DNA of 64,000 nt from NCBI GenBank assembly GCA_031213475.1, contig JARUPZ010000007.1, positions 8,551,586-8,615,585 of the forward strand, written 5' to 3'. The position numbers and the translations under genes are program-made. Position 1 is the stretch's first letter, and each line of letters opens with the position of its first letter. Shown here in pieces: positions 1 through 64,000 of this stretch. The notes beneath the pieces were generated by a model that saw nothing but the letters and a program-made list of their open reading frames with translations, ran no database searches and was not told where the DNA came from. Source of the DNA: Nereocystis luetkeana. Its lineage: Eukaryota > Sar > Phaeophyceae > Laminariales > Laminariaceae.

Positions 1-757
1 AAGGCGTAATCCACGCATTAACATCTTGGTGCAAACACCGTTCTCATTTGTCCTTCCTCGAGTTTTGTCTCGCCGCCTCGTCCCGCCGGTATCGAATGCC
101 TACAGGCGCTACGACAGCAGTCATACATGAGCACTACTACTGTAGGATAGGGCTCTCAGGGGTGAGTGCAGCCAGGGGGAAGGGGTTGGAACTCAACCAC
201 TGACGTCGCAGGTCGAGAAAATGGGAGGAGGGCAACAAACTGCACTCACCGAGAATGTCCCGACTGCTCCGAGGAATGGGGCTAACGAAATTAGACCGTC
301 ACCCCGACGATTTCAAGTTCCTTGCCGTCCTTTCCTGTGGCTTCACGGCCGTCTTGGAGGTAGCTCGTGCAATCCCCAATGCTGCAAGGTACAGCAAGTT
401 GAGTGTGAGTTCTGCTTTTCCGTCAAAATCACTCAAATATTCCCTCCCCTCTCCCCTGTGCAAGAATGTACGGTTTCGGCTGATGTGCTCTGTTCAATCG
501 GGGTTTCCACTAATATCGAATCGGTTTTTACATGAAACACATAAACAAAGGTGGTAGGGGACAGGGGACAAAGGAAGGAATGTCGTTGGTGATATTGCGC
601 GAAACAGGAAAAAGCAGGAACAGCGCGGAGCAACGGGACGGGGGCTTCCGCCACACACCACCTCGAAACTCCCCTCTCTCACACGCCAACCAGCGCGCCA
701 AAAGAACCAAAACGCAAGCTTCGACCAGTCCTTTGTCACCACCGCCATCTATCGATC
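1..757. other. upstream region of the BTB gene
   Basis: No exon, repeat family or RNA gene recognised. Short ORFs on both strands lack protein-like composition. The stretch should contain the promoter and 5' UTR of the gene starting at 758, but I see no clear TATA box or initiator. Confidence 0.4.
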
Positions 758-999
758 ATGACAATCTATCCGCTAGAGCACGAAGCTGGTAACTCCTCTC
801 CAAATGTCTGCTCCAACCCGACCTCGGCGGCGGAGGAGCAGCAAGCAATGGGGAAGGACAAGGAGGAACCAGCAACAACTTCCGCGCCAAATACAGCAGT
901 GACGAACGTGGTCAGCTCCGAGCCGGAGATGACGCCCCCAGCACCGAAGCGACAAGTGAACGGCCGAACCGAGGGAGGAATCGTGCGCCTTAATGTGGG
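758..999 (+). CDS. BTB gene exon 1
   Basis: Encodes a polar, Pro/Thr-rich N-terminus and the first BTB strand (GGIVRLNVGG). The donor is GG|gtgagt at 1000, phase 2, which keeps the second Gly of the NVGG motif across the intron. Confidence 0.75.
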
Positions 1000-3900
1000 G
1001 TGAGTGCATCCGGACGAGCTGCGTGGCCCGCCGCTGTTTTTGTTCCTGCACGTCCGCGTGGCCCGCCGCTGCTGGCTTTGCTGTACACGCTCTCTACAAC
1101 AGGTAAACCAGTTTTACCGCACACCGCACATGACCTGGTATGGGTATACTGAGCACTATGTTCTTCTTTGCAAGCCATCGATGAATCATGTCATGCTCGA
1201 CACTTATTCGTGATGTCGTGATAGGACCCTCCCGCTAAGTCGTCCTCCTCACACCACTGCCGTAATCGTGGCTCGCCGTACAGCAGTGGTGAGATGTCCA
1301 GTTTGCGCCCGCTACGTAGTTTTGGCGATAGGATCAGCCCTCGTACATACGTACCAGGTACGAAGCTGGTAAAATAGCCAAAAAGGACGGAGGTTGATAC
1401 TTGCGCCGCATCCCGCGACTCGTCGGCCTATACGTGTTACCTCGTAGCTGGAATTCTCGTTTTTCATGGGTGTGCAATTTCTGCGCTTCTAACTCAGGAG
1501 GCCCTTGTGCATACATCATCCGTGGCGCACCTGGTGGACTCGTGCCGCACGTAGTCACAATGAGGCACACGGAGTCTAAAAGTATGCTACTTTTACAGCT
1601 TGTTCCACACATACCAGGTACACAGATACACAGCCTTCAAGCGGACAGACCCAAAAAGTCCCACAAGCGACGCACCTGGTATTAAATCGTAGCAGGCCAT
1701 ACACTCGGACTCCTCTGTTTTCTGCCTGGAGACAAGAGAGTACCAGGTACGCAGCTGCTGTACTGCTTTGCAGTCAGTGGTTTCCTTCTCAGTGTACGCA
1801 CATGTGCTGGTACAGGTACGTGTGTATACCTGGTACCTGGTCAGCTTCTTGTCGAGAGTGCTTCCCCGAGTCCAGTACGTACGAACATACCCAAGGGTAT
1901 CCGGGATCACCGTGATCACAGCCCTCTCTCGGCACCAACCAGCACACCGTGAAACAGGAGGGTGTTCCATGCATTCAGTATGTTCGGTATGCTACTCTGT
2001 ACGTAAACACAGACAGCGCGGTAGGATGCAGCAACGCAGCAACCATTCGGCTGCAATGGTCGCCACGGTGGTTCAAGTGGTTAACCCTTTTAGAACTCCA
2101 GTCCCGTCTTGGGGACACACCAGTCAAATTCCAAGTAGTTTGTCCCAAATTGTCCCCAAAACGAGACTGCGGTCCTAAAAGGGTTAACCTCGAATTCTTC
2201 TTTCGTTTGAGTCCTGGGTTCGAGCCCCAGGTGGGTCGGACTTTGACTTTATTTGCCAAAATAAAAAAGGATTCAATTGTTGAGAGCGCCTTGCGGCGTG
2301 GGTAGGCACAATTCGATGCGAGTCGACGAGGGAAGAAAAGGCTGAAATCTTCTCGCGATAAAAATGAAGGCACGTACCGTAGTGGGAAGGGGGTAGAAGA
2401 GCCTGCCATGTGACCCCGGATCTGAGTTACGAGTTGGAAGGAGAGAGAGAAGAGGATGGGCGAAGATAATAAATGGGATGAGCAAACAAAAAAAAAAAAT
2501 GCTGCTGCTGAGAAGACCGGGTACATACGTACGTGCTTCTTACAGCAATATTCAGCAGAAAAGGACGGAAGCCAAAAGGTTCTCTCGTTTGTTTGGCCTG
2601 CTGGACAACAAATGAAGTCATGTTGAGGTTGTTGCTGTCTCCAGTTCAGGATCTGCGTACCTAACAGGGTTCTTGTATAGTTTATCTTCCTCTCCTTCGT
2701 GTTGCTTCGTCTGTGCAGCAGCTATCTGTCCTCCCTGAGTACGTACGTATCATATCCCCTCTATATACGTGTAGAGCCGGTCGCCCCGGTGGTTCAAGTG
2801 GTTAACCTCGAATTCTACTTGTTTGAGTCCTGGGTTCGAGCCCCAGGTGGGTCGGACTTTGACTTTATTTGCAAAATAAAAATAAAAAGGATTCAATTGT
2901 TGAGAGCGCCTTGCAGCGTGGGTAGGCACAATTCGATGCGAGTCGACGAGGGAAGAAAAGGCTGAAATCTTCTCGCGATAAAAATGAAGGCACGTACCGT
3001 AGCGGGAAGGGGGGAGAAGAGCCTGCTATGTGACCCCCGATCTGAGTTACGAGTTGGAAGGAGAGAGAGAAAAGGATGGGCGATCCGTCGGAGGATTAAA
3101 AAAAAAAAAAAAAAAAAAGATGGGCGAAGATAATAAATGGGATGAGCAAAAAAAAAAAAAAAAAAAAGCAGCCTTTCTGTTTCTGATTTCTGATCCCTTC
3201 CGTCGTTTGTAGTCTGTTTCAAATCAGAATTTATTTTGTTTTATTGTATTTTGTCCTGTTATGTTCTCGTCTTGCTTGTGCAGTTGTGTTCTCGTACCCG
3301 GTACTCTGGCGTTTCACTTGCTTGACCCTTGAATTTGCGATTACTTTTTGATTTGGTCTTGCTCTATCATACGTACGAGTATCTCACAAACAGTCTGACC
3401 ACAGAATCAGTATCTCTACTGTCTAGGACAAGGAATCAGGACGGACACTGGGTGTACTGATGAAGCTGGGTAGAAAGGACGATTTCATGTGTGAAGACAC
3501 CCCACGCTCGTTGAATTCTGCAGCTCCAGCTTTTGCCTTCCTCGTGTATACGCATACAAAATGTATATCCTGTGAAACCCTACAAAATACGCACTACGCG
3601 CGATCGAAGCATCACACACAGAGCAGTGCATAGCTTGCGAAAATAAGTTTCGACGAAGTCCTCGATCTCAAGAGCTGTTTTTTTTTTTAGAAATTTACTT
3701 TGAACTTGAGCTAACTTGATTCGCTTACCAGATGCCAGGTACTGCTGCTCTGCTGGGACACATACTTGTGTTTGATGTTTGGAGGCATCGCATTTCTTTG
3801 GATATGTCGTTTCTTTTTTTCACTCCCGGTTCGTGCATGCTCTCGCACGAACCCTGAGTGTGCTGGACGTCGTCGGGCAGAAATGACGAAATTAGTTCTG

Positions 3901-6900
3901 CAAGGATCGTTACAGCGAGTATGCTGCCAAAATATCCAGTACAATGCCAGCGCATCCAGTGTATATTTCGCCTATATATCAGTCCCTCAGAGTACCTACA
4001 CCCGAGCACCTCAAGAGTACACTATGATAGACTCAGAAAACTGTTTACTACAAGTGGTGGCGTTGTACCCTCGGGGGAGGTTCGTTACGAACGGTGTTAT
4101 GACATGGCAATACTGAAGAGTGCCCCAGTACCTGACAGCAGTACCGGTACCGCTTCAAGCACGCCATGCTCGAAGTTCTATCCTGTACCAGAGGGCGTGT
4201 GACTGATGTTCGATACTGGCTGCACTGCTGCTGTTGTTCGGGTTACCTCTCTCTGCGACGACCTCAATGACAACAGCAGCCGGCGTAAGAACGCCCTCAT
4301 GGGCAGAAGTTTTCTTGGCCTGCCCGGACCGTGTCATTTGGGCGGAGCGCGGTTGGGAAACGGAGCAGTTTATCGCCAACCCTATCCCTGTCCCAGGCCC
4401 AGAGTACGAGTATGATGCTCCTTTCGAGGGGGCGGGTGCCGCTAGCGTTGGTACCAAACTATATCCCGAGAGGCAGATGTCAAGCAAAGATGGTGCCATG
4501 GTTGACGGTACTCTTGCGCATCGACCGATGGCCTCACTTGGCACCGAGGAACTCCCAGCAGTAAAAATATCAAATAACTAAGGATACCAGGTACCTGGTA
4601 CCTATTATTGCGAGGGGACGTTTTATTTACAGTACTCATAACCAGATATGATTATTTCTAGGTAGGCATAGGGGAATGAATAGGGGGGGGGGGGGTATGC
4701 TGTTTTTGGGTCCAATATAGGTGCTGATTACTATGGGTCGCCGTGAGAATGGGACTCAGACGTATACAGCAGTACATGATGAAATGTTATTTACAACAAC
4801 ACCCTTGTTCGTGATGACGAAAATCAGCACCGGCTTTCTTTTTCGCCGCGCATGCACCCACCCCTTACCGCCCTCCCCCCTCCGTCTCCCACTCCCCGTC
4901 TGCCCCCTCGTCTCCCCCCCCCCCCCCCCCCCCCTTCCCCTCCCCCTTCATTCCTCCCCCTCTCCCCCCTTTTGACCCGACCCGCCTCCCCCTCCCCTAT
5001 CCCCGTCCCCCTCCATTCCCCCCCCTCCCCTTCCTCTCTCTTTGACCCCACCCCGGTTGCTAACCCTCCTACTCCGGTGATACGATCGCGTCTGGATTGT
5101 GTCTGGACGGAGGGCAGAGGCAAAAAGTTCCTGACCTCGTGGGAGACGATTATGCACCCAGGCAACTGCATGCTGGCGTCCATGTTCAAGGGAACTTTCA
5201 CGTACGCCGCGGACGAGGAGGGATTCGCCTTCATCGACCGCGACGGTAGGTTTTCCTGTGATAATGCGCTCCGCGGTTGGAGCGGGGGGGGGGGGGGGGG
5301 GGGGGGGAGGCTTGGGGCCAGGGTCAGGTTAGGGCTTTAAAGGAGCGGGCAGGTTTGTTTTCCTATGGTAATTTGTGCGGCGAATGAGGAGGAATTCGCC
5401 GTCATTGACCGCGAAAGTAGGTTTTCCTATGATGGTTCGCTCCGTCGTAGGGGGGGGGGGGGGGTTGGGGGGGGGGGGGAGGGGCTGGGGCCAAGGTCGG
5501 ACTTCATAGGTGTTTGCAGCTGTACAGGGATGGGTAAGTTTTGCTATGGCACTTTCCGCTGTGACCTAACAGGTATGCCGCGGACCAGGAGGGATTTTCC
5601 GTCAGCAACCGCGACGGTAGTTGTCCTTCGATAATTCGCCCCGCTGTTAGTAGGGGGGGGGAGGGGGGGGTGCGTACTCATTTTTTGTTGCTTGCCTTAG
5701 TCATTTGACCATTGACCACGCATCCCTTTCGAGACGGAGCACCGTTCCTACTCCTAATAGAGACACCTCCAACAATTGGGCGATCATTACGTTGTTTCCA
5801 TATATTACGTAGAAACTTTTTGCTCGGGGGGGGGGGGGGGCTGGGGCCAGATATTGGACTAGAGCTTTACAGGGGTTTGTAGGTTTTGGCGAGGCAATTT
5901 GAGCCGCGATTTTGGGGGTACCTAGGGTCAGGGGTTCGGGGCGGGTAAGTTTTCCTGTGATAATTGGCGCTGAGAATCACGGGAGGGTCTGTGGCCAGGG
6001 ATCGTTTTTTTGGTGTGTTAAGAGGGTGTTCAATCTCTCAACACTGAAAGTTGCAATTACATTTACAGGGCACAAGGTAAAGGGCGCGCGGGCAAGAAGA
6101 AATGCAAGCTAAGATTGATACGAAAGGAACTCAAGTTAAATAGCGCGAGCAACATATGAAAGGCAAGATGAGAGATTTATGTGGGGGGGGGGGGGGGGGA
6201 TAGTGTTCGGGAGCGAAGACTGATGCTTGGAGATAATAATTTCCAAGTTACGAGCTCAAACGACTCTTTCCCGTGCAAGAAACCCAGCCTGGGTTGGCCT
6301 TCCTGTTGCTCGCCACGCTCGACGGAGATGTACGGGCCGTTTAGACTTCCCCTTTGTACCCCAACGGTCCTTGTATTTCCGTCCAGAGTAACCCTGAGCG
6401 TGGCCTCTAGCTTCCCTCTCGCGTGCCCCCCCATCTATTAGTCTAATAGTGGTACCTTTGTCCCCTCAGACGTTCTCCGACTCTCGCGAGGTTGCGTGAA
6501 ACCACCACCGAAAAATCATCTTACGTTTTTTTTTTGCGGGTGTACACCTTGTATGTATATATATATTATGTGTCGATCCCCGATTTCCATTATATCTGCC
6601 CTCTCTTTGGATAACTCGTTCCGTAATCTCCCCTCCGGCTGCTGTAAGACCGAAACGGATCCGCAACGAGTGCAGGGAGACTCGCTTGGGATCCGATCCA
6701 GCTCGGTCGGCTATCCGGCGTATATGCCCGTGTAGCCTCCCGATGATTCCACGCCTCAGCCTTGTTAGTACCGCAGTCCCGTTTTGGGGACAAACCAGTC
6801 AAATTACAGGTAGTTTGTCCCCCAAATGGGACTGCTGTCCTCGAAGGGTTTATCGCATTTTGCCCTTGCGAAAAAGGCTGGCAGAGGTGCATGTCCCGAC

Positions 6901-9900
6901 AAAGTGGCAGTCACTGCTGTAGACGACAGTTCCACCGATACCGCGACGGCACCGCCGCCCGAATATTCGGAACGGTTGGTACTCAGCTTAAATGTCTTTT
7001 CGTTGCTCATATTTCCGTCCTGAGTGGTACTATTCATGGTGTCCCGTGCGTACCACGGCAGTTACACAAAAAAATGCACACACACTTTCGCGCCGCGGTT
7101 GGCTTGTTTGTGCTGTGGCGTGTGGAGCTGGATCTACAGGTAGTATTAGCAGTACAGTAGTGAGCAAGCTGACGCGCTAATGATAGATACTTTACTGTAA
7201 ATAATACGACCCGTCCTTTTTTGCAGAGCAACCAACCCGGTCGGGCTTCAGCTGCGACATACCGGTATCTGTAAGGACCATCACTGGGGGGATGTATGTA
7301 CCAGGTATTACGGGGGGCCATAGTTAACAGGACCAAATATTGTTAGTAAAAATGGTTAAATATATAGGTGTTTATGTATACCATAGGTCCTGTTAACTAC
7401 GGTCCCCCGTAATAGTAATTAGAACCAAATGTGGCGTGTAAACTGAGGGGGAGGGTGTGATTCTTTGGTCCATAGTGGGTTATGATTCTTATTACATATG
7501 CCCCCCCGTATGTGTGGTAACACCGTGTACGGTATTATAGGGCAGTACAAGGGTCCCTTTCGGGAGTGTGGTTAACTTGAAATCTCGGGGGGGGGGTGTA
7601 CTCGATAGGAGAGATATACTCGATCTCATGCATGGCCGTAGTCGTATGACCATAGACCCTCGCATCCCTACAATGCCGGGACGGAGCATGTCGGGTTTTC
7701 ACCGACCAGGCAGACATTGCTTGCACCAGGCGCGAAGCGCTGTGAGGTAGGTGTCCGGCGAGTCGCATGAAGGGTGAGCTGCATCCTACTCAGAACCGCT
7801 TTTGAGGCGGACTTGCATATGGACGACAGCTTCAATGAGTTGATTTAAAATCTCGGGAGGGGGGGGGTTATCGCAAGCTGAAAAGGGAAAACACAGCAGA
7901 TTGAGTTCGTTTCCGGCTGCGTACTCGTACGTACCTTATGTAGTAGCCACCGCGAAAGCGCGAAGAAAATAAACTATTTTCTGAAAAAAAAACTATTTTC
8001 TGAAAAAAAAAACTGAAGAAAAGCTAGCAACAACAAAAAAGTACCCACCGGGCAAAAGCAACACCGACCGACTAGCCCAGACGAGCTTATTGCTAGTTTT
8101 TTCCCACCTGTGTCACCATCACAAGGGCAAGCAGTGCTGCTGTACATAGATGAGCGTTTTTTTATTCACGATTTTTCATTGATAATATGTACAAAGTATA
8201 CTATTTACGGGGGGCCATAGTTAACAGGACCAAATATTGTTAGTAAAAATGGTTAAACATATAGGTTTTTATGTGTGCCATAGGTCCTGTTAACTATGGT
8301 CCCCCGTAATAGGGTATTTTTCAGGCTCTTTGTGGGCCATGACCCGACCTGCCGGTTGGGTCAGCATTTTTTTTTATTCCCACGGGTCGGATCGGAACGG
8401 GTCGGGTCGGGAGGTTTTCATATTTTTCACGGATCGGGTCGGGTTATCCTTACGCGACCCGACCCGAATTGACCCGCGAGGTTTGACCCGACCCGACCCG
8501 GGTGCGTGGAGCATTACTGTGCACCAGTGTATGCTACAAGTTTGCGCACACGTCAGGATGTGCCGTGGTTAGGCTTGATTGAATGATGCTCAGATGGTCT
8601 TGACACTGCTCTAAAACGGCCGAGGCAGGGGGGCTTTTTCGGCTTGGCGTGTGTCGAAAAGAGGCGTATTGTTGATGGAAGCAGGGGATCGGGGTCATGA
8701 CCTGCAGAGGCGACGCACCGCAGTCCCGCGTCTGCTCGTGTAGAGCTGAGCTGCTCGCGACCCCTCCCCTGAGTAGTATTTTTTGCAGATTTATTTGTTA
8801 TTTGTAAATAGATACGACTACGCACAGAGCCCCTGAGTTTCTGCAGCTTTGGACGTTGTATCCCTCTGGGTGGAAATACAAGAATCGCTTATACATAAAT
8901 GTGAAGGCCCAACGTTCCTTAAATTTCCGACCAAAGTGGTGTATATATTTGTACGTCTTATCTTTCGTGCGGGAGGTCATATAAAACCCGCATGTAGAAC
9001 GCGCGATGGAAGCATCACACACAGCTTGCAAAAGAGGTTTCTTCGACGACATTCACGATCTCACAGCTGATGCCTTTTTTTTCTATTCTTTTTTTTTTTT
9101 CTCTTCTTTTTTCTTTTTTTTTTATGGGGGGGGGGGGAGTAAAATGTGCTAGTACGAGTGAGCCTCGGTTTTAAATCCACAGCATTGGTTGTTCTCTGAG
9201 CGTGCGGGGGCAAAACAGAACCCGTTGAGGACGACGATAGGACCAAGGCGCTGTCCGGTTGGGGTCAGGGTGAGATTGGCTCGCTTTCACTTACTGTTTG
9301 TTGTTGCTGTTGCTGTTGCTGCTGCTTAGTGCTGCTGTTGTTGCTGTTACGTGTTGGTGATGGTGTCGGTGGTCGCGGTGGTGCTGTTGTTGTTGTTGCC
9401 GCTGCTGCTGATGGCGATGGCGGTGGTGGTTTGTGATGGTGTTGTTGTTGCTGATGGCGATGATGATGATGATGATGATGATGCTGTTGTTGTTGCTGCT
9501 GCTACTTACTGCCTCTGCTGTCTACTCGTGATTTTTGGTTTGTTTGTTTGTGTCTTGCGTCTGCGCGTGTTTTTGCGCCGTATCGTCGGGTCGTGGTGCC
9601 TGCGTCCAGGCGAGAGATTTCGCCACGTGCTTAACTTCTTGCGGTGCTCCAGCCTCCCGTCTTTCGGCGAAGCGTGGCGGTACGAGGAGATTATGGAAGA
9701 GGCCGACTTTTTCGCGATAGACGAGCTCAGGGAGGTCAGAGCAGGAATATCGCGGTGTCAGTTTGTTCGTGCCGTGTTGGGCTCCGGGGAGGCGGGGGGG
9801 GTAGTTTCTTGATTGGTTTGGTTGCCGCCAGGGAATGGTGGGGGAGGGGGGGGGGGGGGGGGGTGTACTCGATAGGAGATAGGTGGAGGGAGGGGGGGGG

Positions 9901-11020
9901 GGGGAAGGAGGCGGGGGTGTACTCGATAGGAGGTAGGTACTCGATCTCATGCATGGCCGTAGTCCCATGACCATAGACCCCGGGAGGGAGGGGGGGAGAT
10001 ATTGGCCGGTGACTTTCGCCCCTGACATCGGCCGCTCACACTGGTCGCTCGCTGACGTTGGTTGCTCATGGTGACCGCTCACATTGGTCGTTCACGTTAT
10101 CCCGCTATGCTCGTGGTATTTCCCCCCGGTGTGCTCCGTGTCCTCTGACCGCTATGCTCGTACCTAGAGACTGTCCGTGTGCTCCGTGCCCGCTGACCGC
10201 TATGCTCGTGGTACCTGGTGTGCTCCCGTGCCCACCCCACCGACCGCCATTCTCGTGCCTTATCCCGTGTGCCCAGTCTCCTTATTTCACCGACGACAAT
10301 CTATACCAGTACGAACAACGAATGTGTGGCGATGGCTATAGGTTGAAGGCCGTTTAACTCTTTTAGTGCCGTAGTCCCGCTCTGGGTACAAACTGCTTGA
10401 AACTTCTGTGGCTTGTCCCCAAAACGGTACTGCAGTTCTACATGGCTTAAGCCCTTTTCCTGCCTCACCGAAAAAATATTCCAACTCTTACTACAAGTGC
10501 TTTGCCCCCAACGAAATGTTCCAGTTGTACTTGAGGGGTAAAAGGGGTATTTTTGTTATTTTTCGTACGTCCCTTTTTTCCCGTCTTTCTCGTTGTGGCG
10601 GCGCTTTGTTGCTGTGATTATTGGCAGCGGGAGGCATTTTCTTGGATGCTTCCTCTCCGATTTTAACGGACTGGGTTCTCTCACTAGACACTGTTTTCTT
10701 TGCCCGATTCCTCGTCCTCGAAACTCAACCGAAATAACCTGACTTAAACCTTGGTCCTCCCAGGGCCCAACAAAGCATACGGCCCGCCCTAAAAACAAAA
10801 AACATTTTTCGTGCTTGCTCGTCTAATACGGCAGCTCTGCGAGCGACAAATTGAGGCCCTGGAAGAGGCGAAGAGGAAGGAGCGAGCGAAGTCGTTCGCC
10901 TGCAGGGTTACCATAGTGGAGCCGGTGGCGGACGGGAGGGGGGTTGCGGGCGCCGGAGGGGTCGGTGGGGCGAGGGAGCGGTATGGAACCGGGTATTTTA
11001 CGCTTGACGAGGATTTCTAG
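758..11020 (+). CDS. KCTD-like BTB/T1 domain protein (4 exons)
   Basis: Exons 758-999, 5118-5245, 9610-9734 and 10835-11020 join in phase to a 226-residue protein ending in TAG. Residues about 76-185 form a BTB domain of the potassium-channel tetramerisation (T1/KCTD) type. The signature starts IVRLNVGG, continues FLTSWETI, FIDRDG and FRHVLNFLR, and ends with EEADFFAIDELRELC. These match the family strand/helix order and Cys/Asp/Arg positions. The tail after the domain is a short basic helix (EALEEAKRKERAKS) and a Gly-rich stretch. There are no membrane segments, so it is a soluble KCTD-type protein, not a channel. In the family such domains oligomerise and often act as Cullin-3 adaptors; that role here is inference. 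All junctions are GT-AG. Start ATG 758 is the first in frame; ATG 848 is an alternative. Introns of 4.1 and 4.4 kb are full of repeats. Confidence 0.8.
2058..2499 (+). repeat. SINE1 copy a (tRNA-derived), carrying a TTAA element
   Basis: A tRNA-like head has an A-box-like TGGTTCAAGTGG and a B-box GGTTCGAGCCC within a T-arm-like hairpin. An unrelated body of about 250 bp and an A-rich tail (2485-2499) follow. The head is interrupted at its TTAA by the 99 bp element at 2085-2183; copies b, c and d have the uninterrupted head. Confidence 0.85.
2085..2183. mobile_element. TTAA-flanked inverted-repeat element (piggyBac-like MITE), copy 1
   Basis: Begins CCCTTTTAG and ends CTAAAAGGG, with GTCCC/GGGAC-containing inverted arms. 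It is flanked by TTAA at 2081-2084 and 2184-2187. The same SINE at 2779 has a single TTAA there (GTGGTTAACCTCG), an empty site showing precise TTAA duplication. Confidence 0.9.
2779..3167 (+). repeat. SINE1 copy b, with two A tails
   Basis: Intact tRNA-like head (A box, B box GGTTCGAGCCC) and the same body as copy a. It has an internal poly(A) run at about 3097-3118, then a repeat of the last ~35 bp and a second A tail. This suggests slippage or a second priming event. Confidence 0.85.
3395..3530 (+). repeat. dispersed repeat shared with 49010-49125
   Basis: Shares diverged blocks with the 49 kb copy, including GGACGGACACTGG and GTAGAAAG(G/A)AC. No ORF. The origin is not clear. Confidence 0.5.
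3600..3690 (+). repeat. dispersed repeat shared with 8998-9075
   Basis: Both copies carry GAAGCATCACACACAG, then AGCTTGC(G/A)AAA, and end in a T run. Function unknown. Confidence 0.5.
5118..5245 (+). CDS. BTB gene exon 2
   Basis: Starts after gggcag at 5117, following a C-rich tract of about 150 bp. Encodes the core GKKFLTSWETIMHPGN and ends FAFIDRDG. The donor is G|gtaggt at 5246, phase 1. Degenerate copies of its 3' half follow in the intron. Confidence 0.85.
5365..5640 (+). pseudogene. degenerate tandem copies of BTB exon 2 3' end
   Basis: Two blocks (5375-5420 and 5570-5620) resemble the end of exon 2 plus the start of its intron. The first reads ANEEEFAVIDRE against ADEEGFAFIDRD in the exon; the second is frameshifted. 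Each is followed by the same TTTTCCT-type sequence and a G run, as after exon 2, and a weaker block follows at 5880-5990. The first block has lost the donor context, so these are non-coding tandem duplicates. Confidence 0.65.
5652..5825 (-). repeat. family A retroelement-like tail, copy 1
   Basis: Read on the minus strand it ends in AGTACGC and a C run (G run on the plus strand). It shares GTCATTTGACCATTGACC and the GAGACGGAGCACCG block with copies at 19.2, 23.8, 31.5 and 31.9 kb. Confidence 0.6.
6763..6848. mobile_element. TTAA-type inverted-repeat element, degenerate copy
   Basis: Contains the paired arms CCGCAGTCCCGTTTTGGGGA and its near complement CCCCCAAATGGGACTGC, with degraded ends (CGAAGGGTTTA on the right). 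Confidence 0.6.
7308..7412. mobile_element. TA-type MITE copy 1 (TTACGGGG family)
   Basis: About 105 bp with TTACGGGG...CCCCGTAA termini and inverted arms of about 30 bp. Flanked by TA on both sides; the left TA is the end of a TACCAGGTA site. Confidence 0.9.
7587..7857 (-). repeat. family B retroelement-like repeat, copy 1
   Basis: Starts (plus strand) with a G run and TGTACTCGATA. Blocks CATGCATGGCCGTAGTCGTA and GACCCTCGCATCCCTACAAT follow, then a body shared with 30.9 and 61.3 kb (CCGACCAGGCAGACATTGCT). No intact ORF. Confidence 0.65.
8205..8309. mobile_element. TA-type MITE copy 2
   Basis: TTACGGGGGG...CCCCGTAA with the family interior (CAAATATTGTTAGTAAAAAT). TA follows the right end; one extra T precedes the left end. 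Confidence 0.9.
8380..8510. repeat. GGGTC pentanucleotide array with inverted arm
   Basis: GGGTCGG repeats on the left and CGACCC repeats on the right, separated by a short spacer containing AGGTTTTCA. Structurally matches the locus at 56890-57070, so it is a dispersed unit, not a chance microsatellite. Confidence 0.7.
8998..9075 (+). repeat. dispersed repeat shared with 3600-3690
   Basis: Second copy of the GAAGCATCACACACAG unit, ending in a long T run. Confidence 0.5.
9610..9734 (+). CDS. BTB gene exon 3
   Basis: Starts after gcgtccag and completes the split Gly codon. Encodes ERFRHVLNFLR, then EEADFFAIDELRE. Ends GAG|gtcaga, phase 0. Confidence 0.85.
9838..9984 (-). repeat. family B repeat, copy 2 with duplicated tails
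   Basis: Two successive G-run/TGTACTCGATAGGAG ends (9860 and 9910) precede a short body with CATGCATGGCCGTAGTC, suggesting tail-on-tail insertion or slippage. Lies about 100 bp after exon 3 of the BTB gene. Confidence 0.6.
10358..10446. mobile_element. TTAA-type inverted-repeat element, copy 3
   Basis: Flanked by TTAA at 10354-10357 and 10447-10450. Inverted arms contain GTAGTCCCG and CGGTACTGC. Confidence 0.75.
10835..11020 (+). CDS. BTB gene exon 4 (terminal)
   Basis: Starts after acggcag in phase 0 with LCERQIEALEEAK, the last BTB helix, and runs through a Gly/Ala-rich tail to a TAG stop. A further spliced exon cannot be excluded, but the stop is in frame with good family continuity. Confidence 0.65.
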   Translation, partial: LCERQIEALEEAKRKERAKSFACRVTIVEPVADGRGVAGAGGVGGARERYGTGYFTLDEDF

Positions 11021-11258
11021 CAAGTGCCTGTCTGTGAGGGCGGGTGCTTGGCGCTTGGCGAGGATTTATGGGAGTTTCTCCCTCCGTGCGTAGAGAGGTT
11101 ATGGTTGACGTTTCGTGAGGGGTCATGGCAGTGTCCCCCTCGGTGCCTGATGGTCGGCGAGGATTTTATGTAGTGCTTTGGGAAGGTTTTACTTGATGCT
11201 TGATGAGAGTTTCTGAAGTGCCTCCTCTTGATGTATCTCGGCGCGTAACCCTTTGATG

Positions 11259-11497
<239 letters not shown>

Positions 11498-11778
11498 ATT
11501 GCAGCTGCAGTGTACCTGGTAGGTTGCTAGGTTGCATGACCCCTCTTATTTTTTTAATACCGCAAACACTGTCCTACCCTGAATTGAAGTAGTTTGCTTG
11601 CTCCCGAATCGTGGGTGCAAGGTTTTCCTATTAATACTGCAGGCGTTATCTCTCTCTGATTCCAAGTTTTTCCCGGATTCATGATCGTGGATGCAGTTGA
11701 GAAGGGGTTGAAGATCTGTTGTCAGGGGTTTCCGTTGTCGAGGGTTTCCGGTTGTATAGAGGCCATGTGCGTACGGGA

Positions 11779-11846
11779 GGGGGGGGGGGGGGTACACGAG
11801 ATCATGCATGGCCGGAGTCTTCTGACCATAGACCCTTGCATACGAG
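11779..11846 (-). repeat. family B repeat, copy 3 (short)
   Basis: G run, GTACACGAGATCATGCATGG and the GACCATAGACCC block only; a severely truncated copy. Confidence 0.6.
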
Positions 11847-12359
11847 AGGAGGGGGGTTATCGGGTGAGGGGGGGGGTCATCGTGCGCGCTGGTTATGTCT
11901 GTGATGGTTGCTGCTGCTATAGTTATGTGGACACTGTGTGGGAATTGGTGAGGGCTTCAATCGTCGATGCTGTCAGTAGGAGGAGACGAGGGGGTGGGGG
12001 GGAGAAGCGCTCGTGTTTTTCACGAACGTTTTGGTCGGTCGGGCATTCGTTTTTTGCCCTCGAGGAGAGAGCGCCTGTTCCATAGAAGGGCAGGGGGTTG
12101 GGTGTGGTCTTTGTCGTGCAGTACAGGTGTGTGGCGTGGGTGTGGCGTGGTTTCGAGTGTAGACTCTCCACTTCAACTACAAGGTGAACTTCAAGGTCAA
12201 CGTGGGCTCAGGGATAGGTTTAGACACTTTAAGGTCAACTTCGAGTTCAAATCCAGCTTGAAGTTGAAGTCCGTTTGAGCGCTTGAACTTCAAGTTCAAG
12301 ATCAAGTTCTTCAAGAACAACTTCAAGATGGAAGTTGAAGCTCAACTTGGAGTTGAACC

Positions 12360-13690
12360 GCAACATTTTTTGTGTTATAGCGCCGTGGCGGTTACCCGAT
12401 TTCGTTTCACAGGGGTATTTTCTATCTTTTCGTTTTCTCCGAGGAATCTGTGTTTTTTATCCTTCGAATGGTGCATTTTTTTTATTTTAATGCACAGCAG
12501 CGTTGTCTGTACGTCCAAGGGGGGCGGCGGGGGGGGGGGGTAGGGAGTCAGTCGTGAAATACACCTCCTACGAAACGGTTGTTGGTGGGTTGAACGCGCG
12601 GTGATTGTGCTTCCACATACAATACGGCTGTCGCCGGGTGAGACCCGCGATGAACACGTTTTCGTTAAAGAGTTTCGGTTTTGCTCGGGAAGAGGCCTTT
12701 TTGCTTTCCCTGTTGAATTGTGCCTTTTTTATTCATTTATTTGCATCGCCGCTCTGTTATCGTACGTACGGGGGAGGTTGGGAAGGCGATCGTGAAGCGC
12801 ATCGCATACGACAATACCCCTCCCGGTGACAATATAGGAACCGTTTAGGCACTGATATATGACCAGAGTGGTCCTTGTAATTACGGCCAGGGTGGTGGTT
12901 TTGGTGCCGGGTTGGACCCGCGATGATTGGTTGCCATGACAGGTTTCATAGGTTGTTCATTGCTTTTTGTATCAGGGGAGGGGGGGGGGGGGGGAGGGGG
13001 CGACGGCAGTCCTCGCTCCCCCCTCGACAGGTTTCATAGGTTGTTCATTGCTTTTTGTATCAGGCGCGGGGGGGGGGGGGGGGGGGGGCGACGGCAGTCC
13101 TCGCTCCCCCCTCTTCCAGATTAGGGGGGGGCGGTTGAGAAACTCACAAATATGTTGCCGGGTTGGACCCGTGGTGACTGCTTTCGTTGCTTGGTTTCAT
13201 AAGTTCTTCGTTTGCTTTTCGTACGAGGGGGGGGGACGCAGTCCCTCCCCCCCCCCCCCCCCCCCCAAGGTTCGGGGGGGGCGGTCGTGAAATACATCAC
13301 GAACGGTACGTCTATTGCCAGGTTTGACCCATGGTGGGTGTCTTTCTGGCAGGATGGCAAAGGTTCTCCATTCGTTTTTGTATTCGGGGAGCATACAGTC
13401 CCTCCCCTCCCAGGTTAAGGACGCGTTCGTGAAATGCATCACATACAAGACGTGTGCTGCCGGGTTGGACCCGTTGTGTTTTTCTGGGTGGGTTTCATAG
13501 GTTCTTGGTTTTGCGTTTGTATTCGGGGAGGCCGGCAGTCCCCCCCCCACTTCCAGGTCATGGGAGCGGTCGTGAAATGCATCACATACGATACGTGTGT
13601 TGTCGGGTTGGACCCGCGGGTGATCGCTGTTGTTGGAGGGTTTCATCGGTTTTTATTTTCTTTTTTGTTTGCAACGCGAGCTACTACCGC
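12360..13690 (+). repeat. tandem array of degenerate ~110-130 bp units
   Basis: Recurring blocks are GGGTTGGACCCG, GGTTTCATAGGTT, GTTCATTGCTTTTTGTAT, a G run with GCAGTCC, and GTGAAATACATCAC. They recur about seven times with growing divergence toward the left end. No reading frame is conserved across units. Confidence 0.75.
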
Positions 13691-15838
13691 GCCGGTAGGC
13701 TTGTTGTTTTTGTGGTTTGCTATGGGCGCAGCGCACTCTAGCTGTAGGGGCGGATGAAATGATGGGCCGAAACGCGAAGGGTACCGGCTGCGACTCCTGC
13801 GGTGTGTATGATAATACTGGTAGGCCATAAGAAGTACCAGGTGTTTTTGCGTGTGGGCATGCAGGTGCTGCTACCTTTATATGGTGTGTTTCGTGTTTTG
13901 TAAACACGGGAAACGGGCTTGCGGGGGGTTGTAGTCGTAGCAGTATTGGAGGCAGTAGGAGGGGGGGGGGTACTCTCCCATCTCCTTCGACGATATCACA
14001 GTGTTAGCATTACAGGAGAGCGAGACATTTATGTCACATGCCACACGCAAAATATGGGGGGGGGTGGGATGTAGTCCCGAAATTATTTGTGGGGGATTTT
14101 TTTCCACCTTTTGGATGAAGAAAGCAGGCAACGTGTAGCACCTGCTGTTTGTAAGAGATGGCTCATCCATGTTGTGTTTTTGTTTCCATCTGTACTCGGG
14201 GGCGCGCACGTAATAGCTGGCCCGCTGCATTGAAATTTTCCTCGGGTTTCGAGTCATTATCGAGGTGTTCGTTTCGCTTTCGCGTGGCGTCGGGTGCTTG
14301 GAGCACGATGGCGGCGCTGTATCGGCAAAACGGGGCGGGGGGTGGGGGAGAGGGGCGGGTGTTTTCTTGCCATGCATGGCCGTGGGAGGGGGGGGGGGTG
14401 GGGTTGGTGGGCATTCACGGTGAAAACAATGTGGTTGATTGGAATGCGCCAAGAGCCCCAGGTAGTGCGCTGCGTGTATGCACTCTGGGTGTACGCTGGT
14501 CGCACGCGATCTTATACCTGGTATGGGAAGATGTAGGCATGCATGCTGACTCTCGCGTGATTTTCTCGGAGCGAAATTGTGGCGAGCGAAGTGGGGCTGA
14601 CCAAAGTGTCGGAAGGGGTTTCGAAGTTGTGTTGCTGTCGCTGTTGTGGTGTTGGTGGTGGTGGTGGTTGTCGTTGTTTTCGTGTTTTAACATGGCACGT
14701 TGTGAGATAGTAGCTTGTCTTCATACCTGAATGAAGGTATATCATACGCGCGATGATATACTTCGTATACCTACTGCACCAGGTATGATTTTTGAGCTGA
14801 ACCTATTTATAGGCTTGGTTCTCGTCTTTCAAGGTCGGGTCGGTGGACCTGATGAGGACAATGACGATGTCCTCACAAGAACCGATTTCTTGGGAATCTG
14901 GCCCGCGGTCCCGAGAAGAATAGGCTGACAAAAAAATCGCGCGTTAGTAGAATAAGTTTCATGTTCATACACATTTATTTCTCGCCTCTCTCTGCGCGCG
15001 TGCAGTCACGCACAAGTAGCAAGACCAGAGCCACGTAGCTCGTTGCGCCGGAGACGAGAAATGGAGTGCCCCCCAATCTCCTATTTTCTCTCTATCTCCC
15101 CCAACCGCCTCTCGCTGCACTTAGGCCTTTTCAGGGACTCGACGCACGGGAGACAAGAAGCGGCACTCCTCGCTTTTCCTTTGCCCTATCTCGGCTACAT
15201 AGTCGCCGCTCAAAGCACTCCGCCATGTCGCGGGACCTCCGCACGCATACACGCACGCGCGTGTACTAATCAGTCAGCCCCTGCAAGCCATGACGCAAAA
15301 AAATCAGGAACACTCCTCCTCTCCCCCTCTGCTCCATGGCAACCATAACCGTTGGCATTCGGTCTGGTCACAACCCACCCCGCTGTGCCAACTGCGTTTG
15401 TGTGACCGCACATGGGATGAGTGATTCGGCAGTTCTTCATACAACCCCCCTCCCCCCCCCCACCCCCTCTCCCGCCTTTCCGGCAACCGCCTCGCGTCAT
15501 TTAAGCCGCCACATCCTCCATGTTCAGCTCTTTTTCATGATATACACGTCCCCCCGCCCCTCCTTGCCCCTTCCCACCGCCCCCTCCGCCACGTCTACTA
15601 CCTACATCTTCGTCAAAATTTGTTCAACCATTGTCACCACGACTACTCTAGGCGGGCAGACACAGCCCCTCCCTTTTTTTTCACAGCGCCCCCCCCCCCC
15701 CCCCCCACGCCCCTCCTTTTTCGTTGGCAACGCAGACTTTCTGACAGCATCGTACCCGTTACGACCCCGAGTTTGGTAACGCGCAACCGCTGTCGGCCAT
15801 GCTGCCTAGCCCCTCCCTACTCTATACATACAAAGTAC

Positions 15839-15841
<3 letters not shown>

Positions 15842-15885
<44 letters not shown>

Positions 15886-15886
15886 T
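15842..15886. repeat. (CT)n(CA)n microsatellite
   Basis: A run of TC dinucleotides passes directly into CA dinucleotides. Confidence 0.9.
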
Positions 15887-16813
15887 CGACTACGTCGCTT
15901 TGCAAGCATGGCGGTGGTAGCCGTACAAGACCCCGTGCTCTCCCCTCTCCGTCCCTCTAGCCGGCACGGATACACACCACACACCCCAGAGATCGATTTT
16001 TCTACTCGCCACCCCTCCCCCCCCCCCCTCCCTCCTACTCCTCCCTACCCCCCCTGCCTACAGTCCCTTTTGTCGCCGCTTTGCTCTGTTTCGAAGCATG
16101 CCCTTCGTCTTTTTTTGTTGCTCCCCGACGAGCCAACGCCAAGAGGAGGGGGCGGGGGTACTTGGCGCCCATCTTAGGGTCTCTCGCGCGTCAATGGCTC
16201 ACTGCGGGCTGTGTCGCGGGGGTGCTAGCGGTCTTGTCCTAGAAGTGCAGCGGGAACGCGGACACGGTACATACGAGAAGATGGGAAAAAATGGGCTCAG
16301 AAGCTTGGACGGCGTCATATATACGAAATCCTTTTTTTTTGTTTTCCCAGACCAATCGAGCGTTCTCTCTTTCATACAGTAGAAAGCGATCAAACTTGAA
16401 ACAAAAAACGTTGCGAGAAAGTTTTGCCTCCCGAAAAAGGAGAAAATGACTTCAGGGCCGGACCGCGGGTGGCAGTAACACGACAAACATGCGCAAGCGT
16501 TTTTCAAGACCAAACCTATCCATTCCAGCGAAAACAAAACACGCCGCGGACCCTTAAAATTGCGGCAGGAATAAACCTATCGCCGCGAGGTTACACGAAT
16601 ATCTCAACAAACTCACTGGTGACCCGGCGGCAGCAACTTCAAGGCCTGGATAGCCCCGCCCGAACAAAGCCTCAGCTTATCTCTAACTCTGTCGGGCCAA
16701 GCCTGCACCATCAATATTTAGCTATAGCTCTGTCCAGCCAAAGCTTCCACCATACACAATTCCGACAAACCAGGCCTCCGCCGTCGACTGAAATTTCAAC
16801 CAAGCCTCCACAG

Positions 16814-18578
16814 CTAATGCGTAGCTGTGTCCAAACCAAGCCAGCTCACCTCTTTCCGGGGCCTATCCGCCTCGCTCCTGCCTTTTCCCCCGCCCCGACT
16901 TCCCTTCCCTCGCCGACCACCCTTATTCTGCCGCCGAGGTGTTGCCGACCCGCCGGCCCCCTGTCCACCAGCATTGGCTCGACCCCCCCCGGTGGGTGGG
17001 GCGGCGCCATTAGAGCTGCTTGAGGATTCGGCGCCGGTCGAACCCGTAGACGCGGGCAGACCCCCCGTGCTTTTGTTGCCAGAAGAAACGCTGCGCTTCT
17101 GTTTGCGTTTCCCGTCCGCAACCGCGCCGCTACCGCCGCCCCCAATCCCGCCTCCGCCACCGCCGCCGCTGTCGACACCACAACCCGCGTGCGCGACAGC
17201 CGCTACAGGAGGTGCATTGGTACCGCCGCCCCCACCGCCACCGCCACCCCCGCCGCCAACCCCCGCGAGTGGCCGGTTGCCGACATGTGTACCTCCGGTC
17301 CCCTCCTGGCCCGACGTTGTCTCGGGACTCGCACCACCATCACCAATTTTCTTGCCTTTCCCGGTCGTTACGGCTGCCGCTTTCGCCACCGTCGTCGCCA
17401 CCATCATTCCCTCTGCCGCCCCACCGTCCCGGCCGCTTGAAAAGGAATTAACACCTTCCGCACGGGCCACTCTCGGCAGGGCCGGGGAAGACTGCTTGCC
17501 CCCGGCGCTAGCGATTGGTTCTGTAACAGTCTTCTTACTGCGGCCGTCGGTACCGCGGCCACCCCCGCTACCGCCACCGCCCCCGCCACCTCCACCGCCA
17601 CCGTTGCCGCTGCTGCGATTTCGACCACGGCTACCGCCAGCACCACCGCCGCTGCCGCTGCAGCTGCCACCGCCGCTACCACCCTCTTTGTGCTCTACCG
17701 CGTGTGCATTGCTGGGGCCCGTACTCGGTGTACCCTTCGCAAAAACCTCCTGCTTTGGTGCAGACAGCGGAACCTTGTCCCGAGCCTCGATGGACAGTGC
17801 AACGTTCGGCTTTGTTCCGTTGGTCTCCGCCGCCGGGATTGTCGGACCGACGGAGCCCGTGGCTGGAGAAGCAGGAGAAGGACCAGTCCCCTTCAACGTC
17901 ACCGCCGACGAACGACGGTTTCCGTTTCTAGGTGTCGGGGGCGCCTTGGCCATCGAGCGCGAGGATGATACCTCATCTCTGCATTCGCTGCTGCCGCCGC
18001 TTCTCGTGACTGTCGACGGTGCGGTGCTCGCTTTGCCGTTGATGGAGGTTTCCTGCAGGGTGCGGCGGTTGTTGTTGCCGTTCCTTCCCCCGACGCGTCC
18101 GCCCCGACCTCCACTACCACCCGCGTCACGAGTACTCCCACCTCCATCATCACCGCTAGCTGCAGCACGAGTGGTCGCGGGCGGACCGCGTGTAGATGAG
18201 TCGCGCCCCCTTTGCGCCTCCGGTGTACCAGTAACACCTTTGCTACGGTTGCGAACGGTTGCGCTCGCTGCCGGACCTACATTTCCCCTACCGGAAATCG
18301 TCGTCGAGGCTGATGGAGGTGCCGTAGAGCGGTTACTGCTACCCCCTCCGCGGCCTCTGCCACCAGCACCACCCCAACCTGGTCTGCCACCGCCGCCATC
18401 ACCGTCAGCGCCGCCACCACCGCCACCACCGCCACCGCCACTGCCACCGCCGCCGCTGCCGCTGCTGCTGCTGCTGTCGAGCCAGTTGAGATGCCCTCCC
18501 AACAATTGTCCTCCGTCGCGCGAGGGTGATGGAAGGCGAATGCCTCCTCGAATTCTTGAAGGGACAGGCCCGCGCGCT
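16814..18578 (-). CDS. large gene terminal exon
   Basis: An open frame of 588 codons ends in a stop at 16814. The start at tacgacag|A matches the phase of exon 13; a start at 18616 (ctaag) is an alternative with a different donor. Dominated by Gly, Ser, Arg, Lys and Pro with runs of up to 13 Gly and RG/RGG-like pieces (GGRPGWGGAGGRGRGGG), suggesting a disordered, possibly RNA-binding tail. The open frame on the opposite strand (Pro-rich) is its GC-rich shadow. Confidence 0.65.
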
Positions 18579-21500
18579 CTGTCGTATGCCGCGACAAGTT
18601 TGGGGCGCAGTTCGACTTAGGTAGGTAAGTACGGTCGGGGGCGAGTTATAGAATTTTCATATACCTTGGACCGAAAACGACGATGGAGGAAACGTATACC
18701 AGGTAGACCATACCGGCGGTACCGTCCGCTTTCAGTCGAAACAGAAACAACGGCGAGGAAGCCACGCGGAGAACGCTCTGCACGTAGCCTACACCCCTCC
18801 CTCCCTACCTACCTCCTTCCCTCCCCCCTCCCTCCCTCCCTCCCTTCCGCCTTCCCCTCCTCCCTCCCGCCTTCCGTCTTCCCCTCCCACCCCCCCCCGT
18901 CGTCTTTCGCGTTACACCCCCCCTGTGTAAACATGCCTACTAGTTGCACTATATCTATGTACGGGTGGTCTAAATCGTGTACGCCAAATGCTATCCTTCC
19001 AGTAACCACTGTGAACGCCCGCTACAGCCAGCAAGATAGCTTCATGGAACAAACGATGTCCCGCTTTACATTCCCACGCGTTCGATTGGACTGGGGCCAC
19101 CGATCAAAAAGAGTCACACGAACCGGTACCCCTTCCCCACCCGCGTTGCCAGGCAAAAACAATGATGTAACATATGGGAAAACCTAATGAGCGCCCAAAC
19201 ATTGGAGGTGTCTCTATTAAGAGTCGACACTGGTGCTCTGTCTACAAAGGGATGCGTGGTAAATGGTCAAATGACTAAGGCGCGCAACCAGTAATAAAAT
19301 GAGTACGCCCCCGCTACCCCCCCACGCATCGTCGTTGCCCACATCGCACCTGCTGCCGTGGTTAGTGTTGTCGCCGCTGGCCGCAGCGGGCGCCTGGAGC
19401 GCTGTCTGAACTGGCCCACTCTCTGAACACGCGGAGCGATGGGACTGTTGCACCAACGGAGTTGATCCCCCCCATGGATTATGCGCAGAAGCCAGCTGCT
19501 GTGAGGTAACGATGAAACCGATGGGAAGCGGGAGACGGTAGCGGAGGGTGGGTACTTTTGTTTTTCCTCGATCAGTATACCTTCGATTGAGTGACACCGG
19601 ACCGACGCCACCAGATGGGCTCTGGGTTGTGCTCGAGTCAACTATGCAGAGCGTTTGTGATCGCTATTATCGCGATCGATCAGCGCGTACGCACCCGCGC
19701 GCGGCGTCGATCTCATCGTTCGCAGGAAATAAATGTCTCGGGTCGAAACGAAAGGTGGGAACAACCTCCGTTCGCGTGGCGCCGAATACCGCCTCTCAAG
19801 CGGAGGTCAAACAGGCGAGCAGATAACACACAGAGAAAAGCGAATGAAATCAATACAATCTTTGCTCTCGTAGCCACCACCGACTCTTGTTCTTCCTCAC
19901 CTGCTGCTGCCCGCCGTCACCCAGCGACATCGTCTCGTGCCCCGCCGCTCTAGCCTCTGGCGCCGCTGCAGCAAGAGTTTTTGTCGGCGCCTGGACACCA
20001 TCACCACCATCATCACCAAGGGCGCACACGACTGTCGGCGCTTTCGGGCCAACGCCTGCAGCGCCTTCGCCACAAAGGTCGTTACCGGTAACATCCCCGC
20101 CACCACCGTCACCACCGCCGGCGGAAGCACCGGCGGCACCAGCACCGGCAGAGGCACCGGCGGAAGCACCGGCGGAAGTACCGGGGGCATCAGCACCGGC
20201 AGAGGCACTGGAGGTGACGGCACCGGCCGCACCAGCGGCGGCGGTGGTGGCATCGGCTGCAGCGACCCCGCTCGAGGGAGCACCCGACAAAGTCGCCGCT
20301 ACCTCCACAACCTCGGTCGCGTCTCCTTCACCGTTCCCAGCCGTCTCGAGCGCGGAAAACAAACCCTCCACCCGGGCCAGGGCCGCCTCTTTCTCTACCC
20401 CACCTCTGCCGACGGCGGAGGAAGTGGCGTCAGCCCTTCCTACGACAGCGTTGGAGCACTTTGCTGTCGAGACTGATGGAGGCCGGGGGTAGTCCAACCC
20501 GGCGGTGCCACTACCGACACCGCTAAATCCACCGCTACCGCCGCCGCTGCCGCGCCTGCCGTCGCCACCACCACCACCACCACCGCCGCTGCTGCCGCCG
20601 AAGACAATGGGAAGGCGCGAGTCGCCGACGATACCGGGAGCCGCAGCGGAAGCACAACCGGCGGGAGCAGCAGCGAGAGCCTTCGCGAACATTTCGGCCT
20701 GTTGCTTGGCCTGGGACAGAATCGTCTTCTCCGCGGCGCGATCCTCTTCGACGTTGTTGCTAAGAAGTTGCATCTTGGCGCGCAGTTCCGTCGTCTGCGA
20801 TCGGGCAAATACGTTCGGGTTCGTGACCGCACAGGTAAAAGCCCCGGTGGTGTGAGTTTTGCAGCGGGCTAAATATACAGCAGCGTATCCCAGGTATGCC
20901 TGCACACATGTTCCACTTCCCTGTGCTTTTGGCGATTCTCGACAGGGAGCGTATCGACCGGGTTTTTTTTCGGGCCAGATACTACAAATGGGCGTCGCAA
21001 GCACAGCAGTGCCCTTGCTACTGCCGTGGAACTCGCGTGGGGCCCATGGGAAACCCCGAATCGCTGGCTTCGTATTTCTCCACGGTGACGCTCAACAGTA
21101 ACGGCACCTCACCGAAAATTCGATTTTGATGAAAAGTTGTACGCGCAAAACCCAGGAGCATTCGAAGAAAAAAAGGCAAAAGCACGCCACGGCCCGCCAC
21201 TTTTTTATTCCCAGAGGGGAGTGGGGGGGGGGGGGGTACTAAAGCCGCGTAAAACAAAGCTTTAGAAAAGCGGGTCCTTCTTTTTATTCGCGTTGAAATC
21301 TCTCTATTCTGTTTTTTTCCCCTCATTCTGACCTTCCTTGGCAAGGAGTGCAGGTCGTTTTTTTTTCTGATTTTTTTTTCTGCGTACTCTCGAGCATTCT
21401 CGACGATAATTCCCATCGGACCATATACGTATATACACGCAAAGTAAACATAGCTTTTACACTGTAAAGGAAATTGGAAACAGGGTGGGGCAGCTCTTCG

Positions 21501-24500
21501 TTCGAGGAGCCACATCAGTCAAGAAGTGCTTGGGGGGGGGCGGGGGGGGGGGGGGGGGGGAGCACCCCCAGTACCGTATAATTGCACGACTCGAACTACA
21601 GTACGCTGGGCGCTAGCGTTTACCGCGCGTTTTCTTACACGAGAGGGAAACCAACCACTGCTGACCAAAGGGCCAGCCAGAGCCAGGCTCCAGCAGGAAC
21701 TCAGAGCGGCCCAGGAGTACACGCCCAAAAAAACTTCCGACACCTCCCTATACATACGTACCTTTTTTTGAGACCCAGACGGGATGGTTATACTAAAACG
21801 AAGTAAAATTCAGCTTCGAAAAACCAAAAAGTTACTGTTTTAGTGAAATTCGCCCCGAACAAACCCCCCCCATCCTACTGGTTTTGTTTTTTCTTCAACG
21901 TATGATCTTTCTTCAACGTATGATCTTTCTATGAATGCGGTGTCGTTTTATTTTTATGTCTCTTTCTTCTCGTACGTGTATGCCCCTGTGAGCGGACTCA
22001 CCAGGGTGGGCATGCCAAGGCCCTCGTACTGAACCAGCTCGTCCTTAAAAGTGGCCATCTTCGCCTCCTCCTTCTTAGCTCGCTCGCGAAGCCGTCTGAC
22101 GCACTCCACCTCCGTCTCCAAGTACCCCTGTGTGTACAAGGCAGCAGGAAAAAAAAAGGCGGGGAAAACGATACGTACGTACTGGTAGCCACGACAACAA
22201 CGAAAACTGTCATTATTTACTCAAGTCGCCGCTTTACCGTCAACCCACACGACGTGTGCTACGGTAGAGGCACCGCAGCGCATTTTGGGTTAAAAACATA
22301 TTTTCTGAAAATGAAGGAGGGGAGACCCTTTAACCTAAAATCATCTGAGTAAACGCCATTCTTGTTTTTTGCAAAATTACATATATTTTTTGTATATGAT
22401 ACCTAGACCCCGAGATCATTCATCGGGCTGCTCTTTCATTCTTCTTAAGGTCAATTTTTCGGCGAGACATAGAGCTAGCTAGCTCTCTACGTCAGGAGCC
22501 CCAGAAAACAAAAATGGTTGCATACATCCCATGGGTGTCCCCAAGATGGGGGCCGGGAGGCAGAACCACTCGAGCATGCTTTAGGCGAGCCACCGGCGCA
22601 TACACTCAACTACCGCGACCGCCCGCTCGCCTATATTCTGTTTCACTGTCGGAACGTTCTCACGAAGAGTCTACGAAGCCCATCCTCTTCCGTCGAATGC
22701 CGCGAGGACGGGGGTGAGCAGGCCCGGGGGCGCACGCCACAAAGACCTGTACAACAACCCGGACGTGTATGTATACCACGCGGAGCAAACTCAAGAAATG
22801 CGTCGCATCGGCGGCTTGCACTGCTACTCGCCGCAGGAAGACAAGAGTCTCTCATGCTCTGTGTTTATTGGCAGCAGGTCGGGAACCGGCGGTAATACTT
22901 CGACTCCGACCGAGGCTATCTTTCTCTATTAGTGAGTTTTCTACCTTCCTTGCAGTTCTTGTTTTTCGTCACCACGGGCTAGCTAAATTTTCATTTTTTC
23001 TCACTTTTGCAGTGAGCTGATGCGAGATTATACACCAGCAACAAACATCAACTGCACCCACAGACGTTTACTACAGTAGGCAGTAGAGGTGCACCATAAT
23101 TTTTCGGAGGCTCCTTCCTTACTTTCAAAGAGCCCCACACCTCACCCCAAAAAAACTGACTCCAACCATAAATAAAGGTGCAATCCGATGAAAAATCCCC
23201 AGGGCCTTTGAGCATACAAAAAAAAAAATTGCGAAACAAGAATGGCGTTCTTCCGACGATTTTTTGGGTTAAGGAGTCCCGTCGTTCAGTTTTTTTTTTA
23301 ACCCAAAGCGTGCTACCTCTGTTGTAGCACGCGTCCACCACCAACGCCAATCATCAACACCAACGCCAATCATCCCCCCCACCACCACCACCACCACCAC
23401 CACCATCGACACCAACAACAAAAGCCACAACAGCAACGACAATAGTCACAACCACGACAACAACAACACCAACAACAACAATAGTCACAACGCCAATCAT
23501 CAACACCAACGCCAATCATCACCCCCACCACCACCACCACCACCATCAACACCAACAACAAAAGCCACAACAGCAACAACAACAATAGTCACAACGACAA
23601 CAACAACACCACCACCACCAACAACAACAACAACAACAATAGTCACAACGACAACAACAAACACCAACAACAACATTAACAACAACAACTGTGTAGGCGG
23701 AATCGGTTGCCCGGAGTACGCGCACATGGACTGCGCCGCGGGGCGGGGTGGGTCGGGGGGGGGGGGGAGGGTACTCACTCGTTGCTTACCCTAGTCATTT
23801 GACCATTGACCACCCATCCCCCTCTCGAGACGGAGCGGGAAGAAGGGTCATATCGAAAGTTTTGGGGCGCGTCTAAGATTCCAATAGTACGATGATTCCA
23901 TGCATGTCGAGAGAGGGAGGGAGAAAGAGAGAGAGAGACAACCTGAAGAGAGCGTTGAGTTTTGACTCACCACCGTGGTATACGCAACCTGCACGCCTCG
24001 CGGTAAAATCACAAAACTTGGTCACGCCTCGGACAGACCACCTATCAACAATAATCTTCATCTTTGTTGAGGGCAGATTTACTGCTGATCCGTGTGGGAG
24101 CCACACAGCCTGCATGATCCATCTACTGCAGCGCATGCCTCTCGGGCTTGATGAATACGGCACAAACCCTACACGACAGCTCGTAGCGACAGGCGAGGAC
24201 CTGGATGATCAGCAGCAGACCATGGCCGACCTGTCCAACGCGTTTACACCTTAACCTTGTGGAACCCAAACGAAAGTCGCCAAAATCCCAAAAAGCAGGG
24301 TACTGAAAAATTCACCTCGAGTGATTCCACGAAGGCTCCCATGGCACCCGACGACCTAGTCTCCCCCTTGCCCGGAAAAGCGCCCTCTGCCGCCACGGAC
24401 AGCTGGGTCTCCAACTCTCGCCGCAGGTTCGAGATAATAGTCGGCACCCGTTCGCACTCCCCAAGGTAGCTGGAAATGGCCGAGCCGAGTCAATGTGAAG

Positions 24501-27500
24501 ATGAGGGCAGATAGATTGGAGCTTTGAGAAGAAGACAGAGAAAAATAAAAAGCGGCGTTCGCGGTACTTTCGTTTTTCCGTTTCAGATCCTGGTGGGAAA
24601 ACATGCTTCGTATATTGGAGAGCTTTTGTTTTTGGGCGCGACAAGGCTACGACAAGACCCCGGATCTAATGATCCACGAGAAGGAGATAACTGGAGAAGC
24701 GCGTTTAGGGCAAACGTTATGATTGGGATGTAAAAAAAGAAAAGAAAAAAATCATGTCCTCTCTTGACCTCGATGAAGTGTCACTTTGTCCGGAAATATA
24801 AAGAACGTTCTGATTGAATATTAGTATAAAAAGGGTCCATATTTTTTGGTACAGAGTGGTCCATGTGGTATTGGTATAGGAGGCGGCCAGTTAAGGGATC
24901 AAACCGTGGTCTCCTACGGACGTAGCATATTTGGTCGTTGGTGAGAATCCCTTCCAAACGAACCGAGGAGCGCTTGCGGGCAGGACGATGGTGACAGCAG
25001 TGGTAGCAGTGGTATACAGCTAATGGAATATCGGGCTGGGTGCGGGCGGGCGCAAGGTGTCGGCTGAACATCGTCTACCCCTCGCTCGCCGTCATGATAT
25101 GGCGGGTAACCTCAAGCCCGCAACAACCTTAGATCGACCAATAAAATCGCATCCGCCTAGGGCTGGCCAACAAGCACAACAGCGGCGAACACAACCAACG
25201 AGCACAACAACTATGGGCTAGCCAATCAAACACATCAACCTTTAGTCCGGCCTACCAACTAACACTCACTCACTCACGTACGCGCGGACGCACTCGAAGA
25301 CAGACCACAAACATACAACAGCAACAATAATACCACCATCAAACACCACCGACAAGGCTTGGTGCATGGGTTTCCTTTTGTTTCCGAGGTTTTCTTCTTT
25401 CGGGAAAGTTATGAGTGATCAATGTTCCAGATCATGCTGCACATTGTCGGATGGCGAGGGAAATAATATTAGCAACAACAACAACCGCAACCACAACGAC
25501 AATCACAACAACAGCAACAACAACAACCACAACTATATCAACGACAACAACATCAACCATAACAACAACAACAAAAACAACAACAGCAAAGACAAAATAC
25601 CCCTCTCGTACCTGAGGGCGGTCTCCCACTCCTTGAGAAGCTTCACCTCCTCCGCTCTGCGAGCTTCGTGCTTCACCAGCGCCGCCGCTGCCTCGGATCG
25701 CGCAGACTCACGCCTCTGCCTTTCGAACTCCATCTTATCATCCACCTGGTGTTGAGGAAACGTGGGGAAGGTAAGGACAGGGGAGTGTGGCGGCGGACAG
25801 GCCACGCGGAAGGTTGTTATCTTTTTCCCGACTCTCTAGAAAAAATGTCTTGCCTAATTCCAAGTGTTGCTCCTAGACTAAAACGCTTGGTCTAATTCCA
25901 AGTGTAACTACTGATCAAAAATTATTGTCTCTCTAAATCCAAGTGTAGCTCCTAGAACAGACTAAAAGTCTTGGTCTACTAAAAGTCTTGGTCTAATTCC
26001 AAGCGTACCTCCTACACAAAATGTCTTCGTCATGTCCATATGTAACCCCTAGAAAAATAAATGCTTAGTCTAATTCCGCGCGTGACTCCTGGACAAAAAG
26101 TCTTACGAGTAGTCTACTTTCAAGTGCACCTCCTATTACGGGGAACCATATTAAATAAGACCTACGGTGCGCAAAAAAACCTACATATTTCGCTATTTTT
26201 ACTAACAATATTTGGTCCTATTTACTATGGTCCCCGTCAAAACGTCCTGTCAATGCCCTAATTCCAAGTCTAACTCCTGCACTACATGCCTCAGTCTAGG
26301 TCCAAGCGTAACTCCTATTGATACCGTAGACAAGCTATATCAGCCTACTGCAGTTGTAATTCCAAGAGTTTATTCCCCTAAATGAGAGTGCAGCGGTAAA
26401 AAGGGTCACTCTGACCCCTTTCCAGTACAGCAATCACGTTTTCGGGGACGAATTACTTGAGATTAGAGGAGGGTTCTTTTTTTCGCGTACAGCAGTATAT
26501 GTACAGTAGTGGCCCCTCTACAGTGCCGGTTTCCCACTATATAGTGTCGGTGCAGTCGCTTGGCACATACTATTACGGGGGACCATATTAAATAGGACCT
26601 ACAATAGACACAAAACCCTATATATTTCCCCATTTTTACTAAAAGTAGTTGGTCCTATTAACTATGGTCCCCCGTAATAGACACAGATGGGTTTATCAAC
26701 CAGTGTGGTAGTAGTCAGTGTGCGGAGTAGTTAGTGCCGGTTGCCGCTATTACGGGGGACCATAGTTAATAGGACCTATGGTATACATAAAAACCTACCA
26801 GTATATATTTAACCATGTTTACTAACAATATTTGGTCCTATTTACTATGGCCCCCCGTAATAGAATAGTGCCGGCAGTGTTGGCTGGTGCATACATGTCG
26901 CCACTATTATAGAGGGGCCACTACTGTATAGCAAAACGGTTACAGGGGGGGGGGGTACGATAAAAAACAGAAACGCCGATTTAAGAGAAGCTCTGACTAA
27001 TAGAGAAACATCGATGTAGGAGAGAGCTGAAAAAGCGTGGCACGGGCATTCTACAAGTCACCATATTTGATATTCATTCCGACTTGAGAGAGAGGTGTGC
27101 TAGGCCTGTCACACCCCTCTCCTGAATCGTAGACCCCCCCCCCCCCCCGGTGGGACAAAGAGGGGGTACGACATACTCGCGCTACGAATATTATACTGCT
27201 ACCGATCTTGTCGGGGGGCAAACTACTTGAAAATAGAGTAGGAATCAGATTTGCAGTGTAAAATAAAAGGGATACACGGGAGGAGGGGGGGTACTCGATA
27301 TCATGCATGGTCGTAGTAGTATGACCGGGAGGGGGGGGGGGGTATACTCGATAGAAGAGATGCACCCAATCTCATGCATGGCCGTAGTCGTATGGTCATA
27401 GACCCTCGCATCCCTGCAATGCCGGGACGTGGGAGGGCTGTGATTTTTTATATTTAAAAAATATATATATTTCATCGCTCTTAATTTCCAGCCTAACTCG

Positions 27501-30500
27501 TAGGAGGTTTTACCCTCAGCGATCTTCTGGACAAGCCGTGGTCACAGGTGTCGTCCCTTCTCCCTCCCGGTACGTGCCTTTATTTTTTGTCGCGCGTAGG
27601 GTTCAATTCCACTGCTCGTCGGTTTTCATCGGATGTAGCTATTACGGGGGACCATAGTTAATAGCACCAAATATTGATAGTAAAAATGGTTAAATATGTA
27701 GGTTTTTATGTGTACCATAGGTCCTACCAGGTATTAACTATGGTCCCCCGTAATAACTCACGCTCTCGCGCTTTCCCCTAATCACATTTTTTTGCAAGGA
27801 AAATCCCCTACGAGCATGCACTCGGTGAGACTCCAACCCACGAAATCGATCTTGACAGGCACGCGGACCACCTGCCAAGCCACCGGGGGACGCCGATACA
27901 AGAGAGCTCGATTAAAGAGAAACGTCGAGTCAAGAAAGGTCATACCAGGTATGGCTTGGCACGGGTATACTAAAACTTGCCCCACGGCGTATGTTACCCG
28001 TGCCGGTTTGAGAGACGTGCCGGTTTAAGAGAAACGCCGGTTTACAAGAACCACAGGTTGAGGATAAATACCGGTCCAAGACAGACACCGGCTTGAAATA
28101 GATCTGCTAGGCCTGACGCAACCACTATCCCACGTCGTAGCCCTCCAGATAAAGAGGGTATACGGTATTCCGCGCTATTACACGTTCAGAAACTCGCGAC
28201 GGGTGACAGACCGCGGGGTCCCCATCGCTTATCAGTCACGTAGTCACGAGGGGGAGGAGACCCCTGATGGGGTGTCTGCCGTTGCTCGGAAGAGCTCGAC
28301 GACTACCACCGCACCGGAAGCGAGCGGGGAGGCAGGGAGGAAGGGAGGGAGGGAGGGTCGGCAGGTGAGCCTGCAGCTATCGCTGTGGCGGGCTTGCTCT
28401 GTCTCGCGCTCTCGGAAACTCACCCGCTGTTTTGCTGTTGCTACTGCTCTCACAACTCACCCATCACCGAAAGTCGAGTCCGCGGTGACAGGACAAGGGT
28501 CTCCAATAACTCTGTAGCGGAAGGATGCCTCACGGGAAAATACATACTTACACATATTACAATAACCCATACTTCCAAGTATGGCACAACACAAAAAAAT
28601 GAAAAAAAACTATACACATGATGATATTCGACGATGGAACTGGCCTTCCCTGCCCGCACCTCACGCTGTTGCGGCTGAGCACTCACTGCTGCTGCGGGAA
28701 GTTATCGAGAGTGCTGGGCCGGCTTGTAACACCATACTTCGGTATCTCAAGGCGACCCGCGCGTGCGTGCAAGAGCAAGCACTCGGAAAGCCTTACCAGC
28801 CACCGCTAAACTAGCCCCATGCACCGCAGATGCGACCGGTGGTACAAATAGCTGATACTGTTATATGAAATCCGTTTCAGAACGGAGCACTTTAGCGACG
28901 AAACAAAACTCTGCCGGGTTGGAGGGAAGGGGGGGGAGGGGTATCTATATAATAGAGAGGATATGGGTGGGTGAATTCAACATCAAATTGCTTGAGTTAG
29001 CGTGAAAAAAAATGCTTGTTTTTTGGAGACAGTTTAGTACTCACAGAAACCCATGCAGCTATGTACGTATTTGCCAGGGTGGTTAATGCAGGGGGGGGGG
29101 GGGGGGGGGAGTGAGTCAGAGCCATGTGGCGGCACCGCTTACCTCCTTGAGCTGCTCGAGAAGTTTCTTGCGTTGTTCACCGAGGCTTTCCACCTTCGCG
29201 TCGCTCTCGGCCGCCACGGATTCCAAGGGAGCAATCTGCCACCACGCCAGCGGCGATCAAGTTTCCGTGCCGGAGGAGCGAAGCGCGGGGAGGGGGGGGG
29301 GGGGATTTATTCTTATCATGTCACACATGGTCGTAGCCGTATGATCATAGACCCTCGCATCCCTCGTATAAGGCCGGGACAGAGCACGTCAGGTTGCCAC
29401 CGACGGGTGAGACATTGCTTGCACCCAGCTCGAGGGGGTGAGAGGGGTGTACTCAGCATCATGCATGACCGTAGTCGTATGAGCGTAGACCCTCGCACCC
29501 CTAAAATGCCGCGACGGAGGGGAGGTATACTCAAGTCAGACATGGGCGTAGTCGTACGGTCATAGACCCTCGCATCCCTATATTACGGGGACGGAGCACG
29601 TCGGGTTTTCATCAACCAGGAAGGCATTGCTTGCACCAAGCGCGAAGCGCCGTGTTGTGTTGGGCGAGTCGCATGAATGGCATGCTGAATCTTACTAAGA
29701 AGCGCTGGCGGGGACGACTTTCGTGCATATGGATGACAGCGTCGGACTGATTGAAGGGGAGGAGAGGGAGGTTAAAGAAGGGTAATGTTTAAGGTTTGGC
29801 CCAGCTTCGAAAAACGGTTGGTGTTCCATTCTATTTCCTCATTAATCCCTAGAACATTCCGAGAACAAATCCCAGGCGGTGGAGTCCTAGGGTCAGGGAT
29901 AGAGTTAGGGTTAGCTTTAGGGTTTGAAGTCGGATGTATTTCAACCATTACATTGAGGATGGGCTAAGGTCTACACAGCCCTCGTACGAAACGAAAGAGG
30001 ATACGTGAGGCACGGAAAGTTTCAACCACAGGCAGGTCGGCTTCGCACAGGCAATCGTTGCCAACATCTAGCTTTTAATCCGCATGACACACCGCCACGC
30101 CCCCCCCCCCCTCCCGAGCCTTCCTGCCCCCGCACTCGGTCTCTCTGCCAGAACACAAAACACCTCAACTCACAAACGCCATGCACCGACTTCTAAACCA
30201 ACGACACACGCTTGATTGATCGTATTCAACAACACCAGTTCCGACCGTGTTCGCTCCCCTCCCCTCCCCTCACCCCCCCCCCCCCCCCCCCCGCAACCAA
30301 AAACCCGATGTCTCACCTCGCTTCTCGCTTCCTCCTCAAGTTGGTGCAAACGAGCTCGACAATCGTCCGCCTCACTCTTCCCCTTGAACAAAGACCCCTT
30401 CGAGGCAGCCTCGCCCGACGCAGCGTCCTCCGAAACGCCACCGACAAGAGGGTGTCCGACACATAGGGCCTGAAGGAGAGCTTTGTCTTCAGATCGCCCG

Positions 30501-33500
30501 AGCGGGGGCGTAGCCAGCGCCGGCGGCGGTGTCGGCGGCAGTTTAGAGCCACCAGCAAACTCACAGCGGCTGTCGCTGCTGCTGAGGTTGCTGCTGCTGC
30601 TGATGCTTCCGTGCATCCCTGGCGGCAGCGGACCGGCCGTAATTACGTGCGGTAGAGACTGCTGTCCCGGTGCAGCAATCGATGACGTGACGAGCGAGGC
30701 CTGGCCCAGCGCTGTTGCCGCCTCGAACCTAACGTCCCTGGTTGAATCCGCCAACACGCGTAAAAACGAACGCCACCCAAGCGGAGGTATTTCCCTGGTT
30801 AGATAGTCTAATTAGCTTGGCTTGGAACAATCAGAGGGGCGTGAGGGTGGGGTGTACTCTTTGCCATGCATGGCTGTGGTCGTAAGGATAGATCCTCGCA
30901 TCCCTACAATACCGGAACGGAGCGCGTCGGGTTTTCACCGACTAGGCAAGCACTGATTGGGGGGGGGGGGGGTTGACTCAATTTCATGCCTGGCCGTAGT
31001 CGTATGACCATATACCCTCGCATCCCTACAATGCCGGAACGAAGCCATGTCGGGTTTTCACCTACCAAGCAGATATTTACTTGCACCAGGCGCGAAGCGC
31101 CGTCAGGCGTTGGGCGAGTCGCGCGAAGGGTGAGCTGAAACCTACCAAGAACCGCTATAGAGGCGGCTTTTCTTGCATATGGATGACAGGATCAAGGAAT
31201 TGATTTCATTTCCAGTGTGGCCAGTTCCAGAGACAGCAATGGATTTACTATGTAACTGCCTCGTGGATGCCTCACCATATATATACACACTACGTGATAC
31301 GATCATCCCCCTTGTACGGAGTTAAAGGTTCTCCCCGCACAAAAAGGATCTAACTTGACCGCCAGGGGTGGTAACCGCCAACAAAAAACGGTACCCCGGC
31401 TGTCTAACTCACGCAGAGAGAGGCATGTTTCACAGCGTCGTCGCCAACCGACGACGACCCAATCTATATGTAGAGATATATACATACCAGGTTTATAATA
31501 AAGGGGCACTTGTGGTGGTGGTGGGGGGGGGTGTACTAATTTGTTGCGTGCCTTAGTCATTTGACCACTGGCCACGCATCTCTTTCGAGACGGAGCACCG
31601 TTCCTACTCCTGATTAACATAGACAACTCTAACAGTTAGGTGCTCATTACGTTATTTCCATGTATTACGTAGAAACATTTTGTGAATCTTATCCCCTTCC
31701 TCTTTCGCCCTATGTCGCCACCACCTATCTCCTAGGATAGCGATGGTTTTCTCGCTGCTATCTAGTGTACCAAACTCCTCCGCGACACATTCGTCTATTT
31801 CCCTCATCTCCTCTTCTAGCACATCCCGTTCCTCCTTGTACATTTCACATTCTCCTACTATGTGAGTTCAACCCCCTATTGCTTTGCCATACGGGCACAT
31901 CTGCGCATCTCCTTCCCCAGGGAGGGGGGGGAACGCGCACATTTGTTGCTTGCCTTGGTCATTCAACCATTGACCACGCATCCCTTCCGAGAAAGAGCCC
32001 CGTTCCTACTGCTGCTAGAGACAGACACCTCCAACACTTGGGCGCTCAATACGTTGTTTCCATATATTGCATAGGAACGTTTTGCCAACCTTTACCCTTA
32101 CAGTTTCGTCGTCTGTGACCTCCATCTATCTCCTAGGACAGCGATCGTCTCGCTACCATCTAGTGTGCCTGGTGCCTAATTTCTCCATGTTACGTAGGTC
32201 TGTTTCTGCTACCTCCTCTTCTAACACATGTCGTTCCCCCATGGACATTTCACGTTCGGAAGTTGGTGCAGCGGTGGCCTCTATTGGGTCGCGAGCGGAA
32301 ACACCGTGCTTAGTGTCTAGCACAATTTCCGAAAGCGCCAGTATAAACGTATGAGAAACGAATCACGCCGGTGAAAAAGCTACCCCGAGGACAAAAACAA
32401 CCCGTCACGCTGACAACGGCCTCCTGTAATACGCGCTCGGCGGGAAAAAAAGGAACAATAAGACAGGAAACAACCACCCCACTACGTATTATCTCGCTTA
32501 CGCCACGCCGCCAAAAATACGAAAACCCTCTGAGGGCGGGGGGGGAAAGATGACCGACGGTTTGAGGTAGCCGCCAAAACGCACGACATCTGGCTCAACA
32601 TCTTGCAGTGGACTATATACCAAACGTTGCCGTGTGATTGTTCATCAACGGCCGAGTTCCATTGTTCGGTGCAGATCTCGTACGGTTGTTGCTCGTCGTG
32701 AGTGCTGCAGTGCACTGCGAAGCAAATCGTAGTTCCGAAATTGCCTACTTCTGTCGAAGGCTGCCGGTGCCATTCTCCTTATCCCTCTAATGCTTCTGTA
32801 TCGTCCCTGCCGACACAAGTTTTGGTCCTGTTTCTTTGGCGATGTGACCGGTCGTACCAGAACCAGAAAAAGGGGTCCGGAACTGGCTCCTCCGGCGACA
32901 AAGGAAAGGTAAGCAACGTTTCTAGGCAGGGCCGTTGCTTACTTTTCCTTGGCCGGCAGAAGAGCCGGTTTTGGACCTCTTCTTCCGGGTCTGGTACGAC
33001 CAGTCACAAAACATGTGTCGGCAAGGATGATCTATGAGCATTAGAGGGGCAAGGAGAATGGCACCGGCAGCCCTTAACGAACGTAGGCAATTTGATAACA
33101 ACGATTTGTTTCGCCATGTGCTGCAGTACCCACGACGAGCAACAGCCGTACGAGATCTGCACCGGGCGATGGAATTCGGTCGTTGAGCAGCAGGTCACAC
33201 GAAAACGTTGGGTTTATGCTCAAGGAGAGGAGCGCAGACAACATCACACGAAAACTGGAAGGTAAACTACGAACGGCGTGAAAGTATTGTGCATCCTCGC
33301 TACATATGTGCTACCTGTTGTTCTCCACGGGGGGGTTGAGAAATCAGAACTCACCATGTAGAAAAAAGAAGCAAGTGCTATACCTTAAAGTTGGCACATA
33401 ATGTTTGGTTACGAATATCATCCCCCCCCGTATAATATACTATCAATAGAGCCAGTTGCTCCCGTACAATATATTAAGATAGATGTCAGCCGCGAAAACA

Positions 33501-36500
33501 TGAAACGGCTCACGTACAATTCATTTTTGTTTCCTCTCGTCGAGTAGGGCGTTCAGTATTTTCCGAGGTTATATGAGGTATGAAAAACACGCATTTTGAC
33601 TGAGATCTCACGCAATGCCGACAAGATAACCCCACAATGTGACGCAGATTGACAAGCATTGGGAGCGGTTGACTCAATCGAGCGAGGAAAGTACACGGTG
33701 CAGGGGTCGGGGGTAGGGCAGAGAGCAAGAAGGGACCCACCCTGCGGCTTCGGGGATGGTTAGCGTACCGCTCACTCGAGAAAATGGTCAACACACACTG
33801 TGTACGAGAAGAACACAATTGACCCTAAGACCCTAATCCTAAGCCAATCACGTAAACCCAATCAACCATTGGCTAGCTTCACCCCCTTTGTCTCGGACAC
33901 AGTGTACTCCAACCATTTTATAGAGTATCAGGTAAGTGAAAAGCTCTACCGAATAAAGGTCAGGTCATTTCAAGTCAGGTCCGCACAAGCAACTACGTGC
34001 GCCACAGAAAATGGGATAATATATATATACCATATATATTTGAGGGTCAGATGTTCATACCTTTGCCGGAAAAGCTCGTCCATGGCGAGACTTTGTTTCC
34101 CCAGGTTGCGAGCATTCTCGCTGTTGCACTTCGCCACCGCCGCTGCTGCTGTTGCGGAGATGTCGGCAGCGGCAGCGGCTCCCTTCTCGACGAAGAGCGC
34201 TCCCCTTCGGTGATCCCTGAGCTCGTTCGCCTGGATAGAAAGACAATAAAAGCAGCGAGAGCAGTTGTTCACGAAAACAAATCCGGTACGAATCCCAAAG
34301 CGCCATTTTCGAGACACAAAACGGTGGAGAGTAGTGGGGAGGGGTTGGCTGGAACCGAGCAAAACAATACTTGGAAACCAAAAAGTCTTCTTATAAAGAA
34401 AAACAAAACATGTGTTTATGAGCTATAGTATTAATAGTAGCGAGCACAATACGCCACTACTATCTTGTTGCCGCGTTTTTTTGTTCCGCCATAGACGTAG
34501 AGGGGAGTGTGGTGGTGCCGTTTTCTGTTTTTGTCGTGTTCCCCTGGCGTTGGGGCAAGCATGACTTGGAAATCCGTGCTTTTCCGTGTCTCGCCGTCCC
34601 TTAAAAAGGAAAAGCGCGCTTCTTGTTTTTCGTTGTTTGGATTCTCGTCTACCGCCACACCACACTATGAACGAGTCCCCCGTACTCGTGTGCTTCATTC
34701 CCATCTCCTGAGGCGGGGGGAAATCCTGCTGCCGTCACCGTTGCCGGACATGGTGTCAGCGGTGGCGATTGGGCACGTTAGAAGCATCTCCAGCGAGACA
34801 AGGTGCTCCATAATTTCCGCAGTTACCTTCTATTAATAGCTTGTTCCCGGATGTGGGTGCAAAAATACTTGCACCTAGTATAGGGATCGTTTTTTGCAGC
34901 AGAAAAAAGGGCTAAATAACTGCTTCAATATCCAAGAAGGACGGCGTGACTGCTCTGGCTTGTGTAGAGGATAAGGACCGTAAGACGTAAAGAGGAGGCG
35001 AGGGTAGGGGAGGGAAGGGGGGACGGACGGGGCCAAGATACTAACCATGCACTCACCAATCTCTCGGACAGCAGGCACGCGGCGTCAGGGGAGAGGGAGA
35101 CACCATCCCCGTGCGAACACATACGCCGCGCGGAGCCCACAATCTCCCAGCAGGAACTGACCACCGCTGACGCACTCGGGTTGTGCGTACCCGCTGCACC
35201 CCCCGCCTGCCCGTTCAGTTTTCCACAGCGTCGGGAGGAAGGCGGAGGGGGAAGGGGTGGGGGGGGTCACAGAGGCAAGAAGAGAGATCGTGTGAAAAAA
35301 AAAAGACGACGAAAAGTGACAATCCATAGCGTCGGGAAAAGGGCGAAGGGGGGGGGGTACTCATGTCATGCATGGCCGTGGTCATACGAACATAGACCCT
35401 CGCATCCCTGGGGGGGGCGGGGGGGGGGAGGGGGTACCCCAGAGGAAAGGAAGGAAAGAAAAGTGATGAAACACGACAAGGGAAAGAGACAACCGGCAGA
35501 ACGGCGATCCATGTGCACTACAACAGAGTAGAATGTACGCTCTCCCATATATTTCGTTTGTGGAAGTGGTGGTGAGCTTAACCCTTTTAGTGCCGCGGTC
35601 CCGTTTTGGGGACATACTACTCAAAATTCTGAGAACTTTGTCCCCAAAACGGGACTGCAGTCCTACAGGGGTAAATCTTCCTTTTTTAATTCTCCACCGA
35701 ACGATGAACGAAAAATATATATATCACATATCGTCCAATCAGCTGCTGCGGAAGGCGCGACGCTTCCAAAACGACCAATCGTTGTGTTGCGTCCAATGAA
35801 CTGCTGCGGAAGGCGCGACGCTTCCAAAACGACGAACCGCTGCGCTATTGTTGCATGCGCTGCCACGGCGGTGCGACAGACAGGCACCTACTTACCCGTC
35901 CTGACGCCGCAGCGCGTACACCGAGAGAGGAATGCAAAGTTCCATGCGTGGAAACTGCCTTCGTTCCGTAATACCCGGTACCAGGTACATGTTATGAATA
36001 CCCGTGACTAAACTCTCGCGCTTGACCGTGTTTGGTCGAGCGCGTTTTCTCGTCGTGCAGCAACAGGCGGCGGCGGCGGCGGAGCGCGAAAGGCCCGGCG
36101 CAGTGAGAGCTCCGCCCTTAACACGAGCACCGACGAACGTGCTGCGCTCTTTCCATCACACCAGCACGATGGCTGTAAGCCTCGTCAACACGCGCTCCGT
36201 TCCTGTTTTATGGCCAGACAGAAACACAACTGAAACGAATCGCACACGCCAGGTCATCTATCATATCGGCCCGACAGCTGGAAGCCTCGTCGTCAACGCG
36301 CGGCCCGTTCCTGTACGAAGCCCAGACGAAAAAAACACACACAAACACACAAAAACACAAGAACACAAAAAAACGCAAACCAACAAACACACCAGGTTCG
36401 GCAGTACCCCTCGAAGCAGCTCGTCGAGCCCCATCTTCATCTCCTCAAAATCATCATCTCCGTCCAGCGAGGCCCCCGCTGCGGTCATGGCCAGCAGGAG

Positions 36501-39500
36501 CTTCTTGAAAACGGTCGGAAGCGCAGCGGAGTCGAAGAGCGGCGACAGGTCGTCCCCGGCGTTGGGTTCCAAACTCGGACACGAAGGGTCGGTCGCGCCC
36601 GGGTGGGAGTTGCCGGTGCTGGCGCGGCGGGCCGACGCCGGGCGCGGGGATGTCGAGGTGCAGGCACGACGGTGAAGGGTGACCCACTTCCCCATTGCGA
36701 GAAGAGCCGCGCTCGTGTTGTCCCCCGAGGCTATGGACTCCAACAATTCCTACCGTTCGCGAGTGAGAGGGCATGGGAGCGGGCAACAGAGAGGCTTGTT
36801 GGAAGGCGGCATCACGCATGAGCACGTGGTAGAACAGGAGTCTCCGTTGCGCGCCCACGCCTCGCAATGTAACTACGCACGCCTGACTTTTGGCGGCTTC
36901 TGTCAGCTGACGACGTCAACATTCTCTGCTCCGTACGAACCGTTCCTGCTTTCGAGAGCCATAGACAAACAACGCACGTCCTCACGCCCCTCAACTCCCC
37001 TTTGCCCGTCTCCCCCCTCAGCTGTAAATCGTCGCAAATATCCCACTCTACTCTGCTCACCTCTACTGTTTGTGTGGGGGCCGTCACTACGCTCTCTCCT
37101 CCTGCCGCTTCTTCGCGAGGCAACCCGATCTCTCGCGCTCTGTTGCCGTGCCCCCCCCCGTTTGCCTTAGCCTTGGACTTTCTTGCCTTTGTCGAACCTT
37201 TGGCCCTGGCCGCCCCTGCCTCTACTCCCAACATCGAACCCTCGACCTTGCTCGCGCCTGTCTCTGCTCCCGATACCTCGCCTTCCCCGGATGTACAATC
37301 GCCGCCGGCGTCGCCGTCGCCGCCGCCACCGCTACTACCACCGCCGCTGCCGCCGCCACCGCCGCCACCACTACCTCCACCTGCACCGAACTCCTTTCTC
37401 TCCGCCGTGACTTCGTCCTGGCACCCTTCATGCTTGCTCCCATCCATGCAGCCGCCGCCGCCGCCGCCGCCGCCCCCGCCACCGGCCTCCGCGCTATTCG
37501 CCGAACAGGCAGATCCATTGGGGGCCTCGGTACCAACGCCGTGAGCCAGGCGGCAGGCATTTTTCTCTCCTCCGGGCAGCACCTCCGGTATTCCCCCCCC
37601 CCCCGAAGCCGTTGCCGGAAACGCCACCGCCGAGCATGACGAGCCGGGAGCCGCGGGTGAAAAGGAAGAGTAGCTCGTGGGGGAAGAGCGGGGGGTCTCG
37701 CCGTCCGGGGCGGAGGTGGAAGGCGTGAGGCTCGCTAGCTGGAGTTCCACGGTGTCGGCGTCGTCGAACGCGACACCCATGTCCCACCTTATCGCGGCCC
37801 AAACGTTGGGGGTTCACAGGGGAAGAGAAGGGGAAGGGAACCAAGCGGAGCGCCAGTTAGGGGTGTCACGGCAGACAGACCGCGACCGGGGTTTCATGCA
37901 GCAAGCCGAGGGGCACCCGCCTTTGGTTGTGACGAATCACACTGGGCAGAATGGGGACGAATAGCGTAAAAACATATCGCCTCAGAGGTTGAGCGGGGAG
38001 AAGGACAGGAAAACGAAACTAAGCGGGAAGAGTGTCACAGGAGGATGGCGACAGAATCCACGTGGGAAGCTGAATCAAACGTTCTGGGTAAAACCACCGC
38101 GCTTAATGGTGGCGTACTATGCTGTGCCGTGATCTGTCTATTAGTTGGTACTGCTGTAGAATGGACACAATAGAGACGACAAACATTTCTCCCAGAGCGC
38201 AAGAGCCTGCCGATTGCTGAGAGCGTCCGTTTGGAGCTCAGGCACAAAATCGAGATGGAAGAACAAATGAGCCTGGTCTCTGGCGCCACACCGCTATGTG
38301 GCTCAAACGTCGAAATCGACTTTTTGTCATCCGCCGCACTGTAATTCGTAAGGGTACCCGTGTCCGCGCGACTGATTCCGGGGGCACGGAACGGGCAAAA
38401 ACCATAATACGATGTATCATTCCAGGTATCGTCTAATAATAAAAAGAAGCAACAACAACAACAACGTAATTAATACCTGGTACCTGATACTACCTACACG
38501 TGGGTCAAGTAACTTATATGAGTGCATACCCTGGTAGATCGTATGTACCATCATACAAAATACTACCAAGTATCTATCGTCTCCTAAAATATTACTAAAT
38601 ATTCGAATGGAGTAGACAAGCCAAAACTTGGCACAGAAGGGAGGTATAAACAATGTGCATGGGTTTCCTTTTGTTTCCGAGGTTTTCTTCTTTCGGGAAA
38701 GTTATGAGTGATCAATGTTGAAGATCATGCTGCACATTGTCGGATGGCAAGGGAACTCATGAAATCATAATAATTAATCACTACACACTTTGTTACAAGT
38801 AACTTATTGTGGTCTACTATTATAAAAAAATACAAAAATAAAATAATGATCCTCAACAATTTCCGTAACATTTTCCATTTCGTATGGATCGATCAGACCT
38901 GAAGCCGGTCGCCCCGGTGGTTCGAGTGGTTAACCTCGAATTCTACGCGTTTGAGTCCTGGGTTCGAGCCCCAGGTGGGTCGGACTTTGACTTTGTTTGC
39001 AAAAATAAAAATAAAAAAGGATTCAATTGTTGCGAGCGCCTTGCAGCGTGGGTAGGCACAATTCGATGCGAGTCGACGAGGGAAGAAAAGGCTGAAATCT
39101 TCTCGCGATAAAAATGAAGGCACGTACCGTAGCGGGAAGGGGGGAGACGAGCCTGCTATGTGACCCCGGATCTGAGTTACGAGTCGGAAGGAGAGAGAGA
39201 AGAAGATGTGCAAAGATAATGAATGGGATGAGCAAAAAAGAAAGAAAAAAAGAAGAAGAATACTTGACAAAAATGATACCAACAATACAGTCACCATTAT
39301 GAACGACTCTACTGACTTCTAACAACCAACGTTTCCCTCTTTTCGCAAGATTAATTAATCCGCACTACAGCAGCAGTAGATACCAGACTCAAGTCGTTGA
39401 ATGAAGTAAATTTCATCCACGCCCATGGGAGAATATGTATAATTGTCGTACGAAGTAGTGTTCCGATTCACGACTATTAATAGTCTATTGTCGTTTCCTT

Positions 39501-42500
39501 TACCTGGTACCTGGTACCAGGTACTGGTATGTATTTATGTGAGTGTCGAGTGCACCTGGCACAGCTACTATTACGGGGGACCATAGTTAATAGGACCTGT
39601 GGTGTAGTTATAAACCTATATATTTAACATTTTTTACAGACAATATTCGGTCCTATTAACTGTGGCCCCCCGTAATATTAATACTGCAGACGTCCACGCC
39701 ATCCAGGGGATGGTTCAGCTAGCCCCTTCAGGATTGCAGTCCCGTCTTGGGGACGAGCTACTACGGGGGACCATAGTAAGTAGGACCAAATAGTGTCAGT
39801 AAAAGTAAGTAAATATACAGGTTTTTGTCTGTACCGTAGGTCTTATTAACTATGGTCCCCCGTAATACTTAAAAATTGATTGTTTCGTCGCAAAAACGAG
39901 ACTGCAGTACTATTAATAACTATTAGTAACAAGGTCAATGGGTGGTGGTGTAAGCTGCCCATGGGTTACATCCGTTGTCTCACATTCATATTAATTACTT
40001 CACACCCACTCAGGCTCATTCTTTTATCGGTGGGCTTTTTTTTCAGGATTGATTGCCAAAGTTTGGAAATATTTGGAGATTTGTATCAAAACACGCGGAG
40101 GCGTTCTGTCACTATTCGTGAGATTCTCCAGAAGCGAAAAAATCAGGTTTGTTGAATTTCACACAAGATATGTGTGTGTGTGTTCTTCACATTAAACCGT
40201 TCTTTCTACCCGTATAAGTGGGGGGAAAAACAAAGGAAAATCTGGAAGACTTGAGAGTGATTTTTTTGGCGAAAAAAATATGGCAATTATGGAGAAAAAG
40301 CTCTCCGATTAAGAACGACCCTCGATCAAGTCATTACGAACTGAATACATACCACACATATATATGCCGGCGTCCCCGGTCGCTTGGTAGGTAGTCCGCG
40401 TGCCTATCAAGACCAATTTCGTGGGTTCAAGTCTCACCGAGGGCACATTAACATGCTCGCAGAGACTTTTTCTTGCATGAAGAAATTGACTAGCGGAAAG
40501 CGCGAGAGCGTGTGAGTTAGCTACATTCGATGACAATGGACGAGCAGCGGGAATGCTGAACCCTATGCGCGACAAAAAATAAAGGCACGTACCGGGGGGG
40601 AGAAGGGACGACACCTGTGACCACGGCTTGTCCAGAAGATCGCCGAGGGTAAAAACCTCCTACGAGCTAGGCTGGAAAGTAAAAGTGACGATGTAAAAAA
40701 ATTATTACCCTACTATACTGCTGATATATATATACCTGGTCTATGGTAAATACACCAGATAATTTTGTACCATATATATCTGGCGCGATATTGCAAGTTT
40801 TGCTGCAGTAGTGATTAATGCTGCTGCTTCTGTGAAGGAGTGCCAGTAGGCAACAAAGGTACCTTCAAGTAAGTGGCCTCAAAAGGGGCTATATAACAAC
40901 GAAAACAAATGTGTATCTATACCTGACACCCCTGGTGTACGCCATTGATGTGCGTCACGTCATTTGCCGTTACACCGACCTCGGTTGCTTCCTTCATCAC
41001 AACAAGACGATCCGTCAATACGGCAGACGCAACATGAAATACGAGTATAAACTTCGTACACATGGTTCGTACTCGCCTGGTACCAGGCATGTATGTCATA
41101 CCAGGTACTACATACAGCTGCCGCAGTATGTACCAGTCTGTCGCTAAAAGAAAATACCGTTTGAATACGTACTATTAATAATAACAAATACAAGCGTTCC
41201 TACTATTTGGAGGCAGAGTTGTATACCGTAAAGAGGCGTTGAGTTGGCACAGCAGGGGTATGTGCGATCGTTTTTCAGCGCTCGATTTTTCCCAGAATAA
41301 AACCGGAAGGTTGCCAAAACTACCGAACTTGGGACTGCAGTGCCGTAGTGGGGACAAACCACTCAACTTTAAAGTAGTTTCCCCCCAAACGGGACTGCAG
41401 TCCTAAAAGGGTTAAGTAAGGTGTCTTCGGAAAGATCTGGGCGAGAGAGAGCCTTCTGAAAATATAGAAGGTCCGACTCTAGCGTTAGGGCCCATACCGA
41501 AACGAGCGCTGAAAACCGATCGCAGGCCCTGTTGTGAACTCAATGTTCTTTACGGTAATCGGTAAGTAATAATAATAGGTGTTCGCGTATACAACGTGAA
41601 ATATTTTATGGCTATGGCGGGCATTGCCCCGCTCCCCTCTTTCGCCCTCCCTCGTGCCCAGTCCGTTCCCCATCGCCTCTCGAGGGAGAGCACACAGCGA
41701 GCAGAAGGGTAAAATAGCACTCACATTCCCATGATGACTTTCTTGACGTCCAGAGCGCGGTAGCCCCTCCTGCACACGGTCAGCAGGGTGACAGCAACGG
41801 CGTCCCTGCACACGTCCCAGGCCTGACCAGGAAGAAGTTGAAGTTGAAGAAGAAGAAGAAGAAGAAGAAGAAGAAGAAGAAGAAGAAGAAGAAGAAGAAG
41901 AAGAAGAAGAAGAAGAAGAAGAAGAAGAAGAAGAAGAAGAAGAAGAAGAAGAAGAAGAAGAAGAAGAAGAAGAAGGAGGAGGAGGAGAAGGAGGAGGAGG
42001 AGGAGGAGGAGAAATGCGGACATCACCAAAGACACATAAGGAACGGGGCGAATAACCGATGAGGCGTTATTAGGAGCATCGTCGGCAAAGCGAACAACTT
42101 GTACCGTGCCTAAAATGACTCGTCAGATATCAACGCCACTGGGATCCACGGGTATACGACAGCAGTACTACGCACCGTCCAAACACTCATAAATAACGAC
42201 GGAATGCGAAAAAAAACACCCCTCGCGGCAACAAGCAAACACGCGCACCTCCTGCTGATCTTTCTGGTTTGGACCCAGCCCGACGGAAGCCAAGAGGGCA
42301 ATGTCTTCGGGGTTTCCGAGGCGAAGAGGATCTCTGCCGGCCCCAGCGGCAGCGGCAGCAACGGTGGTGGCGGCGGCTGTGGCGCCGCCTCCTCCGGGAG
42401 AACTCCCCGTCGTAGATGTCGTAGATGAGTCACACGATCCCGAACTTCCTTCCTCGTCTCCATCGCTAGCGGTGCCACCCCCACCCCCCCGGCCTCCTCC

Positions 42501-42822
42501 TCCTTCTTTGGTGGCGTTCGCTGATGCTACTCCCGTCTTCACCGTACCGAAAGCGGAAGCAGCGACACCAGCCTTGCGGTCGCCGCCGCCGCTAGGCCCC
42601 GCCAGCTGCTGCAGGTGCTGCTGCTGCTGCTGCGATGCTGCCTTGCTTTTCTTGCGCTGGTTCTTGCGCTTCATGGTCTTTTTCTTAGAGCTCGACTTGC
42701 TACCCGTTTTCGGGAACGACGCACCGGCGGCCATTTCCGCGGGCGGGGCGACGATGGGCGGTGGTACGGAGGACGCCTTCGTCGACGTTTCGTCGTCCGA
42801 TCCGTTGTCCACGTAGAGAACT
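16814..42822 (-). CDS. large low-complexity/coiled-coil protein (at least 14 exons, 5' end not found)
   Basis: Fourteen exons on the minus strand join with matching phases from 42822 to a stop at 16814, giving at least 1955 residues. In order: an acidic/basic low-complexity exon with a Gln run; a short helical exon (AWDVCRDAVAV...LDVKKVIMGM); a Gly/Ser/Pro-rich exon; a helical exon (EELLESIASGDN...MKMGLDELL); further helical exons; four charged coiled-coil exons with heptad-like stretches (e.g. KMEFERQRRESARSEAA, ECVRRLRERAKKEEAK); a mixed coil/Ala-Gly exon; and a 588-codon Gly/Ser/Arg/Lys-rich terminal exon. No transmembrane segment is seen. Length and composition suggest a scaffold or RNA/cytoskeleton-associated protein, but I do not recognise the family. 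Conserved phases support one gene; a split into two genes near 19-20 kb cannot be excluded. The last junction and the 5' end are the weakest parts. Confidence 0.7.
18579..19349 (-). other. large gene intron 13
   Basis: Contains a C/T-rich stretch (18790-18900), a TACCAGGTA site at 18697 and a family A repeat at 19190-19312. No exon seen. Confidence 0.45.
19190..19312 (+). repeat. family A retroelement-like tail, copy 2
   Basis: Reverse orientation to the other copies: GGAGGTGTCTCTATTAA...GGTCAAATGACTAAGGC, ending ATGAGTACGC and a C-rich tail. It lies within 50 bp of the putative exon 13 donor. Confidence 0.55.
19350..19498 (-). CDS. large gene exon 13 (tentative)
   Basis: Starts after cctcacag with QLASAHNPWGGSTPLVQQ and ends GGCAGCAG|gtgcga, phase 2. 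A donor about 25 bp further is also possible. A family A repeat begins just past it on the minus strand. Confidence 0.5.
19499..19900 (-). other. large gene intron 12
   Basis: About 400 bp with no recognised repeat or exon. Confidence 0.4.
19901..20794 (-). CDS. large gene exon 12
   Basis: Starts after gatcgcag with a last coiled-coil stretch (TTELRAKMQLLSNNVEED...QAEMFAKALA). About 200 Gly/Ala/Ser-rich residues follow and it ends GGQQQ at CAG|gtgagg, phase 0. The inverse-strand ORFs here are shadows of this composition. Confidence 0.8.
20795..22001 (-). other. large gene intron 11
   Basis: Contains G/C runs at 21224 and 21532 and an exact 20 bp tandem repeat (CTTCAACGTATGATCTTT) at about 21893-21930. 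No exon seen. Confidence 0.4.
22002..22127 (-). CDS. large gene exon 11
   Basis: Phase 0 exon after tacacacag. Encodes GYLETEVECVRRLRERAK and KDELVQYEGLGMPTL, ending CTG|gtgagt. Confidence 0.85.
23370..23690. repeat. (CAC/CAA)n trinucleotide-rich block
   Basis: Imperfect CCA, ACA and AAC repeats with larger repeats such as CGCCAATCATCAACACCAA. Confidence 0.85.
23752..23845 (-). repeat. family A retroelement-like tail, copy 3
   Basis: G run, GTACTCACTCGTTGCTTACC, then the GTCATTTGACCATTGACCAC and GAGACGGAGC blocks; severely truncated. Confidence 0.6.
24316..24469 (-). CDS. large gene exon 10
   Basis: Starts after atttccag; encodes YLGECERVPTIISNLRRELE and a short Gly-rich loop, ending AFVESLE at GAG|gtgaat, phase 0. 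Confidence 0.85.
25368..25470 (+). repeat. 110 bp dispersed repeat (family C), copy 1
   Basis: Contains TTGTTTCCGAGGTTTTCTTC, GGGAAAGTTATGAGTGATCA and CATGCTGCACATTGTCGGAT. Near-identical at 38652, partial at 46448, diverged at 49367 and reversed at 49893. Confidence 0.75.
25468..25600. repeat. (AAC)n trinucleotide-rich block
   Basis: AACAAC/CACAAC-rich sequence, directly after the family C repeat. Confidence 0.85.
25612..25745 (-). CDS. large gene exon 9
   Basis: Highly charged coiled coil (VDDKMEFERQRRESARSEA...EVKLLKEWETAL) between acaccag and CTCAG|gtacga, phase 2. Confidence 0.85.
25840..26335 (+). repeat. degenerate tandem repeat of ~45-60 bp units
   Basis: The block TCTAATTCCAAGTGTA followed by CTCCTA recurs about nine times (CTAATTCCAAG, CTAAATCCAAG, CTAATTCCGCG, TAGGTCCAAGC), split by a MITE at 26136. 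Not coding. Confidence 0.65.
26136..26240. mobile_element. TA-type MITE copy 3 (diverged)
   Basis: TTACGGGGAACCATATTAAA...CTATGGTCCCCGTCAA; substitutions in both termini, so an old copy. Flanked by TA on the left. Confidence 0.8.
26573..26677. mobile_element. TA-type MITE copy 4
   Basis: TTACGGGGGACC...GGTCCCCCGTAA, flanked by TA on both sides. Confidence 0.9.
26750..26860. mobile_element. TA-type MITE copy 5, with a CCAG micro-insertion
   Basis: Intact termini. The interior reads CCTACCAGTATATATTT where other copies read CCTATATATTT: 6 extra bases that duplicate TA around CCAG. Confidence 0.9.
27283..27432 (-). repeat. family B repeat, copy 4 with two tails
   Basis: Two G-run/GTACTCGATA ends (27284-27300 and 27332-27352) followed by CATGCATGG(T/C)CGTAGT and the GACCCTCGCATCCCT block. 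Confidence 0.6.
27488..27889 (-). repeat. SINE2 copy b, interrupted by a MITE
   Basis: Reverse complement of the SINE2 at 40372: CTCCTACGAG body, GTGGTCACAGGTGTCGTCCC block and a tRNA-like head with GGTGAGACTCCAACCCACGA (B-box side). A TA-type MITE sits at 27642-27753 where the intact copy has a single TA (AGCTAACTCAC). Confidence 0.85.
27642..27753. mobile_element. TA-type MITE copy 6, inserted in SINE2 and containing TACCAGGTA
   Basis: Flanked by TA at 27640-27641 and 27754-27755; the uninterrupted SINE2 at 40.5 kb has one TA, showing TA duplication. Inside, GGTCCTACCAGGTATTAAC replaces the family GGTCCTATTAAC, a 7 bp gain. Confidence 0.95.
29143..29235 (-). CDS. large gene exon 8
   Basis: A 31-codon coiled-coil exon (IAPLESVAAESDAKVE...KKLLEQLKE) between ggtggcag and GAG|gtaagc, phase 0 on both sides. 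Confidence 0.85.
29236..30316 (-). other. large gene intron 7
   Basis: Contains family B repeat copies (29289-29760), a short TAGGGTTAG telomere-like stretch near 29890-29925 and a C/T-rich tract upstream of the exon 8 acceptor. No exon seen. Confidence 0.45.
29289..29760 (-). repeat. family B repeat cluster, copy 5
   Basis: Three successive ends carrying the CATGCATGG(C/T)CGTAGTCGTA-like and GACCCTCGCATCCCT blocks (29325, 29460, 29545), then the longer body with GTCGGGTTTTCATC. Suggests repeated insertion at related tails. Confidence 0.65.
30317..30794 (-). CDS. large gene exon 7
   Basis: Starts after taaccag, restores the frame and reads EIPPLGWRSFLRVLADSTRD, which is HEAT-repeat-like. 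A Ser/Pro-rich linker and a charged helix (CRARLHQLEEEARSE) follow before gtgaga. Confidence 0.8.
30845..31470 (-). repeat. family B repeat, copy 6 (long)
   Basis: Two G-run ends, then a body (GGCGAGTCGCGCGAAGGGTG, GCATATGGATGACAG) and a distal part (GCCAGTTCCAGAGACAGCAA...CGTCGTCGCCAACCGACG) that also occurs at 61480-61760. About 600 bp in all; no intact ORF. Confidence 0.65.
31525..31866 (-). repeat. family A retroelement, copy 4 with ORF fragment
   Basis: On the minus strand an ORF end is followed by a ~120 bp 3' region ending AATTAGTACACC and a C run. Looks like a 5'-truncated non-LTR-type element with a homopolymer C tail. Confidence 0.6.
31652..31866 (-). pseudogene. C-terminal ORF fragment of a retroelement-like protein
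   Basis: An open minus-strand stretch ends at 31652: YKEERDVLEEEMREIDECVA, then SSEKTIAILGDRWW. The charged end and position just before a shared 3' tail resemble the C-terminus of non-LTR retrotransposon polyproteins; this is inference. A diverged copy with stops lies at 32100-32260. Confidence 0.4.
31915..32300 (-). repeat. family A retroelement, copy 5
   Basis: Shares with copy 4 the 3' region (GTTGCTTGCC, CATTGACCACGCATCCC, CGTTGTTTCCATATATTGC) and the remnants of the ORF (GATAGATGG, CTAGATGGTAGCGAGACGAT on the minus strand) with stops. Confidence 0.6.
32620..33215. mobile_element. large foldback (inverted-repeat) element
   Basis: Two arms of about 290 bp are imperfect reverse complements around a centre near 32926. 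GTAAGCAACG faces CGTTGCTTAC across a ~15 bp loop; GGTCGTACCAGA faces TCTGGTACGACC; GTGCAGATCTCGTACGG faces CCGTACGAGATCTGCAC. No ORF fits the element. Confidence 0.85.
34061..34230 (-). CDS. large gene exon 6
   Basis: Starts after tatccag with ANELRDHRRGALFVEKG. An Ala-rich helix follows and the exon ends MDELFRQ plus two bases before gtatga, phase 2. Confidence 0.8.
34231..35056 (-). other. large gene intron 5
   Basis: No repeat family recognised apart from one TATTAATA at 34429. Nothing coding seen. Confidence 0.4.
35057..35206 (-). CDS. large gene exon 5
   Basis: Phase 0 at both ends: acceptor gggcag and donor TTG|gtgagt. Encodes SSCWEIVGSARRMCS and DAACLLSERL. The acceptor was chosen by phase; another AG 40 bp downstream would break the frame. 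Confidence 0.6.
35347..35412 (-). repeat. family B repeat, copy 7 (short)
   Basis: G run, GTACTCATGTCATGCATGGC and CATAGACCCTCGCATCCCT, then another G run. Confidence 0.6.
35582..35671. mobile_element. TTAA-type inverted-repeat element, copy 4
   Basis: CCCTTTTAGTGCC...GGACTGCAGTCCTACAGGGG; TTAA on the left (35578-35581), GTAA on the right, so one flank has mutated. Confidence 0.85.
35728..35835 (+). repeat. direct tandem repeat, 2 x ~57 bp
   Basis: GCTGCGGAAGGCGCGACGCT followed by TCCAAAACGAC occurs twice, 58 bp apart, without differences in this core. Confidence 0.85.
36393..36749 (-). CDS. large gene exon 4
   Basis: Starts after acggtag, phase 0, with ELLESIASGDNTSAALLAMG. Ends FEEMKMGLDELLRGVLPNL before gtgtgt. 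The helical ends flank a polar loop. Confidence 0.75.
37061..37787 (-). CDS. large gene exon 3
   Basis: Starts after gcgataag following a C/T-rich tract, completes the Met codon from exon 2 and reads WDMGVAFDDADTVELQLASL. A 200-residue Ser/Gly/Pro and Ala/Lys low-complexity stretch follows, ending TQTVE at GAG|gtgagc, phase 0. Confidence 0.75.
38652..38756 (+). repeat. family C repeat, copy 2
   Basis: Nearly identical to 25368-25470 (TTGTTTCCGAGGTTTTCTTC...CTGCACATTGTCGGATGGCA). Confidence 0.75.
38907..39261 (+). repeat. SINE1 copy c
   Basis: Intact tRNA-like head with GGTTCGAGTGGTTAACC and B box GGTTCGAGCCCC; body and A-rich tail as in copies a and b. Confidence 0.85.
39571..39675. mobile_element. 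TA-type MITE copy 7
   Basis: TTACGGGGGACC...CCCCCCGTAA. The right flank reads TA-TTAA-TA, i.e. the target TA is followed at once by a TATTAATA site. Confidence 0.9.
39722..39910. mobile_element. TTAA-type element split by a TA-type MITE
   Basis: Left half CCCCTTCAGGATTGCAGTCC...GGGGACGAGC, right half CAAAAACGAGACTGCAGTAC. The MITE at 39761-39865 sits between them, giving a relative age: the TTAA element is older. Confidence 0.8.
39761..39865. mobile_element. TA-type MITE copy 8 (nested)
   Basis: CTACGGGGGACC...GGTCCCCCGTAA with TA on both sides, inside the TTAA-type element. Confidence 0.9.
40372..40701 (+). repeat. SINE2 copy a (tRNA-derived)
   Basis: The tRNA-like head has GCTTGGTAGG (A-box region) and GGGTTCAAGTCTC (B box). 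A body with GTGAGTTAGCTACATTCGAT, GACCACGGCTTGTCCAGAAG and an A-rich end follows. Head and body differ from SINE1, so it is a separate family. Confidence 0.85.
41327..41411. mobile_element. TTAA-type inverted-repeat element, copy 6 (left end lost)
   Basis: Right end CAGTCCTAAAAGGG is followed by TTAA (41412-41415); the left arm GGGACTGCAGTGCCG is truncated. Confidence 0.75.
41725..41822 (-). CDS. large gene exon 2
   Basis: Starts after ctggtcag with AWDVCRDAVAVTLLTVCRRG and ends at GGAAT|gtgagt, phase 2. Its 3' splice site follows a CTT/CTC repeat of about 170 bp on the transcribed strand, a very long pyrimidine tract. Confidence 0.8.
41845..41980. repeat. (GAA)n microsatellite
   Basis: About 43 GAA units followed by GGA/GAA-rich sequence to 42010. 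On the minus (transcribed) strand it is a CTT/CTC tract just upstream of the exon 2 acceptor. Poly-Lys and poly-Leu ORFs here are artefacts. Confidence 0.95.
42249..42822 (-). CDS. large gene exon 1 (first recognised)
   Basis: Begins after a cgatcag acceptor, phase 2, so at least one upstream exon is expected; otherwise ATG 42734 could start translation. Encodes an acidic segment, a Lys-rich patch (SSKKKTMKRKNQRKKSK, possible nuclear signal), QQQQQ, Gly/Ser runs, and ends NPEDIALLASVGLGPNQKD. The donor is GAG|gtgcgc, phase 0. Confidence 0.65.
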
Positions 42823-42950
42823 CTGATCGAAAGGCGTTTTTTTCGTTGCGCGCAATAGAATAGAATGGAGCTGGGGTTAAATGTGCTGCCAGCATTGTTA
42901 AAGCGTTGATGGCACCACTCTCGTATTCTTCTTTCGTGGCAGAACTTGAC

Positions 42951-43049
42951 GCTTTAGGGCTGCAGTCCCGTTTTGGAGACAAAAGAAGCTTAGAATTCGG
43001 CTGGCGTGTCCCCAGAACGGGACTGACTGCGGTTTGCCCTAGAAGAGGG
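42951..43049. mobile_element. TTAA-type inverted-repeat element, copy 7
   Basis: GCTTTAGGGCTGCAGTCCCG...GGGACTGACTGC...AGAAGAGGG, followed by TTAA at 43050-43053. Confidence 0.75.
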
Positions 43050-43215
43050 TTAAAGAGCTTTCGACAGGATTTCTTAGTAGCGCACTCGTACGTAGTCTTG
43101 TGTTTCTGATCAATCACATCTCCGGTGTCGGGATGTAAACGAACATGTGGCGCTTTCGTTCTCGGCGTGCAAAGGGCTGTTTATGTGATATGGCTGAAGT
43201 ACTCATGAGCTATTA

Positions 43216-43320
43216 TTACGGGGGACCATAGTTAATAGGACCAAATATTGTTACTAAAAATGGTGAAATACATAGGTTTTTATGTATACCATAGGCCCTA
43301 TTAACTATGACCCCCCGTAA
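43216..43320. mobile_element. TA-type MITE copy 9
   Basis: TTACGGGGGACC...CCCCCCGTAA, TA on both sides. Confidence 0.9.
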
Positions 43321-43946
43321 TATTAGATATCGATAATACTGTCTGCATTTTTTGTAGTCTCGGGAATACGAGAGTAATCCAAAGAGATTGAATTTTCCGG
43401 CGGATATTCCGTTGGTCGAGGGTAACATTTAGGAATGTCTTCGTCCCTTCATCATACCTGGCAGGTGTTAGCGCCTGCTTTTCTGACGAGCGCCTCGCCC
43501 CTTCGTTCAGAAGACATCTGGCGAGGCAAACCGCAATACTACAATAGATTATACCATCGTCAAGCACCTCGTGTCAGCGACCAGAACAGAGCCAAAGGCA
43601 TCAACCTGCTAGCAGTAGTAGTCGGTCCCTAGATCCATGCTGCCGTACACTTGACAAAGCCCTTTAGATGAGAGCAAAGTTGCTAAACGGAGATAGGACC
43701 GTACAAATAAATGAGAAGTTCTTACATCACCAGAAGAACGATCGGTAGGCATAGGAAAGTTCTACCGGAGTACATCAGAAAAGAGGATTTTTGGAGAGTT
43801 TGTGGCGGGGTTGGGACGAGCATATCGGGGTGTCGAGCCCCCCCCCCTACCTCTCTCACTTCTCTACCAGAGCACCTCCTTAGCTCTCGCCATCGATAAA
43901 GAAGATCTTAAACCATAAGAAGGGAAGCACTCAACACCAAATACCC

Positions 43947-44068
43947 TTAGGGTCGATCTTAACGAGGAGTGTTTTTTAGTTTTTTTCCAGTATTTTCAGA
44001 AATACCGAAATTTCGGGAAAATACTGAAAAAAAACTAAAAAACAATCCTCGTTAAGATCGGCCCTTAT
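43947..44068. mobile_element. compact hairpin element with ~50 bp arms
   Basis: GATCTTAACGAGGAGTGTTT faces AAACAATCCTCGTTAAGATC, and CCAGTATTTTC faces GAAAATACTG, around a ~20 bp centre (AGAAATACCGAAATTTCGGG). Flanked by TA on each side, with TATTAATA at 44066 at the right edge. Confidence 0.85.
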
Positions 44069-44127
44069 TAATAGTAAAAATTCTGGATTACATAGTGTTT
44101 TGTGTATATGATGGGTCCCCATTACCA

Positions 44128-44232
44128 TTACGGGGAGCCATAGTAAATAGGACAAAATATTGTTAGTAAAAATAGCGAAATACAAAGGTTTTAGTATGTA
44201 CCGTAGGTCCTATTTAATATGGCCCCCCGTAA
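44128..44232. mobile_element. TA-type MITE copy 10 (diverged)
   Basis: TTACGGGGAGCCATAGTAAA...ATGGCCCCCCGTAA; terminal substitutions. Confidence 0.85.
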
Positions 44233-44869
44233 ATAAATAGTAGGATGTACTGTAGATCGTGACTTGTCCGATGTGTGAAGCCAGTATCTTGGCATCCCAC
44301 ATGAGCACGGCGCATGAGTCCCGAAAACTTTTTTCTCCAGTCCGTGGATGAAGTTATGGTTCTCCCTGTCTCTCCTCTTCACGCGACACTGGATTTTCTG
44401 CAATGTGCAATGTGGGGCTCCATGGACTATACATCAGTAAGAAAGTACTATACCTGGTAGTAGTTAGCCCCGTTCGTCACCAAGGGTTATTTGTACGAGT
44501 CACCTGAGGAATTGACGCCTTTCCCAAAATCGAGTTCTTTCCCCCTCCCCCCGGCCGCACAAACGTTTAGACAAGAACGTTAACTCATACCTGGCACAGT
44601 TATTTCGTGTAACAATGTTAATATCTATATGCCCGGGGTGGAGTTCATTGGAATTTTGAAGCGTTTTGATGTCAGTTTCAATGTTTGCAGGTTCGCGCGA
44701 AGCTCCCCTTTCCTTTTTCCGTAGTACGTACAAACAGTGCCTTCACCCACGGGTATCAAATACATTCCGGGCGCCCGGTAATGTCTACCTCTCGTATATA
44801 CTTCGAAGTATAAAATAGGTGAATTGTACAGCACAGCAGTTGCCCCTCTGTTGTAGTGCCGGTCGATTA

Positions 44870-44981
44870 TTACGGGGGACCACAGTTAATAGGACCGAAT
44901 ATTGTCAGCAAAAATTGTTAAATAGATACCTAGTAGGTTTTTATGTGCACCATAGGACCTATTAACTATGGTCCCTCGTAA
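44870..44981. mobile_element. TA-type MITE copy 11, with CCTAG micro-insertion
   Basis: Interior reads ATACCTAGTAGGTTTTTAT where other copies read ATAGGTTTTTAT: a 7 bp gain duplicating TA around CCTAG. Confidence 0.9.
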
Positions 44982-45125
44982 TAGTACCGGCTGCCGGCTT
45001 AAGAGTGTCTTTAAAATCGCCTAACATGGATGGGATTAACCAGTGTGTCAGTGTGCGGAGTAGTAGTTCCGGTTGCCGCTATGGTGCCGTTATTATGGTT
45101 GGCTGGCGCGCACAGGCACTACTTA

Positions 45126-45218
45126 GCTTTTAGAACTGCAGCCCCATTTTGGGGACAAACCAGTCACATTTCAAGTGGTTCGTCCCCAAGACGGGACTGT
45201 GCATAGTACTAAAAGGGT
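45126..45218. mobile_element. TTAA-type inverted-repeat element, copy 8
   Basis: CTTTTAGAACTGCAGCCCCA...GACGGGACTG...CTAAAAGGG; the flanks have lost TTAA. Confidence 0.75.
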
Positions 45219-45523
45219 TCAAGTTATAATTAGAGGGACCAACCAATGCTGCTGTAGTTGTAGTACCAGGTATCAGACAAGCAGTTAAAAAAATACCTGG
45301 TACAGCAGTTTAAATGTTCCGTTTTTTTGTCTCAAATGCCTTGCTCTACATTGGGTTGTATGCACCGGTATCCATGAGAGACACCTCTTCTCGTTCCTTC
45401 GGTCCCCAATGGCGCAATATTGCAGCAATATCCAATACCAGGTATCCAACATAGGATGCTAAGGATGGGCGCATGTTTATGTTTTGGGTTCCTGGTTCTT
45501 GATCGTGCACCAAGTTGATATCG

Positions 45524-45865
45524 TTTTTTTTTTTTTTTTTTCTCATCCCATTCATTATCTTCGCACATCTTCTTCTCTCTCTCCTTCCAACTCGTAACTC
45601 AGATCCGGGGTCACATAGCAGGCTCTTCTCCCCCCTTCCCGCTACGGTACGTGCCTTCATTTTTATCGCGAGAAGATTTCAGCTTTTTCTTCCCTCGTCG
45701 ACTCGCATCGAATTGTGCCTACCCACGCTGCAAGGCGCTCTCAACAATTGAATCCTTTTTTATTTTTGCAAACAAAGTCAAAGTCCGACCCACCTGGGGC
45801 TCGAACCCAGGACTCAAACAAACGCGTAGAATTCGAGGTTAACCACTTGAACCACCGGGGCGACC
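45524..45865 (-). repeat. SINE1 copy d
   Basis: Reverse complement of copies a-c: T run at the left, body, then GGGGCTCGAACCCAGGACTC (B box) and the head end CCACCGGGGCGACC. Confidence 0.85.
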
Positions 45866-46372
45866 GGCTATCTTGCTCACATGTATATACGAGTATTTAT
45901 TAATAGTTGTTCGAGTTTGACCCCCAGTGAAATGCGCAGTGAATGGTTGAACGTACGCAGAAATCTCAGACTACGAGTAGAGATACTCACGACCTGTACG
46001 TGGTATCTTGCAGAAGAAGCCGGCGTTTCTTGTTATTACAGTACCTTGCCTGGCATTCTTCTTTTTCTTTCGGGGAAGGAGTGTGTTACGATACTGCTTC
46101 GTATGAGGTTGAAAGCCCGGTAATATTACCTGGGTTCTGGCACTGGGATCGCATTTGTAGTGCTTGGAAGGCGTATCTTAAATGGACAACCTGGGGTTTT
46201 CCAGAGGAGACACGAGCGTGGTCTCAGTCTCCGGACCGTCGTGCACGAAATTTCTAAGGAATATAGCTTCTCTTCTATCTCGAAGCGAACAACAACGCGA
46301 GTACCAACGAGTACCGACTTAGTAAGCAGACCTGTCCTGGGTTACAAAGTTTCCCGCTGTCCGTGATCTTAA

Positions 46373-46452
46373 CAAGTGGAGTCCCGTTTTGGGGACAAAA
46401 CACTTGAAAAAATCTAAGTTGGTCTCCAAACGGGACTGCAGTCTTGAAAAGG
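46373..46452. mobile_element. TTAA-type inverted-repeat element, copy 9
   Basis: Left TTAA at 46369-46372, then AAGTGGAGTCCCGTTTTGGG, right arm AAACGGGACTGCAGTC and AAAAGG; the right end is degraded. Confidence 0.7.
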
Positions 46453-46503
46453 TTTTTTATGAATGATCAACGTTGAAGCTCATGCCGCATTTTTTGTCAG
46501 ATA
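46448..46503 (+). repeat. family C repeat, copy 3 (partial)
   Basis: TTATGAATGATCAACGTTGA, then AGCTCATGCCGCA; the 5' half is missing. Confidence 0.5.
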
Positions 46504-46551
46504 TCTGCTGATGGCTACAACATAACAATACTACGGTATCAATATTAATGT

Positions 46552-47430
46552 CCGTATCCCCGGTGGCTTCGTGGGTGGTTCGTGTGCCTACTATTAATAA
46601 GATCATCTTTTGGGGGGTTTAAGTCTCACCGAGTGCATGCTTGTAAGGACCTTTTCTCAGGGAGGCGTGTTACGGCTAAAAAAAGTGCGAACGTCGGGCG
46701 TCAAAATGGCAAATTGTGCGAACGCCACTCGCGATCGTCAACCGCAAAAAAAAACTAACAAGGCGTTAAATCAGGGGATGGATCACTTTCATCCCCGAAC
46801 AATATATATATGAGGTTTGTTAATATATATTGCATGCTGGCTACTTACTTACTGTGTCATTCAGGTGTCATGCCTCATGCAGTTGCAGCGACGGCAGGGG
46901 TCAGTCTTGCGTGAGGCGTCTCTGCTGTCCTGTTGTTATAATAATATCAAGTCGTTATTATTGATAGTAGTAGTAGCAAGTCCGACCAAAGCAATTATGA
47001 AGGGATTTCCACACTATTAATAACTACTATATATATATATATATGGAGGTTTTTCCTCTAGGGGTCATTTTGAAAAAAATGCGAACGTCATGTTTTTCGC
47101 AAACAAACACCGTCTTCTCACTACGTATGCGAACGCGAACGAACGTGTAACGCGTAACACGCATCCCTGCTTTTTCTGGCATAAATGATGGTTTAGCGGC
47201 AAGCACGAAAGCGTGAGTTAGCTACATCCACTGAAAATCGACTATTATTATTAATAATAGCTGTAGGAATGCTGAACCCTATTATTATGCGCGACAAAAA
47301 ATGAAGGCACGCAGCGGGGGGAAGAAGGGACGGCACCTGTGACCACGGCTTGTCCAGAAGAAGATCGCTGAGGGAGAAACCTCTTACGAGTTTTAACCTT
47401 GAAAGTAGTGAAAGTGATGACAATATATAC
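46552..47430 (+). repeat. SINE2 copy c, split into head and body
   Basis: Head-like segment at 46552-46660 (CCCCGGTGGCTTCG...AAGTCTCACCGAGTGCATGC) and body at 47180-47430 (GTGAGTTAGCTACATCCACT...GACCACGGCTTGTCCAGAAG), separated by about 500 bp of other sequence. Carries TA-type micro-insertions (CCCTATTATTATGCG against CCCTATGCG). Confidence 0.6.
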
Positions 47431-47641
47431 ATACCTGGTATAATATATATATACCAGGGTATATACTTCGTGAATATATATATGTAGAATATTTAAACGA
47501 TTCACTTGCATACAATACCCCAACACGTAACGGGCAGTTTTGCTACTACAGAGCGGTAGCACACTTACTTATTGAAGTAACCCTTTTTTTGCCATTCACT
47601 GCACTTCTGCTGTGTACGGAAACGTATTATATATTTAAGTA

Positions 47642-47700
47642 GAATTCCAAGTCGTTTGTCCCCGAAACGGGAGTGCGTCCTACTACTACTCTTGAAATAG
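47642..47700. mobile_element. TTAA-type element fragment, copy 10
   Basis: Only the right arm TCCAAGTCGTTTGTCCCCGA...AACGGGAGTGC is left. Confidence 0.5.
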
Positions 47701-47791
47701 TTTTCGGTATCGACAAAAAAAAGGACGAGATACGATATACCCATACCTGGTATCGATATCAGTCCCCGGAAATCGGGATATTTTATGGATG

Positions 47792-47826
<35 letters not shown>

Positions 47827-49009
47827 GATATTATTATATCGTACATGTATCTTGTGAGATCGCACGACATGGGATATATATATCGTATCACGATGTGCAA
47901 TGCGATATGAGTCGCTCGGTACACAAATAAATGTATGTTTTGATCGGAATACATCGCATGATATAAAACACGATTTGGTATCAATATTATCGATGATGTT
48001 GATATCGATACAACATCCCGAACATATCGCATGATATATCGAGAATCTTGTCGGGATTCCCGTCGTGGGCGTGCAAGTACTACTGTAGTGTGCGCGGTTC
48101 CTGAGTTAGAATAGGCAGCCTGCCGCAGAAGTAAGAGCACCGGTACACGAAAACTTGATAAATAAGTGTGGACAGGGGTTTCCTCTCGCTCTCCGGGGCA
48201 GAAAAAAAAAAAAATGTGAGAGCATGCCTATGCTACTCGTGCCGCCAACTGGTGCCGCTGGTTCGAACGCGTTCCTCCTTTCTTTGTCTTCTTTTTTATT
48301 TTACTTTTTGTTCCGCTTGATCCTCTGTGATTTTTATTTTGTTTTCGTGCTCTCCCTGTTCTTACATTGATCAGCTTCAACAAGGGAGTCGTGTGGCGTG
48401 GGTGGATGACGAGCCTGCCTTGCTTGTTTCGTATACTGTCCGAAGCCGAGGAGCGGGGCAGAGTTGACGAACGCAGGACGGAGACGGCAGACAGGGTGGC
48501 AAGGTCCCAAGCGGACTAGTAGGGAGAACCTGGCTAGCTATCTATGCTGCTCGTACCACAAACTACTGCGGCTACCTGGAGGGTGCTTTGCGCTTTGGTT
48601 TGACTGTTATTTTTTATTTTCCCTTGGTTCTTAGTCTTACGCTGGTTGTAAGTTCTCGTAAGTAGAGTGGTGTTTTTTTTTCTATAGCACGCTTTTTTCA
48701 AGTGTCTGCCACATCGCCTGCGGGGAGGCACGACAGTTAGTTTTCTTTTTTCTTTTTTCGTTTTTCTCTTTCGATTTTTTTCCTTTTTTCGGATTGTTTG
48801 TTTGTTTAAAAAATATATATATCATCTGTTTTCTTTCGTTTTCTCTCTTTCATAGAATATGTATCTCGTGCCTACAGCAGTAGTTACTGTAGTAGTAGTA
48901 GTGCGATGGCATGGCATTATGGATTGTCTACTGATGTGCTGACTGCATACGTACAATGTGGTATCTCTGCGGCGTAGTTTTGCGACCACATAAATATTAA
49001 CTTGTGTAA

Positions 49010-49125
49010 CTCTCTAGGATTGAGGAATTGGGACGGACACTGGATGTATGTGCTGAATGTCAACGAGTAGAAAGAACGGTTTAATGTGAAGAACACCCAC
49101 ACTTGACTAAGCCGGCAGCTATCCT
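49010..49125 (+). repeat. dispersed repeat shared with 3395-3530
   Basis: Second copy of the GGGACGGACACTGGATGTA unit. Confidence 0.5.
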
Positions 49126-49366
49126 TAATCGACGATTCTAGACACGATACCGAAGACGATACTTTAAAAAGTAAGTACAATCGCATTTATTTCCAAAGGG
49201 CTTGACTTGATCCTCGTTGGAATTTCACAGGGCCTTCAGAGTAAAGTGTCGAACGACCGAAAATTTTAAATGAAGACTGCGGCATCGGCGATTGCTTGGT
49301 TGGGGGATGACTGACGAAAATAATAGTGTCCAAACTGCAGCCAGCAGCAAGCAGTAATGATAGGAA

Positions 49367-49470
49367 TCGTTTGTTCCCGAGGTTTTCTTCTTTTTTCAGG
49401 AAAGTGATGATGAGTGATCACTGTAACAGTGTTGAAGCTCATGCTGCACATTGTCGGAAGGCAAAAGAAA
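49367..49470 (+). repeat. family C repeat, copy 4
   Basis: TTGTTCCCGAGGTTTTCTTC...CATGCTGCACATTGTCGGAA. Forms an inverted pair with the copy at 49893-49987. Confidence 0.7.
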
Positions 49471-49607
49471 TAATAATAGGAATCGACGTCATGAATGATG
49501 CGTCATAAGTCACAATCCTACTCGCACCTGTTGCCTGCTGCTGCGCGCCCACGGCGGTCGTGGTAGTAGCACTGCTGTTGTAGTATTAAATAGTAACATG
49601 AATAGTA

Positions 49608-49721
49608 TTGCGGAGGACCATACATAGTAAATAAGACCAAATATTGTTGGTAAAAATAGCGAAATGTATAGGTTTTTGTGCTCACGGTAGGTAAGGTCCT
49701 GTTTAATATGGTCCCCCGTAA
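49608..49721. mobile_element. TA-type MITE copy 12, with CA micro-insertion
   Basis: Left end TTGCGGAGGACCATACATAG against TTACGGGGGACCATAG in other copies: 4 extra bases duplicate TA around CA. Confidence 0.85.
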
Positions 49722-49892
49722 TAGTGTTCATGGACGGTTGATACGGGCCGCACTCCTGACCTCGTAGCGTATACAGCAGTAGTAGTACCTGGTACCAGGT
49801 ATACATTATACCCTCGAATACTGCTGTACCAGGTATAAGCTCATAATAATGTAGGGCCTGGAGTTCGAAGCCCGCTACAGCTATTATTGTTA

Positions 49893-49987
49893 TTTCTCTT
49901 GCCATCCGACAATGTGCAGCATGATCTTCAACATGGATCTCTCATAACTTTCCCGAAAGAAGAAAACCTCGGAAACAAAAGGAAACC
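49893..49987 (-). repeat. family C repeat, copy 5 (inverted)
   Basis: CCATCCGACAATGTGCAGCA...GAAGAAAACCTCGGAAACAA, reverse complement of copies 1-4. Confidence 0.75.
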
Positions 49988-50036
49988 TACAACTATTATT
50001 ACCGTGGTGAGCTCTGGTGAGATTGTCAGCTATTAA

Positions 50037-50125
50037 CCCTTTTAGAACCGCAGTCCCGTTTTGGGGACGAACCAGTCGAGTTATAAGCAATTTGTCGCCA
50101 AAACGGGACTGAAGTCCTAAAAGGG
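50037..50125. mobile_element. TTAA-type inverted-repeat element, copy 11 (best preserved)
   Basis: CCCTTTTAGAACCGCAGTCC...ACTGAAGTCCTAAAAGGG, 89 bp, flanked by TTAA at 50033-50036 and 50126-50129. Confidence 0.9.
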
Positions 50126-50149
50126 TTAACGAAACATAAAAAGTAACCA

Positions 50150-50425
50150 AAACTATCTGCTGAGAGCGCTTAGCGGGGGTATAGGCGCAATTCGACGCGA
50201 GAATCGACGAGGAAACCGGAAGGGCTCGAGTCTTTCTGGTCGTATTTATATATCGTGATGAAAAAAATACAAGGCACGAAGCGTAGTATAATAGTAGTGG
50301 CGAGGGGGAAGGAGAGCCTGCCGCCTACGATTAATATGTGCCCCGGGATCTGGCCTACGACTATTGATAAGAGGTACGAGAGGAAAGAACAGCGAAAATA
50401 ATGAACGGGATGCGAACAAACAAAA
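50150..50425 (+). repeat. SINE1-like copy e (diverged, headless)
   Basis: Body blocks GAGAGCGCTTAGCG, GGCGCAATTCGACGCGAG, CAAGGCACGAAGCG and GCCCCGGGATCTGG correspond to SINE1. It carries several TA-flanked extra segments and lacks the tRNA head. Confidence 0.6.
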
Positions 50426-50796
50426 AGTAAATTTATAATTTCCTTCACATGACATAGCATGCATGCCGCCGTTTTTTCGGACGCTTCGTATAGACAGCAG
50501 AATCTCGGGGTCCCAAAAACGGCTGATACAATTAGTATGCCATTAACTACGACTGCTGCTACTGTGCTGTATACCGCTGCTGCTGCTGCCGGCGTTGTTG
50601 CTGCTGCCCTCGTCGTGTTTTGCGCGGCTTGGTAGGCACGAGGAGATAGCTGCAAACTACGAGTAGGGATGTCTGTTGTAGGCGCTTGACGTCTGTCTGT
50701 GCTGCTGTATGTGCTAACAGGTAGGTGTTGTATGAGCAGGTATGAGCAGGTATGAGCAACATATTTTGGTTCGCACACGGAGGAGACCCAAGCACG

Positions 50797-51270
50797 TCGG
50801 TACGAAGTCGCTATACCACGCTTTCCGAGCCAAGACGGATTAGGCAAGCGGCGAGCGGAAGAAGTCGCACAAGGCACCTTGGGTGGGGCCTGGGGCCCGA
50901 TGCGTCTGCACTTTCAAATATCAAAGTTTCAGCCAGTCTTGTCGGGGCGGCACGGCCCCCGCGCGTGGCACCAACGAGAAAAGTCAACAATCCTCGCTTT
51001 CGTTTTCCTGTTTTTTCTTTGTTGTTCGACTCGGACTAGCGCCGAGGCTCGTACGAAGTCGATTTGCCACACTTTTCGAGGCTAAACACGGATCATTCAA
51101 GCGGCGAGCGGAACAAGTCGCGCGAGGCGCCTTGGGTAGGGCCCGGGTCGCGATGCGTCTGCCTGTCATGAGATCAAAGTTCAAGCAGTCTTCGTGTCTG
51201 GGCGGTCCGGCACCAATAAAAAAAACTCAACAATCCTCACTTTTTTTTTTTTTTTTTGTCCTGTGTGGTG
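50797..51270 (+). repeat. tandem duplication, 2 x ~230 bp
   Basis: Blocks TACGAAGTCG, AAGCGGCGAGCGGAA, GATGCGTCTGC, CTCAACAATCCTC (GTCAACAATCCTC in unit 1) occur in order in 50797-51010 and 51048-51270 with about 20% divergence. The second unit ends in a T run. Confidence 0.7.
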
Positions 51271-52523
51271 TGTAACAGATTATTCTATTAAAAAAAAACG
51301 TGCCTGTTCGTCCAAGTTGGTCGATCGATACTGCGGGTGTTGCTTGTATGTAGTCGAACTCAACTTGGCAAAGCTGTGTGATGTAGTGAGATACGTCGGC
51401 AGCGCGTGTGTTCTAGTTGCTTCGGGAAGGATTCTACGTCGGTGCCTCTCCTCCCTGGGCAAGCAAGAACAGGACGATATCATGCACGCGATTTCTTGTT
51501 TCTCTTGTCAAAAACGGAGATCGTTCCTCGTCTTGAGGTTGCACCGATATGGTACTGTACCTGGTATGTATCACCCGTCGCCCGATTCATAACACCTCTC
51601 GATCAAAATCGTGTTTTCGTTCAAGCCGAGTTTGGGGCCGATGGCCTCGACGACCGCACGGCAATACACTCACTACGGAGTTGTCATTCAAACCGCCCCT
51701 CAAGGTGCATGGCACTGTACCATAGCATACGCATCGCAGAGCGTGCTCATCCCGGTGGCGAGGGAGAGCCGGATGCTTCATGAGGGGGATGGCAACAAAC
51801 GCCGAAAATGTGTAAAGTACATATCAGCTATTTTCTCGTCTACAACCTCGAACTCTTGCACGACAGTTTGCAAGCCGAACGATAGCCAAAGTCAACCCCT
51901 CCAGCCAGAAGAGCGACTTCCGAGCCTTGAAATCTGTGAAGTTGTACTGGTTACCACAACTGCAAGACTCGACGATGCTGTGCTGCAAGACCCTCCACGC
52001 GACAGCGGCAATCACATCTATAAAGAGGGCAATCTAACAGGCTAACTGCCGGATCGGGGTTCGGGTTTTGTTCCCCAGTTTCCTTCCTCACCCGGACAAG
52101 AATGGGGCCTGCATCTGACCGGTGTGGTGAGAACCCATGGGAGGAAACCTCAGCTCAGCAAGTGTTGTCTCGGATCCGGTCTCTCTGCTGTGGCGTTGAA
52201 AGCGGGCGCCGATCTCTGCGCAGGGCGGAGAAGTGGTTTTGGTTGTTCGCACTTTGATATTTCGCGTTTTAAAGCATGTTTAGGATTTCCCGCTTTCATC
52301 CCGCCTGCCAAAATGAAACTCCCTGCTCCGATATTTTCTTAGATCGCCTATGGCAATGCCGAGTCATTGCCATTGTCCCTGCGTGTTCCGACACCGACGA
52401 CGGTGTCGCCTTGAACGAGAGACTCGCGCCCCGTGCAGACAGTCGTCTGGAGAAGGCAAGGAGAGGTGGATAAAGAAGAGGGCCAGGCTCCCGCCGCCTC
52501 TGGAGAACTAGCCAAGAGCCTAT

Positions 52524-52958
52524 ATGACGTCGTCTCATTCAATGCTGAGCTCCTTGGCTACGATCGCTTGGGTCTGCTTCCTCTCTCCCCACCGCACCGC
52601 AACCACTGTCGAGGCGTTTATAGCGCCGTCACCGCCACCGGATGTGAGGCTCGGAGGATCCTTGACGTCGTCGTCTTCAGCCTCGAAGCTGGGCTCGCTC
52701 CGAGGACGGAGAGGTGGCGCGCGCCTCGGAGCCGAAAGTTCGTCCAACTGGCGCTATTGCTATAGATCACAGGCGCTCTTTGCCCGCCATGGCGATCGCC
52801 GCCGAGATCATCCTTGTGGTGGTGATGGGGACAGGCGGCAGCCAGCTCGTATGGCGGCCTCGTCTAGAGTCAATGGCGCCGACATATCTCAGGATCTGTC
52901 CCAGCTCAATGGAGCGGAAGCGACTCCGCCGACGGATGCACCGGGTGGGCACAGCAGG
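52524..52958 (+). CDS. anthranilate synthase exon 1 (plastid presequence)
   Basis: ATG at 52524, 145 codons. Signal-like [26 protein letters not shown], then a Ser/Arg-rich transit-like region. The donor AGG|gtgagt is phase 0. The first half is a typical bipartite red-lineage plastid presequence; the assignment to this gene is inference from position, phase and expected plastid location. Confidence 0.65.
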
Positions 52959-55900
52959 GTGAGTTCGTCTTGTCTCTGTTTACGCCAAGTCGGTACGAGT
53001 AGTTGCTTCCAGCTCACCCCATCCGTGTACGTGTACGTACGTATGCAGAGAGGACAAGAAATAGGAAAGCTGGTCAAGACTGCTGTATTTCTTATTTCAG
53101 AAGGGGCGCGTTCCACACTAAAAGAAGTGCGTTTACCGAATCCCGAAATTTCTTGTTTTCCTGCTACTCTGAACCTGTCGTCCTTAATGCTCTTTTTGTT
53201 ATTGGCCCCCCCGCACGGCAAGCGGTAAGCGGTTTGCTTGCACCCTATCGACTCATGTGCACGTGCAACCTGTGAAGCTCACGGGCACATACATACATCT
53301 GTCATCAAGATGCTCGTAGACGTGCATAAGGCATACCACGGCCGTGAAGGCCCTTCTCCGGCAAAGTCTCCAGGTACTTTGTACGAGAAAAAAACTGGAA
53401 TTAAACTTATTCTTGTCAAGTGCAGTGTGGAAGACCCGGCAGAGTCCGTACGTAGAGCAAGCAGCAAGCAGCGCCACACCACATAAATCTACGAGCAAAG
53501 TAGCCGTCACGAGGGCCTCTACTGCTGCTGTAACATACTTTGAGCGGCCAAACACCAGTACCGGTAGATGGTTGGGTCAAGTTCAACGTGAGGACGCTTA
53601 CAGCCCACGTAAACACTGCTGTACACGCAAACGGCTTCCGGCGTACTCGGGTATGATATGCTGCACATTTAGGGGTACTACCCGCCAGGTACCCGTCGCG
53701 AACGGGTACCAGGTATGTACGTACGTACCCGGCCAATTCTGGATGTCGGACTCGGACTCGCCGCCTGGCAACCCGGCTTTTCAGCGTATCGGAACCGGGT
53801 ACCCGGGTACTCGAACAACTCATGATCCCGTTTACGGTAGTCTGGTGGGCCTGACAGAGTAGGTTTAGCAGTCTGGGAGAAGGGATCTTTAGGGATGTTT
53901 TTTACTTGAAATATGTCTAGCGTGGTCTGCACTTCGGAATCGTCGTCCGTATCTGAGAAAGTTCCTGGTTCGATGCAAACTCGGCGTAGCCTCGTTTATG
54001 GCGAGTTTTGGCCCGTTTCGGCTGCGGTTTGGGGTCAGGGTTAGGGTTAGGGTTAGGGTTAGAGTCAGGGGTTGGGTTGGGTCTTCGCCCGTGCCTTGAT
54101 CCCAACAGGAACCAAAACATCCGAACAGCCCACCAACCTAAAGATCCCTTCTCCCAGATTGTTAAAGGTCCTCGCCTGGCAGGGGGAGGATAGGGCGCCT
54201 TCCGATTCGCCTGTAGCTGGGAGAACTACAAGCGTCGAACGGTACCAGGCATTGCATGCTATAATAACACAAGATCCTCCCTTCAGTTTGAATGAAAAGC
54301 GGTCGTTGCTTCGTATTCACTTTTTAAGTTCTTCGTCGTCGGGGTGTAGACCTTTAACAGACTGAGTCTGGACGGAGCACGTTACTCCGGAAGTATATGA
54401 GCTGAGTCACGACGTAGCACAGTATTCCGGAAGTACCTGGTATATGATATACTGCTGTGGTACAGTGTGTAAAAATGCCGCTAGAACATAGAGTCTGTGG
54501 TCTCAGGATAGGCTCCAACAGTTCTGGACGGAAGGATACCTTCAGCAAAAACAAAAAATCGCCCGCCGCGAAAATATAAAACTGATTAATGAAATAAGCC
54601 CACGTATATATCAGCAGTATCAGGCACCGTAACCCCAAAACTACGGTAATGTTGCGCTGCGGTCGTTCGCGTGTTCGAAGAGTGTCTTGAGGCATCGTCA
54701 GGCATGCTATACTGACCACGGGGACACGTTGCTAATCGAGTACCCGGATACCCGACCCGAAAGTCCCGCATTTGTTGTTGTCGATGTTGTTCCCACATGT
54801 ACGAACGCTAGAACCTCTACGCCAGAGTTGCGTTGGATCGTTTATCGTTTGCGTGTTTGAAGGGTTTCTGGAGGTATTGTCAGGCATGCTGACCACGGGG
54901 ATACGTTGCTGACCGGGTACCCGGGAACCCCGCCCGAAGTACCCGGCGGGTTTCCGGTTTCACCCCTACCTGCAAATGCTGCCATGCTGTCACAACATTC
55001 TAAACGGAATCTTGTATGCGAATTTAAATTTCTTATTTTGGGAGTGGGTACGTTCTACACTATTAACAGCTTCAGTATGACGACTCCCGAATTTCTTAGT
55101 TTCCTGTAACTCTCAACGTGCCTTTCTTGTTGCTCGGTTTTTCATTACGGTATAAGAAAGTGTGTTGGGCGTAAGCTTTTTTTACCCAGATCTCCAACAA
55201 GGATTGAAAAAAAAAGAAAAGTATGCAACGTGTATTGCTGCTCTGTGTTAAACTTGGAGTTTTTTATTTGACTGGCAGGGTTGCTAAAGGACAGCAGTGT
55301 GGGAGGGGATGATACAAAGGTAACCCGTTTGGGAGGGGGGGGCGAGTCAGCGATACGGCGCGCGGCGTCGCATTCCATCATTACCAGTAGCATGGACAGA
55401 TGTGAGGCGCATAGACAAGGGGGCGATGTGGAGTAAAGGGTCGGAGGCCATGTGCGGCTTGCGGCTTGCCTCAAGTTTTCGTTTCGCGCGCACTACTTTT
55501 TTCGCCGCAGCGTACACTCTGTTTCATACCAGGTATGATTCGATGTCTACGTATTCCGTATCTATCGCTTGACCTCATTCATATGATCTGTAAATGTGAG
55601 GGAAATATGCAATTCTACTTTTTGTATTAATATTAGGGCAAATGCCAAAATCAGTTACACCTGATCCGTTTGAGCCAAAATCGGGTACATATTAAAACCA
55701 AGTGAAAAACGCGCGCCAGGAGCGGTGTCGTGTCCATGAAAGTCGGGTAAAAAATGAAGCGTGCCACATGGCCTCCAAAACCTAAATCGTTTAGTTTTCG
55801 TTAGAGTGTAAAAATACCACGGGCTTCACTTGGACCTGCAGAGAGTCACTATTAATAGGCTTCGTGTCGTTTGTTTTGCCACGGCGGGGGCGCCAACTAG

Positions 55901-58900
55901 AGTATCTACTCTGGCGCCCCCCCCCGTTGGCAGCTCTAAATCTTCTAGACCGTCCTCGCGGAACCGCCTGCTCGGCACGAAATTATCTTGGCCGTACCAA
56001 GCCTGAGACCACCTCGACGCGGGGTGGTGCAGAGTGCGAACAACGACCATGGTGCTGTATAAACCGCTGTGACCGTACATACCTGGTAGAAAACAAGACA
56101 CAGCAGGACAGCAGGACACATCACAACAACTATTTAATAACTGAAGCACGTCGCACACCCCAAAGAAGAAACAAAAACAACGTGAAACCAGCGTACGGAT
56201 GCATGCATTCGTAAATACGTATTTTCACGTACAACGTACGAGTACAGAGTTTATACGTTCATACAGAACAATTTCAACCGAGGGAGGGCAGACGCATACA
56301 GAGAGAAACAACAGAGTGTACGTATGGTCTCTCTGATTGGTTCAACGTTGGCCAAAATCAGTTGAAAGCTAGACAGGGTAGAAAAAAACAGGTTTACCTT
56401 GGCCTTTTCGAGCCAAAATCAGTTACAATGTCAGCCTGGCCAATAGGAGGGCTCCTGGGGTGTGTTTTGTACTCGTTTTTAGCATGTAACATGATTTTGG
56501 CCGAAAAGTGGCCAGGCATACCTGTTTTTGGCAAAAAACCTTAATATTAACACTGTATTACGTACCAGGTACTGCTGTGTTTTGGTTGGCGTTTTCGGCC
56601 GTCTTGAGCCTGATGTTCTGCAGATATACGCGTAGCTAGCTGTCTTTTGTTCCCGTCTCGCCCCCATGGCTTCGTCCTGTGGGTTTGTTCCACAGTAGCG
56701 GCAGCAGCAGTAGCAGTAGTCTAAACGTCTGCCACTCTGGACCGCAATGTAAAGGCAGTTCAGAAACTACTATGAATACTAAGCGGCCATTATATTTACG
56801 CCCATAGCAGTGGTGTTAACACCGCCAGATGCCGATGTACCGAATCCCCTTTTTGCCACCTGGAAAATGTCAGTGCTCTTCACGGTTCAAGGTCGAGTCG
56901 GGCCGGGTCGGGTCGGGCCGGGTCGGGCCGGGTCGGGTCGGGTCGGGTCGGGTCGGGTCGGGTCGGGTCGGGTCGGGTCGGGTCGGGTCAGGAGGTTTTC
57001 AAAATCTCAAGGGTCGGCCAGGTCACCCTCACCCGACCCGACCCGACCCGGCCCGACCGGCGAGGTTTGACGTGACCCTTGAACGGTCGTGAGGGACTGC
57101 CCCAGTCAAATTTCAGGTGCTTTGTCTCCGAAGCGCGCCTGCTGTTCTCCATATGAGGGTTACATCCCAAAAATATTTCTATTACGAGGGACCATAGTTA
57201 ATAGGACCAAATATTGTTAGTAAAAATGGGTAAATATATAGGTTTTTATGTATACCATAGGTCCTATTAACTATGGCCCCCCGTAGTATTAATAGTGTTT
57301 TCGCAACTTGATCTTGTACAGCGGTACGACTATCAATAGGACTGTTTTTTCGCGCGTCCGTCTGGCCTTACAATTTGTGTCGCCTCCCCTCCCCCCTCCC
57401 TCACCCACGATGTTGTTTGTCGCTGTACCCGCAGACGCCCCAGCAACGGGGTTTCCCCGCGACCCTGTCGCTTGGAGCCCCTCGCCATCGACCAGATACC
57501 GACGGTTACACTACGAAGGGAGATGTGGACGTCTCCTGCGAGGTACGTGTCGTACGGGTATTTTGGTACGATCATGAAATGTTGGTGATATTCGTACATG
57601 CGGATGGTGTTGGTGTTGTTGTTGTTGTTGTTCGTGTTGTTCGTGTTGTTGGTGGTGGTGTTGGTGTTGGGTGTTGGTGTTGGTGGCGTTGTTGGTGTTG
57701 GTACTGTTGGTGGTGGTGGGTAGTGTTGTTGTTGTTGTTGTTGTTGTTGTTGGTGTTGTTGTTGTTGTTTGTGTTTGTGTTGGTGTTGGTGTTGGCGTTG
57801 GCGTTGGTGTTGGTGTTGGTGTTGGGTGTTGGTGGTGGTGGCGTTGTTGGTGTTGGTACTGTTGCTGTTGCTGGTGTTGCTGTTGCTGTTGTTGTTGTTT
57901 CGAGGTGGGGGTAATCCTTACGTAACTCCTGGTGCTATTGAGTGGACGTTGGCGCGATTGCTTTTCTCCGTGTTCTGATGTGGCTGTGCGTTGACAGTTG
58001 ACACGCGTGATCGTACATGTGCTCGTGTGTCTGGCTCACGGCCCGGTTACTGAAAACCAAACTCCATACCAGGTACGCCTCTTGTGTGAATGCGCTCTTT
58101 GCCTTGATATATATATATTTTTTGGGAGGGGAGGGGGGACGCGGACGCGTGGCGAAAGCGGCAGATATTTTACACCCGCTCGCGCGCGTGTTTGCCCAAC
58201 GGACGCTGGCTGGCGCCTGGCTCGTTGTTCCGGCAAGGTCAAGCGCTTCGCCTCGCTGGGCGGCGCGGCGCGCCTCGCCGGGTCACGCAGCCGCATCGCC
58301 CAGGGAGAAGATTCGTTCTCCCCGATCTGTTGTCTGCTGCATGCGCTGTATGTTCCACACGTGATTGTTGTGGCAGGCATGCCCACGCGGGCACAGTCGC
58401 CGCTCACCAAGGACAGGCGGAATCGCGGATAGCACTTCAACCTCAACATCAGCAGACTCTTACTTGCTAACTATGTAGGCTACGGGTGGGAAAAATTATT
58501 TCAATGATTAATGACTTGCGTCAGTGCCTAATTACCAATACTTGTTCGTTCCCTGTCGAATCACGGAAGAACAACAAAAAACAATTCCTCCTTCCCCCCC
58601 CCCTCGGGCGCTCCGCGTTTGGCGCAAGCAATGTCTGCCGGCTCGGTAAAAACCCGATGTTTCCCCGTACCGACATTGTAGGGATGCGAGCGTCTATGGT
58701 CATACGGCTAGGGCCATGCATGATGTTGAGCACCCCCCCCCCCCCCCCCCCCCGCGCGCTTCCGCGAAAAACGTCGTCCCCTCCCCGATCAGGTTAAAGA
58801 AGTACCCCACGCGGAAGAATGCGTTGGGGACCTCGTTGACGCACTCGATTCGCGAAAAGGCGTTTTGCTCACATCGTCTTACGAGTTTCCCGGCCGCTAC

Positions 58901-60639
58901 GCGCGCTGGACGCTCGGGTTTTTGGACCCCCCCCTGGAACTGTCTGGCACAGGGAGGGATTTTAGGGTGCGGGCGCTCAACGACAGGCGAGGCGTTTTTT
59001 TAGAGACGGGAGAGGGGGTTGGGCGTGTGGAGATTGAGGGGGAAGGGGGGCGTGGTGGAGTTGGGGGGGGCGGGGGCTTGTAGGGTTGTTGAAGGCGGTG
59101 GTCGCTGCGAGGGTGGAGGGGTGTGCGTGTTTTCTTTTGTGTTTCGCGGTTGTAACTGTTGTTTTCTGTGGCAGCTGGAGGTGGTTTCGATTCTTTCGTT
59201 TCGTTTTTTTGCCGGGCCGCAGATTATAGCGGGCAGACGGAGGATGAGGTTTCCTGTATGCACACACCAGAAGCACGTTTTGATGTTTTGTTTTTCGGTG
59301 CGTGATACACAGGCGCCGGCATGAAGTATGTGTTGGTGTTCGCACGTGTGCTTGCGCAATGTGTTGGGGCGCGTTCTGTTTTGGCCAGGGGTCGAGTGCT
59401 CCTGCCGGCGTTTTGGGACCGTCTTTCTGAGGGCTGCACGGAGGTGGAAGGGCTGGAGCTTTTGGAAGACTCCATCACGGGGAAGGTTAAGGCAGCGGAG
59501 GGCTACTTCAAGGAGGTCAGTAAGGGGGGTACCAGTCTGATCGAAATTATCGGACACCGTTCGATGGCCCGCGATATGTTCAAACGTGCCTTCGAATTTC
59601 CGGTGAGATTGATGAGGACTCAACTGTTTGCTTGGCTGTAAATTTCGTGACTTGAAGGGCCCGTTTCATGATAACGAACGAAACGTGTGAATCGAACGTT
59701 TTTGTTTGTTTTCGAATCGAATCGAATCGAATCGCATTGAATTTGCTTCTGATTGGTAAAAAAGAGTGCAAGTTTGTGGCATGTCGGCTGGTTCACAGTC
59801 GAGAAGCCACCATCGCGAGAGGTAGGACCACCGAACCGGCCGCAGCGCAGCCTCCAAATGCCCTTACGTTGCGTTTCGCAACATATAGACCGCCGGCGGT
59901 GCCAAAAAACAAGTCAAGGCCGCTGGAAGTACCCAGGTTTATGTCACGCTGCATCTCCAAAGACACGCGACCCAGGTGGCCGGAACCACCTCCCCCCCCC
60001 CCCTGCACAATGTGGGCGTGAAAAAGTCCTTGTCGAGATATTGAAGGAATTGAATTGATAGCCAACCCCGAACGGCATCGACAGACAGCCCCTCCTTTCG
60101 GTACACGCCTACGTAGTGGTGTGCCGCATTGCTCAAGATGTCTCCGCGAAGGACCTTTTTTTGTTTTGGCCGACTGTGGAGCAACCGCCACATCACTAGC
60201 AACTCCCAAGTCTTCGATAGCTGCATTGCCGTCGCTCCTTCCTCCCATCATGGGGATGTGTAGAGGCTGCGTCAGCCCGCCCAATAGTTCCCTAGAGTGG
60301 TATGCTGGCGCCCCGCCGGTACCGGCAGAAACAAGCCGGCGGCGGCGGCGGCGGCGGCTGCGGCGGCGGCGGTGGCGCTCCGGGGAGGACGCGTGCCGTC
60401 GCCGGCCTCGTGGGTTGCCAACGGGTGTTCGTTGAACCTTTTTGCGTTTTCCTTCTTCTTGAAGACAGCGAGCTATTAAATCCCTGACAGCCTGGGTTGG
60501 ACTTGAACACACATGTTTTCCCGTCGAGTGGAATCCAACTCAGTTCGATGAAAAAAATGAGAAATAAAACGATTCGATGCCAAGGGTCGATTTGGTCCGT
60601 TGGAACGGGCCCTGGCGTTTTTACCGTTGTTGTCATTGG

Positions 60640-60673
<34 letters not shown>

Positions 60674-61767
60674 CTCACACGAACTCGTCGCCAAAAGCAC
60701 CATCCTTGGTCACAAGATATGTGGGCTCCAGTATTTCCTGGAGAAACGAAGCAAAGTGAAGAGAACCGAAACAAATCGAATCGAAACGAAACGAAACGAA
60801 ACGAAACGAAACGGCACGAAACGGCACGAACGAAACGAAACGAACGAAACGAATCGAAACGAAACGAACGAAACGAATCGAAACGAAACGAAACGAAACG
60901 AAACGAAAAGGCACGAAACGAAACAAAACGAAACAAAAAAAAACGAAACGACACGAAACGGCACGAAACGAAACGAAACGACTCGACTCTATGCACCAAA
61001 CGACAAAACCAAACCAAACAAAAAAACAAACAAAATAAACAAGCGAAACGAGAAGAACGAAAAACGAAACCGCTTTTTTTTTTTGCCGAGCAGGAGGAGC
61101 GCAGCCGACAACCATCGCTGTTCAGCGTGGTGAGGGCCGCTGTCGACCTCTTCTTCTACGAAGGAGACCCGCAGCTGGGCCTCTACGGCGCGTTCGGGTA
61201 CGTTTCCAAAGAGAGGGAGGGGGGGAGGGGGGGGGGGGGTGTACGCGTTATCATGCATGGCCGTAGTCATGTGATCATATATAGACCCTCGCATCCCTAA
61301 TGCCGGGACGGAGCGCGTCGGGTGTTCACCGACCAGGCAGACATTGCTTGGTTGCACCAATAGAGAAGCGAAACGGGAGGTGTTGGGCGGGTCGCGTGAA
61401 GGGTGGGCTGCATCCTCTACTAAGGACCGCTTTCGAGTCGGATTTTCTTGCATTTGGATGACAGCGTCTTGAGTTGGTTTATTTCCCGTGTGGCCGCTCC
61501 CAGAGGCAGCAATGGGTTGACTATGTGACTGCCCCGTGGGTGCCTTACCATGAACACTACCAGTGCGCGACACGATCATTCCCGTTGTGTGGGAGGGAAG
61601 GTTCTCCGCCCCGCACGAATGACCTATAACTCGATCGTCAGCTGTGACCGACCGACCGCCAGAGAAAAAATCGGTACCCTGGTTGTCTAGCTCATGTAGT
61701 GAGCGGCATGTTTTACGTTGTCGTTGCCAACCGACGCCAACCCAACCTATCCTTTTCACATAGATTG

Positions 61768-61803
<36 letters not shown>

Positions 61804-64000
61804 AGATCCCCGCCCCCAGTGTCCATGACTTCAGTAGTGTTTTCGATTTGGCTCAGACGAAATGGTTGATGTTCCACATTCATTCCGCAGTACTCCCGAG
61901 AACATTCCGTGAAATTTCCCGGGGCGTTCGAGGTTAGGGTTAGGGTGCCACATCAGTAATCAGAACCCTCGAAGGACTTGAAAGTATATACTATCCCGTA
62001 TGTTGACGAACCAGAGTTGGTTCTGATTACTATGCTCCCCCGTAGTAGATACCACTCTGTTCTGAAATGTAAGGCATGTTTGTATTAAACACTTAAATAC
62101 AACTGTTTATTATATTTTGGGACTGAAGAGGTCGACACAGTCCTCTCGTGATTTTTTGTGTTTCGGTGTCCGTGGTTTTGGTGTTTCCGCGATTTGGGTG
62201 TGTCTGCGCGTGTGATGATACTTGTGGGTGTGTGTCCATGGTTTGGGTATGCGCGTAACGTGTCCATGGTGGGTGCTTGTGTTTCTGATGTTGTGTGTAT
62301 CCATGGTTCAGGTGTATGTATGTGAATCCTTCATCCCGGGGTGTATGTGTCCATGAGTTATGTGTCCATGATTTATGTGCCCGTGATCTGTTGTGTTCAT
62401 CCATGATACTGATGTGTATTTCACGATTTTAATGTGTCTGATTCCGGTGGTTTTTTTTTCGGTGTGTATCCAATGATTGGTGTAGGTATGTGTGACCATG
62501 GTTCTGTACATATTCAAACATGATTTGGGTGTGTATCCACTGCTTCAGTGTGCGTGTGTCCGTGTTGTTTTATTCGGGTGTCTGTCCATGGTTGGTGTAC
62601 GTGTAACCACGACTCATCTACATATTCATACATGTACCTGCAGGCATGCCCTGTCCGTATGTGCCCGACCCCCCCCCCCCCCCCCCCGGCCTTATCACCG
62701 CCTCCTCGACCCCTGCGTCGTGTTCCTTGCGGAACACAGGTACGATCTGACGTTTCAGTTTGACTCGATCCCGTTGAAGCACGAGAGGGACGGATCGCAA
62801 AAGGATCTTCTGCTCTACCTGCCGGATAAAATTCTGGTAGTGGATCAGGCAAGCCCCGCGCTCAACGACGGTCCGATCGGTGTTTTTTTTGGGTTGACCT
62901 GCGGTAGTTTTTACGGTTGGTCATGTTAGATCGTTTTTGTTGTTGTGTCGGCTGATAGATCTGTCTGTTGATTGTAATTATTATTACGCGGGGTTTGGTG
63001 GGGCTTTTGGTCCAGACAAACACGCACAATGTTTTTTTTTTACCGTCTAAAGGGAGTTGCAACAGCCTTGCTTGGCGTTGTATGTTGCGTTTTCCTAGGC
63101 ACTCCTCGTAGTGCGGGCAAATGCAGAGTTTCTTTATATAAATAGCAGATACAAGCATATTGGGGTTTTGAGTCGGACCGCGCAAGCCAAAAGCATCGCG
63201 ATCGCGTCTGACCCGACCCGCCAACGTATTTCTCCCAACCGTCGTCCTCTCAACCATCACCCTCTCAACCGCCATCCTCCTCTCATCTGTTATGCTCCTC
63301 TCAACCGTCATCTTCTCAGCCGCCATTTTTTCAATGGTCGGCCTCTCTCAACCGTCATCCTCCTCTCAACCGTCATCCTCCTCTCAACCGTCACCCCCCT
63401 CTCAACCGTCCTCCTCCTCTCAACCGCCATCCTCTCAACCGTGATATTCTCAATGTGGCCACCCTCTCTCAACCGTCATTCTCCTCTCCACCGTCTCGTC
63501 CACCATCCTCCTCTCAGCCTTCAACCCTAATCAAACCCTCAACCGCCACTCCTCAACCGTCACCACTCTCTCTCTCAACCGTCACCACTCTTTCTCTCTC
63601 TACCGTTACCACTATCCCTCTCTCAACCGTCACCACTCTCTCTCTCAACCGTCACCACTCTCTCTTATCTCAACCGTCACCACTCTCTCTCTCAACCGTT
63701 ACCACTCTCCCTCTCTCAACCGTCACCACTCTCTCTCTCAACCGTCACCACTCTCTCTCTCTCAACCGTCACCACTCTCTCTCTCAACCGCCACCACTCT
63801 CTCTTATCTCAACCGTCGCCACTCTCTCTCAACCGTCACCACTTTCTCTCTCAACCGTCACCTCTCTCTCAACTCTCAATCTGCCACCCTCCCTCTCTCT
63901 CTCTACCTTCCATCTCAGGACAAGCGCGACGCGTGGAGCATCGAGTACGAGTTTTCCTACGAAGGCGTTAGCACGGAGGGGCTGCCGCGTGAGGGGGAGG
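52524..64000 (+). CDS. trpE(G): plastid-targeted fused anthranilate synthase TrpE(G), 5' part
   Basis: Makes anthranilate from chorismate and glutamine, the first step of tryptophan synthesis; expected in the plastid stroma. Exons 52524-52958, 57435-57542, 58793-58986, 59389-59515, 61094-61197, 62740-62848 and 63919-64000 (runs off the window) all join in phase. The N-terminal segment reads TPQQR...[15 protein letters not shown], then [85 protein letters not shown] and [10 protein letters not shown]. This order is that of the bacterial fused TrpE(G) family, distinct from plant TrpE alpha. The presequence has a hydrophobic stretch ([10 protein letters not shown]) and VEA^FIAPSP, an ASAFAP-like cleavage site. 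The chorismate-binding core and glutaminase part would lie beyond 64000. Exon 1 is linked by matching phase only, across a 4.5 kb intron. Confidence 0.88.
54034..54075 (+). repeat. interstitial telomere-like (TTAGGG)n
   Basis: Four TTAGGG-type units in a row (GGGTTAGGGTTAGGGTTAGG) inside TCAGGG variants. A shorter stretch occurs at 61931-61950. Confidence 0.85.
54636..54945 (+). repeat. direct repeat of ~105 bp, two copies
   Basis: GTCAGGCATGC, TGACCACGGGGA(C/T)ACGTTGCT and GTACCCGG blocks occur at 54690-54760 and 54870-54935. The first copy has 5 extra bases (TATAC) in GCATGC-TGACC. Confidence 0.7.
56385..56535. mobile_element. foldback element with ~46 bp arms
   Basis: AAAACAGGTTTACC and GAGCCAAAATCAGTTACAATG face CATGTAACATGATTTTGGCC and GGCATACCTGTTTTT. 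The same GCCAAAATCAGTTACA motif is also at 55638-55700 and 56345, so it is a family. Confidence 0.75.
56890..57075. repeat. (GGGTC)n minisatellite with inverted arm
   Basis: About 20 GGGTC/GGGCC units, then AGGAGGTTTTCAAAATCTC, then CACCCGACCCGACCCGACCC and CGAGGTTTGACG. Same plan as at 8380-8510. Confidence 0.85.
57092..57164. mobile_element. TTAA-type inverted-repeat element, degenerate copy 12
   Basis: GGGACTGCCCCAGTCAAATTTCAGGTGCTTTGTC...GAGGGTTA pattern; arms heavily mutated. Confidence 0.5.
57182..57286. mobile_element. TA-type MITE copy 13
   Basis: TTACGAGGGACC...GGCCCCCCGTAG; the right flank is TA-TTAA-TA, as at copy 7. Confidence 0.9.
57435..57542 (+). CDS. anthranilate synthase exon 2
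   Basis: After acccgcag, phase 0; ends [16 protein letters not shown] at GAG|gtacgt. YTTKG is the usual N-terminal motif of fused TrpE(G). Confidence 0.75.
57600..57905. repeat. (GTT/GGT)n block after exon 2
   Basis: GTTGTTGTT, GGTGGTG and GTTGGC repeats start 58 bp after the exon 2 donor. The open Val/Leu/Cys frames are artefacts. Confidence 0.85.
58664..58755 (+). repeat. family B repeat, copy 8
   Basis: TTGTAGGGATGCGAGCGTCT, GGTCATACGGCTAGGGCCAT, GCATGATGTTGAGCACCCC; ends in a C run of about 20, i.e. opposite orientation to the other copies. Confidence 0.6.
58793..58986 (+). CDS. anthranilate synthase exon 3
   Basis: After ccgatcag: [10 protein letters not shown]...[17 protein letters not shown]...GFLDPPLEL...RVRALND. 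Ends at AG|gcgagg, phase 2 (GC donor); GT donors further on do not fit the phase or the family alignment. Confidence 0.85.
58987..58988 (+). other. putative GC splice donor
   Basis: The dinucleotide gc follows GACAG. It is the only donor giving phase 2 and the uninterrupted family reading ALND-RGRVLLP. Confidence 0.7.
59389..59515 (+). CDS. anthranilate synthase exon 4
   Basis: After ttggccag: completes Arg, then [20 protein letters not shown]...[15 protein letters not shown]; donor GAG|gtcagt, phase 0. Confidence 0.8.
59516..61093 (+). other. anthranilate synthase intron 4
   Basis: Contains a CGG-rich stretch (60330-60375), a GTTGTT block at 60640-60675 and the CGAAA array. A GTTTTCGAATCGAATCGAATCG repeat occurs at 59710-59735. 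No exon seen. Confidence 0.45.
60755..60995. repeat. (CGAAA)n pentanucleotide array
   Basis: About 40 CGAAA/CGAAT/GCACGAAA units, with long variants GAACGAAACGAATCGAAACG. ORFs through it are artefacts. Confidence 0.9.
61094..61197 (+). CDS. anthranilate synthase exon 5
   Basis: After gccgagcag: [20 protein letters not shown]...[10 protein letters not shown]; donor TTCGG|gtacgt, phase 2. Confidence 0.9.
61208..61770 (-). repeat. family B repeat, copy 9 (long)
   Basis: G run, TGTACGCGTTATCATGCATG, GACCCTCGCATCCCTAATGC, the GACCAGGCAGACATTGCTTG body and the distal block matching 31200-31470. The minus-strand open frame is not conserved in the other copies. Confidence 0.65.
61771..61802. repeat. 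(AG)n microsatellite
   Basis: About 15 GA units at the distal end of the family B copy. Confidence 0.9.
62740..62848 (+). CDS. anthranilate synthase exon 6
   Basis: After gaacacag: [18 protein letters not shown]...[14 protein letters not shown]. Ends CAG|gcaagc, a consensus-like GC donor, phase 0. Confidence 0.9.
62849..62850 (+). other. GC splice donor
   Basis: CAG|GCAAGC matches the known consensus of U2-type GC-AG introns. Splicing here joins LVVDQ to DKRDAW in phase, as in the family. Confidence 0.8.
63210..63900 (+). repeat. CTCAACCGTCAC minisatellite upstream of exon 7
   Basis: About 35 units built from CTCAACCGTCA and CCACTCTCTCTCT in variable order. Directly precedes the ccatctcag acceptor, so it doubles as the pyrimidine-rich tract. 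Confidence 0.9.
63919..64000 (+). CDS. anthranilate synthase exon 7 (cut by window end)
   Basis: After ccatctcag: [20 protein letters not shown] and GLPREGE. Open to the end of the window. Confidence 0.85.

Follow-up and report, generated by a model that had tools for sequence, protein, structure and literature searches.

Transposon excision footprints have been recorded, in the literature cited here, in single genes or by plasmid assays. The footprints of Sleeping Beauty and Frog Prince are given as C(A/T)GTA (Table 1 of PMC3878927), and result from 3' overhangs that are united by end joining. According to PMC3878927 and PMC8151067, these footprints carry a duplicated TA and a short, odd-length palindrome with an A/T centre. 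The overhangs of Tc1/mariner elements are given in the former as 2 or 3 bp, and Passer leaves footprints of 0-4 bp (PMC9976928). For the Stowaway MITE/Osmar5 system in the beta-amylase and DMC1 genes of Triticeae, PMC1925063 describes fragments of the terminal inverted repeats between duplicated TAs, with 2-4 bp next to the 5' TA and 1-2 bp next to the 3' TA. The same paper reports scars that keep five or six bases (TACTC...AGTA and TACTCC...AGTA), and a case in which an element used the TA of an earlier scar for a new insertion.

The 9-mer TACCWGGTA, found repeatedly in the window (the whole 64-kb stretch of brown-algal DNA that was analysed), equals the Sleeping Beauty scar TA-C(A/T)G-TA with one extra G.C pair on each side. 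It shares the duplicated TA, the odd-length palindrome and the A/T centre with Sleeping Beauty and Frog Prince, but has five bases where those systems retain three, and neither an element nor a transposase was seen here. It shares with Stowaway the bases held between duplicated TAs; the Stowaway scars of PMC1925063, however, vary between lineages and are not palindromic, whereas one palindromic 5-base core dominates 30 places in the window. In the brown alga Ectocarpus, Mariner-Tc1 elements form 17 families with 11,912 copies and MITEs are abundant, which may offer a host context for the window; the word "footprint" has 0 occurrences in the main text of that source (PMC12477816). In the literature searched, neither 9-mer occurs as a whole word, and no paper combines a brown alga, a transposon and an excision footprint. 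In a further search, "brown algae" is absent from the matches listed. Among the matches listed, Ectocarpus and "footprint" co-occur in PMC6027523 and PMC10210449, on sex chromosomes and sex-biased expression, and neither contains "transposon excision".

Distribution of TACCWGGTA in the window

The original prediction listed 34 TACCWGGTA starts, counted by eye; all 34 are exact, and the window holds no additional site. On the + strand 19 read TACCAGGTA and 15 read TACCTGGTA, and these are one sequence in two orientations, since they are mutual reverse complements. The expectation by chance had been put at about 0.5, which agrees with a mean of 0.48 (sd 0.73) in 100 dinucleotide shuffles and with simulated Markov expectations, from 60 runs per order, of 0.35 (order 2), 0.47 (order 3) and 1.03 (order 4). 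Density is about 1 site per 1.9 kb, all counts being from one 64-kb window. The 34 W-centred sites compare with 2 S-centred counterparts, and the palindromic core with a W centre is what self-pairing overhangs give in Sleeping Beauty. The following sites stand singly (window positions, given without strand).

1352-1360: TACCAGGTA, exact match
1612-1620: TACCAGGTA, exact match
1741-1749: TACCAGGTA, exact match
11513-11521: TACCTGGTA, exact match
14515-14523: TACCTGGTA, exact match
18697-18705: TACCAGGTA, exact match
27943-27951: TACCAGGTA, exact match
41099-41107: TACCAGGTA, exact match
44451-44459: TACCTGGTA, exact match
45264-45272: TACCAGGTA, exact match
45294-45302: TACCTGGTA, exact match
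45436-45444: TACCAGGTA, exact match
47432-47440: TACCTGGTA, located within a dispersed repeat, in its TA-rich tail; a paralogue near 27449 is without the site (weak alignment)
47744-47752: TACCTGGTA, exact match
53707-53715: TACCAGGTA, exact match
54434-54442: TACCTGGTA, exact match
55527-55535: TACCAGGTA, exact match
56080-56088: TACCTGGTA, exact match
56563-56571: TACCAGGTA, exact match
58067-58075: TACCAGGTA, exact match

The 34 sites represent 30 independent target places, among which the common flank is at most about two bases. Since the flanks differ beyond that, the set is not one longer repeat, and a long repeat was rejected as its source. When TA-N5-TA words are ranked by the score used, CCWGG comes first (34 vs 0.47 expected); GTTAA, ranked second (11 vs 0.10), has the higher ratio, and its excess is MITE sequence, as judged from reading the alignment. 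The extended form RTACCWGGTAY, with R before and Y after the site, occurs at 28 of 34 sites and 24 of 30 independent targets, against a background of 1135 RTAY among the 3178 TA sites of the window.

Variants one base shorter number 14 against 4.2-5.5 expected in the window. Their flanks suggest that most of them are background, since RTAY surrounds 5 of the 14, which is the background rate. Core substitutions number 10 (5.3-5.7 by chance), substitutions within the flanking TAs 15 (5.5-10.8 expected), one-base insertions 2 (about 2 expected) and CWG between TAs 14 (6.65 expected). Other TA-bounded words are also enriched, namely TACGAGTA (10 vs 1.82), TACAGCAGTA/TACTGCTGTA (6 vs 0.11) and TACGACTA (9 sites vs 0.92 expected, 5 of the 9 within one repeat family).

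Gains at TA and chains of sites

Insertion can be read directly from 13 aligned copies of one TA-flanked MITE. A clean 7-bp gain had been claimed for the copy at 27642, and the alignment bears this out, with 1 of 13 copies filled and 12 of 13 without the gain. Two further copies carry close variants.

27640-27755, + strand: MITE copy that cleanly gained 7 bp, forming TACCAGGTA at 27725-27733; 12 of 13 aligned copies are without the gain
44868-44986, + strand: MITE copy with a 7-bp gain, TACCTAGTA, at 44927-44935, one substitution from TACCTGGTA (alignment)
26747-26865, - strand: MITE copy that gained 6 bp at 26796-26803, reading TACCAGTA on the + strand (alignment)

The gains TACCTAGTA (7 bp, 44868 copy) and TACTGGTA (6 bp, 26747 copy) lie at one common TA of the MITE. 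The five closest relatives of the 26747 copy are without its 6-bp gain, and the independence of the gain in the 44868 copy depends on one alignment column in 109. The flanking context of the three gains is cTAt and aTAg, that is, not RTAY. Insertion with TA duplication is thus seen in few cases, the 27640 copy and the two variant gains. When the flanks of the 30 places were joined as empty sites and searched for, clean paralogous empty copies were found for 27725 alone. The remaining matches were a weak one for 47432 in the TA-rich tail, one for 7299 across the adjoining MITE only, and one of 22 bases for 56080 (E 0.12); the other 26 of 30 gave no match spanning the junction. A clean comparison with empty copies was therefore achieved for 1 of the 34 exact sites.

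Pairs of exact sites with a common TA occur four times with a 7-bp period, three in opposite orientation and one in the same. A simple model predicts 0.32 such pairs, although 0.6-0.8 is our fairer estimate because the model counts one TA per scar. The triple chain noted at 39501 is present and has one further unit, so that it reads TA-CCTGG-TA-CCTGG-TA-CCAGG-TA-CTGG-TA. Chains and sites that share a TA with another unit are as follows, again without strand.

4585-4600: chain of two, opposite orientation
39501-39529: chain of three exact sites (T, T and A centres) and TACTGGTA
49786-49801: chain of two, opposite orientation
1827-1840: TACCTGGTA, then CCTGG once more, with TC in place of the outer TA
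38474-38489: TACCTGGTA, then a degenerate TACCTGATA
35979-35987: TACCAGGTA; left TA common to TACCCGGTA at 35972
49827-49835: TACCAGGTA; left TA common to TACTGCTGTA at 49819
51558-51566: TACCTGGTA; left TA common to TACTGTA at 51553
7299-7307: TACCAGGTA; its right TA also forms the left TA of the MITE copy at 7306-7417

Together, the three MITE gains and the mixed-orientation chains support insertion at TA with TA duplication.

Search for a source element and a transposase

As first noted, no full-length element is visible: the search of the 64 kb gave none with CCWGG ends, nor any whose terminal inverted repeats start with the footprint bases. One-sided TACCWGG sites number 23 against 16 S-centred ones in the window, and comparison by eye of the 39 one-sided TACCNGG sites gave no pair with a common inner sequence. 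No transposase domain reached the Pfam curated cut-offs in the frames scanned, which left out, as whole frames, the + strand at about 35-45 kb and the third + frame at 1-15 kb, together with the third - frame at 11-24 kb and the - strand at about 10-11 kb. Such a gene need not lie close to the sites. Sub-threshold Pfam matches to CPSase_L_D2 (0.018), SOG2 (0.014) and Membralin (0.019) were disregarded, and a match of P0003 to a PDB linker chain (0.0003), in a partly glycine-rich stretch, was taken as low complexity. The window has long poly-G/A/S open reading frames and poly-G tracts, which suggest a brown-alga-like host. Two protein searches bearing on the host gave no match, one with the 7987 best candidates scored and the other with 211 candidates. 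Scans of the window for tRNAs and Rfam families gave no match.

A phage search with one MITE copy gave no match, and the triple chain pattern gave 0 matches in other sequence collections. The MITE and repeat patterns also gave 0, apart from one genome contig: the MITE pattern matches the start of a Saprospiraceae MAG contig, with similarity to about base 114. This contig is without TACCWGGTA, and the match is probably host-sample sequence carried over in assembly; the accession of the MAG has 0 matches in the literature searched. The pattern TACCWGGTACCWGGTA found 9 stretches in viral contigs, each with 2-3 TACCWGGTA; these form no family, two of the sites per stretch being the search pattern itself.

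Origin of the sites

The sites are probably footprints left on excision by a cut-and-paste transposon, either an autonomous element or a family of MITEs, which would target and duplicate TA and have ends beginning 5'-CCAGG. Excision of a TA-targeting transposon had been proposed at the outset; insertion and duplication at TA are supported, and such excision is the best fit, but no element with such ends was found in the window. The ends of the Mos1 mariner begin CCAGG, and Mos1 leaves three bases on excision. The bases that the scar requires are thus those with which Mos1 ends start, but five are left rather than three.

In the preferred geometry, the transposase would make a flush cut between TA and the 3' ends, while its cut in the other strand would lie five nucleotides within each transposon end. 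The TA of each flank would then be followed by CCAGG as a 3' overhang. Two such overhangs could anneal through four G.C pairs, with an A.A mismatch in the middle, and end joining with mismatch repair would then yield TA-CCAGG-TA or TA-CCTGG-TA, a 7-bp gain. Chains would build up when further rounds use a TA that already borders a scar. The retention of 3+2 bases, as originally suggested, has a parallel in the Stowaway scars of PMC1925063, but the 5-nt CCAGG overhang is preferred for two reasons: the core does not vary, and TACCATGGTA, the product expected if two CCA overhangs were simply filled in and joined, has 0 occurrences. The 2-3 nt overhang footprint, C(A/T)G in Sleeping Beauty, is not the dominant form here, where the core is 5 nt at 34 sites. 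Core length alone does not exclude Tc1/mariner, since Stowaway scars of five and six bases are recorded in PMC1925063. Judged by its footprint, a putative Tc1/mariner-like source is the best reading, with neither inverted repeats nor a transposase found. Two points are unusual: the five-base core is uniform, and it recurs at 30 independent targets while the window shows no element.

Some other insertion process, such as aborted or one-ended transposition or the capture of a short transposon-end fragment, might add the 7 bp at TA with no longer element ever being excised. Insertion at TA and the failure to find a longer element in the window would both suit it. It is nonetheless unlikely, as the palindrome and W centre are predicted by the footprint model, and we know of no process that yields a uniform, near-palindromic 7-bp product without excision.

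Apart from DNA insertion, the leading alternative takes RTACCWGGTAY as a candidate palindromic protein-binding or structural motif, kept or spread by the host. The excess of R/Y flanks, which extends the palindrome to 11 bp, would favour this, as would the few core substitutions and the position of the three MITE gains outside the RTAY context. The R/Y flanks can equally be an insertion preference, however, and the visible cases arise by a 6-7-bp gain at TA rather than by point mutation. With mixed-orientation chains that share a TA and a density of about one site per 1.9 kb, a motif of this kind seems distinctly improbable.

If a 7-bp unit had slipped or expanded at a small number of seed sites, this could give four adjacent pairs with a 7-bp period, one in the same orientation, but such an origin is very improbable, because three of the four pairs are in opposite orientation, which is not a slippage product, and the majority of sites are single and dispersed. 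Chance or base-composition bias is refuted, with next to no probability left to it, as none of the 100 shuffles reaches 34 (maximum 3) and even the order-4 Markov mean is about one.

Implications

If the footprint reading is true, a uniform scar at 30 places with no adjoining element is a record of transposon traffic, which repeat annotation is likely to miss because such short scars escape masking. A bolder reading, which we lean against, is that scars are nearly all that remains of a transposon whose CCWGG stagger is uniformly 5 nt, either a hyperactive low-copy wanderer or a family purged by excision, with about 1 footprint per 2 kb and hardly a resident element. The 5-nt stagger, if right, exceeds the usual figure of 2-3 nt for Tc1/mariner transposases. 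By extrapolation, if the window is typical, a 200-Mb genome would hold on the order of 100,000 scars. Such scars, if true, would give a count of excisions and a marker of germline end-joining repair, and would be a source of 7-bp frameshifting insertions.

Abundance and form of the sites

The TACCWGGTA 9-mer occurs exactly 34 times in the window, at every originally predicted position, and the claimed excess over about 0.5 expected copies holds in shuffle and Markov controls run on the window (0.35-1.03). Dinucleotide shuffles contain a mean of 0.48 sites (maximum 3 among 100), and sequences simulated under Markov models of orders 2, 3 and 4 (60 each) contain 0.35, 0.47 and 1.03. In a scan of the window's 9-mers, limited to words that occur 8 or more times and contain 5 or more different dinucleotides, the site ranks first. 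Among TA-N5-TA words, ranked by the score used, CCWGG is also first (34 versus 0.47 expected); GTTAA, a word of the MITE described below, has a higher ratio (11 versus 0.10). The central base is A or T in 34 cases and G or C in 2. Given that TACCAGGTA (n = 19) and TACCTGGTA (n = 15) are mutually reverse complementary, they represent a single sequence in two orientations.

The flanks of 30 independent places share nothing past about 2 bases. Immediate flanks are R...Y at 28 of 34 sites, compared to 1135 of the 3178 TA sites of the window, and at 24 of 30 independent targets. Such flanks lengthen the palindrome and are expected equally under the rival explanation, that RTACCWGGTAY is a putative palindromic binding motif. 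Mild clustering (12 of 33 spacings under 350 bp versus 6.9 expected; P 0.018) would fit local hopping. A CAGCAG or CTGCTG word lies immediately beside each of the sites at 45294, 49827 and 56563.

Gains within MITE copies

The MITE of the window is about 115 bp long, with a TA duplication and ends TTACGGGGG (also given as TTACGGGGGACCATAG). Its alignment comprises 13 copies, named by start coordinate, and omits a fragment near 62017-62047.

MITE copies
7306-7417, MITE copy
8205-8312, MITE copy
26133-26235, MITE copy
26568-26679, MITE copy
26747-26865, MITE copy; its paralogous empty site near 45080 runs through a single TA (by eye)
27640-27755, MITE copy
39566-39680, MITE copy
39758-39872, MITE copy
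43214-43325, MITE copy
44127-44232, MITE copy
44868-44986, MITE copy
49606-49725, MITE copy
57180-57291, MITE copy

The 7-bp gain predicted for the MITE at 27642 is borne out: TA becomes TACCAGGTA in the 27640 copy, and the gain is absent there from the 12 other copies. This copy lies 2.8% from the family consensus, the smallest distance of the 13, and therefore its gain is recent in terms of the family. The empty-copy comparison is clean for only this one of the 34 exact sites.

The 44868 copy has a 7-bp gain, TACCTAGTA, at 44927, one substitution off the motif, and the 26747 copy has a 6-bp gain, TACCAGTA (+ strand), at 26796, one base short of it. Both occupy one common TA of the MITE. Separate gains are more likely than a single inherited one, because the five nearest relatives of the 26747 copy (91.7-94.5% identity) all lack its gain. 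For the 44868 copy, identity is 89.0% with the 39566 and 27640 copies and 88.1% with the 26747 copy; the test of independence is weak here, since the difference is one column in 109. The targets of the three gains are cTAt and aTAg, a misfit with the RTAY preference of the sites.

Relative to its sister copies, the 49606 copy has two further short gains, CATA (TA-CA-TA) at 49623 and AGGTA at 49689. Another copy of the MITE, at 1-114, the extreme start of Saprospiraceae MAG contig JALZVB010000211.1, is probably host carry-over in the assembly.

Other repeats and candidate scar words

A second, palindromic repeat family of about 70-110 bp begins GGACTGCAGTCCCGTTTTGGGGAC.

Palindromic repeats
2081-2190, palindromic repeat
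6760-6850, palindromic repeat
10354-10458, palindromic repeat
35578-35678, palindromic repeat
41334-41415, palindromic repeat
42953-43025, palindromic repeat
45127-45219, palindromic repeat
46380-46455, palindromic repeat
50033-50130, palindromic repeat

A dispersed repeat of about 350 bp (2182-2499, 2775-3121, 38903-39256 and 45520-45869; 91-95% identity) has a tRNA-like start, ccccggtggttcgagtggttaacc, and is possibly a SINE; ARAGORN calls no tRNA genes in the window. Imperfect GGGTTA repeats (8.7 copies, 54032-54082) resemble an interstitial TTAGGG telomere repeat.

The word TACGAGTA/TACTCGTA, at 10 places from 3374 to 56237 (versus 1.82 expected), is possibly a second, 4-base scar family. 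TACAGCAGTA/TACTGCTGTA occurs 6 times (versus 0.11 expected), at 4765, 26488, 38149, 48873, 49772 and 49819.

Chains of sites

The predicted triple chain at 39501 is present and runs on into TACTGGTA. In four pairs of exact sites (4585/4592, 39501/39508, 39508/39515 and 49786/49793) the two members overlap at a common TA, and all pairs except 39501/39508 are in opposite orientation. Slippage could be proposed for such chains, but it does not produce neighboring sites in opposite orientation. Random draws of 34 targets with the observed context weights give a mean of 0.32 same-site pairs, and at least 4 in 0.015% of 20,000 draws; this expectation is too low, because the model allows one TA per scar. 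About 0.6-0.8 pairs is estimated to be fairer, and four is still high.

Excision as the proposed source of the sites

That the sites are excision footprints, as originally proposed, is the best supported reading and a moderately probable one, although the window yielded no element with CCWGG ends. There are 23 one-sided TACCWGG sites, versus 16 with an S center, and by eye no two of them have inner sequence in common. In those frames that were scanned, no transposase domain reaches the curated cut-offs. One-base-shorter variants number 14, versus 4.2-5.5 expected; only 5 of the 14 have RTAY flanks, and so most are probably background.

PMC8151067 and PMC3878927 describe Tc1/mariner transposases as cutting the non-transferred strand a few bases in from the element's end, leaving 3' overhangs that end joining converts to a scar between duplicated TAs. 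The footprint of Sleeping Beauty and Frog Prince is listed as C(A/T)GTA (PMC3878927, Table 1); by our reading, the CAG overhang self-pairs save for a central A.A mismatch. A CCAGG overhang would self-pair similarly, its mismatch flanked by two G.C pairs to the left and two to the right, to give CCAGG or CCTGG, and joining would produce the 7-bp gain. The originally suggested retention of 3 + 2 bases, via 3-nt CCA overhangs with a one-base overlap, would give an identical product. Plain fill-in of CCA overhangs would also yield TACCATGGTA, which occurs 0 times in the window, and therefore a putative 5-nt stagger is preferred here, though 3-nt overhangs may apply instead.

Comparison with known transposon scars

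By analogy, the sites would work as the footprints of Sleeping Beauty or Stowaway do. Stowaway scars that retain five or six bases are described in PMC1925063, as is re-insertion of an element at an earlier scar, so that both scar length and chains have precedent; in contrast to Stowaway scars, the palindromic core here is uniform across 30 places. Passer, a pogo-type element, is described as leaving 0-4 bp (PMC9976928). The sites are not classed as Tc1/mariner, because the core exceeds the 2-3 nt overhang given for that group, and neither inverted repeats in the window nor a transposase in the scanned frames was found. The constancy of the 5-base core, together with about 30 independent scars and the lack of any visible element, makes the variant notable, not ordinary. 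If the host is brown-alga-like, a guess based on its composition and on poly-residue ORFs, an Ectocarpus survey that reports 17 Mariner-Tc1 families with 11,912 copies (PMC12477816) would be a natural starting point in seeking the source element.
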